A stretch of 64,000 nt of DNA from Vibrio vulnificus NBRC 15645 = ATCC 27562 (GTDB lineage Bacteria; Pseudomonadota; Gammaproteobacteria; Enterobacterales; Vibrionaceae): positions 868,001 through 932,000 of the forward strand of contig NZ_CP012882.1 in assembly GCF_002224265.1 (NCBI RefSeq). The letters run 5' to 3'. Positions 1-64,000 of this stretch are shown here, piece after piece; position 1 is the stretch's first letter; every line of letters begins with the position of its first letter. The position numbers were made by a program, and so were the translations under genes. Under the pieces are notes generated by a model. It had not been told where the DNA came from. It saw nothing but the letters and a program-made list of their open reading frames with translations, and did no database searches.

Positions 1-46
1 GGGAATCACCGCATTAAAGTAATCCGTTTACTCATCAAAGTGATGT

Positions 47-77
47 AAAAATGCCGCGATATGTTCGCGGCATTTTT
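47..77. terminator. Bidirectional Rho-independent terminator
   Basis: A perfect 12-bp stem (AAAAATGCCGCG / CGCGGCATTTTT) closes a 7-base loop, with A and T runs on either side, so it can stop transcription in both directions. It lies about 125 bases after the stop of the leftward ABC ATPase gene and also faces whatever enters from the left. Confidence 0.85.
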
Positions 78-203
78 GTTTGTGACTCTTATTTTAAGCC
101 CAAGTCACTATTGGGTTGGCGGCCAAGCCAAGAACAGCCATGTTCCACTTATTCCATTGACGTTGTATGGTGAACTAGCGAGTTGGTCCTCGTTTGAGTC
201 GAT

Positions 204-1832
204 TTAAGCGACTTCTTCAATCATTGGCTCATCGAGATCAAACGACGCGCTGATGAGTTTTTTGGTGTAGTCACTTTTTGGCTGGTGGAAAATATCGTCA
301 GCACTCCCTTGCTCCATCACTTCGCCTTTTTGCATCACCAGTACGCGATCAGACAAGGCCTTAACCACCGAAAGATCATGACTGATAAACAGATAGCCGA
401 TGTTGTATTTTTTCTGCAGATCTTTAAGTAAGTCGATGACCGTCAATTGGACAGAGCGATCCAGTGCCGAGGTGGGTTCATCGAGCAGAATAAACGCAGG
501 TTTGAGAATCAACGCCCGTGCAATCGCAATGCGCTGACGTTGGCCACCGGAAAATTCGTGTGGATAACGGTTAATCGACGTCGGATCCAAACGCACTTCT
601 TTCAGCGCTTCACGTGCCATGCTCATACGTTGCTGCTTGCTTAGCTCAGGGCGGTGAACCGTCAATGCTTCGGTGATGATTTCGCCCACTGTCATGCGGG
701 GAGACAACGAACCATACGGGTCTTGGAATACCATCTGTACTTGTTTCTTGAGGTCAAAACGCGCTTTTTCACTTAACTGAGCAAGTGATTGACCTTGAAA
801 TTCGATCTCACCAGTGGAAGGCAATAAACCGATGAGCGCGCGCCCGAGTGTCGATTTTCCAGAACCCGACTCACCCACGATACCGAGTGTTTCGCCTTGT
901 TTTAATTGCAGCGAGATGCCTTTGACTGCTTCGAAATATTGGTTTCGACTCGGTAAAAAGTGAGGTTTGACGAGAAACTTAACACGAATATCTTGCGCTT
1001 TGAGCAGCATAGGAGCAGATTCATCAACCGCTTCTTTGCTTCCCTTTGGAATGGAATTGATCAGCATCTTTGTGTAGTCGTGCTGCGGGTTGGCAAACAG
1101 CGCTTGTGTGCTCCCTTCTTCAACGACTTCCCCTTTGCACATCACCAGCACGCGATCGGCAAAATGTTTCACCACGCCCAAATCATGGGTGATGAACAGA
1201 ATCGCCATGCCCATCTTGGCTTGAATCTCTTTGATCAGATAGAGCACTTCCGCTTGAACGGTAACATCTAGTGCAGTCGTGGGTTCGTCGGCAATTAAAA
1301 TTTCTGGTTCATTGATCAATGCCATCGCGATCATAATGCGTTGCAATTGGCCTCCAGAAAATTCATGAGGGAATTTTGTGTACGCCTGTTGCGGATTCGG
1401 TAAATGAACGAGCTCGAACAACTCCAGCACTCGGTGTTTCGCCTGTTTTTTCGTCACCTTGCGGTGACACATCATTGCTTCTGCAACTTGGATGCCCACA
1501 CGCATAAATGGATTGAGTGACGTCATTGGTTCTTGGAAAATCATCCCGATGCGATCGCCTCGGACCTTGCGCATCGCTTGTTCCGATTTCTCAAGAATCG
1601 ATTCCCCTTCAAACAAAATTGATGATTCCGAATGGACAATCGCGTTATTGGGTAACAGTTTCATCAAAGCACTGGAAGAGACAGACTTGCCGGAGCCAGA
1701 TTCACCGACAATCGAGAGGGTTTCTCCGGCTTGGAGATCGAAGCTAACATTCTTAACTGCATCGACGATTCCATCGTTGGTCTTAAAACTGACCGAGAGG
1801 TTGTTCACCGTAAGAATGGTTCTTGATGACAT
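204..1832 (-). CDS. Duplicated ABC transporter ATPase, YejF/DppDF-like (peptide type)
   Basis: This 542-residue protein carries two complete ABC ATPase domains in one chain. The first has Walker A GESGSGKS at residues 43-50, signature FSGGQ at 158-162 and Walker B LIADEP at about 179-184. The second has Walker A at 320-327 and FSGGQRQR at about 427-434. This tandem layout is typical of YejF-like ATPases that energise oligopeptide or microcin-C-type importers on the cytoplasmic face of the membrane. No permease or binding protein gene lies next to it: a terminator follows, and a small hypothetical gene precedes it by 14 bases. It must therefore work with permeases encoded elsewhere, or be an orphan. 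The family is sure; the substrate is not. Confidence 0.9.
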
Positions 1833-1846
1833 TGTAATTCCTTGTC

Positions 1847-2347
1847 TTAGTTAAGGACGCGAGAAGCGTGCTGTGGAGCGCTACCATTAAAAAGCTGTAG
1901 CGTTGCAAACTGCGCGTGAGCGCGGTTGACATGATCTAACTCCAGCATCCATTGCGCATTACGTTGTGCTCGGCAAAACGCCGTCATGTACGAGAGCAAA
2001 TCATCGCAATGTTTGCTTAACATGGAGTGCACACGTTGAATGAGTTCACTTTGCTCAAGTGCCACAAATTGGAACAGAGCATAGGTGTTATTGAGGGTAG
2101 AAAAAGCGTCTTGATAGAGCCCCATGCGGTTATACAGTTCAGACTGCATGATACTGGCGTCACGCAATCCACTGAGCAAACAAACGAGCTGACACGGTTT
2201 GAGTTCACAGCCATGCGCGGCTGACTGAATATGGGTAGGCAAGTAAGTGAGCACTTCACTAAATAAGTGATGAGCTTCCGGCCAATGACCTTGTTCCATT
2301 AACTCTTGGGCTTTAAGAAAGCGCATCCAGCATTGTTCGATGTTCAC
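1847..2347 (-). CDS. Hypothetical protein, first gene of the unit with the ABC ATPase
   Basis: This 166-residue soluble protein has no signal peptide or membrane segment. The N-terminal part (about residues 9-60) reads like helical TPR-type repeat sequence ([17 protein letters not shown]), and the rest is also mostly helical, with several Cys and His residues but no recognised metal motif. It is the upstream member of a two-gene leftward unit, its stop lying 14 bases before the ATPase start. It is divergent from the Lon-family gene. Its function is not recognised; the position suggests co-expression with the ATPase only. Confidence 0.7.
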
Positions 2348-2615
2348 TTTACTCTCCTGTCTAAAACGCGATTTCTGGAGTTTAAATGAAACTTATTATC
2401 AAATGCAAGTTTATATCATTTGCCTTATTTTGTTTAACAATTGCTGCATTTATGCTCACTTGCGCTGGCGTGTTGCATAAGTCACTAAAAATTCTATTAT
2501 TTCCGACTAGACTTGAGGTAGTGTGGAGTAAAGAACCTCCTGAGAGCTCAATATAGCGAAGAATGGATTGAGCTAACTGGGAAGAATGACAAGAACAATA
2601 AACAAGGAGGCAGCT

Positions 2616-4976
2616 ATGGCGATTCAAAGATTATCCGCAGCACAACTCTATTCTGTGGCTGAATTAGAACAACTGCCATGTAAGTCAACCAAGGAGTTGG
2701 CTCCGATTGACGAGATTGTGGGGCAAGAACGCGCTCAAAAAGCGGTTGAGTTTGCTATGTCAATCAAGGAAAAAGGTTACAACATCTACGCCATTGGCCA
2801 GAATGGCCTAGGTAAGCGTACGATGATTTTGCGCTATTTAAACCGCCATCAACATGACGTGAATGCATTGTATGATTGGTGCTATGTCGCGAACTTCGAA
2901 GATATTCGCACCCCAAAAGTGCTCAAGTTACCGCAAGGGGTGGGCGTTCAGTTCCGTAATGATATTGAGAAGCTGATGACCAAGTTGGTCAACGCAATGC
3001 CGCTGGCGTTTGATAATGAAATGTATTATTCACGCGCCGATAAGCTGAAAAACCAACTGGTACAAAAGCAGGAACAAGAACTCGAGCGCATTACGAAAGA
3101 TGCCAAAGAAAAAGGCATTAGCCTGACAATTACCACACAAGGTGATTACCAGTTTGTCGCGTTGAACGGTGAAGAACTGCATACGGAGGAGACTTTTGAT
3201 GCTCTAAGCCGTAAAGAGCAGGAGTACTTTGGAGCAAGTATCGACGAACTTGAGGTGAACCTTCGTTCGATGGTGCGTAACTTAACCGAATGGGAAGAGT
3301 CTTACAGCGAGAAAATCAAAAAGCTCAATGACGATGTCACTCGCGATGTGATTACGCACTTTATCAAGCAACTTAAGCTCGATTATTCACAATATCCAGA
3401 GATCAAAACCTATTTAACGGAACTGCAAAAAGACATCATCGAAAACGCCGATATCTTTTTGGAGGAAACGGGTGAGCAAGGTGAAGTGGCCACCGCTTCT
3501 CTTGATAAGAAACTGCCGCGCCGTTACAAAGTGAACGTGCTAGTGAGTCGCAAGACGGGTGAGTTTCCTATTGTGGTAGAAGAAACACCAAACTATCACA
3601 CGCTGTTTGGCTCAATTGAAACCGCGACATTCAAAGGCACGGTATTTACCGATTTCTCCTTAATTCGTGCGGGTAGCTTGCACAAAGCCAATGGTGGTGT
3701 GCTGTTGATGGATGCACAAAAAGTGCTAGAGCAGCCGTATGTGTGGGATGGTCTAAAGCGAGCGCTTCGTTCTCGTCAGCTCAGCTTTACCTCGTTGGAG
3801 AAAGAGGTGACTCTCACAGGCGCGGTGTCACTTGATCCGGAACCGATTCCGCTCGACATCAAGATCATTTTGTTTGGTGACTATCGCACGTATCAGTTGT
3901 TACAACACTACGATCCAGAGTTCAGCGAGCTGTTCCGTGTCACCGCCGATTTTGAAGATGAAATGAAGCGTACACCGGAATCTGAACTTCAGTACGCGCG
4001 CTTTATCTCCAGTGTAGTGCACGACAATGGCATGTTGCATTGCGATAAGAAAGCCATTGCGCGCATCATTGAGCACAGCTCTCGTTTGGTGGGCGACCAA
4101 GGCAAGCTCTCATTGCATTCCGCGCACATTGCCAATTTGCTACGTGAGTCGAACTATGTGGCCAAGCAGTCTAACTCTAACATGATCCGCATCGGCCACG
4201 TTGAGGAGGCTCTGAGCAATCAAGAAATGCGAGTGAGCCGATTGCAAGATGCTGTGATGGAAGGATTTATTAATGGCACCACGTTAATTCGTACCGAAGG
4301 CAGTGCGGTGGGCCAAGTAAATGCGCTTTCTGTTTTGAGTACCAGCGATCACGCATTTGGCGCGCCAAACCGTATTACCGCCACTACTTGTTATGGTGAT
4401 GGTGAGGTGATCGATATTGAACGTAGCGTGGATTTGGGGGGCAGCATTCACTCTAAAGGCGTGATGATATTGTCGGCTTACCTCTCATCGGTATTTGGCC
4501 GCAACGCTAAGGTGCCCCTGACGACGACGATTACGTTTGAGCAATCGTATGGCGGTGTGGATGGCGACAGCGCCAGCATGGCGGAGTTGTGTGCCGTCGT
4601 GTCGGCGTTTTCTAAACAGCCAAACCGACAGGATATCGCGATCACCGGCTCGATGAACCAATTTGGTGAGTCACAGCCGATTGGTGGCGTGAACGAGAAG
4701 ATCGAAGGCTTCTTTGATGTGTGTGCTATCAAAGGTCGTCATGATCAACAAGGGGTGATTATTCCACGCTCGAATGTGCATAATCTGATGTTGAGACCAG
4801 ATATTGTTAAAGCCGTAGAAAAAGGCGATTTCCATATTTGGGCGATTGACCATGTCACCGAAGCCATTGAGATCTTTACCGGCAAATCGGCGGGCGAGCC
4901 CACCGATGATGGCAGCTACCCAATTGACACTATCTTTGGTATTGCTCAAGCAAAACTCAACGCGCTGAGAAAGTGA
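2616..4976 (+). CDS. Lon-family ATP-dependent protease (LonB-like, AAA_32 + Lon domain)
   Basis: This is a 786-residue AAA+ protease. The start is set at ATG 2616 because AAGGAGG lies 5 bases upstream; an in-frame ATG at 2586 lacks such a site. A P-loop (GQNGLGKRT) sits near residues 61-69. The C-terminal Lon protease domain shows the catalytic dyad as Ser652 in GDSAS and Lys695 in GGVNEKIEG, 43 residues apart as in Lon itself. It lacks the large N-terminal substrate domain of classical LonA, so it belongs to the Lon-like proteases common in gammaproteobacteria, presumed to act in cytoplasmic protein quality control. It is a single-gene unit ending in a terminator, divergent from the ABC ATPase pair. 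Confidence 0.92.
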   Translation: MAIQRLSAAQLYSVAELEQLPCKSTKELAPIDEIVGQERAQKAVEFAMSIKEKGYNIYAIGQNGLGKRTMILRYLNRHQHDVNALYDWCYVANFEDIRTPKVLKLPQGVGVQFRNDIEKLMTKLVNAMPLAFDNEMYYSRADKLKNQLVQKQEQELERITKDAKEKGISLTITTQGDYQFVALNGEELHTEETFDALSRKEQEYFGASIDELEVNLRSMVRNLTEWEESYSEKIKKLNDDVTRDVITHFIKQLKLDYSQYPEIKTYLTELQKDIIENADIFLEETGEQGEVATASLDKKLPRRYKVNVLVSRKTGEFPIVVEETPNYHTLFGSIETATFKGTVFTDFSLIRAGSLHKANGGVLLMDAQKVLEQPYVWDGLKRALRSRQLSFTSLEKEVTLTGAVSLDPEPIPLDIKIILFGDYRTYQLLQHYDPEFSELFRVTADFEDEMKRTPESELQYARFISSVVHDNGMLHCDKKAIARIIEHSSRLVGDQGKLSLHSAHIANLLRESNYVAKQSNSNMIRIGHVEEALSNQEMRVSRLQDAVMEGFINGTTLIRTEGSAVGQVNALSVLSTSDHAFGAPNRITATTCYGDGEVIDIERSVDLGGSIHSKGVMILSAYLSSVFGRNAKVPLTTTITFEQSYGGVDGDSASMAELCAVVSAFSKQPNRQDIAITGSMNQFGESQPIGGVNEKIEGFFDVCAIKGRHDQQGVIIPRSNVHNLMLRPDIVKAVEKGDFHIWAIDHVTEAIEIFTGKSAGEPTDDGSYPIDTIFGIAQAKLNALRK

Positions 4977-5024
4977 TAACGAATAAAATCAATATCTTAT
5001 GTTTTGATTTTCTAGTAACAAAGA

Positions 5025-5044
5025 CGGCTCCTAAGGGAGCCGTT
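5025..5044 (+). terminator. Terminator of the Lon-family gene
   Basis: The 7-bp stem CGGCTCC / GGAGCCG with a TAAG loop is followed by TTTAAT, about 50 bases after the protease stop codon. Confidence 0.85.
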
Positions 5045-5298
5045 TAATATTGAATTATTATCATTGATATGAGAGTTGTGAGTGTGACGTTGTTAGTGAA
5101 TTCTGAAAATTCGCTATCTCTTTTCAGGTTCACTGGGTTGTATTAACACTAGTCTTGATTTTTTAAGTGCGCAAATATTCCACAATTTATTATTAAATTA
5201 CTTAATATTTATGTGATATTGATTCCATATCAATGGGATTGAATGAAAAAATTGGCCCAATAGGCCAATTTCGTCTTCAATGGCATTTATCACCAATG

Positions 5299-6576
5299 TT
5301 AGCGCTGAAAAGTGACTTGCTCACGTTCACTAAGGTGGATGTGCGTTGTCGCAGGTTGTGTTTCTGCAATCACTTTACCGTGACGAACAGAGTAGCGAAC
5401 CGGTACTTGGCGACGCACGGCATCAAAACCATTTTCCGCAGGAAGGATCAGTAAGCTCCCAGGTTTACCTGCTTCAATGCCGTGTTTGTCTTGAATGTTC
5501 AGCGTACGCGCTGAGTTGGTGCTGATCAGATCAAGCGAGTTGTTGATTTGGTCGTACCCCATCACTTGGCAAACATGCAGACCCATGTGCAGCACTTGCA
5601 GCATGTTTGCTGTGCCGAGCGGATACCAAGGGTCGAAGACGTCATCGTGGCCAAAACAGACGTTGATGTTGGCGTTGAGCATCTCTTTTACGCGAGTCAC
5701 ACCACGACGTTTCGGGTAGTCATCAAAGCGACCTTGAAGGTGGATGTTGACCAGCGGGTTCGCCACGAAGTTGATGCCTGACATGCGCAGCAAACGGAAG
5801 AGGCGAGAGGCGTATGCACCGTTGTAAGAGCCCATTGCCGTTGTATGGCTTGCGGTTACCTTGTGGCCCATGTTGAACTTGTGCGCTAACGTCGCCAGAG
5901 TTTCAACAAAACGTGACTGCTCATCATCAATTTCATCACAGTGCACATCGATCAAACGGTCGTATTTTTGTGCCAGTTCAAAAACGTAATGCAGCGACTC
6001 AATGCCGTATTCACGAGTAAACTCAAAGTGAGGAATCGCGCCAATCACATCCGCACCTAATTGAACCGCTTCCTCTAGCAACTCTTTGCCGTTCGGGTAA
6101 GAAAGAATGCCTTCTTGCGGAAACGCAACGATTTGGATGTCTACCCACTCTTTCATCTCTTCACGCACTTCCACCATCGCTTTTAAGGCAATGAGTGTTG
6201 GGTCCGATACGTCAACGTGAGTACGAACGTGTTGCACACCGTTGGCGATTTGCCACTTAAGTGTTTGCTTCGCGCGTGATTTGACATCTTCAATCGACAA
6301 CGTCTCTTTGCGCTCAGCCCAACGCTCGATGCCTTCGAAAAGTGTTCCAGAGATATTCCAGCTTGGCTCACCCGCGGTTTGCGTGGTGTCTAGGTGAATG
6401 TGCGGCTCACAGAAAGGGGCGACCGCCATGCCGCCCTCGGCATCAAGAACATCACCGGTGTAATTGAGTTCGACATTGTTGTCTTCAATGCGCGTGAATT
6501 GACCATCCTCAATCAAAATTTGCTGGAGACCTTCCTGTCCTTTAAGCGTTGCATTCTTGATCAATAGTGTTGTCAT
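5299..6576 (-). CDS. codA: Cytosine deaminase
   Basis: This 425-residue amidohydrolase converts cytosine to uracil and ammonia for pyrimidine salvage in the cytoplasm. The amidohydrolase metal and catalytic residues are all visible: His59 and His61 in EPHIHLD, His212 and Glu215 in VHCDE, His244 in SHTTAM, and an Asp in GHDDVFDPW near residues 311-312. This pattern and the length match E. coli CodA closely. It is the second gene of a leftward codBA unit, starting 10 bases after the permease stop. Expression is probably driven from the promoter in front of codB, where a PurR-like operator lies. Confidence 0.95.
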
Positions 6577-6585
6577 GATGGTTCC

Positions 6586-7824
6586 TTACGCTGGCAGCTC
6601 GGCCAGTCTCTTTTTATTTAGAATAGGATTGAGAATTAGGTAGCTGATTGTGCCGCCGAGTACCGCATTGACCGGCACTACACCAGGAAGGAAGTGACCT
6701 GCGGCCACACCAATCGCTACGGCGATAATGCCAGCCCAGTTGACCGTTTGGAACTCTGCTGCGGCGAAATTGGAATAACGTTTACGGTTGATAAAGAAAT
6801 CCGCAATGATGACGCCACCAATGGGTGGAATGGCAAGCGACAGGAAGGTTAACCAGCCGACAAAGTTATTGTACAGCCATAGCGCACATAACGTGCCGAC
6901 CAAACCGTTCACCATGGAGATGTATTTGCTTGGCAAGCCTGTGATGTTTGAGAAGCCTAGACCGGATGCGTAAAGCGCGTTGTCGTTGGTGGTCCAGATA
7001 TTCAAACCAAGCACAATGATCGCCGGGATAAGCAGACCTTGCGCAATCATCACTTCAGAGATGTCGGATTGACCAGTGACCGCTGCACCTGCCGCACCAA
7101 AGAGGAACATCAGTGAGTTACCGATAAAGAATGCCACCATAGTCACCATCACCGCGCCTTTTGGCTTTCTGCCGAATCGTACGAAGTCTGCGGTTAGCGT
7201 CCCTGCACTGATGAAAGAGCCAACCACCATTGCGAGGGCAACAGAGAAGTCCAGCGGTTGCGCAGGTTGTACTTTTTGCAGCTCTGCCACACCACCTACG
7301 CTGTTGACTGCTTCGAGCACTGAATATCCGCCGAGCAGGGCAATCGCCGGTACGGCAATGGCAGATAATATCATCAGTGCAGAGATACCGAAGTAAACCG
7401 TCGCCGTCATTAATAAACCAGAGATGACGATGAGGGTGTTGGTATCAATGCCTGTCGCTTTGTTGACTGGAATCGCAAACATGGCCACGCCAACACCAAA
7501 CCAACCGACTTGTGTGCCGCCAAGCAGTGCGGAAGGAAGCCAAGAGCCTTTAGAACCAAAAGAGAAACGAGCGAGAAGGTGAGTAGAGAGACCAGTAGAA
7601 GCGCCAATGTAACCAAGAAAAGAAGTGTAAATACCGAGGATGAGGTTACCAATGAGAACAGCGAGGAAGAAATCGTTAAATGAAAGTCCAGTACCGAGTG
7701 AACCGCCTGTCCACATACTCGCGGAGAAGAAGGTGAGCCCTAACATCACCATGGTTAAAGACGCGACGCCTTTTCTGGCTGAGTTGGGAACCGGGCCCAA
7801 ACTGAAGTTATTATCGGCCGCCAT
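6586..7824 (-). CDS. codB: Cytosine permease (NCS1 family)
   Basis: This hydrophobic protein of 412 residues has about 12 membrane-spanning segments and imports cytosine across the inner membrane. The start is placed at the ATG whose first base is 7824: GGAGGT lies at 7829-7834, four bases upstream, whereas an alternative start at 7836 would lie upstream of that ribosome site. Segments such as GSLGTGLSFNDFFLAVLIGN and the C-terminal cytoplasmic LNKKR are typical of CodB. It is transcribed before codA with a 10-base gap, giving a codBA salvage operon. Confidence 0.95.
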   Translation of the reverse strand: MAADNNFSLGPVPNSARKGVASLTMVMLGLTFFSASMWTGGSLGTGLSFNDFFLAVLIGNLILGIYTSFLGYIGASTGLSTHLLARFSFGSKGSWLPSALLGGTQVGWFGVGVAMFAIPVNKATGIDTNTLIVISGLLMTATVYFGISALMILSAIAVPAIALLGGYSVLEAVNSVGGVAELQKVQPAQPLDFSVALAMVVGSFISAGTLTADFVRFGRKPKGAVMVTMVAFFIGNSLMFLFGAAGAAVTGQSDISEVMIAQGLLIPAIIVLGLNIWTTNDNALYASGLGFSNITGLPSKYISMVNGLVGTLCALWLYNNFVGWLTFLSLAIPPIGGVIIADFFINRKRYSNFAAAEFQTVNWAGIIAVAIGVAAGHFLPGVVPVNAVLGGTISYLILNPILNKKRLAELPA

Positions 7825-7927
7825 TTTTACCTCCACGATACAATAGAATAGTCATTATAGACCCAAATTTTGGGTAAACGGCGCGTATTATGGTGATGAA
7901 AATAAGGCTGTCAATGATGTTTTTGTT

Positions 7928-7943
7928 AATAAAACGTTTGCAT
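7928..7943. promoter_or_regulatory. Candidate PurR operator upstream of codBA
   Basis: The bottom strand reads ATGCAAACGTTTTATT. This differs from the PurR consensus (ACGCAAACGTTTTCNT) at two defined positions and keeps the invariant GCAAACGTTT core. It lies about 105 bases before codB. The E. coli codBA operon is repressed by PurR, so position and sequence agree. No binding data are available. Confidence 0.6.
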
Positions 7944-8111
7944 TTTACTTTTTTGTTTTTTTATTTAATAAAAACAAACGGATGTGATTTTCAATAAATG
8001 AAAAATAAAGAGTGGTATCAAGTTTGTTTTATCGCTTGTTTTTATGAATTATCTGACATTAATACGTTTTGTTTGTGAGCATGGGTGAGCAGTCGCTCAC
8101 CCACTTTCGAT

Positions 8112-9014
8112 CTAGGCTGTGACGGCAGTGCAGAAACTGACATCCGCGTGCTGGGTCTGCGGATCATAGGAATGATACAACTCAAAGCAAGGACGCTCAT
8201 CCGACTCCAAGCCACGCTCGACAAGCTGTGCCATCAACTCGTCCCATGCAGTGGCATATTGCGCGTTATCGGTAATGGTTTTACGGATGAACGCATACTC
8301 GCCGCCAGGAAAGTCTTTGATTTCGATCTCGCCATTTCCCTCTGCCTTTTCACAGTTAAGCAAGCAGATGTCCGTTCGACATTTGTCCGCAGGGGTAATC
8401 TCAGGGTTATCGTGATAAATGAAAATACAGGTGTTGCCCGCCAAACCACGCGGTCCTGCCCATTGATATAACTTTTGTGTGGCTGGTTCGTAGTTTTTGC
8501 CGTACTCACCAGTGACACGAATATAGGCAATTTTACTGGCTGGGAATGTTTGAATATCCATTGTGCTACTCCATGTTTGTGATTCCCCTCCAGTGTATGA
8601 GGGTTCTGTGAGTGCTTCGTGTCCATTCTTGCGTAGCGTGTGTCCAATCTTGCTCTCTTGCAGTACCAGAGCAAACTGTTCAAGCGTTTCACACTGTCGA
8701 ATTTGTGAGGGCGTAAGTCCAAAATGCTGCCGAAATGCTTTCGCTAAGCTTTGTGAGCTGGAGAATCCATAGTCTAGCGCCACCTCAGTCACGCTGGGTT
8801 TGCTGTAAAACAGCAGATTGGCAATCTTTTCCAGTCGAAGGCGACGCAAGTATTCATTAAGCGTCTCACCAGTGACCGCTTTAAAGATGCGATGGAAATG
8901 GTAAGGAGAAAGGTGGGCCAGCCGAGCAACTTCTTCTAGATTTAGAGGCGTGTCAAAGTGGTTCTCGAGATAGCGGATCACAGGGATCAAACGTTGTTGA
9001 TAATTGGTTTTCAT
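8112..9014 (-). CDS. AraC-family regulator with GyrI-like (SbmC/Rob-type) effector domain
   Basis: This regulator has about 300 residues. The N-terminal 100 or so form an AraC/XylS DNA-binding domain with two helix-turn-helix units (LEEVARLAHLSPYHFHRIFK, and VTEVALDYGFSSSQSLAKAF followed by FGLTPSQIR). The C-terminal 150 residues, from MDIQTFPASKIAYIRVTGEYG onward, are a GyrI-like domain of the kind that binds small amphipathic or drug-like ligands in Rob and SbmC relatives. The start is uncertain: ATGs with first base 9014 or 9020 both lack a good ribosome site, and a longer TTG start at 9086 is less likely. No obvious target operon adjoins it. The ligand is unknown. Confidence 0.85.
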   Translation of the reverse strand: MKTNYQQRLIPVIRYLENHFDTPLNLEEVARLAHLSPYHFHRIFKAVTGETLNEYLRRLRLEKIANLLFYSKPSVTEVALDYGFSSSQSLAKAFRQHFGLTPSQIRQCETLEQFALVLQESKIGHTLRKNGHEALTEPSYTGGESQTWSSTMDIQTFPASKIAYIRVTGEYGKNYEPATQKLYQWAGPRGLAGNTCIFIYHDNPEITPADKCRTDICLLNCEKAEGNGEIEIKDFPGGEYAFIRKTITDNAQYATAWDELMAQLVERGLESDERPCFELYHSYDPQTQHADVSFCTAVTA

Positions 9015-9128
9015 AATCATGACGGATGGATTGCAATGATGGATTTTGAATAATGAATCTTTCGATAGCCTAAGAGAATTTGACAAAGAAAGGAAAGTGT
9101 TTCGTAGGGAAGTTAGAGCGGACAGATA

Positions 9129-9236
9129 AAAAAAGAGCCAACCGCAAAAGGTGCGATTGGCTTATATATATGTGAACAAATCAAGTTCACTAACAACGTC
9201 AGTTGGCTAGGTGACCCTCGGCTTAATAAGGGTCGT
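9129..9236 (-). ncRNA. qrr: Qrr quorum-regulatory small RNA
   Basis: On the bottom strand this about 108-nt gene begins near ACGACCC and contains the Qrr signature: a 5' hairpin with CCGAGGGTCACCTAGCC, then the conserved target-pairing core at 9188-9210 (includes CCAACTGACGTTGTTAGTG). It ends with an AGCCAA / TTGGCT hairpin (9136-9162) and seven T residues. Qrr RNAs pair through Hfq with luxR/hapR-family and other mRNAs when LuxO is phosphorylated at low cell density. Length, core and terminator match known Vibrio Qrrs. A sigma-54 promoter and a LuxO site lie correctly upstream. Which paralogue (Qrr1-5) it is cannot be told here; it is not next to luxO, so it is probably not Qrr1. Confidence 0.93.
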
Positions 9237-9245
9237 ATTTATATA

Positions 9246-9261
9246 AGCAGAAAGCGTGCCA
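9246..9261 (-). promoter_or_regulatory. Sigma-54 promoter of the Qrr gene
   Basis: The bottom strand reads TGGCACGCTTTCTGCT, with GG (-24) and GC (-12) elements at the exact sigma-54 spacing. The -12 GC lies about 12 bases before the inferred RNA start near 9236. Qrr genes are known to need sigma-54 and phosphorylated LuxO. Confidence 0.9.
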
Positions 9262-9334
9262 ACTTTTTTTAGCGCTAAATTCCGCGTTTTTACCATGGTT
9301 TCTGTGATATTGGTTGCCTAGCTTGCTGGGGTGG

Positions 9335-9367
9335 TTGCAAATTGCAATTGCGTTTTGCGAATTATAA
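9335..9367. promoter_or_regulatory. LuxO operators upstream of the Qrr gene
   Basis: TTGCAAATTGCAA at 9335-9347 is a perfect match to the LuxO consensus TTGCAWWWTGCAA. A weaker copy, TTGCGAATTATAA (10 of 13), starts exactly 20 bases further at 9355, two helical turns away on the same face. Both lie roughly 80-110 bases upstream of the sigma-54 promoter, the usual place for a bacterial enhancer-binding protein. Confidence 0.8.
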
Positions 9368-9513
9368 TTAAAACGCTATTGATAGGGTGGTGTAATAACT
9401 AAATCTAATAATAAATCTATTTATAAATTGGGTGAGGTGTGTCGCCCTGCGAGTGTAGTGTTATGTCAGTGTGATTTGGGTTGATAAAGTCAAAAGGCAG
9501 AATAACGGAACTA

Positions 9514-9540
9514 AAAACGGAAGCTTCGAGCTTCCGTTTT
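9514..9540. terminator. Bidirectional terminator after mgtE
   Basis: A perfect 12-bp stem (AAAACGGAAGCT / AGCTTCCGTTTT) encloses a 3-base loop, with A and T runs on the two sides. It ends the leftward mgtE transcript and insulates the Qrr control region. Confidence 0.88.
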
Positions 9541-9582
9541 CTTTCACCTTGAGGTCAAGGTACTAAATGCGGTGATGGCTGC

Positions 9583-10929
9583 CTAAAGCAAAACCAAACT
9601 GGCTGTGCCAAGAAAGGCAAAGAAACCAACCACATCTGTGACGGTAGTGAGAATCACGGAACCAGCCAGTGCGGGATCCAGATCCAATTTGTCGAGAATG
9701 ATTGGAATCAGCACGCCAAACATCGCCGCGGTAATAATATTAACGATAATCGCTAATGCGATGGTTCCGCCAAGGAGAGGGGACTGGAACCAAAGAGCCG
9801 CAAGCCCACCGATGATGATCGCCCAAAGCAAGCCATTTATCGCACCGATGCCGAACTCGTTTTTGAACAAGGCAAAGCGGTTACCTGGTGTGATCTGATT
9901 GAGCGCCATAGCACGAACCATCAGTGTTAAGGTTTGACTACCGGCAATGCCCCCCATGGAAGCGACTATCGGCATCAACACTGCCAGCGCCACCACTTGC
10001 GCTATCACATCTTCAAACAGACCAATGGTGACAGAGGCAAGTATCGCGGTGAGCAAGTTAATCCCGAGCCATACACCGCGTTTTTTCGAACTTTTGATGA
10101 CTGGTGCGAAGAGATCGTCCCCTTCGTCCATACCCGTACCAGCCATTAAACGCGCTTCGTAAATTTCCCTTTGTGTGGTGAGGGCAAACTGCCAATCGAC
10201 CTCGCCAATCAGTGTTTGGTCTTCATCAACCACAGGAAGTGCAGGTAAGGAACTGTGCTCGACGGCTTCGACGGCTTCCGCCAGCGCCATCTTACTACTT
10301 AGCAAAATGACAGGGTCGATCACTAAATTCTTGAGTACGGTATGGCCTTCGCTACGCAAAATTTCGTAGTAATTCACAACACCCCGAAACTGTTTCTTTT
10401 TATTGATGAGATAGACTTGCTGCGGCGTGTCAAAACTGTATTTTTCCATCAATCGTTTTGCGCGATCAACGGAGATATTAAACGGTAAGGTAATGATTTT
10501 TCGCTCAGCCCAACGGCCTAGCTCGTCATCACCGTATTTGTTCGCCAAGTCGAACAGTTCAAGTTCATCTTTTTGAATCAACGACAGTGCTTCGTTGATG
10601 ATCTCTTCAGGCAATGAATCTGCCCATTCGATCAACGAAAGGTTATCAAGTTTCGCTAAGGTGAGTTTGAGTTCTATCTCAGATAAGGCATTGATGACGG
10701 AATAGCGCGCGTCGGCACGCATATCGGTTAGCACATCAATGTGCATTTCCAATGGCAAAGCACGCCACAAGCGCACACGATCATCAACGGGTTGCGATTC
10801 TAAAATCAGTGCAATCGAGCCGGATTCGAGACCATGCTCGATGGAATCGTTGAGCAAAACGATCTGCTCAGCATCTTCTGCTTGTGCAATCTGCTCGATC
10901 AGTAAGGGTAGATCCTGATACTCGCTCAC
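9583..10929 (-). CDS. mgtE: Magnesium transporter MgtE
   Basis: This 448-residue magnesium channel of the inner membrane has the standard order: an N-terminal helical MgtE_N domain (about 1-120), a pair of CBS domains that sense cytoplasmic magnesium (about 125-255), and a C-terminal pore domain with five membrane segments, including the conserved stretch PIVASMGGIAGSQTLTLMVRA. The start is placed at GTG (first base 10929) with a GGGGGA ribosome site upstream; starting at an upstream in-frame codon at 10956 would add nine unlikely hydrophobic residues. It is a stand-alone gene; no M-box type leader is evident in the short region before it. Confidence 0.93.
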   Translation of the reverse strand: MSEYQDLPLLIEQIAQAEDAEQIVLLNDSIEHGLESGSIALILESQPVDDRVRLWRALPLEMHIDVLTDMRADARYSVINALSEIELKLTLAKLDNLSLIEWADSLPEEIINEALSLIQKDELELFDLANKYGDDELGRWAERKIITLPFNISVDRAKRLMEKYSFDTPQQVYLINKKKQFRGVVNYYEILRSEGHTVLKNLVIDPVILLSSKMALAEAVEAVEHSSLPALPVVDEDQTLIGEVDWQFALTTQREIYEARLMAGTGMDEGDDLFAPVIKSSKKRGVWLGINLLTAILASVTIGLFEDVIAQVVALAVLMPIVASMGGIAGSQTLTLMVRAMALNQITPGNRFALFKNEFGIGAINGLLWAIIIGGLAALWFQSPLLGGTIALAIIVNIITAAMFGVLIPIILDKLDLDPALAGSVILTTVTDVVGFFAFLGTASLVLL

Positions 10930-11043
10930 AAAGTATCCCCCGAAAAATAAAAACAATGAAAATTATAATGTTGGATAAGGTACTGGAAAGTGCGGGGATT
11001 TCAAAGGAGGTCGAGAAAATAAAGTGTTGAGAAGGAAAGAGGT

Positions 11044-11064
11044 AAGACCGCTCAGGGCGGTCTT
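11044..11064 (-). terminator. Terminator of the HlyD/DUF3302 unit
   Basis: An 8-bp stem AAGACCGC / GCGGTCTT with a 5-base loop lies six bases after the stop of the leftward HlyD gene. The T tract on that strand is poor, so strength is uncertain. Confidence 0.6.
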
Positions 11065-11069
11065 AATGG

Positions 11070-12293
11070 TTAGATGGAGTAGAAAAAGTACAACTGAGAC
11101 TTCATACGGATAATGATGCCGCGAATCACGTCTAAGAAAGCGAGGAAACCAATGGGTTTTTCACCGCTGACCCATGCCAAGCCCACTGAACCGACAGGCA
11201 AGTCGTAGCCTTCTGGTTCATCAATTTTTAAACGCACAAAGTGATGCTTGTTGGCGAGGTTTTTGCCTGTGGTCATGCGCACTGAGTCATCCCAACCGAG
11301 CAGGTTGCCTTGCGCTTCTCCAGTCGCCTCCACAATGCCTTCGACTTCTGCAGAGAAAATTTTTCCGGGGTAGACCGAAGATGCGAACTCCGCCATTTGT
11401 CCCGGTTTGATATTGCGAATGGCTTGGTGATTAACACGCATCAAAACGTATTTTTCGTTGGTGTACATTTGCAGCCTTGGCATCATGGAAACACGTTGCC
11501 CTTCACGCAAGATGAAGTTGGTGACAAAGCCATCGGCTGGGGCGTAAACCAAGGTGCTGTCCAGATCCCATTGCGCGCGTGCAACTTGCTCTTTCGCCTT
11601 GGCAAGATCGGCGGTGCGGGTTTCGACGGCTAACTCTGCCTTGGTAATGTCGAGTTTTGCGCGGCTTGCATCGACTTCTTTCTTCTTCAAGGACGATTGC
11701 AAGGTCGCAATGTTCTGTTTCGCCAGTTCCACCGCCGTTGTCTGCTTATCGATGTCATTCTGCGTGATGGTGTTCTTCACCACTCGGTTTTGTTCGACGT
11801 ATCGCGTTAATGTTTTGGCTTGCAACTGATGATCGGCTTTCGCTGCTGCCAACTGACTTTTTGATGTTTCTAGGTCTTGCAACGCCGCCTCATAGCTCGC
11901 CTGAGCAATGGCGATGTCTTCTTGTGCGACTTTGAGAGCCACTTGCGCAGCTTGGCTTGTCACTTGGGCTTGGTTGAGCGCAATTTGATAGGGCGTGTCA
12001 TCCAGTTGGTAAATGAGCTGACCTTTACTGATCTCTTGATTGGGCGAAATGTAGATTTGTTCAACTTTACCGTTGACGTTGCTGGAGTCTGGGCGCAATT
12101 GTATGTGTGGCGATTGCACCACCGAGCCGCCAGAAATGTCCATTGGCGTGAAATTGATCAATCCAACCCAAACAAACATCAACCAAGAAGCCCCCCCTAG
12201 GTACGCAAACGACTTGGTCGCTTTGTTCCAAGGCATACCCACCATGCGCAGCAAATAGATGAACAGCGCCCATACCGCTAAACCTTCAATCAT
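11070..12293 (-). CDS. HlyD/EmrA-family membrane fusion protein (YibH-like)
   Basis: This is a 407-residue periplasmic adaptor anchored by one N-terminal membrane segment (about residues 31-52). A biotinyl-lipoyl-like half (HIQLRPDSSNVNGKVEQIYISPNQEISKGQLIYQLD region) is followed by a long coiled-coil hairpin rich in Ala, Lys and Gln (about 90-230), then the second lipoyl half and a beta-barrel domain. Such proteins join inner-membrane exporters to the outer membrane. Here the only partner is a DUF3302 membrane protein that overlaps its start by 4 bases (ATGA), the same arrangement as E. coli yibI-yibH and yiaW-yiaV. The exported substrate is unknown. Confidence 0.88.
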   Translation of the reverse strand: MIEGLAVWALFIYLLRMVGMPWNKATKSFAYLGGASWLMFVWVGLINFTPMDISGGSVVQSPHIQLRPDSSNVNGKVEQIYISPNQEISKGQLIYQLDDTPYQIALNQAQVTSQAAQVALKVAQEDIAIAQASYEAALQDLETSKSQLAAAKADHQLQAKTLTRYVEQNRVVKNTITQNDIDKQTTAVELAKQNIATLQSSLKKKEVDASRAKLDITKAELAVETRTADLAKAKEQVARAQWDLDSTLVYAPADGFVTNFILREGQRVSMMPRLQMYTNEKYVLMRVNHQAIRNIKPGQMAEFASSVYPGKIFSAEVEGIVEATGEAQGNLLGWDDSVRMTTGKNLANKHHFVRLKIDEPEGYDLPVGSVGLAWVSGEKPIGFLAFLDVIRGIIIRMKSQLYFFYSI

Positions 12294-12619
12294 TGTGCGT
12301 TCTCCTGTTGCTGGGCGTCCGTTTCGGGTGTGCCTTTCCAGGTATCACGTAAATGAATGATCGCTTTGTCCATGTCGACGAAAGCAAGGATGACAGCCAA
12401 TACCCATACCCAATGCCATAAAAATCCAATCCAGGTAAGGGCGGTAATGAGGCCAATTTGATGATGATCTTTGCTGTGTGCTTTGTTGATCGGAAGCTCG
12501 TGAATCTTCCAAAAGCCAAATCCTGCTGCCGCAACACTCGCGACCAATACGACGGTTGCCATCACATGTAAGGCAGTATCCGCGCCTGTTCCAACAAAAG
12601 GGACACTAAGTAGACTCAT
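12290..12619 (-). CDS. DUF3302 inner-membrane protein (YibI/YiaW-like)
   Basis: This is a small membrane protein of 109 residues with two hydrophobic segments, at about 19-40 and 57-82, and an acidic, Gln-rich cytoplasmic tail. It precedes the HlyD-type gene in a leftward pair with translational coupling (4-base overlap). Pairs of DUF3302 and HlyD proteins recur in enterobacteria and vibrios, so the two probably act as one envelope complex. No enzymatic motif is seen. Confidence 0.85.
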   Translation of the reverse strand: MSLLSVPFVGTGADTALHVMATVVLVASVAAAGFGFWKIHELPINKAHSKDHHQIGLITALTWIGFLWHWVWVLAVILAFVDMDKAIIHLRDTWKGTPETDAQQQENAQ

Positions 12620-12725
12620 TCATTTCTCCTTTAATCTTTTCGCGTCATTGTGATCAGGATTTGAAAGTCGTCTTTCTTTGTGACAGATTAATTCAAAATT
12701 TAGCTCTAATTGACGTGATCTGTTT

Positions 12726-13736
12726 ATGGATATCAAATCTGTGCGCTTCATCCGCGCCATTTCTATAGTGAATCTCTACTTCAATGCGAAGCAGATGTAT
12801 GGCTTGGACAACGAGCAACTGGTCATTCCGCACTCTGTGTTTAAGCAACCGATGAACCTGATCCCGCTTTCTGAAGTGAACCGGATGTACGCCCAGTTGG
12901 AGCAGGTGACCGAACCCGATTTCATTCTTAATTTGACCAGTGGAGTGGACATAGCAAAATTTGGTGCGGTAGGGCGTTGGCTTTTTTCGGGGCATGATCT
13001 CTCCACAACCATCCGCCGCATCAACTATGGCGTTAGCTGCCTGCAATCGGGGGCGTTTTTGGCGGGAGCGCAGATTGGCGCCATCCTCAAATGGACTTAC
13101 GACAATCCTTTTATTCACTCCGATGTGAAAGTTCACGATAGTATTCGCACCGCAGTGTTTATGACCAAAGTATTGCGTGAATATCTTGGCGAAGACTTTT
13201 GCCCAAAACGGGTGATGATTTCAGGCTCACGACAAAATCGTCAGCGTTATCAAGATTTTTTTGGTTGTGAAATCGGTTGGAATCACAAGCGCACGGAAGT
13301 TTGGATTCATTCTGACGAGCGTTTGGCCGTTAGGCAGAAAAAAACAATAGCCAACAAGCGGCTGGCAATGAACTTTGCTGATCTGGATGATTTACTCAAC
13401 ATGCCAGTACCTGACGATGAGCTAAAATCGATTTACGAGCTGGTCAACTACAGCTGTCATTATGGTTTACCAACGCTCAATCGAGTTGCGGAACTGATAT
13501 CTATGTCAGAACAGCAACTGCAGCGGCGATTGCATGCACTAGGGCTAAATTTTTCGACGGTTTGTGGATATGTTCTTAGTAACCAAGCGGTCAATGCGCT
13601 CACTCAAGGGGTTACCATTGAGGACGTTTCTCGGCGATTAGGTTATACCAATATCGCCAGCTTCAACCGCATGTTTAAGAAACATCGTGGAGTGACGCCC
13701 AAAGAATATCTGCAGCGTTTCCACGATGTTCGTTAG
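12726..13736 (+). CDS. AraC-family regulator with N-terminal arabinose-binding-type domain
   Basis: This 336-residue transcription factor has an N-terminal ligand domain of the PF12625 (Arabinose_bd) type, residues about 20-200, and a C-terminal AraC helix-turn-helix domain of about 95 residues (LPTLNRVAELISMSEQQLQRRLHALG, then IEDVSRRLGYTNIASFNRMFKKHRGVTPKEY). It is divergent from the DUF3302-HlyD pair with about 105 bases between starts, so that pair is the likeliest target. Its stop overlaps the stop of the converging PNPOx-fold gene by 4 bases. The ligand is unknown; relatives respond to fatty acids, ornithine-type compounds and others. Confidence 0.87.
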   Translation: MDIKSVRFIRAISIVNLYFNAKQMYGLDNEQLVIPHSVFKQPMNLIPLSEVNRMYAQLEQVTEPDFILNLTSGVDIAKFGAVGRWLFSGHDLSTTIRRINYGVSCLQSGAFLAGAQIGAILKWTYDNPFIHSDVKVHDSIRTAVFMTKVLREYLGEDFCPKRVMISGSRQNRQRYQDFFGCEIGWNHKRTEVWIHSDERLAVRQKKTIANKRLAMNFADLDDLLNMPVPDDELKSIYELVNYSCHYGLPTLNRVAELISMSEQQLQRRLHALGLNFSTVCGYVLSNQAVNALTQGVTIEDVSRRLGYTNIASFNRMFKKHRGVTPKEYLQRFHDVR

Positions 13737-14404
13737 TCGTTCAACGGGGTAGAAAACCATCGTTTCCCATACGCTGATGCGTAATTTGGTTGTGGAATTA
13801 GGCCCTCTTGTTCATCCACACCCACTAATGGCCCCACAACGGTTCGATAGGGTAAGATACCCGCCCAAACGGGGCGATCGAGATCGCTGCTATCGTCATT
13901 GACACCAAATGCACTGATTTTCACCGACGCTTCTTCCAATCCGATGGCGAGCAGCTCGGTGGCATTAAGCTCTTTTTCGTTACTTAAGCGAACCTGCTCG
14001 GTGCGACCGGGGGCAATCTGCTCAATAAAATGATTCAACAAGCGATCCTTTTCTGTATTCTCTTCTATCACGTTAAATTGACCAAAAACCACCGCGCTTC
14101 GGTAGTGCGCACTGTGGTGAAAGGCAGAGCGTGCCAACACCCAGCCATCGAATAATGTAAAGGTGAGGCAGGTGTTTTGCCCTGATTTCAGTGCTTTGAT
14201 TAAGCGGCTGTTCCGTGCGCCGTGAATATAGACTTGATTGTCGACACGCCAAGCAAGCATCGGGATGACAATGGGTCCCGAGGCATCCGAAATGGCGATG
14301 TGAGCGATCAAGCTTTCATCAATGATCCGATGTAACTGCTCGACGTCGTGCACTGCTTTACGTGCCGCTTTTTTAATTTGAGTCCTGTCCGTTGCTGACA
14401 ACAT
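13733..14404 (-). CDS. Pyridoxamine 5'-phosphate oxidase-fold flavoprotein
   Basis: This protein of 223 residues has the split-barrel PNPOx fold, suggested by ISDASGPIVIPMLAWRVDNQVYIHGARNSRLIKAL near the N terminus. Family members bind FMN (or F420) and act as small flavin reductases or oxidases; a role in B6 metabolism is not proven. It is divergent from a MocR regulator with clear shared operator-like repeats between them, and MocR proteins commonly control vitamin B6 or amine genes. A GGGAGAG ribosome site lies just before the ATG. The exact substrate is unknown. Confidence 0.82.
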   Translation of the reverse strand: MLSATDRTQIKKAARKAVHDVEQLHRIIDESLIAHIAISDASGPIVIPMLAWRVDNQVYIHGARNSRLIKALKSGQNTCLTFTLFDGWVLARSAFHHSAHYRSAVVFGQFNVIEENTEKDRLLNHFIEQIAPGRTEQVRLSNEKELNATELLAIGLEEASVKISAFGVNDDSSDLDRPVWAGILPYRTVVGPLVGVDEQEGLIPQPNYASAYGKRWFSTPLND

Positions 14405-14461
14405 ACTTCTCTCCCTTTAGTGCTCGTGCGAAGTGCTTAGATGACAAGCACAATAAATACA

Positions 14462-14510
14462 AATTGGTCTAGCTATAAGGTCCAATTTTGATTTATGTTT
14501 AGATCCAATT
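14462..14510. promoter_or_regulatory. Candidate MocR operator with inverted and direct repeats
   Basis: Three copies of an AATTGG/CCAATT element occur: AATTGGTCT at 14462, AGGTCCAATT at 14478-14487 and AGATCCAATT at 14501-14510. The last two are direct repeats 23 bases apart, and the first forms an inverted repeat with the second. Direct repeats of this spacing, sometimes with an inverted one, are characteristic of MocR proteins such as PdxR and GabR. Confidence 0.6.
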
Positions 14511-14526
14511 GGAAAAGGGACTGACC

Positions 14527-15984
14527 ATGCTACCGATTGAAATCGGCGATCTGACACTGACGCCAAAAACAGGAGTGTTACAGCAAGATCTTTACGACGC
14601 CATTCGAGAAAAAATCACGCGTGGGCTTTGGAATAAGCAGGGGCGCTTGCCTGCCACGCGTAAGTTAGCTCAGGCGCTCAATGTGAGCCGCAACACCGTC
14701 ATCGCGGCGTACGAGCAACTCAGTGCGGAGGGTTACATTGAAAGCCGAGCTGGTTCGGGCTACTACGTCGCGGTTGAGTTACCAGAGCACTATCTGGGAG
14801 AGATGGCGATTTCGCCAGCTCAAGAAAAGAGCATTGCGGAATTCACAGCAGAACTTGAACCCATCAAGATCAACCGAGCTTTTGCGCCCGGCGCGCCGGA
14901 TCTGGAAAAATTCCCGCTGCCTGAATGGCAAAAATATCTACAACGCCAACATTCGCGGCGCACCATCTTAGGCAATCAAATCGTCAAAGGGGATTACGCC
15001 CTCAGGTGCGCCTTGGTGGATTACTTGGCGTCGAGTCGCTCTGTTCAATGCCAAGCGGAGCAAATCATCATTACCTCTGGCGCGCAGCAGGCACTAACCA
15101 TTGCTATGATGTGCGCAAAAGAAGCAAGCGATCGACTGTTAATGGAGCAACCGGGTTACAGTCAAATACGCAAAGTGGCCTGTTTATTGGGTATGCCGAT
15201 GGAGCCCCTTAACGTCGCAGTGAGAAGCGGCATTGATGTTGCCGATGTGCTCGCTTCTGAGTGTCGTTTTGTCTACCTGACGCCGAGCAATCAATACCCG
15301 ATGGGCACCACCTTAAGCACCGAGCAGAGAGTGCAAATCATTGAGTGGGCCCGAGTGAAACAGCGCTGGATTATTGAAGATGACTATGACAGCGAATTCC
15401 AGTTTGCGCATCGACCATATACCAGTTTGCAAGGGCTAGCCAGCCAAATTGGCGCCAGTGATCGCGTTATGTATATTGGTTCATTTAGCAAGATCATGTT
15501 TAACGGTTTGCGACTTGGCTACCTTGTCTTGCCCCCTGAGCTGGTGGATAGGGGCTGTGAAATCAAAGATGCCTTGAGTGGCGATTCGCCTACCCATACT
15601 CAGGCTGCGTTGGCGGAATTTATCGCCGATGGCGCGTTAATGCGTCATATCCGTAAGATGCGTCGCCTCTATGCACAGAAGTACCAAACGATGGTGACGA
15701 GCATTGAACGCCATTTTGCTCAGCGCTTGGAAGTGATCAGCCAAGCCGCAGGGTTGCATGTGACCGTACGTTGGTTCGAAGGGCCTTCGGAGCAACAGTG
15801 GGCCGCCGCAGGTTTAAAGCAAGGCATTGTGATTCGTCCTTTAAGCTATTATGAAAGTGAAGCCTGCGCGCCACGAGATTGGCAGGGCGCGGTATTAGGA
15901 TTCGGTAATGTGGCAGAGGAAGAGATTGACGCCAAGCTCGCTCTACTGGCAAGCTTGTTTAAGCAAATATCGTCCCATCAATAA
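14527..15984 (+). CDS. MocR-family (GntR-HTH + aminotransferase-like) regulator
   Basis: This regulator has 485 residues. Residues about 15-85 form a GntR winged helix (KLAQALNVSRNTVIAAYEQLSAEGYI), and the remainder is a fold-type I aminotransferase-like domain with the PLP-binding Lys322 in SFSKIMFNGLRLGY and the conserved Asp-Tyr pair in IIEDDYDSEF. MocR proteins sense PLP or amine adducts and regulate a neighbouring divergent gene, here the PNPOx-fold protein. The start at ATG 14527 is preceded by AAGGGAC. A glutamine amidotransferase gene follows 12 bases later and may be co-transcribed. Confidence 0.9.
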   Translation: MLPIEIGDLTLTPKTGVLQQDLYDAIREKITRGLWNKQGRLPATRKLAQALNVSRNTVIAAYEQLSAEGYIESRAGSGYYVAVELPEHYLGEMAISPAQEKSIAEFTAELEPIKINRAFAPGAPDLEKFPLPEWQKYLQRQHSRRTILGNQIVKGDYALRCALVDYLASSRSVQCQAEQIIITSGAQQALTIAMMCAKEASDRLLMEQPGYSQIRKVACLLGMPMEPLNVAVRSGIDVADVLASECRFVYLTPSNQYPMGTTLSTEQRVQIIEWARVKQRWIIEDDYDSEFQFAHRPYTSLQGLASQIGASDRVMYIGSFSKIMFNGLRLGYLVLPPELVDRGCEIKDALSGDSPTHTQAALAEFIADGALMRHIRKMRRLYAQKYQTMVTSIERHFAQRLEVISQAAGLHVTVRWFEGPSEQQWAAAGLKQGIVIRPLSYYESEACAPRDWQGAVLGFGNVAEEEIDAKLALLASLFKQISSHQ

Positions 15985-15996
15985 GGAAGCAAATCT

Positions 15997-16758
15997 ATGT
16001 GTCGCTGGTTGGCCTACCAAGGAGAGCCTATCTATCTCGACAAACTGGTTTATGAGCCAGAACATTCATTAGTGCATCAGAGCCTTGAAGCGAGAAAAGC
16101 GGTGACCCGCGTCAATGCCGATGGTTTTGGTTTAGGTTGGTATACCGAGCGGGCAACGCCAGGGCAATTTCATGAGGTGCTTCCCGCTTGGGGGGACGAA
16201 AATCTGCGTTCATTAGCGCATCACATTCGCTCTCATCGCTTTATGGCTCACGTTCGTTCATCGACGGGCACTTCGGTATCACGTTCTAACTGCCACCCAT
16301 TCATCCTTGAGCAATGGATGTTTTTACACAATGGTCAGATAGGTCAGTTTGCCGCGGTGAAGTTTGCTTTAGAGCGATTACTGCCCGAAGCGATTTACCT
16401 CAAACGTCGCGGTACCACAGACAGCGAGCTGATCTTTTTGTTGATGATGAAAAATGGGCTTCAGCATGATCCCTTAAACGCCATTCGACAGACGATTGAC
16501 GAAGTGAACCAAATCATGCAGGAAAAAGCGATCACGGAGCCGTTTAAAGCGTCGATGTGCATCTCAAACGGTGACGAGTTTTGGGTCGTGAGATACGCCT
16601 CGGCAGGCGACCCGCCAACGGTGTTTATTCAAGATTGCCAAGATTCGATCATCCTCGCGTCGGAACCGTTGGACGGTCAGTGCCGTTGGCAAGTGGTTGC
16701 GCCCCAAACCATCACCCACATTCAAGGTAGCGCGGTGACTAGCTATCCGGTCGCGTAA
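15997..16758 (+). CDS. Class II glutamine amidotransferase (YafJ-like)
   Basis: This 253-residue protein has an N-terminal nucleophile hydrolase fold. Removal of the initiator Met exposes the catalytic Cys2 (MCRWLAYQG), and downstream motifs RVNADGFGLGWY, HVRSSTG, NCHPF and FLHNGQI form the glutaminase site of class II enzymes. It is a stand-alone glutaminase domain of the YafJ/EgtC type, so the acceptor of the ammonia, or a peptide-type hydrolase role, is not determined. It follows the MocR gene closely, suggesting one rightward unit. Confidence 0.88.
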   Translation: MCRWLAYQGEPIYLDKLVYEPEHSLVHQSLEARKAVTRVNADGFGLGWYTERATPGQFHEVLPAWGDENLRSLAHHIRSHRFMAHVRSSTGTSVSRSNCHPFILEQWMFLHNGQIGQFAAVKFALERLLPEAIYLKRRGTTDSELIFLLMMKNGLQHDPLNAIRQTIDEVNQIMQEKAITEPFKASMCISNGDEFWVVRYASAGDPPTVFIQDCQDSIILASEPLDGQCRWQVVAPQTITHIQGSAVTSYPVA

Positions 16759-16771
16759 CTTATTGGCTGAG

Positions 16772-18025
16772 TTAAACCGACTCAGCCTTGTTCATTTGCT
16801 TTTTCGCTTGCAGAAAAAACAGAGCAAAAACGCTCAGTGCATACAGCATTGACCAACCAAGACAAACAAACACCAAGGAGCAGAGTATCAATGAGACGCC
16901 TGCAAGCCACTTCGCATGGCCATTCAGCAGTTTGAAGGCGGCCAGCATAGCAAGCAGATAGACTAAGACAAAAACGCTATTGGCCAATTTAAGGAAAAAC
17001 TCTAAATCGAGCCCAGAGATTTCGCCAACAAGACAGGCGAGTGCCAAAACCAACCCCACCACTAAGGCTGCGTTGATGGGCACGCCGCGACGGGAAATTT
17101 TTGCCATTTTTCCACTTGGATTATGTTCTCTTGCTTGCGCCCAGATCATGCGTGAGAGGCTCTGGGTATAGAGATTGATGCTGGCAAAACAGGCGGAAAA
17201 GCCAATCACGCTGATCAGTGTTTTGACTTGCGTACCAAACAGTTGCTCACTTAGCCAAGGGATCGAAGCACTGTCAAACTCAGCACTACCGTAAGCGCCA
17301 AATTTGAGTATCACCACCGAACAAGCCCAGTACGTCACACCCGCGACAAAACAACCAATGACGATGGCGATGGGAAAATCGCGTTGTGGATTTTTAAACT
17401 CTTCCCCCATATGAGCAAAGGCTTCGATGCCGACAAAGCACCAAAACATCACCGCCAGTGCTGCGCTAATAGGCAGGAGCGAGTCACTGGTAAGAATGGG
17501 CATGTGCAAATCCTCGATACTGACTTCCCCGCGCTATAAGAAAGCGCCAACAAGCGCGAAAATAGCCAGAGCAATCAGCGTTTGTAAGTGTCCGGAAGAG
17601 CGTGCGCCGAGCAAGTTGACCGCCACTAATAACGAGACGGTGATCAACTGAGCCATCAAGGCGTGATTGAGTGCGCTAGGCAGTAACTGCTGCAAAAAGC
17701 CAGCGGCGAGCGCAATCGCAGCGGGAACCCCGACGGGAATCACCGAGACAAACAGCCATGCCACCGCGCTTTCTAGGCGTTTATCAAACGCTTGGCGAAC
17801 AAAATAAGCTGTACCACCGGCGTTGGGGTAGCGCTTGCCAAGTTGAGCAAAGGTGAGGGCCACTGGGCAAATAAGCACAAACAGAAACAACCAAGCCCAG
17901 AGGGAATATTGACCGGCAATACTGGCGGCGATGGCGGGGATCATAAACAATCCGGTTCCCATCAAGGTGGTGGATAACTGGCCAATTCCTGACAACAGTG
18001 TAATTTCTTGTTTGAGTTCACTCAT
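16772..18025 (-). pseudogene. yjeH: yjeH-like amino-acid exporter (APC family), interrupted by an in-frame amber codon
   Basis: The reading frame encodes an about 417-residue APC permease resembling E. coli YjeH, an exporter of methionine and branched-chain amino acids. It begins MSELKQEITLLSGIGQLSTT at ATG 18025 (GGGAG upstream). Codon 164 is TAG (17534-17536), in the same frame, directly after GAFL and before RGEVSIED, between membrane segments. Reading resumes without any frameshift to the normal end. A single G-to-A change from TGG would create this stop, and Trp is plausible there. The gene is divergent from an Lrp-type regulator. Either the gene is dead, the base is a sequencing error, or the codon is suppressed. 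Confidence 0.88.
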
Positions 18026-18280
18026 GACACGCTCCCTGTGCCGCTTCCATAGAAAATGAATAATTATGGAAATGGAAGCGCTAACCAAGCATATCGACTT
18101 TTGCAGAAAATGGCAGCTAGCAAAGTGATGTTGCGCACCGACATTTTGACGCTTTTGTTGCCAATTGCCGTCAAAGTGGCGGTTCGGGCAAATAGAGCCA
18201 AGTGGATTTTCACTGCTTCACTAATTGAGCGTTGTGAGTAGAATGGGAGAGAGATTAGGGATGCTAACCACAGAGAAGAA

Positions 18281-18739
18281 ATGGATAAATTTGATAAACA
18301 GCTCCTCACCATACTGAGAAACGATGCACGTAGCTCTGTGACTGACATGGCGAAGGCGGTCAATCTGTCGCGTTCTGCCGTGACGGCCAGAATCAAAAAG
18401 TTGGAAAGTGATGGGGTGATCTTGGGCTACCACGCCGATATCGCGCAGGAGAAGGCCAGCGAAAAAATTGCCGCCTATCTGGCGTTGAAGTTTGATACTT
18501 CGGCTTCGAGCCATCATTGCGAAGCGTATGCCAAGGAAATTTATCTTATCGATGGGGTGAAGTGGTGCCACGCGATCAGTGGTGAAACGGATATGATGCT
18601 CTATGTGGAGGTGACGACCATGACACGGTTGAACCAGATCAGAGAGCAGTTACAAGCCTTCCCAGAACTGAAACACGTTATTACTCATACGGTACTGACG
18701 GAGTTCTTTAATACCACCAAAGTGTCTGATTATGCTTAA
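18281..18739 (+). CDS. Lrp/AsnC-family transcriptional regulator
   Basis: This 152-residue regulator has an N-terminal helix-turn-helix (SVTDMAKAVNLSRSAVTARIKKLESDGVI) and a C-terminal RAM/ligand-binding domain. Its length is standard for the family. It is divergent from the broken yjeH-like exporter, and Lrp-type proteins often control a neighbouring amino-acid exporter, so that is the probable target. Its stop overlaps the start of the following LysR gene by 8 bases, indicating co-transcription. Confidence 0.9.
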   Translation: MDKFDKQLLTILRNDARSSVTDMAKAVNLSRSAVTARIKKLESDGVILGYHADIAQEKASEKIAAYLALKFDTSASSHHCEAYAKEIYLIDGVKWCHAISGETDMMLYVEVTTMTRLNQIREQLQAFPELKHVITHTVLTEFFNTTKVSDYA

Positions 18740-19673
18740 CAACATCAATCTCAATTTACTGCGTTCTTTGCTCGTGTTGCTCGAAGAGTGTCATGTTAGC
18801 CGAGCGGCCGACAGATTACACATTACGCAATCTGCGATGAGTCGTCAGTTGGCCCAGTTACGAGAGCTTTGCGCTGACCCTCTGTTGGTCAGAGAAGGTA
18901 ACCGACTTGTTGCGACGCCACACGCAGAAGCGCTGCGTCCTAAATTAGTGCAGTTACTAAGTGAGTTTGAACACCTCTTTGATCATCAGGCATTTAACCC
19001 GCAAGATTGGCAGGGGCAATTGGTGCTCTCGTCGAGCGATTATGTTGCGCAGTTCATTGTACCGACGCTCTCCAGCATTCTGATAGAGCAGGCCCCGCGT
19101 CTGACATTGTCCTACCGGCTTTGGCAGCCACAATATTTAGACAGCCTGCTCGACACGGGCATTCATCTGGCATCGACCATGTTGCCATCTCCTCCCAAAG
19201 AGCTTTCCTACACGAAAATCGGTGAAGATTACTCGGTGTGTGTGATGCGTCAAGGCCATCCGCTATCGGGCAAAGTGGCGTTGAGCTTGGAAGAGATGCT
19301 GAGCTACTCGCACATTAAAGTGACTGGTGGCGGAGACAAGGACTCGGCAACCGACAGTGTATTAAGAAAACTGGGCAAAACACGTCACATTGCCTTACAA
19401 GTGCCTTTCTTTTCCGCTGCGGTGAACGTCCTGATTCAAAGTGATTACTTGATGGTGGTGCCCGAACATATCGCAGTGAACTTGGCGAAGAGTCAACCTA
19501 TTTACCATTGCCCATTGCCGTTTGAAACGGAAATTCATCAATATTGGTTAATGTGGCACCCTAAATACGATCATGACTCAGCTCATCGATGGGCACGAGA
19601 GAAGGTAACCCGCTTCATGCTGAGTTGCGAGTATTCAATAGGTATGATTTCAAATCATGGCAATCATGATTAA
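18732..19673 (+). CDS. LysR-family transcriptional regulator
   Basis: This LysR-type regulator of 313 residues has an N-terminal winged helix (LLRSLLVLLEECHVSRAADRLHITQSAMSRQLAQLREL) and a PBP-like effector domain. It overlaps the preceding Lrp-type gene and lies 57 bases before a LysE-type exporter on the same strand. The cluster of two regulators and two amino-acid exporters suggests control of amino-acid efflux. The ligand cannot be inferred. Confidence 0.88.
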   Translation: MLNNINLNLLRSLLVLLEECHVSRAADRLHITQSAMSRQLAQLRELCADPLLVREGNRLVATPHAEALRPKLVQLLSEFEHLFDHQAFNPQDWQGQLVLSSSDYVAQFIVPTLSSILIEQAPRLTLSYRLWQPQYLDSLLDTGIHLASTMLPSPPKELSYTKIGEDYSVCVMRQGHPLSGKVALSLEEMLSYSHIKVTGGGDKDSATDSVLRKLGKTRHIALQVPFFSAAVNVLIQSDYLMVVPEHIAVNLAKSQPIYHCPLPFETEIHQYWLMWHPKYDHDSAHRWAREKVTRFMLSCEYSIGMISNHGNHD

Positions 19674-19730
19674 GTTTGATTTCAGTTCATTTGAAAATTG
19701 ACTTACTGTGAATCATCACAGGAGAAGATT

Positions 19731-20345
19731 ATGACATTCACAGTTTGGTTATCACTTTTTACGATCTGCATTTTGGGCGCGATGTCGCCGGGGCCAAGTT
19801 TGGCGATTGTCGCGAAGCATGCGTTAGCGGGTGGGCGAGCCAATGGTTTGGCCACCAGTTGGGCACACGCTTTTGGCATAGGGATATACGCTTTCGTGAC
19901 CTTAATTGGTTTGGCGGTGGTGTTACAGCAATCCCCACTCTTGTTCAAAACCATTAGTTACGCAGGTGCGGGCTATTTAGCCTACTTGGGTTACAACGCG
20001 TTGCGCTCTAAAGGTGGTGTGGCGGCCAAGTTGGAATCGGGGGAGCAAACGACGGTTTTGCAGTCGGCCAAAGAAGGCTTTTTGATTTCTATTCTCAGTC
20101 CGAAAATTGCGCTGTTTTTCATCGCACTGTTTAGCCAGTTTGTGGCGCTGGGGAATGAGTTGAGTAATCAAGTGATTATCGTCGCGACGCCATTTATCGT
20201 TGATGGCCTCTGGTATACCTTTATCACCTTGGTGTTATCGAGCTCAAAAGTAGTGGACAAAATTCGCTCCAAAGCACAGTTGATCGATCGCCTGTCAGGC
20301 GTGGTGCTGATTTTGCTGGCAGCGCGTGTGGTGATGACGGTGTAA
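19731..20345 (+). CDS. LysE/RhtB-family amino-acid exporter
   Basis: This 204-residue inner-membrane protein has about six hydrophobic segments and the family motif GAMSPGPSLAIVAKHALAGGRANG near the N terminus. RhtB/LysE proteins export threonine, homoserine, lysine or related compounds. The start is ATG 19731, preceded by GGAG; upstream in-frame codons are not supported. It follows the LysR gene and ends at a bidirectional terminator shared with the converging peroxiredoxin gene. Confidence 0.9.
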   Translation: MTFTVWLSLFTICILGAMSPGPSLAIVAKHALAGGRANGLATSWAHAFGIGIYAFVTLIGLAVVLQQSPLLFKTISYAGAGYLAYLGYNALRSKGGVAAKLESGEQTTVLQSAKEGFLISILSPKIALFFIALFSQFVALGNELSNQVIIVATPFIVDGLWYTFITLVLSSSKVVDKIRSKAQLIDRLSGVVLILLAARVVMTV

Positions 20346-20382
20346 TGGCCGAGTAATCGTTAGCTACCGATGAGCAACAAGA

Positions 20383-20410
20383 AAAACGCAAGCGTCAGAG
20401 CTTGCGTTTT
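20383..20410. terminator. Bidirectional terminator between exporter and peroxiredoxin genes
   Basis: An 11-bp stem AAAACGCAAGC / GCTTGCGTTTT with a 6-base loop separates two converging genes; each strand ends in a T run. Confidence 0.9.
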
Positions 20411-20428
20411 GTTTTGGATTTAAGCGGC

Positions 20429-20902
20429 TTAAAGCGCGGCTAGAATAGTTTCAGCGTTACTCACTTCAAATGATTTTGGCGCTTCCACATTCAGGGTGGT
20501 TACCACGCCGTTGTCGATAATCATCGCGTAGCGTTGAGAGCGAAGGCCACCAAACCCAGCGGTATCCATTTCCAAGCCGAGCGCTTTGGTAAAGCTCGCG
20601 TCGCCATCCGCCAGCATCAGAATTTCTTCCGCGTTTTGTGCATCACCCCAGGCTTTCATCACAAACGCATCGTTGACAGAAACACAGGCAATCAGATCGA
20701 CCCCTTTCGCCTTAAGTTGATCAGCCAGTACGATATAACCTGGTAAATGTGCTTCTGAACAGGTTGGGGTGAATGCCCCTGGTACGGCGAAAAGCACGAC
20801 TTTTTTGCCAGCAAACAGCTCTAAAACAGGGTGATGAACCATTCCCTCTTTGGTCAGTTGGCTCAGTGTAGCGTTAGGTAAAGTTTGGCCTTGAGCGATC
20901 AT
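20429..20902 (-). CDS. Peroxiredoxin (Prx5/AhpC-TSA family)
   Basis: This 157-residue thiol peroxidase has the peroxidatic cysteine Cys48 in the motif PGAFTPTCSEAH; Cys73 is the other cysteine in that region. The length and motif are those of the Prx5 group, which reduces hydrogen peroxide and organic hydroperoxides using glutathione/glutaredoxin or thioredoxin. No glutaredoxin domain is fused, unlike the hybrid Prx5 of some relatives. An AAGGAC ribosome site precedes the ATG. The gene stands alone. Confidence 0.93.
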   Translation of the reverse strand: MIAQGQTLPNATLSQLTKEGMVHHPVLELFAGKKVVLFAVPGAFTPTCSEAHLPGYIVLADQLKAKGVDLIACVSVNDAFVMKAWGDAQNAEEILMLADGDASFTKALGLEMDTAGFGGLRSQRYAMIIDNGVVTTLNVEAPKSFEVSNAETILAAL

Positions 20903-21047
20903 GTTATTGTCCTTATTTGACGAATTAAGTTCTCAAGCAGTGTAGTACGAAATCAATAAGTTAAACACGGATGAAAAGCGGGGTTAATCGAGATAGTGAT
21001 CTTCACTTAGTTGAGCGCGTTTGGGGAGGGTAGATATCGGTAGAGAC

Positions 21048-21075
21048 AAAAAATCCGGGCGAGCCCGGATTTTTT
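21048..21075. terminator. Terminator after the adenylosuccinate synthetase gene
   Basis: A 12-bp stem AAAAAATCCGGG / CCCGGATTTTTT with a 4-base loop lies 18 bases after the purA stop and would work on both strands. Confidence 0.92.
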
Positions 21076-21092
21076 AAGTCATTGACTATCGA

Positions 21093-22349
21093 TTAGCGAA
21101 GGATCATTTGCTCGCGACCAGGGCCAACAGAGACCATACTCACTGGAACGCCCATCAGTTCTTCAATACGCAATACATATTGCTGAGCGGCTTGAGGCAG
21201 ATCTTCAAAACGACGGCAGGCAGTGATGTCTTCGCTCCAGCTTGGCATTTTCTCGTAAACCGGTGCTAACGCTGCGGTTTGAGGCCAAATTGGGTTCTCA
21301 CTGTGATCGCCTTGATAAGCCACACAGATTTTCAGATCGTCGAGGCCAGTCAAACAGTCGAGTTTGGTCAGCGCAATTTCAGTTGCGGCTTGCAGTTCAA
21401 CCCCATTTTTGGTGGCTACGGCGTCGAAGTAACCCATATCACGAGGGCGGCCAGTTGTTGCTCCGAACTCGTTCGCCGCTTCACGGAACGCATCTTGCTC
21501 TTCCATTGCGGTGATCAGCGTACCTGTGCCCACCGATGAGCTGAAGGCTTTAGCAACAGCAATAACACGCTCTGGGCGAAGGGCTGGTAAGCCACTACCA
21601 ATGCCTGCGTAGGCAGAAACTACGTTAGAAGAGGTTGTCCATGGGTATTCGCCATACACTAAATCACGACCTGCACCCAGTTGGGCCTCGAAAAGTAGAT
21701 TTTGGTTTTCTGCTTGCAGTGCTTTTAAAGGAACAGACACGTTACAAATCGCATCACGCCAAGGGGCAGATACCTCAAGTAGCCAATCGGCCATCTCTTG
21801 CGCCGTTTGCTCAAATTTGAACTCAGGGTAGAGCGCGCGTAGTTGAGGCAGTTTCCAATCCAACATAAATTGCAGGCGATCGACCAACACTTCTGGTTGT
21901 TTTAGCCAGCCCAGCAGAATGCCTTTTTTCATCACGCGGTCACCGTAAGCCGGAGCAATACCTTGACGAGTGGAACCGTAAGCCTTGTCGCCTAGGCGTT
22001 GTTCTTCTAGGGTATCTTCTAGTGCGTGAAGCGGTAGACACAGCGTTGCACGATCAGAAATGCACAGATTCACTTTCACGCCAGATTGTTCAACTTCCGC
22101 CAACTCTTGAGTAAGCAGTGCTGGGCTAATTACCATGCCAGGGCCAAGCACCGCAAGGCAACCTGGGTTGAAGACACCACTAGGAAGTTGATGAAGTTTG
22201 AATGTACCAAAATGGTTCACTACGGTATGACCTGCGTTGTTCCCACCTTGGAAACGTACGCTAGCCGCTGCGTTTTCTGCTAGAAAATCAACGATGCGGC
22301 CTTTACCTTCATCACCCCAGTTTGCACCCACAACAACGATAGACGTCAT
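21093..22349 (-). CDS. purA: Adenylosuccinate synthetase, short second form (PurA2-type)
   Basis: This 418-residue GTP-dependent ligase makes adenylosuccinate from IMP and aspartate in AMP synthesis. It keeps the P-loop GDEGKG (residues 12-17), the catalytic-His region NNAGHTVV and the aspartate-loop region FGATTGRPRDMGYFD. It is divergent: the usual basic run RRRRTGW of the aspartate-binding region reads RPRDMGY, and the C-terminal residues after MILR are missing. Some vibrios carry two PurA copies, and this looks like the second. The start is ATG 22349. A LysR gene is divergent from it, 92 bases away. The normal enzyme should be elsewhere in the genome. Confidence 0.9.
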   Translation of the reverse strand: MTSIVVVGANWGDEGKGRIVDFLAENAAASVRFQGGNNAGHTVVNHFGTFKLHQLPSGVFNPGCLAVLGPGMVISPALLTQELAEVEQSGVKVNLCISDRATLCLPLHALEDTLEEQRLGDKAYGSTRQGIAPAYGDRVMKKGILLGWLKQPEVLVDRLQFMLDWKLPQLRALYPEFKFEQTAQEMADWLLEVSAPWRDAICNVSVPLKALQAENQNLLFEAQLGAGRDLVYGEYPWTTSSNVVSAYAGIGSGLPALRPERVIAVAKAFSSSVGTGTLITAMEEQDAFREAANEFGATTGRPRDMGYFDAVATKNGVELQAATEIALTKLDCLTGLDDLKICVAYQGDHSENPIWPQTAALAPVYEKMPSWSEDITACRRFEDLPQAAQQYVLRIEELMGVPVSMVSVGPGREQMILR

Positions 22350-22441
22350 GACAATTCCTCCGAAATAAGACCAAAGCATCTTAGGGTGATAGTATTAATA
22401 AGAGAAATTAATTATACTCATCAAGTCAATAAGAAACTCAT

Positions 22442-23326
22442 ATGGAGTCGGCGGTGTTGGATCTGAACTGGTTGAAGACGTTTATTACCTTGGCGGAAGT
22501 GAAACATTTTGGTAAAACCGCTAATGAACTGCACATGACACAACCCAATGTCAGCCTGCATATCAAACAGCTAGAGCAGACAACCAAAGCCAAATTGATC
22601 GAACGAAACCCAGTTCAGTTAACGCCAGCGGGGCGTCGACTGTTAAAGTCTGCCAAGTTGATGCTCAATGAGCTGCAAATTTGTCAATCCGATCTCAATG
22701 CCATCAATGAATTAACGCAAGGGACACTCTCAATTGCAGCCAGTGACATTGTTTCGCGTTTGCTGCTGATTGAACCTTTTCAACGCTTCAAAAATGACTA
22801 TCCGGGTATCGATTTAGCCTTGTTTAACACCACCTCTTCTCAAGCTGTCGAATTGGTCAAAAGTGCCCGTGCTGATATTGGTTTTGTGATCGCACAAAAA
22901 GAGAGTCAACCGCTACACTTCACGCCTTTGACTCAGATTAAATGGTGTGCGTTTGGTGATGATTTGTTGGATAAAGCATGGGAGGTGCAAGATAAGCCCA
23001 CACTTATCTTGCTTGGGCACGATACTCGTACACGGGAGCTGATTGATGCCTCTTTGCCGAAATTGAATCTGCCTCGTTTTCGAGTAATGGAAGTGGGGAG
23101 TGTCGAAGCGCAAATCGATTGGGCAGAGGCTGGATTTGGTACTGCAATTGTGCCGGATTTTTCTTTGCATACCAAAACCACGTTAAGCAGGAAAGTCACG
23201 CACTTGGAGGATTTTCCTGCAACCGACTTTGGCTATATCGTGCGACAAAACCAAGTTCTGTCGAAAGCGGCGAAGCAATTACTTGGGTGGGTTGAAGAGT
23301 ATGCGCAATCGACCGATTGGCATTAA
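22442..23326 (+). CDS. LysR-family regulator (HdfR-like)
   Basis: This regulator is 294 residues if started at ATG 22442, or 290 if at GTG 22454, which has GGAG just upstream and gives the usual short N terminus (LDLNWLKTFITLAEVKHFGKTANELHMTQPNVSLHIKQLE). The winged helix resembles HdfR. An effector domain of about 200 residues follows. It is divergent from the PurA2-type gene and may control it; the target and ligand are not known. Its stop overlaps the stop of the small converging membrane gene by 4 bases. Confidence 0.88.
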   Translation: MESAVLDLNWLKTFITLAEVKHFGKTANELHMTQPNVSLHIKQLEQTTKAKLIERNPVQLTPAGRRLLKSAKLMLNELQICQSDLNAINELTQGTLSIAASDIVSRLLLIEPFQRFKNDYPGIDLALFNTTSSQAVELVKSARADIGFVIAQKESQPLHFTPLTQIKWCAFGDDLLDKAWEVQDKPTLILLGHDTRTRELIDASLPKLNLPRFRVMEVGSVEAQIDWAEAGFGTAIVPDFSLHTKTTLSRKVTHLEDFPATDFGYIVRQNQVLSKAAKQLLGWVEEYAQSTDWH

Positions 23327-23550
23327 CGCGAGACTTCTTCGAACTCACCATCGATGACTCGGTGCTGCTGGCCGTCATCGTGTTGTGTGCGCTGTGCTTG
23401 CGCTTGTTGCGCGGCTTGTTTTAGCTGCTTTTCGATTCTTTTTCCGGTGATCAGAGCGACGATGGTCAACGGAATTGCCAAGAGCAAGCTGAACATGAGC
23501 GTGAACAGAGCGGTAATCGCAGTCAGTGCAGTCATAATAATGCGGTTCAT
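23323..23550 (-). CDS. Small inner-membrane protein, hypothetical
   Basis: This 75-residue protein has a hydrophobic N-terminal half spanning about residues 5-38 (one long or two short membrane segments) and a polar, Gln-rich C-terminal tail ending EEVSR. A GAGG ribosome site precedes the ATG. Composition and a clean start support a real gene, but no family is recognised. Confidence 0.7.
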   Translation of the reverse strand: MNRIIMTALTAITALFTLMFSLLLAIPLTIVALITGKRIEKQLKQAAQQAQAQRTQHDDGQQHRVIDGEFEEVSR

Positions 23551-23734
23551 AAATATTGCCTCTTTGGTTGTTCTATGGAGTCATACTGCGGTGGTGAAGA
23601 TGAACGAAATATGAATATGATTCAAAAAGTACAAAGCGCTGACATTTGACCAAGTTGGCTCGTCGATGAGGAAAGCCAATATGTGCTTCCACGGCCACAA
23701 GGTAAGATCAACACAACGATATGATGGTTAAAAG
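23551..23734. other. Intergenic region, no gene seen
   Basis: This is the left part of a 335-base gap between the small membrane gene and the GAPDH gene. Apart from the GAPDH terminator at its right side, no conserved structure, RNA or convincing reading frame was found. Reading frames here lack ribosome sites and family resemblance. Confidence 0.5.
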
Positions 23735-23760
23735 GCACCTGTATCAGGGGGTACAGGTGC
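23735..23760 (-). terminator. Terminator of the GAPDH gene
   Basis: A perfect 9-bp stem GCACCTGTA / TACAGGTGC with an 8-base loop is followed on the bottom strand by CTTTT. It lies about 125 bases after the GAPDH stop. Confidence 0.75.
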
Positions 23761-23885
23761 AATGGGGGAGAGATTATTATTGTCGTTATAAGAGAACAAA
23801 TATTTGAACCAGCGGCTTTGTCGTAGGTAAACAAACCCGCTGGTGGCTTCGTTATCAAGGTGTCGTTAGTTGTGGAGCAAGCTAA

Positions 23886-25322
23886 TTACACACGAGGGAA
23901 AGTCTGATAACGAACACCCATCATTTGTTCCATACAGTGAACAACTTGGCAGCTATAGCCAAACTCGTTGTCATACCATATATACAGCACTGCGCGGTTA
24001 TCTTGTGCAATCGTTGCTTGACCATCCACAACACCCGCATGACGTGAGCCGACCAGATCGCTAGAAACAATCTCTGTCGAATCGGTATAGTCAATTTGTG
24101 CAGAAAGTGGTGAAGCCAGCGCCATTTCACGCAGATACTCGTTAAGTTCTTCTTTTGTCGTACCTTTTTCAAGGTTGAGATTAGCAACTGCCATCGATAC
24201 GTTCGGGGTTGGGACGCGAATCGCATTACCAGTTAAACGCCCGGCGAGTTCAGGCAGTGCCTTCGCTACTGCTTTGGCTGCGCCCGTTGAGGTCAATACC
24301 ATGTTCAGTGCCGCACCTCGACCACGACGATCGCCCTTGTGGAAGTTGTCGATCAAGTTTTGATCGTTAGTGTAAGAGTGCACCGTTTCGATGTGACCTG
24401 AGATGACGCCATATTTGTCGTTAATCACTTTCAGCACTGGTGTGATGGCGTTGGTGGTGCAACTTGCGGCAGAGATGATGGTGTCGTCTGACTTAATCAC
24501 ATCTTCGTTCACCCCAAATACGACGTTTTTGATATCACCTTTACCTGGTGCAGTCAGCAGGACTTTCGCAGCGCCTTGGCATTGCAAATGTTGGCCTAAG
24601 CCTTCTGCATCACGCCACACGCCAGTATTGTCAACCACTAAGGCGTTTTGAATGCCATATGCGGTGTAGTCGACCTCTTCAGGTTTGTTCGCATAAATGA
24701 TCTGAACGAAGTTGCCGTTGATCACCAATGCGCTGTTTTCTTCATCAATGACGATACTGCCGTTGAATTGGCCGTGTACAGAGTCACGACGAAGCAAACT
24801 TGCGCGTTTTTGCAAATCACCATCTCGTCCACCACGGACAACAATGGCACGCAGTTTTAGTGGATAGCCAGGGCCACTCTTTTCAATAAGAAGGCGGGTT
24901 AATAGACGGCCAATTCGGCCAAAACCGTACAACACAACATCTCGTGATGCGAGCGAAGAACCTGCATCCAATGCGCCAATTAACGCGGTTTGTAAGTAGT
25001 CATCCAGTGCAGACGCATCGTCATGGCTTTCCCAATATTGATGAGCAAGTTGGCCAACATCAACACGACAAGCAGAAATGCTCATGTCACATACTTTTTC
25101 GATGATAGGTAGTGTTTGCTCAAGAGAAAGAGGAGTGCCAGTGTAGTGTCGAGCGACACGGTGAGTTTTGAGAATGTCGATGGTGGTTGCATTGATCAGG
25201 GTTTTACCAAAAAGAATGATTTCGACACCTTTTTGGCGGTACAGCTTGCCGATAAGTGGAGTGATGGATTCCGCAATCGTTTGGCTGGTTTGCCAGTCTT
25301 GGAGATATTTCTCTGGACTCAT
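23886..25322 (-). CDS. gap: Glyceraldehyde-3-phosphate dehydrogenase, long form with N-terminal extension
   Basis: This 478-residue protein carries an about 125-residue helical N-terminal extension before the Rossmann motif GFGRIGR (133-139). The catalytic Cys288 (SAASCTTNAITP) and His315 (HIETVHSYTND) are intact, so it should oxidise or form glyceraldehyde-3-phosphate with NAD(P). This long type, known from many gammaproteobacteria as a second GAPDH, is distinct from the standard about 331-residue GapA; an anabolic role has been proposed for such forms. It is a stand-alone gene with its own terminator. The paralogue assignment is inference. Confidence 0.92.
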   Translation of the reverse strand: MSPEKYLQDWQTSQTIAESITPLIGKLYRQKGVEIILFGKTLINATTIDILKTHRVARHYTGTPLSLEQTLPIIEKVCDMSISACRVDVGQLAHQYWESHDDASALDDYLQTALIGALDAGSSLASRDVVLYGFGRIGRLLTRLLIEKSGPGYPLKLRAIVVRGGRDGDLQKRASLLRRDSVHGQFNGSIVIDEENSALVINGNFVQIIYANKPEEVDYTAYGIQNALVVDNTGVWRDAEGLGQHLQCQGAAKVLLTAPGKGDIKNVVFGVNEDVIKSDDTIISAASCTTNAITPVLKVINDKYGVISGHIETVHSYTNDQNLIDNFHKGDRRGRGAALNMVLTSTGAAKAVAKALPELAGRLTGNAIRVPTPNVSMAVANLNLEKGTTKEELNEYLREMALASPLSAQIDYTDSTEIVSSDLVGSRHAGVVDGQATIAQDNRAVLYIWYDNEFGYSCQVVHCMEQMMGVRYQTFPRV

Positions 25323-25656
25323 GTTTGTATTAGACCTTTCACGTTTTTGGGGCTGACCTTACTTTCTGAATGTAGGGGGAACAGAAAGCAGGGATAAGGG
25401 TTGTAATAGTCTTGTAATATTTATGTGGCGGGAGTTTACACGGCAAGTTGTTATTCTGCTAGGAAAAATAAAACAGATAAAATGTCTGTAACTGATTGAA
25501 ATTAAGCCGTAATCTGGTTGGTTTGAACAACGAAATACGTATTGACATTTTCATTCTCAGAAACTTATTTTGTGAAAATAATGTATAAAAGCACTCATGA
25601 GTTGTAACGCAATTCAATTATTGCACTTTAAGTAAGACATGGATCTACTTTAACAC
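25323..25656. other. Intergenic region upstream of GAPDH gene
   Basis: These 334 AT-rich bases must hold the GAPDH promoter on the bottom strand, but no element could be assigned with confidence. A TTGACA-N17-TTATTT resemblance near 25553 points to the top strand, where no gene follows. Confidence 0.4.
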
Positions 25657-26709
25657 TCAAAAAGTAAACGATAAGCCGAGGCTAAATAGGTTTACCTCAC
25701 CAACCAACTCGTTTGGTGGGAGTTGAGGCTGAGTAAAGTGGCCGCTAATCACAGTTTTAGAGCTTTGTATGTAAAGCCATTCGCCATAAACACTCAAATT
25801 AGGCAATAGAGAGTATTTCAAGCCTATGCTGTATGTTTCGTTTTCGACAGATTTTCTCCTTTGGCTGTAGGTGATATAGGGTGTGAGATCGTTCCATTGG
25901 TAGTTAACGCTGACATACCAATTGGAGTGATAGCGACTGCTTGTAAGCAACTCAGCAATAAATTGCCACTGTTGCCAGTTGTAAATGGTACCTAGACTAA
26001 ACAAGGTTAACGCTTGCTCACCTCCAGGAATGATGATGCTCGCTGGATAGGTTTGTTCAAACACGGTGTGCATGATTGCAGCCCTAACCAGATTTTCATC
26101 AAAATCGATTTCGGTGGTGATGCCATAAGCAATGTCGGTGTCGATGATGAGCGGTTCACCATAAAGCACGTAGTCATCGCGGCTCGACTTCGCAACAAAG
26201 CTCGCTAGGCGAATCGGAATGTCTGGAGTGAGCCACTTTTGCATGTCCAGTGACAAGCCATCGTAATTGGAGATGCCTAACACGCTTTCATAGACATCGA
26301 TAGGAGGACGAAGCCATGGGTAAGCCTGTGAGACAAACAAGTATTCAGACATAAGAAAAAGAGGAATCCGCTGACGGCCTATTTTGGTGCTCCAATCATC
26401 CCAGCGATATTCCACAAAAGCCCAAGCCAGTGAGGGCTCAGAGAAGTGATCACGAGGTTGCTTGACGACTTGTAGCGATGCTCGCCAGTTTTCATTCATC
26501 GACCAATCCAATTGCAGGCCCAAAGTGGTTTCACAGTCGTAGCACCATTCATCAGTAAATTCTTTTTCTTGGATGATCGGCGTCGTTTGATCGCTTTTGC
26601 TCGCAGAAAGTGAGCCAAATCCGCTGATGGTGAGTTGGTCCGACAGCGTCCATTCTCCGTAAGCCGGAGAGCAGAGTAGGCACAAGGGTAAAATAAATTT
26701 AAGCCTCAT
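25657..26709 (-). CDS. Predicted outer-membrane beta-barrel protein
   Basis: This 350-residue protein has a cleavable signal peptide (about residues 1-18, ending SPAYG-E) and alternating amphipathic strands throughout. It ends in SLGLSFTF, a C-terminal Phe typical of outer-membrane barrels. It directly follows, by one base, a gene for a small phosphate-binding-protein-like periplasmic protein, so the two are translationally adjacent, and both are divergent from a hybrid histidine kinase. No named family was recognised. A role as a porin or in sensing periplasmic ligands with the neighbours is inference. Confidence 0.8.
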   Translation of the reverse strand: MRLKFILPLCLLCSPAYGEWTLSDQLTISGFGSLSASKSDQTTPIIQEKEFTDEWCYDCETTLGLQLDWSMNENWRASLQVVKQPRDHFSEPSLAWAFVEYRWDDWSTKIGRQRIPLFLMSEYLFVSQAYPWLRPPIDVYESVLGISNYDGLSLDMQKWLTPDIPIRLASFVAKSSRDDYVLYGEPLIIDTDIAYGITTEIDFDENLVRAAIMHTVFEQTYPASIIIPGGEQALTLFSLGTIYNWQQWQFIAELLTSSRYHSNWYVSVNYQWNDLTPYITYSQRRKSVENETYSIGLKYSLLPNLSVYGEWLYIQSSKTVISGHFTQPQLPPNELVGEVNLFSLGLSFTF

Positions 26710-27168
26710 TTATTCTTCCTCAGTCGTAAATTGGTAGAGCACATGTACGTCACTGGGTACCTCATTCGCTGGGAAATAAGCAATGCCGGAAGGAGTAATG
26801 GCTAGCCATTCCATTACCTCTTTAATGCTTTGTTCCGATAGCTGAAAAGGTTGTTTTGTGCGTCCTGAAAAGGTTTGTTTGGCCCAAATAGCGGCCATTT
26901 GTGACGGAGTTTTGTTCAATAAAATTTGATAAAACTGGTTACGTTGTTGCGACGAAGCGGGCAAATCGAGCAGTTCAAAAGGAATGCCATCGATTTGCGT
27001 CATTTTGCCGCGATAAATCATCTTAACTTGGCTGGTGCTTAAGGTGGGTAGCTGAGGGTTGAGCGAAAAAATGATGTACTGGTCTGCGGCTCTCACAGAT
27101 AAGGATGAGAGCACACTAATTAATACAACAACGATCACCAACAGACTGAATTTAGGCATTAACCTCAC
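26710..27168 (-). CDS. Small periplasmic PstS-like (PBP-like) protein
   Basis: This protein has about 150 residues, with a signal peptide ending near VRAADQ. The sequence around STSQVKMIYRGKMTQIDGIPFELLDLPASSQQRNQFYQILLNKTPSQMAAIWAKQTFSG resembles one lobe of phosphate ABC substrate-binding proteins, and it is much shorter than a full PstS (about 320). Starts at GTG 27168 and ATG 27159 are both possible; AGGT just before the latter overlaps the former. It heads a two-gene unit with the beta-barrel gene. Such short PBP-like proteins often sit beside sensor kinases in vibrios, fitting a sensory rather than transport role. Confidence 0.8.
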   Translation of the reverse strand: MRLMPKFSLLVIVVVLISVLSSLSVRAADQYIIFSLNPQLPTLSTSQVKMIYRGKMTQIDGIPFELLDLPASSQQRNQFYQILLNKTPSQMAAIWAKQTFSGRTKQPFQLSEQSIKEVMEWLAITPSGIAYFPANEVPSDVHVLYQFTTEEE

Positions 27169-27277
27169 ACCGTTTCACCGGTTTCCCGCGATTTAATTAA
27201 CTTTTATTTTGTTGCTATGAAATTGGTCTAGTATTAAGGATAGGCTAGGTCCCAATGCTTGCAAGGACGAAACAAAT

Positions 27278-29923
27278 ATGATGAAGATTTCTATAAAAAC
27301 TCGTCTCGCCCTGCTTTCGCTGCTACCCGCTATTTTTATATTGGGTTTTACAGTGCAGGAGTTATTAAATAACCGTCGTCAGTTAGACTCTCTTGATAAA
27401 ACCATCAGTCGAATACACATACAAAATGGGATTGCTGAAACGGCTTTTAGGATTTATCAGGGGGTTCAAGGAGAAATGCGTTATTTGGATGAGTTATCGC
27501 AAAGTGACTCATTCAACCAGTTTATGTACTCGCTGGATGTTTCATCGGAATTAAGTGGGTTAAAAAACGATTTAATTGAAGCGTTGTCGGAAATAAAAAG
27601 TCAACCAGCGCAAGAAAGATTGATTTCATCAGAGTGGGGGTTTGATGTTTTGCGGGAGATGTTGGAGGCCATCGAAAATGAGCATCTTCATTTGTCTCTT
27701 AATGATGCAGAAACGACGCAAAAGCTCATTACTCAGCTCATCTCCCTTTCCTATTGGGCGCAAAAAGAAGCGCTGCTCACGTACAAATTACAAACGCAAG
27801 GAACGTACAGCGTTGACTATGCTGCGTTTTATCAGGCAATTGAAAGGCAACAGCAAGCGCTTGAGCGTTTTCTTGATTTAGGCGCAAGTCATCATCAAGT
27901 TGAAAAGCTATTGCAGTTTTTTTCATCAGAACGTTATCAAAGCAGTGTGCAATATCGAGACAGCATTGCCGCAGGAACGCTCTCTTTGGATCAGCTTAAA
28001 GCGTACAGTGTTGAGCTAGATTATCGTTTGCAAACGCTACTGTTGTTGATCAATAGTTTTTCGATTCAAGCGGAAACCAGCCTGCGCAGTCAAATAGAGC
28101 ATCAACAATGGTATTTCACGGGCATGACAGGTGCGGTATTTGCCATGCTATTCGTGTTGTTTATGTTGGGTACGTCCACATGGCTAAGGGTTTACAATAA
28201 GCTCAATGCCATTTTGAATGCGTTACAAAGTTTGACCAAAGAGGATGAGAAAAGTCAGCAAACACGAGTAATCCCTGACGGCAATGACGAGTTCACTGTG
28301 TTTGCTAAACAGATAAACCAAATTATTGATGAGAAGCAGCAGCAGATGGTGGAGATTATCCATGCGAAAGAGTCGGCCATTTCTGCTAACCGAGCGAAAT
28401 CGGTCTTTTTAGCCAATATGTCTCATGAAATTCGCACGCCTTTGAACGGGATTATCGGAATGACTGAAATCTTGTCTCAAAGTGAACTTAGTAGCCAACA
28501 AAAGGAGATTTTAGGGGATATTGATACCTCTTCACAATCTCTGCTCATCTTGTTGAACGACATCCTTGATCTATCCAAGATTGAATCGGGTAACTTGAAC
28601 ATTTCACTTCAGGAAGCGGATATTCGAGAAACGGTCTACCAAGCCATGACTCTGTTTCAATCGAAGGCGACAAGCAAAAACATCGAACTGCACATCACGA
28701 TGGGAGAGGATATTCCTGCCAAAGTAATGGCGGATGATCACCGAATCAAACAAGTTCTGACCAACTTAGTCGGTAATGCAATCAAGTTCACCAAAGAGGG
28801 CTACATCTCGACATTCGTCAACTATCAAGCAGATGATCACGATCACCAAGGCTATCTGACCTTCAAAGTGACGGATACTGGTATTGGTATCGATCAAGCA
28901 AAACTAGAAACGATTTTCGAGCCGTTTACGCAAGAAGATGACAGCATCACGCGGCAATTTGGTGGAACTGGCTTAGGCTTAGCGATTTGCCGTCAGTTGG
29001 TTGCCATGATGGGAGGCGAGTTAACGGCCACGTCAACAAAAGGTTTAGGAAGCTGCTTTTCATTTACGATCCCAGTGGAAACTCTCGATACCGAAAACTG
29101 GCGTTCACCAGTGATTAAGAAAGGCTTATTGATCGCGGATAACTATGGTTATACCAACCAACTTATTAATGAAAGCCGGTTATGTGGTATTGAGTTGACG
29201 ATCGCGGAAGGGGTGGAGCAAGTTCAGTTATTGAAGCCCGATTTTGATGTGGTTTTCTATTGCCACAGCCTGCACCAAAATGCGACTCGAGACTTAGAGC
29301 AACTTGAGCAGGTGATCCCTCTTCAACGCGTCGTGGTTTGTCAGCATCATTTGTTCAGCAGTCATATTAACATCGAACGAGTTCATGCTCTTTTGACCCA
29401 GCCATTCTTAGGGAAACGATTCAAAGCGTGCATTGAGAGTCTGGCGCAAAACATGTCACATCCCTCCGCTTTCTCAAGTGAGAGAATATCAACCAAACAG
29501 GAACGTCCTTTCGACACACGAGTTAGCGCATCATACGGCCGCAACCATCGCCGAATCCTGATTGCGGAAGACAATCTAATGAATCAAAAAATTGCCAGTT
29601 TTTTCTTAGAAAAGGCCGGGTTTGACTATTTGATTACCAGTAATGGGCAAGAAGCACTTGATGCTATCACTCAAGGAGGAAAATTTGATGCGGTCTTAAT
29701 GGACTGTATGATGCCCGTGATGGATGGTATTACAGCAACAAGAGAAATCCGACGTTGGGAAACAGAACAAGGCAATGGAAAAACGCCAATTATTGCCTTA
29801 ACAGCAAGTGTGCTTGAAGAGGATATTCAAAGCTGCTTTGAGGCCGGGATGGACGCCTACCTACCCAAACCATACAAATCTAACCAGCTTTATGACCTGT
29901 TTAGTGAACTGAAAATAGCTTAG
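27278..29923 (+). CDS. Hybrid sensor histidine kinase/response regulator
   Basis: This 881-residue inner-membrane kinase has a membrane segment at about residues 9-27, a large periplasmic helical domain (about 30-280) resembling NIT-type nitrate/nitrite-sensing modules, a second membrane segment at about 283-302, a HAMP-like linker, HisKA with phospho-acceptor His383 in MSHEIRTPLNG, a HATPase domain with DTGIGI and GGTGLGL, a degenerate receiver-like stretch (about 610-720), and a C-terminal receiver with Asp809 in VLMDCMMPVMDG. No Hpt domain is present, so it must use a separate phosphotransfer partner. It is divergent from the PBP-like/barrel pair, 110 bases away, which suggests one sensory locus. 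The signal is unknown. Confidence 0.9.
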   Translation: MMKISIKTRLALLSLLPAIFILGFTVQELLNNRRQLDSLDKTISRIHIQNGIAETAFRIYQGVQGEMRYLDELSQSDSFNQFMYSLDVSSELSGLKNDLIEALSEIKSQPAQERLISSEWGFDVLREMLEAIENEHLHLSLNDAETTQKLITQLISLSYWAQKEALLTYKLQTQGTYSVDYAAFYQAIERQQQALERFLDLGASHHQVEKLLQFFSSERYQSSVQYRDSIAAGTLSLDQLKAYSVELDYRLQTLLLLINSFSIQAETSLRSQIEHQQWYFTGMTGAVFAMLFVLFMLGTSTWLRVYNKLNAILNALQSLTKEDEKSQQTRVIPDGNDEFTVFAKQINQIIDEKQQQMVEIIHAKESAISANRAKSVFLANMSHEIRTPLNGIIGMTEILSQSELSSQQKEILGDIDTSSQSLLILLNDILDLSKIESGNLNISLQEADIRETVYQAMTLFQSKATSKNIELHITMGEDIPAKVMADDHRIKQVLTNLVGNAIKFTKEGYISTFVNYQADDHDHQGYLTFKVTDTGIGIDQAKLETIFEPFTQEDDSITRQFGGTGLGLAICRQLVAMMGGELTATSTKGLGSCFSFTIPVETLDTENWRSPVIKKGLLIADNYGYTNQLINESRLCGIELTIAEGVEQVQLLKPDFDVVFYCHSLHQNATRDLEQLEQVIPLQRVVVCQHHLFSSHINIERVHALLTQPFLGKRFKACIESLAQNMSHPSAFSSERISTKQERPFDTRVSASYGRNHRRILIAEDNLMNQKIASFFLEKAGFDYLITSNGQEALDAITQGGKFDAVLMDCMMPVMDGITATREIRRWETEQGNGKTPIIALTASVLEEDIQSCFEAGMDAYLPKPYKSNQLYDLFSELKIA

Positions 29924-29941
29924 GCGTCTCGCCTATTTTTA

Positions 29942-29970
29942 AAGTGGCCAACCTATGGGGTTGGCCACTT
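29942..29970. terminator. Bidirectional terminator between kinase and MATE genes
   Basis: The 10-bp stem AAGTGGCCAA / TTGGCCACTT with a 9-base loop lies in the 51-base gap between converging genes. Confidence 0.85.
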
Positions 29971-29974
29971 CTTA

Positions 29975-31303
29975 TCAAGAGCGGAGTGATTCTAACTCGG
30001 CTAACTGATTGATGGCTGAGCGATACGTTAGCCATGCAACAAGCCCTGCCAAAACATTGCCAATCGCAGCGCCAATAAAGAGACCTTGGATTCCGCCTAG
30101 CTCTGCGCCTAACCAAAGCGCAGGAAGGAAAAAGGCAAATAAGCGCAATGCGGAAATACGCAGCGCAGTGTAGGAGCGTCCTAGCGCGTTGCAAATAGAA
30201 ACCATCAACATGCAGATGCCCAAAGCTCCAAGGCTGATAGGGATAATGGTCAGATGAAGATTGAGGATCTCTTCAACTTGGTTATCGCTGGTCATCAAAG
30301 AAGACAACCAAGCAGACACGAATAGACTGATAATGGCTAAGCTGGTTTGAAAAAACAGAATAAAGCGACAAGCAATGGAGACCAAGCTACGAATATCTGC
30401 AAAGTTCTTTGCACCGAGAAGTCGGCCGATCATTGGAGGCATGGACATCGTTAGGGCCAATACGGAGACCAGTGTGAAGAATTCAAAACGAGATCCTAGC
30501 GCCCATGATGCAATTGCGGCTGTGCCAAACCCCGCGATGAGTTTGGTCGCCAGCATCGAAGAGAGGGGTGGGAGCAACTGGCTGATCATCGCCGGTCCCA
30601 TAATGTGGCCAACGGCTTTCACACTGTTAACGACATCCAGATCATGACGATCAAAGCTGACCCATGAGTGGCGATGCACTTTCGGAGCGACGATCATAAT
30701 CCCGACACCAAAAGCCACAATGGTTGCCAGGGCGGCGCCATTGATACCGAGATCGAAAGTAAAAATAAAGAGTGGATCTAGAACTAGGTTTAAGCCGCTG
30801 GTGAGCATCATCATGGTGCCTGGCAGCATAGTGTTGCCATTCGAGCGGCAGATACTGTAGAAAAAATAGAGCATAGCGCCGACCCAAGCGCTGATAAGCC
30901 AATAGGGCCAATACGCGTCGATGACGGCATAGACACTTTCAGGTGCCCCAAGTAGGGACAAAATCACATGCCGTAAAAACCAGATGATCACACAGACCAG
31001 AGCGACCCCTACGGCACCAATGAGCAAAATAAGCCCTGCGAGTTGACGAGCGTACTGAAGTTTTTCCGCACCTAATGCTTTGGAGATGACGGCAGTCGTC
31101 GCAATACCTAAACCCACTTGAATACCGATGATGACCATCTGTAGCGGTAGGGTAAATCCTTGTGCGGCCAATGGAAGTATACCTAATTGCCCGATGAAGG
31201 CACTGTCAACCAATTGAAAGCTCATTAAAGAGAGCACACCAAATAACATTGGCCATGTCATGGTAAAAAGTTGGCGAGCGAGAGAAGTGTTAGAAGTTGT
31301 CAT
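29975..31303 (-). CDS. MATE-family efflux transporter
   Basis: This 442-residue inner-membrane protein has about 12 membrane segments in two related halves, with the MATE motif region FTMTWPMLFGVLSLMSFQLVDSAFIGQLG at the N terminus. MATE proteins export drugs or metabolites by sodium or proton antiport. It is a single gene. A 12-bp hairpin lies in its 5' leader, and the composite transposon sits immediately upstream, so its transcription could be affected by the element. The substrate is unknown. Confidence 0.92.
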   Translation of the reverse strand: MTTSNTSLARQLFTMTWPMLFGVLSLMSFQLVDSAFIGQLGILPLAAQGFTLPLQMVIIGIQVGLGIATTAVISKALGAEKLQYARQLAGLILLIGAVGVALVCVIIWFLRHVILSLLGAPESVYAVIDAYWPYWLISAWVGAMLYFFYSICRSNGNTMLPGTMMMLTSGLNLVLDPLFIFTFDLGINGAALATIVAFGVGIMIVAPKVHRHSWVSFDRHDLDVVNSVKAVGHIMGPAMISQLLPPLSSMLATKLIAGFGTAAIASWALGSRFEFFTLVSVLALTMSMPPMIGRLLGAKNFADIRSLVSIACRFILFFQTSLAIISLFVSAWLSSLMTSDNQVEEILNLHLTIIPISLGALGICMLMVSICNALGRSYTALRISALRLFAFFLPALWLGAELGGIQGLFIGAAIGNVLAGLVAWLTYRSAINQLAELESLRS

Positions 31304-31370
31304 ATCGAATGTTTGAATCAGAACCCATCGCTAGTCTAGCGCAAGACAAATTAATAACCTAATAGTTAGG

Positions 31371-31399
31371 AAAGGTATTCATTGGGGATGAATACCTTT
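31371..31399. other. Long hairpin upstream of the MATE gene
   Basis: A perfect 12-bp stem AAAGGTATTCAT / ATGAATACCTTT with a 5-base loop lies about 70 bases upstream of the MATE start, followed on the top strand by TGGGG rather than a long T run. It may be a weak terminator or a leader structure. Confidence 0.5.
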
Positions 31400-31432
31400 T
31401 GGGGTAGCAAAACGCGACAAAGAAAAAGCCCC

Positions 31433-31441
31433 GCAAATGGC
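31433..31441. repeat. Left target-site duplication of the composite transposon
   Basis: GCAAATGGC directly abuts the outer end of the truncated IS copy. The same 9 bases abut the outer end of the full copy at 50872-50880. Confidence 0.85.
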
Positions 31442-31786
31442 GCAATGTAGTTCACTTAAGCGGAGCTGCTTTGCGATTAACTGGGTAGCGAGTCTTTGAC
31501 ATTTTTACCGCCCTAGGCCGATTAGGCTTAGGGCGTTTGTCTATAAAGAGGATTGATAAGTCTCCCCTGAGACTCTTTAAACGCTTAGGTGTATTACCTA
31601 GCGACAACGCTTTACTCATCACTTTCAGTTGACTCGCTATAAACTGACAAGCGTATTTAAAGCTAATTTCATTCGGCATTCTTCCATGCTCAACTGCTGC
31701 CTGACTCGCTTCACGTCTTACTAAGTTATAACCAAGCAACAGCCCCCAGAGTTCTTGATAAACAAGGTCTACTGTTTTACTACGTA
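31442..31786 (-). mobile_element. Truncated IS4-family element (3' end remnant)
   Basis: The segment is almost identical to the last 345 bases of the full copy at 50527-50871, inverted. Only one mismatch was noticed, in the region near 31762 (A here, G in the equivalent strand of the full copy). It begins with the IS terminal repeat GCAATGTAGTTCAC and stops abruptly at TACGTA (31786). It encodes only the C-terminal about 110 transposase residues (HGRMPNEISFKYACQFIASQ region onward) and cannot be active, but it supplies an intact outer end. Confidence 0.93.
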
Positions 31787-31846
31787 TGCATTGATATAAA
31801 ACTCACCTAAAGTAAGGCATCACCACGATAAATTGCAGGGAAGGCA

Positions 31847-32491
31847 ATGACGCACAAAGTATTTTGGGATGACCCGTATCAAGTCGAGTTGGAATCTACC
31901 GTTTCTCGCGCAGACGGGCCTTGTATCGAGCTAGAAGAAACCATCTTTTACGCCGAGTCTGGAGGTCAAGAAAGCGATGCAGGCACCATCGGTGGTATCC
32001 AAGTGATAAAGGCTGAAAAGCAAGGTCTATCGATTGTTTACACTCTGGAACGTGAGCCAAAATTTCAAGCTGGCGCAGTCGTGACCACGCAGATTGATTG
32101 GGCGCGTCGTTATGCTCTGATGAAACTGCACTTTGCAGCGGAAGTGGTTCTTGAGGTCGTAACCCATCGTTTTCCTAAGATGACCAAAGTCGGTGCGCAC
32201 ATTTCTGCCGACAAAAGCCGGATTGATTTTGAGTGGCACGAGAGCGTTAAACCATTGCTGCCAGAGCTGCAACAACAAGCTCAAAGTGTGATCGATTCTC
32301 ACGATGACATCATCAGTGACTTTTCTGATACCAGAGAACAGCGTCGCTACTGGAAAGTTGAGGGTTTTGCGCAAGTTCCGTGTGGTGGCACTCATTTAAA
32401 GAACACATCGGAAGTTGGGCGCATTCAACTTAAACGAAAGAACATCGGCAAAGGCAAAGAGCGTATCGAAATCAGCCTAGTAGAAGAGTGA
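31847..32491 (+). CDS. AlaX-like alanyl-tRNA editing protein
   Basis: This 214-residue stand-alone editing domain should hydrolyse Ser or Gly wrongly attached to tRNA-Ala. It has the AlaRS second-additional-domain features: FYAESGGQESDAG near the N terminus and the C-terminal zinc motif CGGTHLKNTSEVG. The other zinc motif, usually HxxxH, reads HFAAE, so the second His is Glu. It is the first gene inside the cargo, 60 bases after the IS remnant. No partner is evident, and whether it belongs with the sugar genes or is a passenger is unclear. Confidence 0.87.
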   Translation: MTHKVFWDDPYQVELESTVSRADGPCIELEETIFYAESGGQESDAGTIGGIQVIKAEKQGLSIVYTLEREPKFQAGAVVTTQIDWARRYALMKLHFAAEVVLEVVTHRFPKMTKVGAHISADKSRIDFEWHESVKPLLPELQQQAQSVIDSHDDIISDFSDTREQRRYWKVEGFAQVPCGGTHLKNTSEVGRIQLKRKNIGKGKERIEISLVEE

Positions 32492-32635
32492 TGCTCGGCT
32501 CAACAACAGAGTCGGCTGTTGCATCATGATAATAGGCTTCGCTGTTTCGCTCACACTTCTTCTCATCCACTCGTCATCATCTTCCATCCTCTCTTACTGT
32601 TTAAACAAAGGTTATCAATAAACAAGGAGAGGATT

Positions 32636-33055
32636 TTGAAACCGATTCAAACCGCAGTGATTGCACTTTCATTGGTGTTTAGCTCTGTTTGGGCAGACAC
32701 CCATTTGCCAGATTCAGTAGAGGCTGATGTAGTCCTAAAGACGACAACCAGTTGGGATGGCACTACGTTGCCAGAATACCCAAAAGGCCAACCGGAAGTC
32801 ACCATTTTGAAAATTACTGTCCCGAAGGGCGTACAGCTTCCCATGCACCAACACCCGGTCATTAATGCAGGCATTGTGCTGAAAGGGGAAATCACAGTCA
32901 CGAAAAAAGATGACGAGAAGATCGTACTGAAAGCCGGAGATGCAATTGCGGAAGTCGTCGACCAATGGCATTTTGGCGCAAATACGGGTGATGAGCCGGT
33001 AGAGATTTTGGTGTTTTACGCTGGAGTGAAAGATAAGCCGATAGCGGTGAAGTGA
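32636..33055 (+). CDS. Secreted cupin-domain protein
   Basis: This small cupin of about 139 residues has a signal peptide (KPIQTAVIALSLVFSSVWA-D). The start is a TTG at 32636, chosen because AAGGAGAGG lies at 32624-32632, four bases upstream; earlier in-frame ATG codons lack this and spoil the signal peptide. The cupin metal motif appears as MHQHP...G...E, with a later His in DQWHFGAN. The protein is expected in the periplasm. Single-domain cupins often bind or isomerise sugars, but no substrate is indicated. A hairpin (stem 33081-33088 / 33098-33105) follows the stop. Confidence 0.82.
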   Translation: MKPIQTAVIALSLVFSSVWADTHLPDSVEADVVLKTTTSWDGTTLPEYPKGQPEVTILKITVPKGVQLPMHQHPVINAGIVLKGEITVTKKDDEKIVLKAGDAIAEVVDQWHFGANTGDEPVEILVFYAGVKDKPIAVK

Positions 33056-33160
33056 AGAACCGTGGTGAAATAAAGAGAGTAGGGCAAGGTGACTAAGCTT
33101 GCCCTGCCATCAACCCGCGGGAACTTAAGGTGCTAAATGATGGTGTTTGGTTTTCGAAGT

Positions 33161-33511
33161 CTACTCTGAGTCGAACTTCTCTTTCAGAGCTAGGTATTCC
33201 AATCTTCCTAGCTCATATTGCGTTTTAAAGTCTTGCGACACGTCGTCACAAATACCGTGATAGGTGTTGCCACGCATGCCTAGGTTGTAAGCATCTTGAG
33301 AACAGTAGGCTTTCTTGCCGATCTCATAGCCTTGCTTGTAGAGTGCAAAATCATCAGCGGAAATTTCGGAATCAGATAACATCACGTTACCTTTGTTTGC
33401 CTGCTCAAATCCGTATTTTTGCCAATTAGTAATTGTCGTTAAATCCACGGGTTCTGAAGCACAGCCCATCATTGCCGCGCCAGATACCAATAGTAGTAAT
33501 TTAATTTTCAT
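33161..33511 (-). CDS. DUF2799 lipoprotein
   Basis: This 116-residue protein has a lipoprotein signal (lipobox AMMGC, Cys17), so it should be lipid-anchored in the envelope. The mature part contains two Tyr/Gly-rich repeats (YKQGYEIGKKAYC and YNLGMRGNTYHGICDD) characteristic of DUF2799. It is downstream of the Mak-type kinase gene by 15 bases and on the same strand, so the outer-membrane barrel, kinase and lipoprotein form a leftward unit. The function is unknown. Confidence 0.82.
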   Translation of the reverse strand: MKIKLLLLVSGAAMMGCASEPVDLTTITNWQKYGFEQANKGNVMLSDSEISADDFALYKQGYEIGKKAYCSQDAYNLGMRGNTYHGICDDVSQDFKTQYELGRLEYLALKEKFDSE

Positions 33512-33526
33512 TGAATAATCCTTGTC

Positions 33527-34429
33527 TTATGAGGACAGGCCAAGAAACGCTGCGCCTTTCACTCCGCTGTCGTCACCCAGTTCCGCTTTTAGAATTGGCG
33601 TTTTGCAATAACCACCAAAAACGTACTGGGGCAGATAAGCCGGCAAATCATCATAAATAGATAGCACATTCGACATACCGCCACCGAGTACAATGGCTTG
33701 TGGGTCGAAAAAGTTGATAACCTGCGAGAGTGCACGGGCGAGTTGATCTAAGTAGAGCTCATAGTGGCGTTTTGCTGATTCGGAGTCACTTTTCAGTGCG
33801 ATAATTTCTTGGCTGGTGAGGTTGGTCGCGTGCTTGTCGTTGTACTGTTTTGCAAAACCAGTCCCTGATAGGAATAGCTCATTGCACGCATCGCGACCAC
33901 AGTAACAGTCTTCGGTTTTACCATCTTTCACTTCATCGTAAAAAGCGAGTTGATTGTGTCCCCATTCGCCAGCGACATTATTCGGCCCTTTTACTAACTG
34001 CTTATTGTAAACCACGCCACCACCACAGCCTGTACCTATAATGACACCGAATGCTGAGCCATGATTTTTTGCTGCACCGAAAAGTGCTTCGCTCAATGCA
34101 AAACAATCTGCGTCATTGGCAATATGTACCGTTGCCTTTAAATGCGCTTCCAAATCTTCTTTTAGAGCCTGTCCGTTTAATACCAAAATGTTGGAGTTCT
34201 TGATTTTTTGCGTACCTGGACAGATTGCACCGGGAAGTCCGATACCAATAGAAATCGATTCATCTGCACATGATGCTGCTTGCTCTATGATGGTGATAAC
34301 GTGAGTTAAAAACGCGTCGTAATCACTCTTTATTGTGTTATGGCGTTGATAATAAAGCTGTTCTCCAGCTTCGTTAAACAACGCTGCGGCAATTTTGGTT
34401 CCACCGATATCTAAGCCTAGGTACTGCAT
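33527..34429 (-). CDS. mak: ROK-family fructokinase/mannokinase (Mak-like)
   Basis: This 300-residue ROK sugar kinase has the ATP motif GLDIGGTKIAAAL at the N terminus, the catalytic Asp in ANDADCFALSEA, AGEWGHNQL, and the ROK zinc site CYCGRDACNE. The sequence follows E. coli Mak closely (for example the IIGTGCGGGV and VINFFDPQAIVLGGGMSNV stretches). Mak phosphorylates mannose, fructose and related hexoses in the cytoplasm. In this cargo, mannose released by the GH38 enzyme would become mannose-6-phosphate for ManA. It is encoded with an outer-membrane barrel (10 bases upstream) and a lipoprotein. The exact substrate is inference. Confidence 0.87.
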   Translation of the reverse strand: MQYLGLDIGGTKIAAALFNEAGEQLYYQRHNTIKSDYDAFLTHVITIIEQAASCADESISIGIGLPGAICPGTQKIKNSNILVLNGQALKEDLEAHLKATVHIANDADCFALSEALFGAAKNHGSAFGVIIGTGCGGGVVYNKQLVKGPNNVAGEWGHNQLAFYDEVKDGKTEDCYCGRDACNELFLSGTGFAKQYNDKHATNLTSQEIIALKSDSESAKRHYELYLDQLARALSQVINFFDPQAIVLGGGMSNVLSIYDDLPAYLPQYVFGGYCKTPILKAELGDDSGVKGAAFLGLSS

Positions 34430-34439
34430 AAACTGACTC

Positions 34440-35450
34440 CTATTTACCTAATGGGACATTAAATGTAAGGATTGCAATCGTCTCGCTACGACCATAGTCG
34501 CCACCCACATACATGCTGTCGTTGTAGTGGTAATCCCATAGATCTTGTCCCACCAAGCCTTTAATTGTGACGCCGTTTTCTAGCGTTTTGCTGTAGCTTG
34601 CCTCTAAACGTGTGTAGAACTCGACGAACTTATCGCGAAGTACTTCACTTGAATCGTCCATACCTAGATAAAACTCTAACTTGTTATGCCAAGTGACTTT
34701 GAATCCACCTTCTTTGTACAAGTCGAGCCACGTTTCGTTTTCTGAACCGTAATGGTATTTGATGCCGTCTTTAGCCATCGTATCTAGGTAGTTACGGAAA
34801 CTAAAAATAGACGAAAATCGCTCATTCCACTGTGACACAAGGAAGAAGTTCATCACTTGCTGACGATGTCCGCGATAATGACCACCATTGTGGAACTTAC
34901 TCGTTTCTCCCAGAACAATGTATTCAGTTAAAAGTGGACGGAAGTTAAGTGTGTGTCGACCATTATCCCAAGGCGTTAAACCCTCTGGGAATGAGGTCAG
35001 AAGATCGAACTGTAGATAGTAGTCGTTAGAGCTCCAGTTGAGGTCACCACTGGTGTTTTTGAAGTTCCAATCACCCTCCCAAGCTAAAGCTGGGCGGAAC
35101 TTCCAATCACGGCCGAGGAACTTAATACCGTCGTAGTGAAAGCGTAAATGCGCCTCGTGATCCCAGTGATAACCGTTTTTAAACCATCCATCGCCATTGT
35201 CAGTGAAATAATCGATTCGACGTAAATCGAGCCAAAGATCACTGCCTTCGGTGAGTTGCAACATGCCTTGTAAGAGTTTCTTATTTACTTCGACTTCATC
35301 ACGACTGAAAGGATTAGGAGCATTGTCGTAATCATACCGGAAGTGTCTGAATTCGGTTTCGTTTTGAATCCAGCCTCCGTCTGCCAAAGCTTGAGTAGAA
35401 ACCACAGAACATAACGATAGAGTAAGTAGGGTAAGTGTTTTATTTCTCAT
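34440..35450 (-). CDS. Outer-membrane beta-barrel, putative sugar porin
   Basis: This 336-residue protein is started at ATG 35450 (MRNKTLTLLTLSLCSVVSTQALA-D gives a standard signal peptide; upstream in-frame codons do not). The mature part is rich in aromatic and charged alternating strands typical of barrels such as KdgM/NanC oligosaccharide channels, but it is longer than KdgM (about 236). It likely admits the oligosaccharide used by the cargo pathway. It is the first gene of the leftward barrel-Mak-lipoprotein unit, and a strong CRP-like site lies about 130 bases upstream, consistent with carbon-source control. Family assignment is tentative. Confidence 0.78.
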   Translation of the reverse strand: MRNKTLTLLTLSLCSVVSTQALADGGWIQNETEFRHFRYDYDNAPNPFSRDEVEVNKKLLQGMLQLTEGSDLWLDLRRIDYFTDNGDGWFKNGYHWDHEAHLRFHYDGIKFLGRDWKFRPALAWEGDWNFKNTSGDLNWSSNDYYLQFDLLTSFPEGLTPWDNGRHTLNFRPLLTEYIVLGETSKFHNGGHYRGHRQQVMNFFLVSQWNERFSSIFSFRNYLDTMAKDGIKYHYGSENETWLDLYKEGGFKVTWHNKLEFYLGMDDSSEVLRDKFVEFYTRLEASYSKTLENGVTIKGLVGQDLWDYHYNDSMYVGGDYGRSETIAILTFNVPLGK

Positions 35451-35979
35451 TATTGTCTGATGTCCGTGAATGAATTTCGACACGGATTGTTGAATAAAAA
35501 TTCTCCACAAAAGGGATTCACACAGAGAATATTTAGAGAAGGCGATTAAAGTCACTCAAAATCGACATTTCAATTCGATGAAATGTGGATGACATCACAT
35601 TGGATATTTTGTGATCTTGGTTGGTTTTTGGGCTTGGTGGCTAATTTAATTATTAAAATACAGATAGATATAAAGAGTTGGAGGTCATTAGTAAAATCCA
35701 TTCTGAGAGCGAATCAATTAGTTAACGAGGTATTTTCCATGTTCGATAAAACTCGATGTGATCTTGATCGTTCATAAACGACAAAACTATCAAAATAAAG
35801 AGATCGTGATCACATCAATGACAAAATTGGTCACCAAATGACGTTTGCTTGAAAAAAATAATTAATCTGACCTCAACGCAAAAACTTAAACATTTCAAAA
35901 TTCCGAGCAATCTTTAACTTATTGAATTTCAATGTGTTAATGAGTGTAAGGTAATGTAACAAGGCTCGTTGAGGTCAAT
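35451..35979. promoter_or_regulatory. Divergent control region between the two cargo operons
   Basis: This is 529 AT-rich bases between the leftward barrel-kinase unit and the rightward nanE operon, so both promoters should lie here. It contains a strong CRP-like palindrome at 35581-35602 and weaker half sites (TGTGATC near 35757 and GATCACATC near 35810). No gene is credible inside it. RpiR operators are expected here but could not be picked by eye. Confidence 0.6.
35581..35602. promoter_or_regulatory. Candidate CRP-cAMP site
   Basis: The core TGTGG-N6-TCACA matches 9 of 10 defined bases of TGTGA-N6-TCACA and is flanked by AAA and TTG, as in the extended consensus. It is placed between the two divergent sugar operons, nearer the barrel gene. 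Confidence 0.65.
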
Positions 35980-36669
35980 ATGTTAGTGGCACTTAAAAGC
36001 GAACTTATCGCTTCAGTACAAGCATTACCGCATGAACCGTTATTTGGTTCAGACACCATCGTTAAGATGGCAAAAGCCGTTCTTGAAGGCGGAGCAAAAG
36101 CACTTCGTATTCAGTCAGTTAATGATATTAAAGCGGTAAAAGAAGCGTTTCCAACCGTCCCTGTGATTGGCTTAATCAAGCAAGATTACAGTGACTCTGA
36201 GATCTTTATTACTCCAACTGCAAAAGAGGTACAGGCAATCATCGATTCAGGTGCGGACATGATTGCTCTTGATATGACAGGTCGATCTCGCCCATTTGGT
36301 GAGTCTGTTGAAAGCCTGATTCAACAGATTCGCCGCACTTCTTGTTTAATCATGGCGGATATCGCGACATACGAACAGGGTATTGAAGCTGAAAAGCTCG
36401 GCGTTGATTGTGTGTCGACCACTTTATCAGGATATACGCCGGATACGGCACACCAAGGTGAAGCGCCGGATCTGCCTCTTATTCGTCGTTTGAGTCAATC
36501 ACTGGCCATTCCGGTCATTGCAGAAGGTCGAATTTCGACACCTTTACATGTTTCCCAAGCGATGGCTGCGGGTGCATGGACTGTCGTAGTTGGCTCTGCA
36601 ATAACGCGTCCGCAATTGATCACACAAAAGTTTGCGCAAGCAATTCAAGCAGAGAAGGAGCTGACCTGA
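35980..36669 (+). CDS. nanE: N-acetylmannosamine-6-phosphate 2-epimerase (NanE-like)
   Basis: This 229-residue TIM-barrel protein of the NanE family interconverts ManNAc-6-phosphate and GlcNAc-6-phosphate. The catalytic Lys is visible in VIGLIKQDY and the catalytic Glu in IAEGRI; MADIATYEQGIEAEKLG and STTLSGYT are also family motifs. It is the first gene of the long rightward operon; its TGA overlaps the ATG of the ROK kinase by one base (TGATG). No sialic-acid lyase, transporter or NagA/NagB lies in the cargo, so ManNAc-6-P would have to arise from the adjacent kinase and be drained by chromosomal nag genes. A related 2-epimerisation is an alternative. Confidence 0.88.
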   Translation: MLVALKSELIASVQALPHEPLFGSDTIVKMAKAVLEGGAKALRIQSVNDIKAVKEAFPTVPVIGLIKQDYSDSEIFITPTAKEVQAIIDSGADMIALDMTGRSRPFGESVESLIQQIRRTSCLIMADIATYEQGIEAEKLGVDCVSTTLSGYTPDTAHQGEAPDLPLIRRLSQSLAIPVIAEGRISTPLHVSQAMAAGAWTVVVGSAITRPQLITQKFAQAIQAEKELT

Positions 36670-37604
36670 TGACAGAACTCGCGCTTGGTTTGGATTTAGG
36701 TGGTACGAAGATCCGCGCAGGTCTTGTGGATAGTGAAGGGAAGCTCATCGTAGCAAACACCTCAGCGACCAACATTCGTGAAGGTCGAGAAGGAATTATG
36801 AATAGCATCATCTCGGCGATTGTGCCTTTGCTTACACGCGCTCGTCGAGAAAAGAAGTTACTACTTGGCATCGGCGTCTCGGCTGCGGGTGTGATTAACG
36901 TTCGCTCTGGCTCGGTGTTGGATGCAACAGACAGCTTGCCGAATTGGAAGGGGACGCGTCTGGGTTACTTGCTAGAGGAAGAATTCGGCATTTATGTGGG
37001 TACGGATAACGACGTGAACTGCGCTCTTTTAGGCGAGCAATGGCTAGGCGGAGCTGAAAGCTACAACAGTGTTGTGATGCTCACTCTTGGGACCGGTCTG
37101 GGCGGAGCAATGCTAACCAATGGTCAAATGCTCCACGGTTCAAGTTACTTAGCGGGTCACTGGGGACGAATGGAAGTTCCTCATCCTTACCGACCACAAA
37201 TGAACGTGCCGTTGGAATCGCTGCTATCAGGAACGGGGTTACGCGAAACGCTGTTGTTCCAATTACCGGAAACGGAGCATAAAAGATACCCAGATGGTTT
37301 GAGTGTTATGCAAGCGTATTCCGAGAGAGATCCAAAAGTGATAGCAACGGTGGAAGATTTCATGCGCTTACTATCACGAACCATCAGCAACATTCGTTGG
37401 ACGATGGATCCGCAGTTGGTTCTGCTCGGAGGCGGAATGATTAACTCGCGTGAATACTGGTGGGAATTGATGAACCAGTACCTCAAAGAAATGGGTGTGA
37501 TGACCCCGGTGCGACCAGCCACATTAGGTAATGACGCTGGTATGTATGGCGCTGCAAAAATGGTGTTCAACCATTTTGAAGAACTAAAACAACAACGTGA
37601 CTAA
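36669..37604 (+). CDS. ROK-family sugar kinase lacking the zinc motif (NanK-like position)
   Basis: This 311-residue protein starts at ATG 36669, coupled to nanE. The N-terminal phosphate motif LGLDLGGTKIRAGLVD and the catalytic Asp in GTDNDVNCALLGE are present. The usual ROK zinc site (CxCGxxGCxE) is absent: no cysteines lie in the stretch after the motif, and the preceding His-containing AGEIGH reads AGHWGRM. The sequence still contains LGTGLGGAML and LVLLGGGMI. Coupling to NanE suggests phosphorylation of ManNAc or a similar amino sugar, but the altered motif means a changed substrate or loss of zinc dependence should be considered. Confidence 0.85.
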   Translation: MTELALGLDLGGTKIRAGLVDSEGKLIVANTSATNIREGREGIMNSIISAIVPLLTRARREKKLLLGIGVSAAGVINVRSGSVLDATDSLPNWKGTRLGYLLEEEFGIYVGTDNDVNCALLGEQWLGGAESYNSVVMLTLGTGLGGAMLTNGQMLHGSSYLAGHWGRMEVPHPYRPQMNVPLESLLSGTGLRETLLFQLPETEHKRYPDGLSVMQAYSERDPKVIATVEDFMRLLSRTISNIRWTMDPQLVLLGGGMINSREYWWELMNQYLKEMGVMTPVRPATLGNDAGMYGAAKMVFNHFEELKQQRD

Positions 37605-37635
37605 AGCGGAATGCTGCTTTTAAAGGTCTGAAACT

Positions 37636-40161
37636 ATGTCGAAAAAAATCTGTTCTGTTGTATTTCAAACTCACTGGGATCGTGAATGGTATTTACCATT
37701 TGAGACGTTCCGAGCAAGACTTATCCGTGTAATGGAGCGTGTTGTTGATGCGTTAGAAAAGCATGAACTTGAAAGCTTCTTATTTGATGGTCAAGTGGTC
37801 GCCGCTGAAGATCTATTGGAAGCTTGTGAACCAGAATTGGCAGAAAAACTCTATCGCCAGATGCAAGAAGGACGTTTGGTTCTGGGCCCATGGTATGTCA
37901 TGGCCGATGAATTTTTGTGTAGCGGAGAGAGTTTAATCCGTAACCTAGAGATTGGGCGTAAACTGGCGAACTCGTTGGGCAATTATCAAAAGGTGGGGTA
38001 TCTGCCAGATACGTTTGGCCATATCGGTCAGATGCCTCAACTATTAACTGGTTTCGATATTAACAACATCGTTTTGTGGCGAGGAATTGATGCGGACCAA
38101 TCTGAACTGCGCTGGAAAGGTGCCGACGGCAGCGAGATTTTCACTCTCTTCCTGACTGAGGGTTATTACCAACACCCACTTAACACAGATGACTTCGCTA
38201 CCAACATTGATGTGTACCTGAACAAGATCACTAAACGTGCAACAACGGACAACTTATTGTTGACGCAAGGTGGTGATCATCTGCGTCCAGCAAACGGCAA
38301 CATGGCGGAGCGCGTTGCCGAGTTTAACCACTCTCGTAATGACATTGAGCTTAAACAGAGTGACTTGGCGACATACTTAACTACGCTGCAAAGCGAGGTT
38401 TCAAACGATTTACCCGTTGTGAAAGGCGAGCTTCGTGGAAATGACCGCGCATTTGTTTTACCTGACGTGCTTTCCACACGTCGCTACCTAAAGCAGATGA
38501 ACCAAGAAGCGGAAGACACATTGACTCGCAAAGTCGAGCCGTTACTCGCGATGTCGCCAGTTGAGCACTACCCAACTCGTTTTCTAGAACAAAGTTGGAA
38601 AACACTGCTTACCCAGCATGCTCACGATTCCATTTGTGGTTGTTCTGTTGATGAAGTGCATCGTGAGATGGTCACTCGTTACGAGAAACTTGCTCAACGT
38701 AGTCAAGCCATGATGGACATGGCATTGCTTTCACTAGGCTGCACAAATGATGAGATGAGCGCATCAAACGAAGTAAATCCGTTCGCTGACCACACTCAAT
38801 TCTCTATCTTCAACCCTAATCCAAAAGACTTTAATGGTTGGGTGACTGAGCGAGTGTTCTTGAAAGGTGAGGAAGCGTTCGGCTTACAGCTTGTTCTGGA
38901 AAATGGCGAGTTGATCGAACCGGTGATCACCAAAGCTGAACCGGGTTTTAGCTTTACGTCACCAATTGATGATTTCCCTGATCGAATTGAAGGCGTTTGG
39001 TACAACATTGCTTTCCAGACGGAAATTGAAGGCCTGTCTTTTAAAGCGTTCACAATAGGAAAGTTAGCGACTTCAGAGCCTCTGGTGACCAGTACAATTC
39101 GCACTATCGCTAATGATATTTATCGTGTCGATTGGCATGAGGATGCAACCTTCATCGTTACCGATTTACGTACTCAGCAAGTATTCGATGGACTAGGCAG
39201 AATCGAATCTTCTCTAGACTGTGGTGATAGCTACAACTTTGCTCCGGCGATGAATGATCGCTTTAGCATTGCTCGCACAGTAGGAGAGGTTCAAACGCGC
39301 AATCATTCTAACTACTCAGAGATGAGCGCAAACATCGAGCTTGTTCAGCCTGCTTCCTTATCGAACGACAGAAGAAGCGCAAGTGGTGACAATGTCACGA
39401 GCTTTGGTGTGTTGACGATTAAGCTGTACCAAGATTCAGATTTTATCGATATCGACTTGAAGTGGCACAACCAAGCGAAAGATCAGCGCCTATCTATCCA
39501 TTTCCCGACGGGCGTGACACTAACGGAAACCCAAGCAGACAGTGCGTTTGAAGTCGTCAGTCGCCCAGTTGTTTACCAAGACAATCAACAAGTCCTAGCG
39601 AACAAAGAAGCGAAAGTGTCAGTTAACCCAAGCCAATCTTTTGTTGCTGGTGGCGACTTGCAAATTACTCACGCTGGTGTCCCTGAATATCGAGTAGTTA
39701 AAGGCCGCAGTGACGAAATCGCACTAACGCTGTTACGCAGTGTTGGTTGGTTATCACGTCGTGATTTTTCTACTCGCGGTAATGGCGCAGGTCCGGATTT
39801 ACCAACACCAGAAGCGCAATGCTTAGGTGAGCATCAATATCAACTTCGCTTGCACCTTGGTCAAGAGTCCTCAGAGGTTCAATGCCAACGAGCAGAGCAA
39901 GTTCGATATGCGCCATTTATGGTGAAAGGTCACAGCGACAAGTGGTGTAAGCCGGTCCGTTTAGACAACGCTTCTCTGCAAGTTTCTTGTGTGCGCCGAA
40001 TAAAAGGTGAGCTAGAGATTCGCGTCTGGAACCCTTCAGCACAGTCACAACCGATTGTAATTTCTGAGCAATATCGCGTGGTGAATTTCATTGGTGACGA
40101 GCAAGCGTACCAATCGAATATCGAACCGAATCAGATTTTAACTTTGCGTCTACCTGCGTAG
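37636..40161 (+). CDS. mngB: GH38 alpha-mannosidase (MngB-like)
   Basis: This is an 841-residue cytoplasmic glycoside hydrolase of family 38; no signal peptide is present. The zinc and active-site motifs are clear: HWDREWY near residue 13, the nucleophile Asp region YLPDTFGH, and HAHDSICGCSVDEVH. Length and order match E. coli MngB, which cleaves 2-O-(6-phosphomannosyl)-glycerate. Here there is no PTS gene, so the substrate probably enters unphosphorylated and mannose is released. It is the third gene of the operon, 31 bases after the ROK kinase. Its product fits the Mak-like kinase and ManA in the same cargo. The precise mannoside is unknown, and the gene symbol is by similarity only. Confidence 0.88.
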   Translation: MSKKICSVVFQTHWDREWYLPFETFRARLIRVMERVVDALEKHELESFLFDGQVVAAEDLLEACEPELAEKLYRQMQEGRLVLGPWYVMADEFLCSGESLIRNLEIGRKLANSLGNYQKVGYLPDTFGHIGQMPQLLTGFDINNIVLWRGIDADQSELRWKGADGSEIFTLFLTEGYYQHPLNTDDFATNIDVYLNKITKRATTDNLLLTQGGDHLRPANGNMAERVAEFNHSRNDIELKQSDLATYLTTLQSEVSNDLPVVKGELRGNDRAFVLPDVLSTRRYLKQMNQEAEDTLTRKVEPLLAMSPVEHYPTRFLEQSWKTLLTQHAHDSICGCSVDEVHREMVTRYEKLAQRSQAMMDMALLSLGCTNDEMSASNEVNPFADHTQFSIFNPNPKDFNGWVTERVFLKGEEAFGLQLVLENGELIEPVITKAEPGFSFTSPIDDFPDRIEGVWYNIAFQTEIEGLSFKAFTIGKLATSEPLVTSTIRTIANDIYRVDWHEDATFIVTDLRTQQVFDGLGRIESSLDCGDSYNFAPAMNDRFSIARTVGEVQTRNHSNYSEMSANIELVQPASLSNDRRSASGDNVTSFGVLTIKLYQDSDFIDIDLKWHNQAKDQRLSIHFPTGVTLTETQADSAFEVVSRPVVYQDNQQVLANKEAKVSVNPSQSFVAGGDLQITHAGVPEYRVVKGRSDEIALTLLRSVGWLSRRDFSTRGNGAGPDLPTPEAQCLGEHQYQLRLHLGQESSEVQCQRAEQVRYAPFMVKGHSDKWCKPVRLDNASLQVSCVRRIKGELEIRVWNPSAQSQPIVISEQYRVVNFIGDEQAYQSNIEPNQILTLRLPA

Positions 40162-40229
40162 TAGAGGCTCCAATACAACACGCCGGAGCGTGCTCTGGCC
40201 TCATAACCCTACACATATCGAGAATAACC

Positions 40230-41600
40230 ATGACGAATATAGAAATTCTTCGTTTACTGCTTATTTCTGGCGTACTGATATTTTTCGTTTACGCCATGAT
40301 CACTAAGCGTATCTCCACTCTGATTGCACTGCCAATTATGGGTGTTTTAACCGCTGTAATTGCAAGTGTTGGCGAGCTGCCTTTATTAGGTTTGTTTGCC
40401 CATGAGAATGCGAACGGTGAAGAAGTACAAGGCATCATGAACAGCGTACTTGGCGACGGTGCTCGCATGATGGCATCTACCATCGCGGCAACCATTTTTG
40501 GTGGTGCGTTTGCAGTGCTTTTACGACGTGTCGGCATCGCAGAAGCCATTATCAAGAAAGCCGCAGAACTAGCGGGTGACCGTGTTCGAGTGATTGCCTT
40601 TATCTTTTACGTTGCCACTATGGTGATCTTCTCAGCGATTGGTGGCTTAGGTGCGGTAATACTGATTGGTTCAGTGGCACTGCCTATCATGATGACGGCC
40701 GGTATTTCTGGTGTCGTTTCGGGCGCGATTATCCTGCTTGGTCTGACAACGGGTGGGGTGATGAACCCTGCTGGTTTTGCCTTCTTCGCGACCATCCTTG
40801 AACCAGTTATTGAAGGTGGCTATGAGGCGGCGTATGAAATTGTGGCGCGCATGGCAATCACACTATTCATCATCTCGTTCTTAGTGTCAGTTGTTTACAT
40901 CATGCTGAACGTGAAGAACAACCAACGCAGCGCATGGCACGCAAGAAAAACGCAATCGGCTTACGAGCTAAGTAACTGGGCGCTAATTGCTCCGATTATC
41001 CCGGTACTGCTTGTTTTAAGTTCTATCTATGTGATGCCACAAGTGATCACGGCGGAACTGGCCATCATTGCTGGCATCATCTACACGGTTTACGTTTGTA
41101 AAATCAAAGATAAAGTGAACGCGATTGCTCAATCGTTCGTGCAAGGTACACAAGAAGTCGCGGGCGCAATCGTTCTGCTTATTGGTCTAGGCATTCTGAT
41201 TCGCGGTGTTCAGTTCTACACAGTAACGCCGGTTATTGCGCCTGCGATTGAAATGCTGGTTTCCATGCTACAAAGCCCAATGACTTATGTAATCGGCTTC
41301 ACTCTAGCGACTCCACTTGTTCTGTACCGTGGTCCTCTTAATTCTTGGGGGATCGGTGGTTCACTTCCGGCTATCTTTGCAACCGCAGGTTTCTCTCCAA
41401 TTGCCGTAGTTTGGGTACTTCGCTCTACGGGTATGATGCAAGGCTTTGGTGACCCAACAAACTCTCAAAATATCTGGATTGCCGACTTTGTGCAGGTGGA
41501 CCCGAACGACATCACGAAGAGCTTATTCTGGGTCGGCCTTATCATTACGTTCATCGCACTTGGCTACGCCATTTTAGTTGACCAAATCCCATTGATTTAA
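40230..41600 (+). CDS. Ion-transporter-superfamily permease (CitM/GntP-like)
   Basis: This 456-residue inner-membrane protein has about 11-12 hydrophobic segments. Repeated glycine-rich hairpins (IGGLGAVILIGSVALP and TTGGVMNPAGFAFFATI in the first half, and TPLVLYRGPLNSWGIGGSLPA in the second) are typical of the citrate/gluconate-type ion-coupled carriers, which usually move organic acids with protons or sodium. It lies between the GH38 gene and the hydantoinase-family gene in one operon, so it probably imports the cargo substrate, which may bear an acid group. A 5-bp hairpin (CACGC / GCGTG, 40179-40192) lies before it. The family subgroup is not certain. Confidence 0.85.
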   Translation: MTNIEILRLLLISGVLIFFVYAMITKRISTLIALPIMGVLTAVIASVGELPLLGLFAHENANGEEVQGIMNSVLGDGARMMASTIAATIFGGAFAVLLRRVGIAEAIIKKAAELAGDRVRVIAFIFYVATMVIFSAIGGLGAVILIGSVALPIMMTAGISGVVSGAIILLGLTTGGVMNPAGFAFFATILEPVIEGGYEAAYEIVARMAITLFIISFLVSVVYIMLNVKNNQRSAWHARKTQSAYELSNWALIAPIIPVLLVLSSIYVMPQVITAELAIIAGIIYTVYVCKIKDKVNAIAQSFVQGTQEVAGAIVLLIGLGILIRGVQFYTVTPVIAPAIEMLVSMLQSPMTYVIGFTLATPLVLYRGPLNSWGIGGSLPAIFATAGFSPIAVVWVLRSTGMMQGFGDPTNSQNIWIADFVQVDPNDITKSLFWVGLIITFIALGYAILVDQIPLI

Positions 41601-41607
41601 CCACGGA

Positions 41608-41625
41608 GGGTGGGGCAACCCACCC
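41608..41625 (+). other. Intercistronic stem-loop with GCAA tetraloop
   Basis: The 7-bp GC-rich stem GGGTGGG / CCCACCC closes a GCAA tetraloop between the permease stop and the next start. No T run follows, so it is more likely an RNA-stability or translation element than a terminator. Confidence 0.65.
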
Positions 41626-41657
41626 AAATGAAACAAGCGAAAAACAGGTACAAAGTT

Positions 41658-43784
41658 ATGCGTAAAGTACGAATTGGTATTGATGTTGGCGGTACGTTTA
41701 CTGACGCCGTGGTTATCGATAACACAACGGGTGAAGTGATTGCTAAGGCGAAAAAGCCAACCACTCACCATCACAAAGATGGCGTTGCACAAGGCATCGT
41801 GGAAATCATTAACGAAGTGTTGGACAACAACGGTATTTCTCCAGAGCAAGTGGTGTTCATTGCACACGGCACTACTCAAGCAACCAACGCGTTGCTAGAG
41901 GGTGATGTAGCGAAAGTTGGCATTATCGGCATGGGTAAGAGTAAAGCTGCGTTAAATGAGCTGGATGTCAAAGACATCGAGCTTGCGCCAGGTAAGTTCC
42001 TACAAACCGAGTTTATCTACTTTGACGTTGATGAAATCAACCAAGAAAAAGCAGACAGTGCGATTGATGAACTTGTTGCTAAAGGTTGTGATGTTATCGT
42101 CGCGTCAGAAGCTTACGCCGTGGATGACCCACATCTAGAAAAACTGGTAACAGCTCTAGCGAAAGAGAAAGGTCTGTACGCAACAAGTGGGCACGAAATC
42201 TCCCAGTTATACGGCCTAAGAATGCGCACTCGTACTGCTGTTGTTAACGCGTCATTGATTCCAAAGATGATCGAAACCGCGAACATGACAGAACAAGTCG
42301 TGAAAAAAGTCGGCATCCCTTCAGAGCTGATGATCATGCGCGCCGATGGCGGTGTGATGTCGGTAAATGAAGTACGCCAACGTCCAATCTTGACCATGCT
42401 GTCTGGCTTGGCAGCGGGTGTTGCGGGCGCATTGATGTACGAAAAAATCTCTGACGGTGTGTTCTTCGAGGTCGGTGGTACGTCGATTGATATCTCGGTT
42501 ATCAAAGACGGCAAAGTTATCGTTAACAACGCGCAAGTCGGTAAGCACAAGACTTACTTGAAGGCACTGGATGTACGTACACTGGGTATTGCTGGTGGCT
42601 CGATGATCCGCGTCGGTGATGGAAAGATCATTGATGTTGGCCCACGTTCTGCGCACTTAGCTGACAAGCATTATGAGTGTTTTGTGGACGCGCCAGTGAC
42701 TAATGCGAAGCTTCTACAAATCACACCAATGAAAGGTGATAGCCCTGATCATGCCATCATTACTTCCGACCAAGGTGAATATGCGTACACACTGGCGGGG
42801 GCGGCGAATATCCTAGGTTATGTGCCAGAAGACGACTACGCACATGCGAATGTTGAGGCGGCTCGTGTCGCATGGAAGCCACTGGCTGAATACTGTGGCA
42901 AAACCGTTGAAGAGGTTGCACGCGACGTGATGGACATTGCGTGTGAAAAAATCTGGAACATTGTCGAACCAATGATCAAAGAGTACGAAGTTAATCCTGA
43001 GTACATTGAATTTGTTGGCGGTGGCGGTAGTGCGGCGATTACGACTTTTGCGCTTGGTGAGAAGTACGGATTCAAATCGAAAACGGCAAAAAATGCGCCA
43101 TACATTTCAACCATTGGTGTTGCGATGGCGATGGTTCGTGAGCAAATTGAACGTTCTGTCGTAGATCCATCCGCTTCTGATATTCAAAAAATTCGTTCCG
43201 ACATCATGGACCAAATTGTTGCTCAAGGTGCAAAGGAAGAAAGTGTTGAGATTGCCATCGAAGTGGATAAGCAACGCAACATCTTAATCGCGACGGCGAC
43301 AGGTGCAACGGAGTTTAGCAACAATTCGTCGCAAGATAAGTTGAGTGAGCAAGACATCATCACCAAAGTTGGCGATGTGTTCTCTGTTGAAAAATCGGCG
43401 GTGGAAGCCAAAGACGCAGTAGGTGCATTCCAAATCGTTAAAGCACGTAAAGAAAGCCGCAAGTTCTTCAACTTATTGAAGAAAGAAGAAGACCACTTCG
43501 CTGTCGTGAAATCAGACGGAATGATCCCTCTTAAAATCAAAAACGCACATCACATCAAAGTTCCACGTAGTGGCTATGGTGAAGCGATGAAGAGTTTGGT
43601 GAGTGAATTGTCTTCGTACTCTGATGCGGGTCAGTCGATTCCGAAAGTGTTCGCGTTTACGGGCTCTCGAATGTTTGATTACTCAGGTTTGTTCAGTTCA
43701 GAGCAATTGACCTCAATGATCGCGATGGATCTTGACCATCTCGATGCTGAGCAAGAAGTGTTGCTAGTTGCAGCTAAAAAATAA
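41658..43784 (+). CDS. Hydantoinase/oxoprolinase-family protein
   Basis: This protein has about 708 residues. The start at ATG 41658 places the ATP-binding motif at the N terminus (VRIGIDVGGTFTDAVVID). HGTTQATNALLEG and FFEVGGTSIDISVIKDG are further family motifs. Relatives hydrolyse 5-oxoproline, N-methylhydantoin or caprolactam using ATP, or carboxylate acetone; most act with a HyuB-type partner, which is absent here. The last about 190 residues resemble no family recognised. It is the fifth gene of the operon; its stop is followed 15 bases later by the HExxH gene. The substrate is unknown, and its role may be ring opening or ATP-dependent activation of the released aglycone. Confidence 0.85.
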   Translation: MRKVRIGIDVGGTFTDAVVIDNTTGEVIAKAKKPTTHHHKDGVAQGIVEIINEVLDNNGISPEQVVFIAHGTTQATNALLEGDVAKVGIIGMGKSKAALNELDVKDIELAPGKFLQTEFIYFDVDEINQEKADSAIDELVAKGCDVIVASEAYAVDDPHLEKLVTALAKEKGLYATSGHEISQLYGLRMRTRTAVVNASLIPKMIETANMTEQVVKKVGIPSELMIMRADGGVMSVNEVRQRPILTMLSGLAAGVAGALMYEKISDGVFFEVGGTSIDISVIKDGKVIVNNAQVGKHKTYLKALDVRTLGIAGGSMIRVGDGKIIDVGPRSAHLADKHYECFVDAPVTNAKLLQITPMKGDSPDHAIITSDQGEYAYTLAGAANILGYVPEDDYAHANVEAARVAWKPLAEYCGKTVEEVARDVMDIACEKIWNIVEPMIKEYEVNPEYIEFVGGGGSAAITTFALGEKYGFKSKTAKNAPYISTIGVAMAMVREQIERSVVDPSASDIQKIRSDIMDQIVAQGAKEESVEIAIEVDKQRNILIATATGATEFSNNSSQDKLSEQDIITKVGDVFSVEKSAVEAKDAVGAFQIVKARKESRKFFNLLKKEEDHFAVVKSDGMIPLKIKNAHHIKVPRSGYGEAMKSLVSELSSYSDAGQSIPKVFAFTGSRMFDYSGLFSSEQLTSMIAMDLDHLDAEQEVLLVAAKK

Positions 43785-43799
43785 CCAAGTGAGGTCACA

Positions 43800-44384
43800 A
43801 TGAAGAGCGATATTGAATACGCAAAGATGCAACTGAGCCTAGACAAGTACTTTGGCAAGATTCCTTCGGACATGCATTCGGACATTATCGAGGGCGGTTT
43901 ACAGCTAGGTGAACGCGTAGCGAAAGAGTATCGCTCTGTCGACCTCAAACAAGCTTTTATTGAAGCGGGCTACCGTATTGAATACACCAACAATGCCAAG
44001 CAAGTGTTGAGTCAAGGTTTGCTAATGCGAGCAGAGATCATTGAAGACAACCTTGGTAAGAGAGTGCTGATTTACAAAGATAGCATTGAACAAGCGTTAA
44101 CAGACTTGAGGCAACAAGGAATCAACTCATCGACATCTCAGATTGAACAACTCTATTTAGCGCATGAGTTCTTTCATTTACTTGAGATAGATGAGCATAT
44201 CCAAGATGAAGTGCTATCGCTCAAAGTTGAGCGACTCAAAGTCTTAGGAAAAACCTTCTATGGACGACTGCAGTCTCCTTCGGAAATTGCTTCGAATCGC
44301 TTTGCTCAGTTGGTATGTGAATGCGAGTTTAACCCGCTTTTGATTGACGAATTATTTATCGGAGGTTGTGATGACTCCAACTAA
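43800..44384 (+). CDS. Putative zinc-metalloprotease-like protein with HExxH motif
   Basis: This 194-residue soluble protein has the zincin signature HEFFH (in LAHEFFHLLEIDEH) near residue 123, with acidic residues shortly after that could be the third ligand. No signal peptide. The motif context resembles small ImmA/IrrE-type metallopeptidases, but no DNA-binding partner is fused. It lies between the hydantoinase-family and FAD oxidoreductase genes and overlaps the next start by 14 bases, so it is a true part of the operon. The function is not recognised; a protease, a metal chaperone or a metal-dependent hydrolase on a sugar derivative are all possible. Confidence 0.8.
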   Translation: MKSDIEYAKMQLSLDKYFGKIPSDMHSDIIEGGLQLGERVAKEYRSVDLKQAFIEAGYRIEYTNNAKQVLSQGLLMRAEIIEDNLGKRVLIYKDSIEQALTDLRQQGINSSTSQIEQLYLAHEFFHLLEIDEHIQDEVLSLKVERLKVLGKTFYGRLQSPSEIASNRFAQLVCECEFNPLLIDELFIGGCDDSN

Positions 44385-45711
44385 AACTTATTCAGATTAC
44401 GATGTTGTAGTGGTCGGTGGTGGCACATCTGGTGTTGCAGCGGCGCTGTCAGCGGCAAGACAGGGCTTGAAGGTTGCCTTGCTAGAAAAGCGCATCGCAC
44501 TTACTGGCACGCAAGCCAACGCGATGGTCACACCGTTTATGCCTTCTCATGTCCATGGTTCACAAACTGCTGATCTATTGACAGAACGCTATCATCAAAT
44601 GATGGAAGGGAAAGGCAGGTTAACACTTCCTGGAAAAATGGAGCTTTACTCGCCAGAGTCTTTCAAGTTACTCAATGACCAAGTACTACGTGAGTTTGGT
44701 GTAGAGATCTTTTACGACGCGACGTTGGTAAGCACAAAGACCGAACTAGGGAACATCGAATCCGTTACGGCTTTGATTTTTGATGATTTCTACGCATTTG
44801 AAGCGAAACACTTTATCGATGCTTCGGGTGATGCGCTACTTTCACGTTTTGCAGGTGCGAAGACAGAGAAGGGCGATAAAGATGGCACTCGCCAATCGGT
44901 ATCCTTCCGCTTTGAAGTAACGAATATTGACTTCGCTCGTCTGCGTCATTATCTGAAAGAGGCCAATTACAGCTTCTGTGACCCAAGCGACGCCACGTTT
45001 ATGGAGTTCGTCCATGTTCCGGGTGTTGCTGCGTGTGGGGCTTTATTAGACGTCTTCCAAACGGCGATTGAAGCGGGTGAGATGACACCAGAGATCGCTC
45101 GATACATTCAAGGTTTCTCAATGCCGGGTAAGCCAAACACTTTGTCATTTAATAACCCGCAAATGCCAAACCTTGGCAATATTGAGGATCCTAAAACGTT
45201 TTCTGAATACGTCCGTTATGGTCGTGGCATGCAGCATCAGTTGTTAGCGTTTTTAAATCGACATATCCCGGGTTTCGAGGATGCTTTCATCTCTCAAGAA
45301 GCCAACATGTTAGGTGTCCGCGAATCAAACCGTGTGATGGGTAAATACATTATGACGGGTAGCGATTATGCCGCTCGACGTAAGTTTGAAGATGGCGTTG
45401 CGCGTGGAGATTGGTACATCGACATCCATAGCGATGATCTTGAAGTCGAAGATGAATCGTTCAAAAAGAAATACGACAAGGGTGAGTACTACGAAATCCC
45501 ATATCGTTCGTTGGTTTGTGCAGAAGTAAGCAATTTGATTTTTGTTGGTCGCATCATCTCTTGTGATTTCAAGATGCAATCCAGCATTCGAATTCAGCAT
45601 ACGTGCCGAGATATGGGGGATGCAGCAGGGCGAGCATGCGCATTGGCTAAGCAGCTTAATGTGGCGTTAAACGCTTTAGATGGCTCACTATTAAAACAGG
45701 GGGCATGCTAA
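44371..45711 (+). CDS. FAD-dependent oxidoreductase (FAD_oxidored family)
   Basis: This 446-residue flavoprotein starts at ATG 44371 with GGAGG upstream. The N-terminal dinucleotide motif VVVVGGGTSGVAAALSAARQG binds FAD, and a second motif FIDASGDALLSRFAGA is typical of the PF12831 group. The C-terminal end has RISCDFKMQSSIRIQHTCRDMGDAAGRA. Such enzymes oxidise small organic acids or modify ring compounds. It is in the operon between the HExxH gene (14-base overlap) and the DUF4127 gene, which begins at the base right after its stop. The electron acceptor and substrate are unknown. Confidence 0.87.
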   Translation: MTPTKTYSDYDVVVVGGGTSGVAAALSAARQGLKVALLEKRIALTGTQANAMVTPFMPSHVHGSQTADLLTERYHQMMEGKGRLTLPGKMELYSPESFKLLNDQVLREFGVEIFYDATLVSTKTELGNIESVTALIFDDFYAFEAKHFIDASGDALLSRFAGAKTEKGDKDGTRQSVSFRFEVTNIDFARLRHYLKEANYSFCDPSDATFMEFVHVPGVAACGALLDVFQTAIEAGEMTPEIARYIQGFSMPGKPNTLSFNNPQMPNLGNIEDPKTFSEYVRYGRGMQHQLLAFLNRHIPGFEDAFISQEANMLGVRESNRVMGKYIMTGSDYAARRKFEDGVARGDWYIDIHSDDLEVEDESFKKKYDKGEYYEIPYRSLVCAEVSNLIFVGRIISCDFKMQSSIRIQHTCRDMGDAAGRACALAKQLNVALNALDGSLLKQGAC

Positions 45712-47226
45712 ATGAAGACCTTGTTTATTCCTTTAGATGAGCGTCCGTGCAACTACCTCTATCCGCAGTACATTGCCGAGACATCAGACATTGAACTGAT
45801 TACACCGAGCATGGAGCAATTGAGCTGCAAAAAACAAGCGGCGAACACAGATGCTTTGTGGAACTTCATGTTTGAAAACATTGAAGGGGCAGACAACGTC
45901 GTATTGTCGATGGACATGATGATGTATGGCGGTCTGATCCCTTCAAGACTTCATTATCTAGCGATGGAAGATGTTGCTCGCTTTGAAGATAACCTTCGCA
46001 AGCTAAAGCGCATCAATCCATCAGCAAAGATTTATGCTTATAACTGCATTATGCGCTGTCCTAGTTACAGCAGCAGTGATGAAGAGCCGGAGTATTACGA
46101 TCAATATGGTCATGAAATTTTCCGTCGCAAGTACCTACAAGATAAGCAAGAACGTGAAGAGTTGTCTGAAGAAGAACAAGCAGACTTAGCCCCTTTGGAG
46201 CACTTCGTTCCCGCTGATATCCTGACTGATTTTGAATCTCGTAGAGCATTCAATTTACAGGTGAACTTGGTTGTCGCACAGTTAGTGAAAGAAAAGGTAC
46301 TCGACTTTTTAGTGATTCCGCAAGATGACTCAAGCCCGTTTGGTTATACGGCAATTGACCAACAGAAAGTGATTGCGTTTATAGAGCAAGAGTCTCTGTC
46401 CTTCGATATTGCGATTTATCCTGGCGCGGATGAAGTTGGCGTGACGTTATTGTCTCGTGCTTACAACGAATTCAAACAGCGTAAACCGAAGATTTATCCT
46501 TTCTATGCATCGACACTAGGCCCTCAGATCGTTCCTTTGTATGAAGATCGTCCGATGAACGAGTCAGTGAAATCTCATATCCGAGCGGCTGGTGGCATAT
46601 GGTGCGACAACAGTGCAGAAGCAGACTATGTGCTTGCGATTAACTCGCCGGGCAAGTTCATGCAAGAAGCGGCGAAACAGTCCCAGAAAGATCTCACTTA
46701 CAGCTCTGGACGAAACCTTTCTGATTTTGCACTACGAATCAGTGAGTACATTGAATCTGGAAAGCCGGTCATGGTGGCTGACTGCGCCTTTGCTAACGGT
46801 GGCGACCTAGAGCTGGTGAGTTTTCTCGATAAGCTTCAAGTGCTTGATAAACTTGTCTCTTACAAAGGCTGGAACACCAACTGTAATACGCTCGGAACGA
46901 CATTAGGGGCAGGCATGATTGCCGATGTTTTGAATGCCGCCACGGTAAGAAACCTCTGTTATCACGTGCTTGAGGATGCATGCTACCAGTCAGCTGTGCG
47001 AAGCCAATTATTGGAAAAATACTTCGGTGACGCAGCGTTTGGTCACACCAACTATGCAGATCAAGAGGTCGAGCAAGCTATGGTATTTGCTCAGCAAGCA
47101 TTACAAGCGCAATACCAACGTCTTACTGCAAACTCATTACCGCAAGACATTGAACTAACGGCATTTTCACCTTGGCAACGCACCTTTGAAATTGGTTTGA
47201 ATTTAAAGGTGAATCGTGATGCATGA
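45712..47226 (+). CDS. DUF4127 family protein
   Basis: This 504-residue soluble protein of a family with no established function starts with the characteristic FIPLDERPCNYLYPQYIAE and contains VLSMDMMMYGGLIPSRLHY and IPQDDSSPFGYTAIDQQ, all typical of the family. It begins immediately after the FAD oxidoreductase stop and overlaps the RpiR regulator by 8 bases, so translation is coupled on both sides. Its place in a mannoside operon suggests a carbohydrate-related enzyme, but no catalytic residues can be assigned. It is a prime candidate for new chemistry. Confidence 0.88.
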   Translation: MKTLFIPLDERPCNYLYPQYIAETSDIELITPSMEQLSCKKQAANTDALWNFMFENIEGADNVVLSMDMMMYGGLIPSRLHYLAMEDVARFEDNLRKLKRINPSAKIYAYNCIMRCPSYSSSDEEPEYYDQYGHEIFRRKYLQDKQEREELSEEEQADLAPLEHFVPADILTDFESRRAFNLQVNLVVAQLVKEKVLDFLVIPQDDSSPFGYTAIDQQKVIAFIEQESLSFDIAIYPGADEVGVTLLSRAYNEFKQRKPKIYPFYASTLGPQIVPLYEDRPMNESVKSHIRAAGGIWCDNSAEADYVLAINSPGKFMQEAAKQSQKDLTYSSGRNLSDFALRISEYIESGKPVMVADCAFANGGDLELVSFLDKLQVLDKLVSYKGWNTNCNTLGTTLGAGMIADVLNAATVRNLCYHVLEDACYQSAVRSQLLEKYFGDAAFGHTNYADQEVEQAMVFAQQALQAQYQRLTANSLPQDIELTAFSPWQRTFEIGLNLKVNRDA

Positions 47227-47971
47227 ATCCACGCCACTGCTTGCTACGTTACGTTTAATTAAGCCGGGTTTGAGCCCAGCATTGACTCAACTTGCGGAAT
47301 TTATCGAAGACAACTTGTCATCAGTATCAAGAATGACAGTCACAGAGCTTGCGGAAGTTGCAGATGTTAGCGTTTCTAGTGTTAGCCGTTTAAGCCGCGA
47401 ATTGGGCTACCGCAATTACGGTGACTTTAAGATGGCTGCTCACTCTTCTATTTCCTTTGTTCCCAATGTGAACAGTGGGGCAGAAGTCGATGTGTTAGAT
47501 GAAGCTGAGCAGTTGTTCTCTCTCACTAAAGATCTATTGCGTGACTTTAACTTTGATGAGTTTGGAGCATATTTGCGTCGTAGCAAAGGCGTGTTCGTGG
47601 CTGGTGAAAATACATCGTTAACTCAACTGTTTACCGATGCTTGTCTAAATCACGGTAAACGCGTCGTGCCTTTAACAAGCACCGCGCACTGTGAAGCAAT
47701 TCAGCCAGAGGTTACGTACAAAGACATCTTTATGTTCATCTCCGATTGTCCGCCTAGTGCAGAATGGCTATCGGTACTCCAAGGTCTATCGCAAAGTGAT
47801 TGCGTAACCATTGCTGTCTCTCCGATAGTGCCCGAAGCACTTGGCCAAACGTATCTGGATTATTGGGTTCCTATTATCGGTGAAGGGAGTTCAACCTTTT
47901 CCAGAATCAACACATTACTGACGTTAGAAGTGCTTACTCAGCAACTCAACCTAGATACCAACGTCAACTAA
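47219..47971 (+). CDS. RpiR/MurR-family transcriptional regulator
   Basis: This 250-residue regulator (ATG 47219) has an N-terminal RpiR helix-turn-helix (MTVTELAEVADVSVSSVSRLSRELGYRNYGDFKMA) and a C-terminal SIS sugar-phosphate-binding domain (about 105-240). RpiR proteins respond to phosphosugars such as MurNAc-6-P, GlcN-6-P or ManNAc-6-P. Placed last in the operon with an 8-base overlap, it is likely the local repressor that senses an intermediate of the pathway. Confidence 0.88.
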   Translation: MHESTPLLATLRLIKPGLSPALTQLAEFIEDNLSSVSRMTVTELAEVADVSVSSVSRLSRELGYRNYGDFKMAAHSSISFVPNVNSGAEVDVLDEAEQLFSLTKDLLRDFNFDEFGAYLRRSKGVFVAGENTSLTQLFTDACLNHGKRVVPLTSTAHCEAIQPEVTYKDIFMFISDCPPSAEWLSVLQGLSQSDCVTIAVSPIVPEALGQTYLDYWVPIIGEGSSTFSRINTLLTLEVLTQQLNLDTNVN

Positions 47972-48198
47972 TCACGGAGCGTTGTAGCCATTGTCGTTAC
48001 GGCGCTCGTATTTACAACACTGGCACGCTGGCTTCTTCTCGCTAAGTCTCAGTTAAATAGTTCGGATTGATGATTAAAACCTATCGCCTTCAGCAAAGAA
48101 GGTGAGGGACTTTTGCATCCTGAGTTTGGCTCGTCACCTATTTAATGACGCTAGAAGCGAAGTTTTAGCGACTCAGATTCTCTGTGCAGGAACAAGAA

Positions 48199-49410
48199 AT
48201 GGCGCAAACCGTAATAACGAAATCGAGATTCTTCAAACTCAAAAATACGATTCAGAACTACGTTTGGGGAAGCCCAACACTCTTACCTCAATTGTTCTCT
48301 TTCAATAATGATAAATCTATCTCTATTGCTGAGCTTTGGATGGGAGCAAACTCGGGAGGATGCTCATTAGCTCTGATAGATGATCATGACGTGCTGCTTT
48401 CTGACTTGATTGAACAAGATAAGTCCTCATTCCTATCAGAAAAAACAGCCTTAGAGTTTGGTGAACTCCCATACTTGTTAAAAGTGCTGACAGCAGAACG
48501 TGCGTTATCCATTCAAGTTCACCCAGATAAACCCTCAGCTCAAATCGGTTATCAGCGTGAGCAAGAAGCAGGTATCAAGCTGAGTGACTTCAATCGAAAC
48601 TATAAAGATCCAAACCACAAACCGGAGCTTGTTTATGCGCTTGGTAACTTTCAGGCGATGAACGGCTTTCGCCAGTACAAAGAGATTCTAACTTTGTTCA
48701 CTCGCGTCGATGTTTCTGTCTTACGCGACTTGATGTTAGCCTTTGAAAAAAATCAAACTGCACAAGGGCTTGAGGCTTTTTTTGTTGCACTGCTGCAGTT
48801 GGAAAATGACCAGAAACAACAGGCCATCAGAGAACTTGCTCAAAAGTCAGAAAGCTTTATCGGCGAGGAAACGTTTGAGTTGGTTCTCTCTCTCATTGAG
48901 CAATACCCTGAAGATGTTGGTGTGTTCTCACCTTTGTTTTTAAATGTGATTACCTTACAGCCCGGTCAAAGTATGTACTTAACAGCAAGAACACCACATG
49001 CCTACATAAAGGGCGCTTGTATAGAGATCATGGCTAACTCAGATAATGTGCTGCGCGCGGGCCTTACCAGCAAGCATATCGACATCACTGAGTTAGTAAG
49101 CTGCACGAGTTTTGAACCGAAACCGTTTGATACTTTGTTGTTAGAGCCAGAGAAACATGAGGGGCGATCATACTACCCAGTCACTGTTGATGATTTTGCA
49201 TTGGAAGTCATTGAGCAAGAAGCCCAAGAAGTCGCGATTGAAGTTTCCAGTGCTGAAATCATCTTGGCATTGGAGGGAGATACGGTGCTATGCGACAGTT
49301 CTGGGCAGGCTATAACCTTGCAACTTGGGGAGTCAGCGTTTGTTCCGGCGTACACGAAAAGTTATAAGATTCGCTCCAAAGGTAAAGTGATACGAGCGTT
49401 TAACCGTTAG
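48199..49410 (+). CDS. manA: Mannose-6-phosphate isomerase, class I
   Basis: This 403-residue zinc enzyme converts mannose-6-phosphate to fructose-6-phosphate. The start is ATG 48199 (MAQTVITKSRFFKLKN), with AGGAACA before it. The type I cupin features are clear: NYVWGSPTLL, IAELWMGANSGG, the metal motif SIQVHPDKPSAQIGY, and DPNHKPELVYAL. It lies 227 bases after the RpiR gene and on the same strand, probably with its own promoter, and closes the mannose branch of the cargo. The following IS begins 29 bases after its stop and cuts its terminator. Confidence 0.93.
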   Translation: MAQTVITKSRFFKLKNTIQNYVWGSPTLLPQLFSFNNDKSISIAELWMGANSGGCSLALIDDHDVLLSDLIEQDKSSFLSEKTALEFGELPYLLKVLTAERALSIQVHPDKPSAQIGYQREQEAGIKLSDFNRNYKDPNHKPELVYALGNFQAMNGFRQYKEILTLFTRVDVSVLRDLMLAFEKNQTAQGLEAFFVALLQLENDQKQQAIRELAQKSESFIGEETFELVLSLIEQYPEDVGVFSPLFLNVITLQPGQSMYLTARTPHAYIKGACIEIMANSDNVLRAGLTSKHIDITELVSCTSFEPKPFDTLLLEPEKHEGRSYYPVTVDDFALEVIEQEAQEVAIEVSSAEIILALEGDTVLCDSSGQAITLQLGESAFVPAYTKSYKIRSKGKVIRAFNR

Positions 49411-49421
49411 TTTGAACCAAA

Positions 49422-49439
49422 AAGCCCGAGCATAAACTC
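49422..49439 (+). terminator. Left half of the manA terminator, cut by the IS
   Basis: AAAGCCCGAGCATAAACTC reads as the first arm, loop and start of the second arm of a terminator whose completion (GGGCTTT) is missing because the IS begins at 49440. Confidence 0.6.
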
Positions 49440-49490
49440 GCAATGTAGATCAGATAAGGACCGGTTGACCGATCCTTCTACTGAGAGATA

Positions 49491-49523
49491 ATCGGAAGCC
49501 TGTATCTAAGCTTCCGATTTTTT
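49491..49523 (+). terminator. Terminator at the left end of the IS
   Basis: The 9-bp stem ATCGGAAGC / GCTTCCGAT is followed by T residues directly before the transposase start at 49524. Many IS elements use such a structure to limit transcription entering from outside. Confidence 0.8.
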
Positions 49524-50861
49524 ATGTCTATCCAAAACTGTTTTGCCGATTTCCTCGAAGAAAATCCTGTTGATGTAGCTCAACTCACTACTTTCTCTGA
49601 ACATATTCCAGATTAGTGGATTGTTAAGGCGGCCAGTCTTTCTGATAAAGCGACTATTCGTCGACGTCGATTACCAAGTGACATGGTCTTGTGGTTAATT
49701 GTCGGCATGACCTTCTTTCGTAATGAACCTATTGCCGAAGTTGCACGAAGAATGAATGTCTGTACGGATGGCTTAGCTGATGAAGAGTTATTAGCAAAAA
49801 GTGCTTTAACTCAGGCAAGACAACGTTTAGGTAGAGCAGCACCAGAGTGGTTGTTTAAACAATGTGGGCGGACGTGGGGTCTTGAACGATACCGTGATGA
49901 TACGTGGCAAGGATTACAAGTTTTTGCTGTAGACGGAGCTCTTTTTCGAACCGCGGATACACCCGAACTTAGAGAGCACTTTGGTTCAGGTAATACCTCT
50001 AGCAACAGACAGACACCGCATCCAGTGCTAAGAGTTGTGACCATAATGAATGTCCGCTCTCATGTCATCGCTGATGCCGCCATAAGTCCCTATCGGCGTG
50101 GTGAAATCCCACTTGCTATGCCCTTCATCGACTCTTTGCCAGATAACTCTGTGACGTTACTAGATAAAGGGTTTTACGGTGCAGACTTACTTCTCTCTCT
50201 TCAAAATAGCGGTATTAATAGACATTGGTTGAGACCAGCAAGGAAGGGGTTGAAATACACTCTTTTAGATGAAGAAGAAAGTAATGACATGGTCATCGAA
50301 ATGAACGTCTCACCGCAAGCTCGCAAAAAGAATCCTAGTTTACCTGAAAAATGGCAAGTCAGAGCGGTGACCTATGAAGTACAAGGTAAGCAGAAAACTG
50401 TTTTTACCTCCCTTCCTAGGACAAACTACGACGCGAAAGCGGTAGCTGAGCTTTATCACGAACGTTGGGAAATCGAATTAGGTTATCGTGATATCAAAAG
50501 CTCAATGCAACACAATGCCTTAGTATTACGTAGTAAAACAGTAGACCTTGCTTATCAAGAACTCTGGGGGCTGTTGCTTGGTTATAACTTAGTAAGACGT
50601 GAAGCGAGTCAGGCAGCAGTTGAGCATGGAAGAATGCCGAATGAAATTAGCTTTAAATACGCTTGTCAGTTTATAGCGAGTCAACTGAAAGTGATGAGTA
50701 AAGCGTTGTCGCTAGGTAATACACCTAAGCGTTTAAAGAGTCTCAGGGGAGACTTATCAATCCTCTTTATAGACAAACGCCCTAAGCCTAATCGGCCTAG
50801 GGCGGTAAAAATGTCAAAGACTCGCTACCCAGTTAATCGCAAAGCAGCTCCGCTTAAGTGA
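49524..50861 (+). pseudogene. IS4-family transposase with an in-frame amber codon
   Basis: The full frame would give a 445-residue DDE transposase beginning MSIQNCFADFLEENPVD. Codon 31 is TAG (49614-49616), between HIPD and WIVKAASL; a single G-to-T change from GAG (Glu) would explain it. Downstream the frame is intact, with catalytic Asp residues in VDGALFRT and LLDKGFYGAD and the Y-(2)-R-(3)-E-(6)-K signature (YHERWEIELGYRDIK). A shorter protein from an internal ATG at 49683 (392 residues) is possible and retains all catalytic residues, but lacks the N terminus needed for end binding in related transposases. Confidence 0.9.
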
Positions 50862-50871
50862 ACTACATTGC

Positions 50872-50880
50872 GCAAATGGC
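50872..50880. repeat. Right target-site duplication of the composite transposon
   Basis: GCAAATGGC follows the IS right end directly and matches 31433-31441 exactly. Confidence 0.85.
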
Positions 50881-50911
50881 GAGGCTTAGATGTTATCGCT
50901 GAAGCGGTGGC

Positions 50912-51226
50912 TTATTTCTTGCCACTTGCTTGCTTGTCTTCTTCGGTTAGTTCGCGAATACGACGGCTGATGTCACGGCGTGCTTTAGAAATTTCTGCAC
51001 TTTTGATGATGTGGTCATCAACGCGATCTTCGTAATCGGCTTTCATGTTTTTAATAATGGTCATGATCTCATCTTGAGACATGTTTGGCTTGATGTAGTC
51101 CAGTAGGTTCTCAAGTAGCTCAACACGCTTACGGTTATCGCGAACTTTCTTTTCATTGTCTAGTAGTTCACGTTTCAATTTGTTCTTGCGGCGCGCCTGA
51201 GAAACAATTTCAAATACGGTATTCAT
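50912..51226 (-). CDS. yeeX: DUF496 family protein (YeeX-like)
   Basis: This 104-residue, highly charged, helical protein matches E. coli YeeX along its length ([27 protein letters not shown], then LDYIKPNMS and [14 protein letters not shown]). It is cytoplasmic and has no known function. Its natural terminator, just after the stop, was split by the composite transposon: one arm is at 50872 onward and the other remains at 31422-31441. Transcripts from this gene may now read into the IS antisense strand. Confidence 0.9.
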
Positions 51227-51495
51227 AGGTCCCTTACCTTCAATAAAAGTGAATGATAAATTGCAAAATAACTTCAGGATGCGTGTTTGATCATTCTTAT
51301 CAGCATCTTGAAGTGACTCTCGAACATACCCTGCAGAGATTAAAGCACATCATACATACTCATAACAGTCTTTAGATCAATCGAATGCTTGTCTGGTCAA
51401 GAAAAAACCACTTCAAAGCAAGGCAATTGTCTTTCTGACCCATAAAGAGATATTATCTGCGCCAACTTAGTAAACCTGCATGATAGACAAGTAGT

Positions 51496-51705
51496 ATGAA
51501 GTCCGATGGTTCCCAACTTGATGAGCAAATCTTCGATGAGCAAGTGCCCAAAGAGTGCCCCAAAACCAGCTTCAAGCTCAAATCTGCTTACATCGATGAA
51601 CGAGTGAAGCTCGAAACCATCGAAGTCGAATTGAATCGTTCCAAAATTGTCGTTGTGGATGAAAACGGCAAATTGACCAAGTTCACTCTCATACCCGAGC
51701 ATTAA
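51496..51705 (+). CDS. Small hypothetical protein
   Basis: This 69-residue acidic-to-basic soluble protein has a beta-rich C-terminal part ([33 protein letters not shown]). The ribosome site is weak. Codon usage looks coding, and it is on the same strand as yceH 65 bases downstream. No family is recognised; it may be a genuine small gene. Confidence 0.5.
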
Positions 51706-51770
51706 CCCGTTGCAATGTGGGGTTAGAAACGTGCTATGGTGAAGCAAGAAAATTTATAAGGAGAAGCAAC

Positions 51771-52433
51771 ATGAGAACTGAGTTGACCCCCATTGAAGCC
51801 CGTGTCATTGGTTGTTTAATCGAAAAAGAAGTCACGACGCCAGACCAATATCCATTGAGCTTAAATGCACTGACCAATGCTTGTAATCAGAAGAGTAATC
51901 GCGAGCCTGTGATGTCCTTGTCGGAATCCGAGGTTCTTGATGCTGTCGACCAACTGATTTCTCGTCGTCTAGTCAGTGATGAAAGTGGTTTTAATAGCCG
52001 TGTGAGCAAATATCAACATCGATTCTGCAATACGGAATTTGGTGATCTCAAGTTGTCTGCGCAAGAAAAAGGCATTGTTTGTTGTATGCTGCTGCGTGGG
52101 CCACAAACACCGGGAGAGTTGAGAACGCGCACCAATCGTTTGGCGACTTTCGCAGATGTTAAAGAAGTCGAAAGCGCACTAGATAAGTTGGCGAGCGAAG
52201 AGCGTGGGCAACTTGTGGTTAAGCTACCTATTGAGCCTGGTAAGCGTGAATCACGTTATATGCATCAGTTCTGTGGCGAAGTGGATCTCGATGCATTTCA
52301 AGGTTCGGCTCTAATGACACCATCCAGTGCTGCGCAGTTTGATGATGAGCGTGTTGCTCATTTAGAAGCAGAAGTGGAGGCATTGAAGCAAGAGCTTGCT
52401 GAACTGAAGTCACTTGTGAACTCACTTCTCTAA
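51771..52433 (+). CDS. yceH: YceH family (DUF480) protein
   Basis: This 220-residue protein starts at ATG 51771 with AAGGAG upstream. Two winged-helix-like units ([41 protein letters not shown], then [27 protein letters not shown]) are diagnostic of DUF480, and a short C-terminal coiled coil follows (about 190-220). The biochemical role is unknown. Its last base is shared with the start of the next gene (TAATG), indicating coupling. Confidence 0.92.
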
Positions 52434-52729
52434 TGTCTCTTCCTACACCGTGCCCTGATTGGTCCGTTTATCTGATCAGGACACGACTTAACGCGCTCTA
52501 TTGCGGCATCAGCAATAATGTAGAGCGACGCTTTTGTATGCACCAACAAGGCAAAGGGGCAAAAGCGCTGAAAGGCAAAGGCCCATTAGAATTGGTTTGG
52601 AGTGTACCTGTGGGCAGCAAAAGTATGGCGCTGAAACTAGAGCGCCACATCAAAACTTTGCGCAAACAAGATAAAGAGCGCCTAGTAAAAGGTGATCTAT
52701 TACTGCAATTAGATAAATTTTGCGATTGA
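52433..52729 (+). CDS. GIY-YIG nuclease-family protein (UPF0213, YhbQ-like)
   Basis: This 98-residue single-domain GIY-YIG protein has the motif tract WSVYLIRTRLNALYCGIS, then an Arg in NNVERRFCMHQ and the C-terminal GAKALKGKGPLELVWS. Stand-alone members are thought to act in DNA maintenance. It is translationally coupled to yceH by a one-base overlap. Confidence 0.9.
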   Translation: MSLPTPCPDWSVYLIRTRLNALYCGISNNVERRFCMHQQGKGAKALKGKGPLELVWSVPVGSKSMALKLERHIKTLRKQDKERLVKGDLLLQLDKFCD

Positions 52730-52805
52730 TATCATTAATCTGAATGTAATTTTGTTAAGTCTTTACTAATATTTAGACGGCAAATAACTACAAGGATTGA
52801 ATACA

Positions 52806-53975
52806 ATGCAACGTCTGAACAAAATTGCAGTGGCAGTCGGTTTGTCTATGATGGCGCTCCCTTCTTTGGCGGCGAATCATGTTGCAGATGGACGCGGTAG
52901 TGGTATGGGAAATACCGGTGTCGCCTCCGCTGATTATCTTACCGCCCCCTTCTATAATCCCGCTTTGGTCGCCAGTTTTGAAGAACATGATGATTTTGGC
53001 CTGCTTTTACCCGCTATTGGTGTCAATGTTCGAGACAGTGACGAAAGCTTGGCAACCATTGATGATCTCCAAGACTCAATTGACGAATTTGAGGCGGCCC
53101 CCATACCTTCTCCAGGCCAAATTGACCAGTTAAACCGTTATCTTGATGATCTTCAAGGAAATGCTCCTCTTACCGCAAGCAGTAGCTTAGGATTGGCAGT
53201 GGCGATTCCCACCAAACGATTCTCAACCAACCTATTTGCACGTGGCTATTTGGAGTTGATAGCGAGGCCAAACATCGCTGACTACGTGGATACTGGCAAT
53301 CAAGCCACAGATACTGAAACTCGATACAAAAACTCGTCGGTGACGATGGCGGCTTTCGGTTATGTCGAGTACGGTGTGGCTTTGGCAAAAGAGTTCGAGA
53401 TTAAAGAGCAACGAATCTCTTTCGGTGTCACACCCAAAATCCAACAACTGACTACCTACTATGTTGTTCCAACTGTGGCTGACTTTGAGTTGGACGATTA
53501 CGAAGAGAGCGAGCATAAAGAAAGTGCTTTTAACTTGGATTTCGGTGTGGTGTGGTTAAAGGACAAATTTCAGGTTGCGCTTGCGGTGAAAGATTTATTG
53601 AGCCAAGAGATCGATTTGAAAGACAAAAATGGCCAAAAGCAGGATGTGTATGAGCTGAATACACAAGTTTCTGCTGGCGTGGCTTACCGCTCAGATTTCT
53701 TTACCGCTGCGATGGATTTGGATTTGACCAAACAAGAGCGTTTTAAGTCGCTTGATGATGAAACCCAGTTTGTGCGTTTCGGGGTTGAAGGCAATGCATG
53801 GGGCTGGGCTCAACTACGCGCGGGTTACGAAATTGACCTAGAAGATACGGTCGAAAACGCTTTCACTGCAGGTATTGGTATTAGTCCCTTTGATGTCGTT
53901 AGCCTCGACATTGCGGGTAGCTATGCAGGTGAAAACCAATTTGGTGTATCGGGTAATTTGGCGTTCACTTTCTAA
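52806..53975 (+). CDS. TraF-like outer-membrane protein (conjugal transfer TraF_2 family)
   Basis: This 389-residue protein starts at ATG 52806 with AAGGA upstream, and has a signal peptide (MQRLNKIAVAVGLSMMALPSLA-A). The mature part begins with GMGNTGVASADYLTAPFYNPAL, typical of the chromosomal TraF_2 group, and continues as a beta-barrel ending NLAFTF with a C-terminal Phe. Despite the family name there are no conjugation genes here, so it is a chromosomal outer-membrane protein of unknown function. It is a single gene with a terminator. Confidence 0.87.
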   Translation: MQRLNKIAVAVGLSMMALPSLAANHVADGRGSGMGNTGVASADYLTAPFYNPALVASFEEHDDFGLLLPAIGVNVRDSDESLATIDDLQDSIDEFEAAPIPSPGQIDQLNRYLDDLQGNAPLTASSSLGLAVAIPTKRFSTNLFARGYLELIARPNIADYVDTGNQATDTETRYKNSSVTMAAFGYVEYGVALAKEFEIKEQRISFGVTPKIQQLTTYYVVPTVADFELDDYEESEHKESAFNLDFGVVWLKDKFQVALAVKDLLSQEIDLKDKNGQKQDVYELNTQVSAGVAYRSDFFTAAMDLDLTKQERFKSLDDETQFVRFGVEGNAWGWAQLRAGYEIDLEDTVENAFTAGIGISPFDVVSLDIAGSYAGENQFGVSGNLAFTF

Positions 53976-54002
53976 GCAAATTTATGGGTGAGAGCCGCCG
54001 AG

Positions 54003-54029
54003 CAAAACCGTCAATATTTGGCGGTTTTG
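54003..54029. terminator. Terminator of the TraF-like gene
   Basis: A 12-bp stem (outer arms CAAAACCG / CGGTTTTG, one wobble pair inside) closes a 3-base loop, 28 bases after the stop. Confidence 0.88.
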
Positions 54030-54162
54030 TTTATTGATAACACTAAGCGTCAAAAACGCAAAAGTTTTGAAACCCAACTGAAATCCAATCTGGTATCGGC
54101 TTACAATTCGCGATACTCTTTACACGGTCAGGCTACACAGAAAAAACAAAAAAGATAATTAA

Positions 54163-57829
<3,667 letters not shown>

Positions 57830-57833
<4 letters not shown>

Positions 57834-58489
57834 CCTAATAATCCGGCATGAAAAGAGAGTTCAAGTAGCTCTCTTTTCAGCTCTTGGCTAAGTAAAACCG
57901 ACTTCTCGAACTTAATTCCGATTGACCAACCATTGGCAAGTTTACGAATGCTGGCCACTTTTGCTCCGTTGTCTGCTGAAAGAAAACGATTCAGGGTGGA
58001 TTCAAGCTTCACGATGTCGCCTTTTTTAAATTCGGGTTCGACAAGCGTGAAGAAAGCACAACCAGAGAGTGAAAAATCACTCATACGGCCTTCATACAAG
58101 TTGCCATTGTGATTGAGGGTACATGCAAGATCGATCTTATACCGTTCGTGCTCACGAATGGGTTTGGTTGCCAACGTGGCCGGAAAGCGAAGAAACAGCA
58201 AGAAGTCGGGTTTGCTGATGGTCGATAATACGCTGGTTTTAAAGGCAACCACATGGCCAAGTTCTGTATCCGCGATCCCGCGTAAAATCACATCAACGTT
58301 GTCGAGTTTCCGTAGGTGCAGTTCTTCTTTATCCGCTAAGTCGATGATCAAATACTGACCGGCTTTTAGGCCAACAAAAAATGCAGGCAAGGTTAATGAG
58401 TCTTTTGGGCCAAATTCAAAGGTCGCATTGAGTCGCATCCCCGGTTTTATAAAGCGGGGGATATCATCCTTGGTGTAAGTCGAAGGCAT
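57830..58489 (-). CDS. PilZ-domain c-di-GMP receptor (YcgR-like)
   Basis: This 219-residue protein has an N-terminal YcgR-like domain (about 10-105) and a C-terminal PilZ domain with both c-di-GMP-binding motifs: R112xxxR116 in REHERYKID and D138xSxxG143 in DFSLSG. Such proteins slow flagellar rotation or alter surface behaviour when c-di-GMP is high. It is cytoplasmic and a single gene converging on luxQ. The effector target is unknown. Confidence 0.9.
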
Positions 58490-58607
58490 CTTTCTTCACT
58501 ATCAAAATCAACTTCCTAAACTATAAACCTCGGAACCTGATATACAAAGGCCATCACTGCGATGTGAGTGACTTTTGTTATGTTTCGTGAGCTGTTACGA
58601 AGCCGAG

Positions 58608-58635
58608 AGCTAACAGCTAGCAGCTAAGAGCTAAG
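58608..58635. repeat. Tandem heptanucleotide repeat, four units
   Basis: Four consecutive 7-mers AGCTAAC, AGCTAGC, AGCTAAG, AGCTAAG lie at the 3' end of the DMT transporter gene and include its stop codon (58631-58633). The unit is self-complementary at AGCT and may vary in copy number. Confidence 0.8.
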
Positions 58636-59605
58636 GCACCGACCTTTCACTTGATGGCTTGACTTGATGGTGCTGTGGTGGTCGGTAATCCATTGATGCG
58701 TCATATCGCATAAATACATTACTTGCAATGAGACTTCCGCAGCTGACCACGAACAGGGCAATCCAAGTTAGGGGATCTGGATACTCGCCAAAAATAGGAA
58801 TCGCTAAGAGAGTTGCTAATACCGGGGTCGCACTGCCAAATGCCGCACTACGCTCTGCGCCGAGAACCTTAACGGCGTATAGGTAAGTGAACGCGGCTAA
58901 CAAACCTGCTCCAATACCCTGAACAAGCAGATGTCCAAAGAGTTCATACCAAGGCCATTGGCGGATTGGTGTGTTAAGGAGATAGCTATCCAGCATACCC
59001 AAATTAACCAATATGGCTAGTAACAGCATCGAAGCGAAAGCGATCACACCAGATGCAACAAGAGGATTGAGGTTAGCGACTCGAGCGCAAATGGTAAATA
59101 CTGCCCACATAAAACTGCCAGCTAAGAACAAGAAATGCCCTGTGGTTTCCTGACCGTTGGCGTTAAGCTGATTTTGGTAAAGCCCCAAATGAGGGACAAG
59201 AAATAAACCAATCCCAACGATCACCAAGCTAAGACCGATAATACGGTGTTGGCTTAACGGTTGCTTAAAGAGCAAGACAGCAATACCAGTGACAAATAAG
59301 GGAAGAGTACCTGGCACGAGCGCGCTGCCGTGGGATACAGGAACGAACTGCATCGCAGTTCCTGCCACAAGCAAATAAGGCAAGCCGCTTCCTATAAACA
59401 TGCCGAGCCAATAACGAAATGGCACAGAAGCGACGCTTCGGCGTGCTCTAACGACAATTGGCAACAGGCAAATCATAGGAACAACAAAGCGAGTAAATGC
59501 GATATCCGCAGGTTGTAATGCAGAGATTGCTCCACCTTTTAGAGAGAGAAAAAAGCCCGACCAAAGTAGTAAGGTGACACCAATAGCCAGATACCCAAGC
59601 AACAT
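58631..59605 (-). CDS. DMT-family (EamA) transporter
   Basis: This 324-residue inner-membrane protein has ten hydrophobic segments arranged as two EamA repeats (about 4-135 and 150-290). EamA proteins export amino acids, nucleobases or other metabolites. The C-terminal tail ends in the heptanucleotide repeat region. It is divergent from an Lrp/AsnC-type regulator, 147 bases away, which suggests regulation by an amino acid and therefore an amino-acid substrate. The substrate is inferred, not shown. Confidence 0.9.
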   Translation of the reverse strand: MLLGYLAIGVTLLLWSGFFLSLKGGAISALQPADIAFTRFVVPMICLLPIVVRARRSVASVPFRYWLGMFIGSGLPYLLVAGTAMQFVPVSHGSALVPGTLPLFVTGIAVLLFKQPLSQHRIIGLSLVIVGIGLFLVPHLGLYQNQLNANGQETTGHFLFLAGSFMWAVFTICARVANLNPLVASGVIAFASMLLLAILVNLGMLDSYLLNTPIRQWPWYELFGHLLVQGIGAGLLAAFTYLYAVKVLGAERSAAFGSATPVLATLLAIPIFGEYPDPLTWIALFVVSCGSLIASNVFMRYDASMDYRPPQHHQVKPSSERSVP

Positions 59606-59752
59606 AAAATACCTTGCGAAGAAACAAGTTAAACAAATGTTAATTATCGGCTATTGTTAGTAATGTTTTTTGGCAAAATATGCCTTTATTTATTTTATAA
59701 ATGCCAAAAATTGCTAATTTCTCTTGGTTTAATGATGGTAAATGGCAGGACG

Positions 59753-60214
59753 ATGGATAGGATTGATAAACGAATTTTGGAATTGCTGCAAAAAAATGCC
59801 CAATTGACGGCGGCGGAAATTGCCGAGGAGGTAGGGCTCTCTCCCTCGCCTTGTGCACGTCGCATTAAGAGGCTAGAGAAAGATAAAATTATTCGTGGCT
59901 ATCATGCTTCAGTGGCTCGTGAACGAGTTGGGATTGCTATGAGTGTGTTTGTCGAGGTGAGTTTAAACAATCATCAAGTCGCTTCGATTGACGATTTTGA
60001 GCAAGCTATTGTGGCCATGGATGAAGTGGTCAGTTGCCATGTGGTGTCTGGCGCGTATGATTATTTGCTGGAAGTGGTGGCGAGGGATCTGGAAGGTTAT
60101 GAGCTTTTTACTCGTAAGCTACAACGTCTACAAAACGTTAAGGATATCCATACGCATTTGGCTATCCGCAAGGTAAAAGAATCACAACGAGTGCCGATCT
60201 ATTCATTAAGTTAA
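59753..60214 (+). CDS. Lrp/AsnC-family transcriptional regulator
   Basis: This regulator has 153 residues if started at ATG 59753 (AGGA just upstream; the preceding in-frame stretch is hydrophobic and unlike the family). Helix-turn-helix TAAEIAEEVGLSPSPCARRIKRLEKDKII, followed by a RAM domain. It is divergent from the DMT exporter gene, its probable target. Confidence 0.9.
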   Translation: MDRIDKRILELLQKNAQLTAAEIAEEVGLSPSPCARRIKRLEKDKIIRGYHASVARERVGIAMSVFVEVSLNNHQVASIDDFEQAIVAMDEVVSCHVVSGAYDYLLEVVARDLEGYELFTRKLQRLQNVKDIHTHLAIRKVKESQRVPIYSLS

Positions 60215-60267
60215 CTGAGTTGATTGTCGAACCACAGTGATGACGGCATCGATAGACCAATAAAAAA

Positions 60268-60285
60268 CGGAGCCTTTTGGGCTCC
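60268..60285. terminator. Terminator between converging Lrp-type and small hypothetical genes
   Basis: The 7-bp stem CGGAGCC / GGCTCCG with a 4-base loop is followed on the bottom strand by six T residues, so it is strongest for the leftward gene. Confidence 0.85.
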
Positions 60286-60302
60286 GCTTTAGTAACTCTT
60301 TC

Positions 60303-60545
60303 TTAATAGCTGCGAATTTGAGAGATCTCGCAATTGCCGGTTTGTTGATCAATTCGGAATGAGAAAGCAGCTGAATGATATTCGCCCCCATCACTCCAAA
60401 TAGTCTCGCCAAAGATCTTACATAACTCGAGATCGTTAATTGATCCATACTCTTTGACGTGCCTAACTACTGAAAGTAACTTGCTCTTTGTAACGTTTTG
60501 ACTATCCATGTGACTCAACCACTTGAAAACCATGTCGTTTTGCAT
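60303..60545 (-). CDS. Small hypothetical protein
   Basis: This soluble protein has about 80 residues (MQNDMVFKWLSHMDSQNVTKSK start at 60545; an alternative at 60551). It has a mixed alpha/beta composition and no signal peptide. A dedicated terminator right after the stop supports a real gene. No family is recognised. Confidence 0.65.
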   Translation of the reverse strand: MQNDMVFKWLSHMDSQNVTKSKLLSVVRHVKEYGSINDLELCKIFGETIWSDGGEYHSAAFSFRIDQQTGNCEISQIRSY

Positions 60546-60696
60546 TTTCACCAGCCAATTGTTATGTTTTATGAAAATTTATGAATAGTAAATTACTCAA
60601 AAATTCAGCATAAGTAAAGGATTATTGTGAGCTGTGTCGCTATTTTGTATCTGATTGCTTAAATTTTGTACATATTTGGGTCGGTGATCTTCTAAG

Positions 60697-61260
60697 TTAC
60701 TTTGCCTGCTCAGCATAGAGTTGTGCGGTCTCTAGTTGGTGTGCTTCTTTCTCATAGATTTTTCCGAGCTGGGTGAATTTTTGTTCTAAATGAGAGAAGT
60801 CGTTAGCCAGATCGTTGGACGAGGCGCTATACCATAACGCGGAATTAAAGTTGGCGGTTCTCTTAGCTTGTTTACAGGCGTTGGCCATGGAGGACCACTG
60901 GCTTCCTATGTTTAGTGCTTGCGTTTTTTTCTCAATCAACTGATCTTTGAGAGAGCTGACGGCGTTGGCGTATTGCCGCGCGCTACGTATCTGCTGCTCA
61001 AATTCACGATAGTGGACTCTGTCCGCATGGTTCCACAACTGGACCAACTCATCTAAGCTAAATTGTTGTGAGAGTAGCCGACGTTGTTTATGGATGGCGA
61101 GTAACGTGTTGTATTGCGTGGCTCTTGTATTGTAATAGCCCTCAAGTTCGATTTGATTGTCCTGCAATGTTTTCCAGCCATGCGGATTACACTGACTCGC
61201 TGCAGTGAGAGGGATAGAAAACACCATCAATGATAATGCTATCAGAGCACACTTAACCAT
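60697..61260 (-). CDS. Hypothetical periplasmic helical protein
   Basis: This 187-residue protein has a signal peptide (MVKCALIALSLMVFSIPLTAAS-Q). The mature part is nearly all helical with heptad-like spacing (LLAIHKQRRLLSQQFSLDELVQLW, LKDQLIEKKTQALNIG) and two Cys residues that could pair. A periplasmic coiled-coil role is plausible; the function is unknown. Confidence 0.75.
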   Translation of the reverse strand: MVKCALIALSLMVFSIPLTAASQCNPHGWKTLQDNQIELEGYYNTRATQYNTLLAIHKQRRLLSQQFSLDELVQLWNHADRVHYREFEQQIRSARQYANAVSSLKDQLIEKKTQALNIGSQWSSMANACKQAKRTANFNSALWYSASSNDLANDFSHLEQKFTQLGKIYEKEAHQLETAQLYAEQAK

Positions 61261-61415
61261 AATCGAGAGTAAATGGTGGGCTGTGCTATACAGTATATGT
61301 GATTTTGTGAGAACTATTTGTGTGCTTAATTAGAACGATACTCAAATAACTGGCAATATAGACATCCGTTTAGCAAGCCCAAACCATTGAGTCATAAGAA
61401 GGGTGGTAAGAATTC

Positions 61416-62075
61416 ATGAAGAAAATCATGATCATATTGATTGTTGTTTTACTGCTGATTGGTGGTGGGGCAGGTTACTACGTTTTCTTTATGGAGGCAG
61501 GTAGCGAAGAAAACGTTAAAGCGGTAGAGGAGCCAATTGTTCCCGAGAAACCACAGCCAATCATGGAACTGCCAGCCCCCGAGCCTGAAATCACCGACTA
61601 TTACGTTATTGAGCGCCGAATTGACGTGAGGAATAAACCGGATCCGCAAGCGCTGATTATAGATGCGTTGTATAAAGGCGAGAAGATCACCATTCTCGAA
61701 AAGCAAAATGGCTGGGGAAGAATTTCCGACTATCTAGTTTACGAAGAGGGTGGTGAAGAAAGGGCAGAGTGGGTCGATATGACAAAGCTCTCTGATGCGA
61801 AACCGATCATCGAAGAAATGGAGCGCTTGGAGATCTTAGATGGTTATCTTGTTAAGTCTGATGATTTAAAAGAGCACCGCGACGTTTATCGAAAATACAC
61901 GCAGATGTTGCTGAACGATGGTACTTGCAAACCAGAGGATTTTGAGGAGTTAGGCGGTTGGGTGCGATCGGTGACGTTTCAAAATAGGGATGTCTACTTC
62001 ATCTACTGTGGCGGTTTAGCCCAAGAAAACAAGATTTACCTCGACGTTCAAACAGGTGAGATCTTTTATCGATAA
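61416..62075 (+). CDS. SH3b-domain membrane-anchored protein
   Basis: This 219-residue protein has a single N-terminal membrane anchor (about residues 4-26), an acidic Pro-rich linker (about 30-60), and a bacterial SH3 domain (about 62-128: IERRIDVRNKPDPQALIIDALYKGEKITILEKQNGWGRI). SH3b domains in the periplasm commonly bind peptidoglycan peptides. The C-terminal about 85 residues, including two Cys, are not recognised. A strong terminator-like hairpin lies 90 bases downstream. Confidence 0.82.
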   Translation: MKKIMIILIVVLLLIGGGAGYYVFFMEAGSEENVKAVEEPIVPEKPQPIMELPAPEPEITDYYVIERRIDVRNKPDPQALIIDALYKGEKITILEKQNGWGRISDYLVYEEGGEERAEWVDMTKLSDAKPIIEEMERLEILDGYLVKSDDLKEHRDVYRKYTQMLLNDGTCKPEDFEELGGWVRSVTFQNRDVYFIYCGGLAQENKIYLDVQTGEIFYR

Positions 62076-62165
62076 TTAACGTACCTTATTGGTCGGTAGG
62101 CTTTTATAGGGTTAACTTTTAGAACTTTTTAGTTGAGCTAAATCACATCTGGGCATACTATGCGA

Positions 62166-62192
62166 GAGCAGGCAAACTTGCCTGCTCTTTTT
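62166..62192 (+). terminator. Terminator-like hairpin before vemP
   Basis: Arms GAGCAGGCAA / TTGCCTGCTC are followed by TTTTT. It can end the upstream SH3b gene. It is only 19 bases before the vemP start, so if the vemP promoter lies upstream it could attenuate it. Confidence 0.8.
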
Positions 62193-62210
62193 GATCTTCA
62201 GAGAAGAGTT

Positions 62211-62687
62211 ATGCACAACAGCTTACTGCGATTATTTGCTTTACTGCTTACATTGGTGATGATGCCAGTGGAAGTGATTGCATCTATTGCAGAGAGCAAT
62301 CAGCGTAATCATGCAGCAAATGGTCAATTTACGGTGCTCAAACACCAAATTGGCCCCACAACACAAGAAACAACCCAGCGCGAAGAATCAGACTCTTCAC
62401 CACTGCCAGTCTCAGAATCCCACTTCAAAACAGACGCTGCAGGTATTCTCAACGCTGGTCGCTGGAACGTATCTCAGCGAGAAGAAAACGCATCCGACAC
62501 AACGCCTTTGATGTTTGGCGATGGGCACGAAAGCCCAGATGCGCTACCGAACGTTCATGTCAATGTTGTCTGTGCCATAGCTCGTAAAGCTCTACAGACT
62601 CAGTATCACTACGTTGCCAATCATCGCTTAGCGGGTTGGAAAGAAACCAATGCCATGTATGTGGCACTTAATAGTCAGTTCTCGTAA
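62211..62687 (+). CDS. vemP: VemP, SecDF2 regulatory arrest peptide (secretion monitor)
   Basis: This 158-residue protein with an N-terminal signal sequence (residues 1-25) is the Vibrio protein export monitoring polypeptide. Its C terminus carries the arrest motif from His138 through Gln156 (HRLAGWKETNAMYVALNSQ), with Trp143 and Lys144, at the same residue numbers as in V. alginolyticus VemP, where translation stops with Gln156 in the ribosome. Slow export prolongs the stall and opens the secDF2 ribosome site; export releases it. It starts at ATG 62211 with AGAAGAG upstream, 69 bases in front of secD. This is why the gene exists; it has no other known function. Confidence 0.93.
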   Translation: MHNSLLRLFALLLTLVMMPVEVIASIAESNQRNHAANGQFTVLKHQIGPTTQETTQREESDSSPLPVSESHFKTDAAGILNAGRWNVSQREENASDTTPLMFGDGHESPDALPNVHVNVVCAIARKALQTQYHYVANHRLAGWKETNAMYVALNSQFS

Positions 62688-62754
62688 CTCAGTCCAACAA
62701 AAACACATTTTATTTTGACTGTATTAACTCTGTCTTTTGCGACGGAGGGGAACT
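62677..62754 (+). promoter_or_regulatory. Candidate VemP-controlled stem that masks the secD ribosome site
   Basis: AGTTCTC at 62677-62683, in the last vemP codons, can pair with GGGAACT at 62748-62754, next to the GGAGG ribosome site of secD (62744-62748). A ribosome stalled at the Gln156 codon (62676-62678) would cover the left arm and free the right. This fits the known VemP mechanism; the exact pairing here is a prediction by eye. Confidence 0.6.
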
Positions 62755-62756
62755 CT

Positions 62757-64000
62757 ATGACAAAAAAACACAAAGCAGCGCAGAAGTTGCTTAATCACTA
62801 TTCCGCTTGGAAATACGTGGTGTTGATGACGACACTGGTTATTTTAACGTTAAGCGCAATTCCAACATGGTTTGGTGAACAGCCTTCAATCCAAATTTCT
62901 TATCAGAATAATGCCAAAGGGCCGACAAGCGAGCATTACGACGTTGTACAGCTAAAAGGCTTGCTTGAGCATCAATCGGTTTCAGTCGACAAGGTGACAG
63001 AAAAAGAAGGCGTGACGACCTTAGTTTTCTCTGATGAAAATGCGCAAAGCCAAGCGAGAAAAATTTTAGACAACACTCTTGGTGATGATGCCAACATCAG
63101 CTTTTCTTATGTTTCTGTGGCACCGCAATGGCTTTCTGATATGGGATTCAACCCTATCAAGTTGGGTCTAGACTTACGCGGTGGTGTGCAGTTTTTACTT
63201 AACGTCGATGTAGATAAAGCGTTCGACGAACAACGTGATGTTTTATCAGATGAAATTCGTGCAATGCTGCGCACGGAAAAACTTCGTGGTGTTCAGGTTC
63301 GCAATACTGGCACTGCCCAACTGGCCGTACAAAGCGATAATGCGGTGGCGTTGGAAAAAGTGAGCAACTATCTACGCAGCAACTATCCTAACTGGCAAGT
63401 TCGCACCCATTCCGACTCATTGGAAGTGAAACCTTCGGATGCTTATGCGGCGGAGTTTCAAACCACAACCCTTCAGCAAAACTTGAAGATCATGCGTGGT
63501 CGAATTGAAGAGCTTGGTATTACTGAAGCGTTGGTTCAACGTCAAGGCGCTCACAGCATTCGTATTGAACTGCCAGGCGTGCAAGACCCTGCGCAAGCGA
63601 AGAATGTGATCGGTGCAACGGCAAGCCTAGCATTCTATTCCGTCAAATCACCAAGTGATGCCAGAAGTGGTGATGATTTGGTACTGCAAGACGCCGATGG
63701 CCGTTCCGTCGTGCTTGAAAAGAGACCGGTGTTAACGGGTGAACATATTGTCAATGCACGAGCAGGTGTCGACAAGATGGGCATGTCGGAAGTCAACATC
63801 TCTTTGGATCATGCTGGTGGCAAGATGATGAGCGATTTTTCCGCCACTCACATTGGTAAGCCAATGGCGACCGTTTATCGTGAATACACCACCCAAGAAA
63901 ATGGTGACATTGCTCGTAGTGAGCGCGTGATTAGCGTTGCTACCATTCAGTCACAATTAGGCAGTCAGTTCCGCATTACTGGCGCAGGCAGCATGGATGA
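62757..64000 (+). CDS. secD: SecD translocase subunit (SecDF2 type), cut by window end
   Basis: The first 414 codons of a protein-export subunit are in view. ATG 62757 is preceded by GGAGGGG. A membrane segment lies at about residues 19-38, followed by the large periplasmic P1 domain (IKLGLDLRGGVQFLLNVDVDKAFDEQ) and the region RIEELGITEALVQRQGAHSIRIELPGVQDPAQAKNVIGATA. SecD with SecF uses the ion gradient to pull proteins through SecYEG. Location after vemP identifies it as the second Vibrio set, which is made when export by the first, sodium-driven set falters. The frame is open to the end of the window. Confidence 0.95.
   Translation, partial: MTKKHKAAQKLLNHYSAWKYVVLMTTLVILTLSAIPTWFGEQPSIQISYQNNAKGPTSEHYDVVQLKGLLEHQSVSVDKVTEKEGVTTLVFSDENAQSQARKILDNTLGDDANISFSYVSVAPQWLSDMGFNPIKLGLDLRGGVQFLLNVDVDKAFDEQRDVLSDEIRAMLRTEKLRGVQVRNTGTAQLAVQSDNAVALEKVSNYLRSNYPNWQVRTHSDSLEVKPSDAYAAEFQTTTLQQNLKIMRGRIEELGITEALVQRQGAHSIRIELPGVQDPAQAKNVIGATASLAFYSVKSPSDARSGDDLVLQDADGRSVVLEKRPVLTGEHIVNARAGVDKMGMSEVNISLDHAGGKMMSDFSATHIGKPMATVYREYTTQENGDIARSERVISVATIQSQLGSQFRITGAGSMD

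Follow-up and report, generated by a model that had tools for sequence, protein, structure and literature searches.

Within the 64,000-nt stretch of Vibrio vulnificus DNA analysed here (the window), the genes at 33527..49410 are real, those from NanE to RpiR form a tightly coupled operon, and the co-occurrence of the operon genes in other genomes exceeds chance. Our favoured reading, which we hold tentatively, is that the locus is a horizontally acquired catabolic system for a small glycan containing mannose and N-acetylmannosamine (ManNAc), in which the DUF4127 protein would free the ManNAc.

Gene content, operon structure and distribution

The features of the locus are as follows.
31426..31786, no strand: truncated, inverted copy of the right-hand IS4-type element (361-nt repeat)
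33527..34429, minus strand: ROK sugar kinase 1 (ROK1), Mak/NagK-like, divergent transcript (Pfam ROK, 253 bits)
34440..35450, minus strand: presumed outer-membrane channel, 336 aa, ATG at 35450, without family match
35451..35979, no strand: divergent control region with conserved blocks
35980..36669, plus strand: NanE, N-acetylmannosamine-6-phosphate 2-epimerase (Pfam PF04131, 223.6 bits, cut-off 27)
36669..37604, plus strand: ROK sugar kinase 2 (ROK2), best PDB match 5nck, 1-nt overlap with the NanE stop
37636..40161, plus strand: GH38 alpha-mannosidase (Pfam GH38N, 119.9 bits, cut-off 25; motifs)
40230..41600, plus strand: permease, ion-transporter-like, with weak DcuC resemblance (sub-threshold matches)
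41610..43784, plus strand: hydantoinase/oxoprolinase A-like protein of ATPase fold, hydantoinase-A below (Pfam, 212.2 bits, cut-off 22.9)
43800..44384, plus strand: HExxH metalloprotein, 194 aa (HEFFH motif)
44371..45711, plus strand: FAD_oxidored flavoprotein (Pfam, 295.7 bits)
45712..47226, plus strand: DUF4127 protein, proposed ManNAc-releasing glycosidase (Pfam PF13552, 527 bits, cut-off 27)
47216..47971, plus strand: RpiR-family regulator, ATG at 47219 (Pfam HTH_6, 42.2 bits)
48184..49410, plus strand: ManA, mannose-6-phosphate isomerase, ATG at 48199 (NCBIfam manA, 294 bits, cut-off 116)
49683..50861, plus strand: IS4-type transposase gene, right-hand copy (Pfam DDE_Tnp_1, 75.7 bits; Nterm_IS4, 47.1 bits)

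The gene set described in an earlier note on this DNA was real, with the ROK kinase, NanE, the second ROK protein, hydantoinase/oxoprolinase A, FAD_oxidored, DUF4127, RpiR and ManA each exceeding a curated Pfam cut-off, while its account needed correction on operon extent, the barrel, the permease, the Mak assignment and portability. From NanE to RpiR the one-strand operon (NanE-ROK2-GH38-permease-hydantoinase-A-HExxH-FAD_oxidored-DUF4127-RpiR) has intergenic gaps of -1, 31, 68, 9, 15, -14, 0 and -8 nt, in that order, but the single coupled operon proposed for all genes does not extend to ROK1 and the presumed outer-membrane gene, which form a divergent pair on the opposite strand, or to ManA, which starts 227 nt downstream of RpiR. 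In the control region, TGTGATCT-GAT (35757-35768) and GATCAC (35808-35813) were identical across four Vibrionaceae loci, and these blocks are putative operators.

Three further Vibrionaceae genomes carry the same gene set in the same order but at different places, just 3 of 227 Vibrio genomes had DUF4127, and in a tree the Vibrionaceae proteins nested among those of Bacillota; judged from these sequences, the Vibrio operon is rare and related to Gram-positive operons, and horizontal acquisition is put forward as tentatively as the reading it belongs to. Among the Vibrionaceae loci, identity to the window was 90-95% for the permease (L199 and L200), 79-89% for the outer-membrane protein (L199, L200 and L201) and 68% and 74% for ROK1 (L200 and L201), of which only the first 24 residues lay within L199; RpiR was the least conserved of the set (34-64%), and ManA lay within the fetched stretches at two of the four loci, window included. 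The locus had been called portable, and in favour of this an inverted repeat (361 nt, 99%; 31426-31786 and 50527-50887) encloses 18.7 kb, its right arm lying at the end of the IS4-type transposase gene and its left arm being the 361 nt only, where a composite transposon would have a second full IS copy, and the neighbours of the locus differ in other Vibrionaceae. On the other side, no empty site was found in relatives, where the flanking MatE and DUF480 genes lie far apart, so that this search was uninformative. A plasmid origin was dropped, as megablast gave no near match in plasmids.

Mannose and ManNAc branches

The mannose branch was supported by GH38, the Mak-like ROK kinase and ManA. 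In the GH38 protein the N-terminal and middle domains (the latter 57.8 bits, cut-off 31.1) exceeded the Pfam cut-offs, in agreement with the mannosidase assignment, while the C-terminal domain fell just below (23.6 against 25 bits). The motifs HWDREWY, LPDTFGH and HAHDSICG at positions 13, 123 and 328 are presumably its metal and nucleophile motifs, its nearest PDB structures were 5kbp, 3lvt and 2wyh, and no signal-like N-terminus was visible by eye. For ROK1, described earlier as Mak-type, Mak was indeed the top NCBIfam match (NF007108), but at 321.3 bits against a cut-off of 443, and the best PDB matches were N-acetylglucosamine kinase structures. The supposed outer-membrane barrel is plausible, yet neither Pfam nor NCBIfam matched the protein at E 0.01, and the PDB gave nothing credible (one hit at E 0.046). 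Similarly, the permease, previously taken to be ion-coupled, gave sub-threshold matches only (NCBIfam DcuC, 19.4 bits, cut-off 100; none over a Pfam cut-off). A glycan would cross the outer membrane via the divergently encoded channel and the inner membrane via the permease; from family knowledge, GH38 would strip its alpha-mannose, and the Mak-like kinase and ManA would carry the mannose to Fru-6-P.

The ManNAc branch was likewise supported, by NanE, the only copy in the genome above the family cut-off, and by ROK2, for which an N-acetylmannosamine kinase was the best match among solved structures (5nck, E 1.9e-36). After DUF4127 had hydrolysed the bond holding ManNAc, ROK2 would phosphorylate the sugar, NanE would yield GlcNAc-6-P, and the host NagA, found in two copies above cut-off in the genome, would continue the route. 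The nan (sialic acid) operon comprises NanA-NanK-NanE, and it resembles the present locus in having a ROK ManNAc kinase and NanE feeding GlcNAc-6-P together with an RpiR regulator. It differs in that this genome has no NanA above cut-off (TIGR00683, best 115 bits against 382), and DUF4127 is placed where a ManNAc source is needed. A sialic acid system was dropped on this ground, and since two NagA copies are present without such a NanA, the ManNAc likely derives from a source other than sialic acid.

DUF4127 with NanE, and a separate permease module

DUF4127 exceeded its cut-off in 46 of 299 sampled Bacillota genomes (74 rows giving 63 loci, with four genes split over two rows merged by coordinates and no separate locus taken for G462:C115, G456:C20, G407:C10, G629, one G626 row and two G446 rows). 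For gene neighbourhoods we searched with two peptide patterns and used the best 80 of the 511 relatives matched, a choice that favours the window's DUF4127 subfamily; neighbour genes were open frames of at least 80-90 codons grouped by similarity, with group representatives alone scanned against Pfam. NanE lay near DUF4127 at 51 of these best 80 loci, on the same strand in 51/51 and always within 3.2 kb, as against a chance expectation of about 0.006 per 20 kb (64 matches above cut-off in 200 Mb, a density search supplied with 50 of the 80 loci); L004 was scored as lacking NanE only because its copy lies more than 9 kb away. Co-occurrence of the unassigned genes outside this genome, as the earlier note had anticipated, is real, and the refuting condition set in that note, a lack of such co-occurrence, did not hold.

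The best 80 loci split without overlap into 23 with a PTS EIIC, 37 that carry either an ABC binding protein or the permease, and 20 with neither. The PTS loci held NanE in 20, HAD in 21, GH38 in one, and ROK and FAD_oxidored in none, and lacked the permease-hydantoinase-HExxH set; the ABC/permease loci held NanE in 26, ROK in 26, FAD_oxidored in 30, GH38 in 16 and HAD in none; and the remaining loci held NanE in five, ROK in seven, FAD_oxidored in two and HAD in one. Between the PTS and ABC/permease loci, Fisher tests that ignore shared ancestry gave P = 1.4e-8 for ROK and P = 1.7e-10 for FAD_oxidored, and loci from a single genus cannot be counted as independent. All three EIIC proteins scanned exceeded the lactose/cellobiose-family cut-off. 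At L005 the PTS operon lies between opposite-strand genes and comprises NanE, EIIC, HAD, DUF4127, a member of the RpiR cluster and two small unscanned proteins, with no recognised glycosidase. GH38, GH84 and esterases occur at some of the non-PTS loci. As DUF4127 and NanE persist in PTS loci that lack FAD_oxidored, the permease-hydantoinase-HExxH set and, in all but one case, GH38, DUF4127 more likely belongs to the ManNAc side. It would form with NanE a core that persists as the transport type changes, and because a PTS delivers a phosphorylated sugar and ROK is absent there, DUF4127 in PTS loci would act on a 6-phospho-glycoside. The best reading is therefore that DUF4127 would release ManNAc, or ManNAc-6-P in PTS loci, for conversion by NanE to GlcNAc-6-P.

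Glycosides are also cleaved by oxidation and elimination in 3-keto-glycoside pathways, and DUF4127 and FAD_oxidored might jointly act in this way; the frequency of FAD_oxidored in the ABC/permease loci agrees with this, as do four Paenibacillus loci (L059, L066, L069 and L070) that have a binding protein and no FAD_oxidored and carry members of a cluster with a Gfo/Idh oxidoreductase representative. With FAD_oxidored missing from all 23 PTS loci, however, DUF4127 cannot generally depend on it, and we regard joint cleavage as improbable. Under the ManNAc-release reading, FAD_oxidored would probably oxidise or reduce a sugar in the non-PTS route.

The hydantoinase-A-like protein has glycine-rich motifs at 22, 287 and 469 and PDB relatives 7hk5, 6yra and 5svb, and scored 106.7 bits against NCBIfam caprolactamase alpha (cut-off 1000). 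It shares its A-type domain with N-methylhydantoinase, caprolactamase, 5-oxoprolinase and acetone carboxylase, but differs from these enzymes in that no Hydantoinase_B match was found among the 20 window proteins scanned and in its company: at 25 Bacillota loci (26 matches, one partial, G761:C4, left out) a permease lay within 6 kb in 24, the HExxH protein in 19 and DUF4127 in two. The predicted HExxH motif was found as HEFFH in the 194-aa protein, which had no Pfam match; residues H122, E123, H126, E129 and E162 were invariant in 17/17 sequences, and it may resemble an ImmA/IrrE-like M78 metallopeptidase (HExxH plus a downstream Glu). The permease, hydantoinase-A and HExxH genes form a module separate from DUF4127 and NanE, and FAD_oxidored joins both. 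The earlier interpretation thus held for the mannose and ManNAc branches and for co-occurrence, but its treatment of the four other proteins as one block handling the non-mannose part did not, as they fall into two modules with separate distributions. The acid or lactam ring suggested there is a possible substrate of hydantoinase-A. The permease-linked genes would be an uptake module that replaces the ABC importer or PTS.

These observations also bear on whether the locus imports and degrades mannosylglycerate or a similar alpha-mannosyl acid, through an MngB-like GH38 and an anion-type permease, with the aglycone handled by hydantoinase-A or FAD_oxidored and NanE serving something else. The known mannosylglycerate system, mngAB, uses PTS uptake; the present locus has a permease instead and adds NanE, DUF4127, FAD_oxidored, hydantoinase-A and HExxH. 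The sole NCBIfam match of the window GH38 was mannosylglycerate hydrolase MngB (NF007331), the permease weakly resembles the dicarboxylate carrier DcuC and its relative in L104 weakly resembles CitMHS, and some hydantoinase-A loci carry KDPG aldolase, PfkB or HUMPS-family genes. The GH38 score of 432.3 bits is, however, far below the MngB cut-off of 1138, and both the same-strand pairing of NanE with DUF4127 and the single NanE of the genome speak against an incidental NanE; we consider a mannosylglycerate system quite unlikely.

The DUF4127 fold and possible substrates

The AF2 model of DUF4127 (pLDDT 90.2) matched no solved PDB fold well. A TIM barrel of GH84/GH20-like type, guessed from a PQDDS motif, was rejected, because VIA matches were Rossmann-like halves and Foldseek TM was at most 0.23 among the matches listed, TIM barrels included; no glycosidase family was prominent among the Foldseek matches listed, an absence that excludes nothing. 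Across 95 near sequences, in which some Vibrionaceae loci are counted twice, D9, R11, R79, R115, D205, D206, D240, E241, D357 and R490 were conserved, several of them directly after strands of the alpha/beta model. This residue set and the Rossmann-like matches would suit a metal-dependent or phosphate-handling enzyme (phosphatase, epimerase or deacetylase) on the ManNAc-6-P side. Yet a HAD phosphatase is already nearby in most PTS loci, and an operon like that of L005 would then have no glycan-cleaving enzyme, so we consider a non-glycosidase role unlikely, if worth keeping in view. Signal-like N-termini, scored by crude hydropathy, occurred in 39 of 54 divergent DUF4127 proteins versus 3 of the 95 near ones, as might be expected if the family acts on polymers outside the cell and on oligomers inside.

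A bolder and rather doubtful proposal is that DUF4127 represents a new glycoside hydrolase family to which no solved fold comes close, acting as a beta-N-acetylmannosaminidase (of 6-phospho type at the PTS loci) and as the missing enzyme by which ManNAc glycans, for example the linker disaccharide of wall teichoic acid, are salvaged. In this proposal the permease, hydantoinase-A and HExxH trio would be a module of its own for uptake and activation, of a kind not yet described, with hydantoinase-A alone acting on the imported sugar. A Gram-positive wall ManNAc glycoside is no more than a candidate substrate of the PTS loci; it carries no alpha-mannose and so does not explain GH38. An excerpt of PMC3283741 describes a pneumococcal accessory island with a cellobiose/chitobiose-type PTS, a ROK repressor and a protein NanE-like by HHpred; it resembles the PTS loci in the chitobiose-type PTS adjoining a NanE-like protein and differs in carrying sulfatases. 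In the open-licence PMC papers searched, we found neither the term DUF4127 nor N-acetylmannosaminidase, and nothing on catabolism of a ManNAc linkage unit with a PTS and NanE.

The tie of DUF4127 to NanE, which holds whether the sugar enters by PTS, ABC importer or permease, points to a definite enzyme activity that can be tested. A ManNAc-releasing enzyme, if true, would supply a missing step in the turnover of cell walls and glycans, given that N-acetylmannosaminidase did not appear in those papers. The trio of permease, hydantoinase-A and HExxH protein poses another puzzle, distinct from the first and set in a well-defined gene neighbourhood.

Operon content and host pathways

Pfam and NCBIfam scans bore out the gene calls of the earlier note, namely NanE, two ROK kinases, GH38, hydantoinase/oxoprolinase A (hydantoinase-A), FAD_oxidored, DUF4127, RpiR and ManA, and the motif HEFFH was present in the 194-aa protein described there as an HExxH protein. 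The presumed outer-membrane barrel and ion-coupled permease had no over-cut-off family match in these scans, and both identities are reasonable guesses. The proposal of one coupled operon held for nine genes from NanE to RpiR, with intergenic gaps of -14 to +68 nt, while the Mak/NagK-like kinase (ROK1) and the presumed outer-membrane protein were divergent from this operon and ManA was set 227 nt apart, so that these are neighbours and not operon members. In the divergent promoter region, the blocks TGTGATCT-GAT (35757-35768) and GATCAC (35808-35813) were identical across four Vibrionaceae loci, with the remainder diverged, and are likely operator or CRP-type sites. The window comes from contig 2 of a 5.0-Mb genome with two contigs, in which NanE was single copy, NagA had two copies and NanA none over cut-off; the suggested mannose and ManNAc branches are therefore sound. 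For the remaining genes, the suggested acid or lactam ring is a possible substrate.

Vibrionaceae distribution and probable transfer

DUF4127 was found in 3 of 227 Vibrio genomes and in 3 of 296 genomes of a family sample. The order ROK1-channel / NanE-ROK2-GH38-permease-hydantoinase-A-HExxH-FAD-DUF4127-RpiR was repeated in three further Vibrionaceae genomes (loci L199, L200 and L201, the last from V. mexicanus), flanked by differing open frames; the fetched stretch of L199 includes only the start of ROK1, and ManA was seen, among these three fetched stretches, only in L201. Across the four Vibrionaceae loci, permease and hydantoinase-A were among the best conserved (88-95%) and RpiR was the least (34-64%). 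The L201 GH38 and permease genes are apparently split by frame breaks in a draft assembly. In the window, a 361-nt inverted repeat brackets 18.7 kb.

Features of the window
31426-31786 and 50527-50887: inverted repeat, 361 nt, 99%; truncated copy and end of a full IS4-type copy
31847-32491: short protein with alanyl-tRNA-synthetase-type domains, inside the bracketed 18.7-kb cargo
about 32639-33055: cupin, inside the same cargo
55260-57833: LuxQ-type kinase, from the family scan

In a midpoint-rooted tree, the four Vibrionaceae proteins grouped as a single clade surrounded by Bacillota sequences, and some sequences from Actinomycetota and Treponema stood close to it. This nesting and the rarity of DUF4127 make horizontal transfer of the locus a well-supported reading of the sequences.

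Transport classes and the hydantoinase-A unit

The best 80 of at least 511 DUF4127 loci, a choice favouring the window's subfamily, were read with profiles built from the window and the loci, and fell into transport classes without overlap.

Gene counts by transport class (best 80 loci)
PTS, n = 23: NanE 20, HAD phosphatase 21, ROK 0, FAD 0, GH38 1
ABC binding protein or permease, n = 37: NanE 26, ROK 26, FAD 30, GH38 16, HAD 0
Neither, n = 20: NanE 5, ROK 7, FAD 2, HAD 1, GH38 0

When PTS loci are compared with ABC/permease loci, a ROK kinase occurred only where import is non-phosphorylating, as expected if ManNAc-6-P is their shared intermediate. Four Paenibacillus loci carried a Gfo/Idh-cluster protein and lacked FAD, which suggests that sugar oxidation is part of the non-PTS route and leaves room for a redox-assisted mechanism, a point against the glycosidase reading given below.

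In the reverse test, hydantoinase-A (E 1e-130) matched in 22 of 398 Bacillota genomes, and 25 of 26 matches were fetched with flanks, two genomes contributing two loci each. Within 6 kb lay permease (24), HExxH (19), FAD (13), the 228-aa barrel cluster c29 (6), ROK (6) and DUF4127 (2); given the frequent permease and HExxH and the scarce DUF4127, permease, hydantoinase-A and HExxH are a separate unit. Sugars or sugar acids are indicated as substrates by the genes for KDPG aldolase, PfkB kinase or a HUMPS-family protein that some of these loci carried. Four loci (L180, L181, L182 and L186) showed a compact c29-permease-hydantoinase-A-HExxH-FAD run without DUF4127, likely a catabolic unit. The HExxH protein kept H122, E123, H126, E129 and E162 in 17 of 17 sequences, a pattern that we take to resemble ImmA/IrrE peptidases, to which it had no profile match.

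NanE pairing and a candidate role for DUF4127

NanE lay near DUF4127 (9-kb rule) in 51 of the best 80 loci, the two genes sharing a strand and lying no more than 3.2 kb apart in every case, against about 0.006 expected by chance per 20 kb (64 over-cut-off hits in 200 Mb from 50 of these genomes, copies adjoining DUF4127 included). Several exceptions argue against reading DUF4127 as a ManNAc-releasing glycosidase: NanE was absent by the 9-kb rule from 29 of the 80 (L004, among them, has it just beyond); 7 of 50 DUF4127 genomes had none over cut-off (both Gemmiger, which carry nearly the full gene set, 4 of 5 cyanobacteria and one Beduini); and the Hungatella NanE sits elsewhere, adjoining ROK, RpiR and an ABC importer (L198). 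Cyanobacterial L034, L036, L044, L046, L051, L053, L056, L067, L068 and L082 have DUF4127 without nearby NanE.

An independent draw found DUF4127 over cut-off in 46 of 299 Bacillota genomes; of 63 fetched loci, the 9 in the group near the window's DUF4127 had NanE in 6 and FAD in 7, and the 54 divergent ones had NanE in 1, c29 in 6 and FAD in 9; that most divergent loci lack NanE also counts against the glycosidase reading. Since the c29 profile matched NanE structures only at E 0.067, a weak hit, and a structure of thiamine-phosphate synthase at E 3e-4, its likeness to NanE is a hint. In L095 and L100, divergent DUF4127 adjoins a protein from a cluster that in L100 has a LytR_CpsA_Psr family member.

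In L005 the PTS operon, bounded by opposite-strand genes, reads NanE, EIIC, HAD, two ~100-aa proteins (presumably IIA and IIB), DUF4127 and an RpiR-cluster protein; it held no known glycosidase among the five larger proteins, and DUF4127 is its sole unassigned enzyme. By three EIIC representatives, the PTS in DUF4127 loci is of the lactose/cellobiose type, which normally imports a disaccharide. A crude hydropathy test gave a signal-like N-terminus in 39 of 54 divergent versus 3 of 95 near DUF4127 sequences (some Vibrionaceae loci counted twice). The DUF4127 model was confident (pLDDT 90.2, pTM 0.91), its halves resembling Rossmann-like domains, with no good match among solved structures, and D9, R11, R79, R115, D205, D206, D240, E241, D357 and R490 were conserved in 47 or more of the 54 divergent sequences and in all 95 of the near ones. 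A known ManNAc glycoside is ManNAc-beta-1,4-GlcNAc, the linker of wall teichoic acid (PMC6493773, PMC7086022). This linker leaves GH38 unexplained, and the HAD and FAD steps, left unexplained by a glycosidase, also speak against that reading. From the L005 operon content, the N-termini, the model and the conserved residues, we propose that DUF4127 is a candidate ManNAc-releasing glycosidase.
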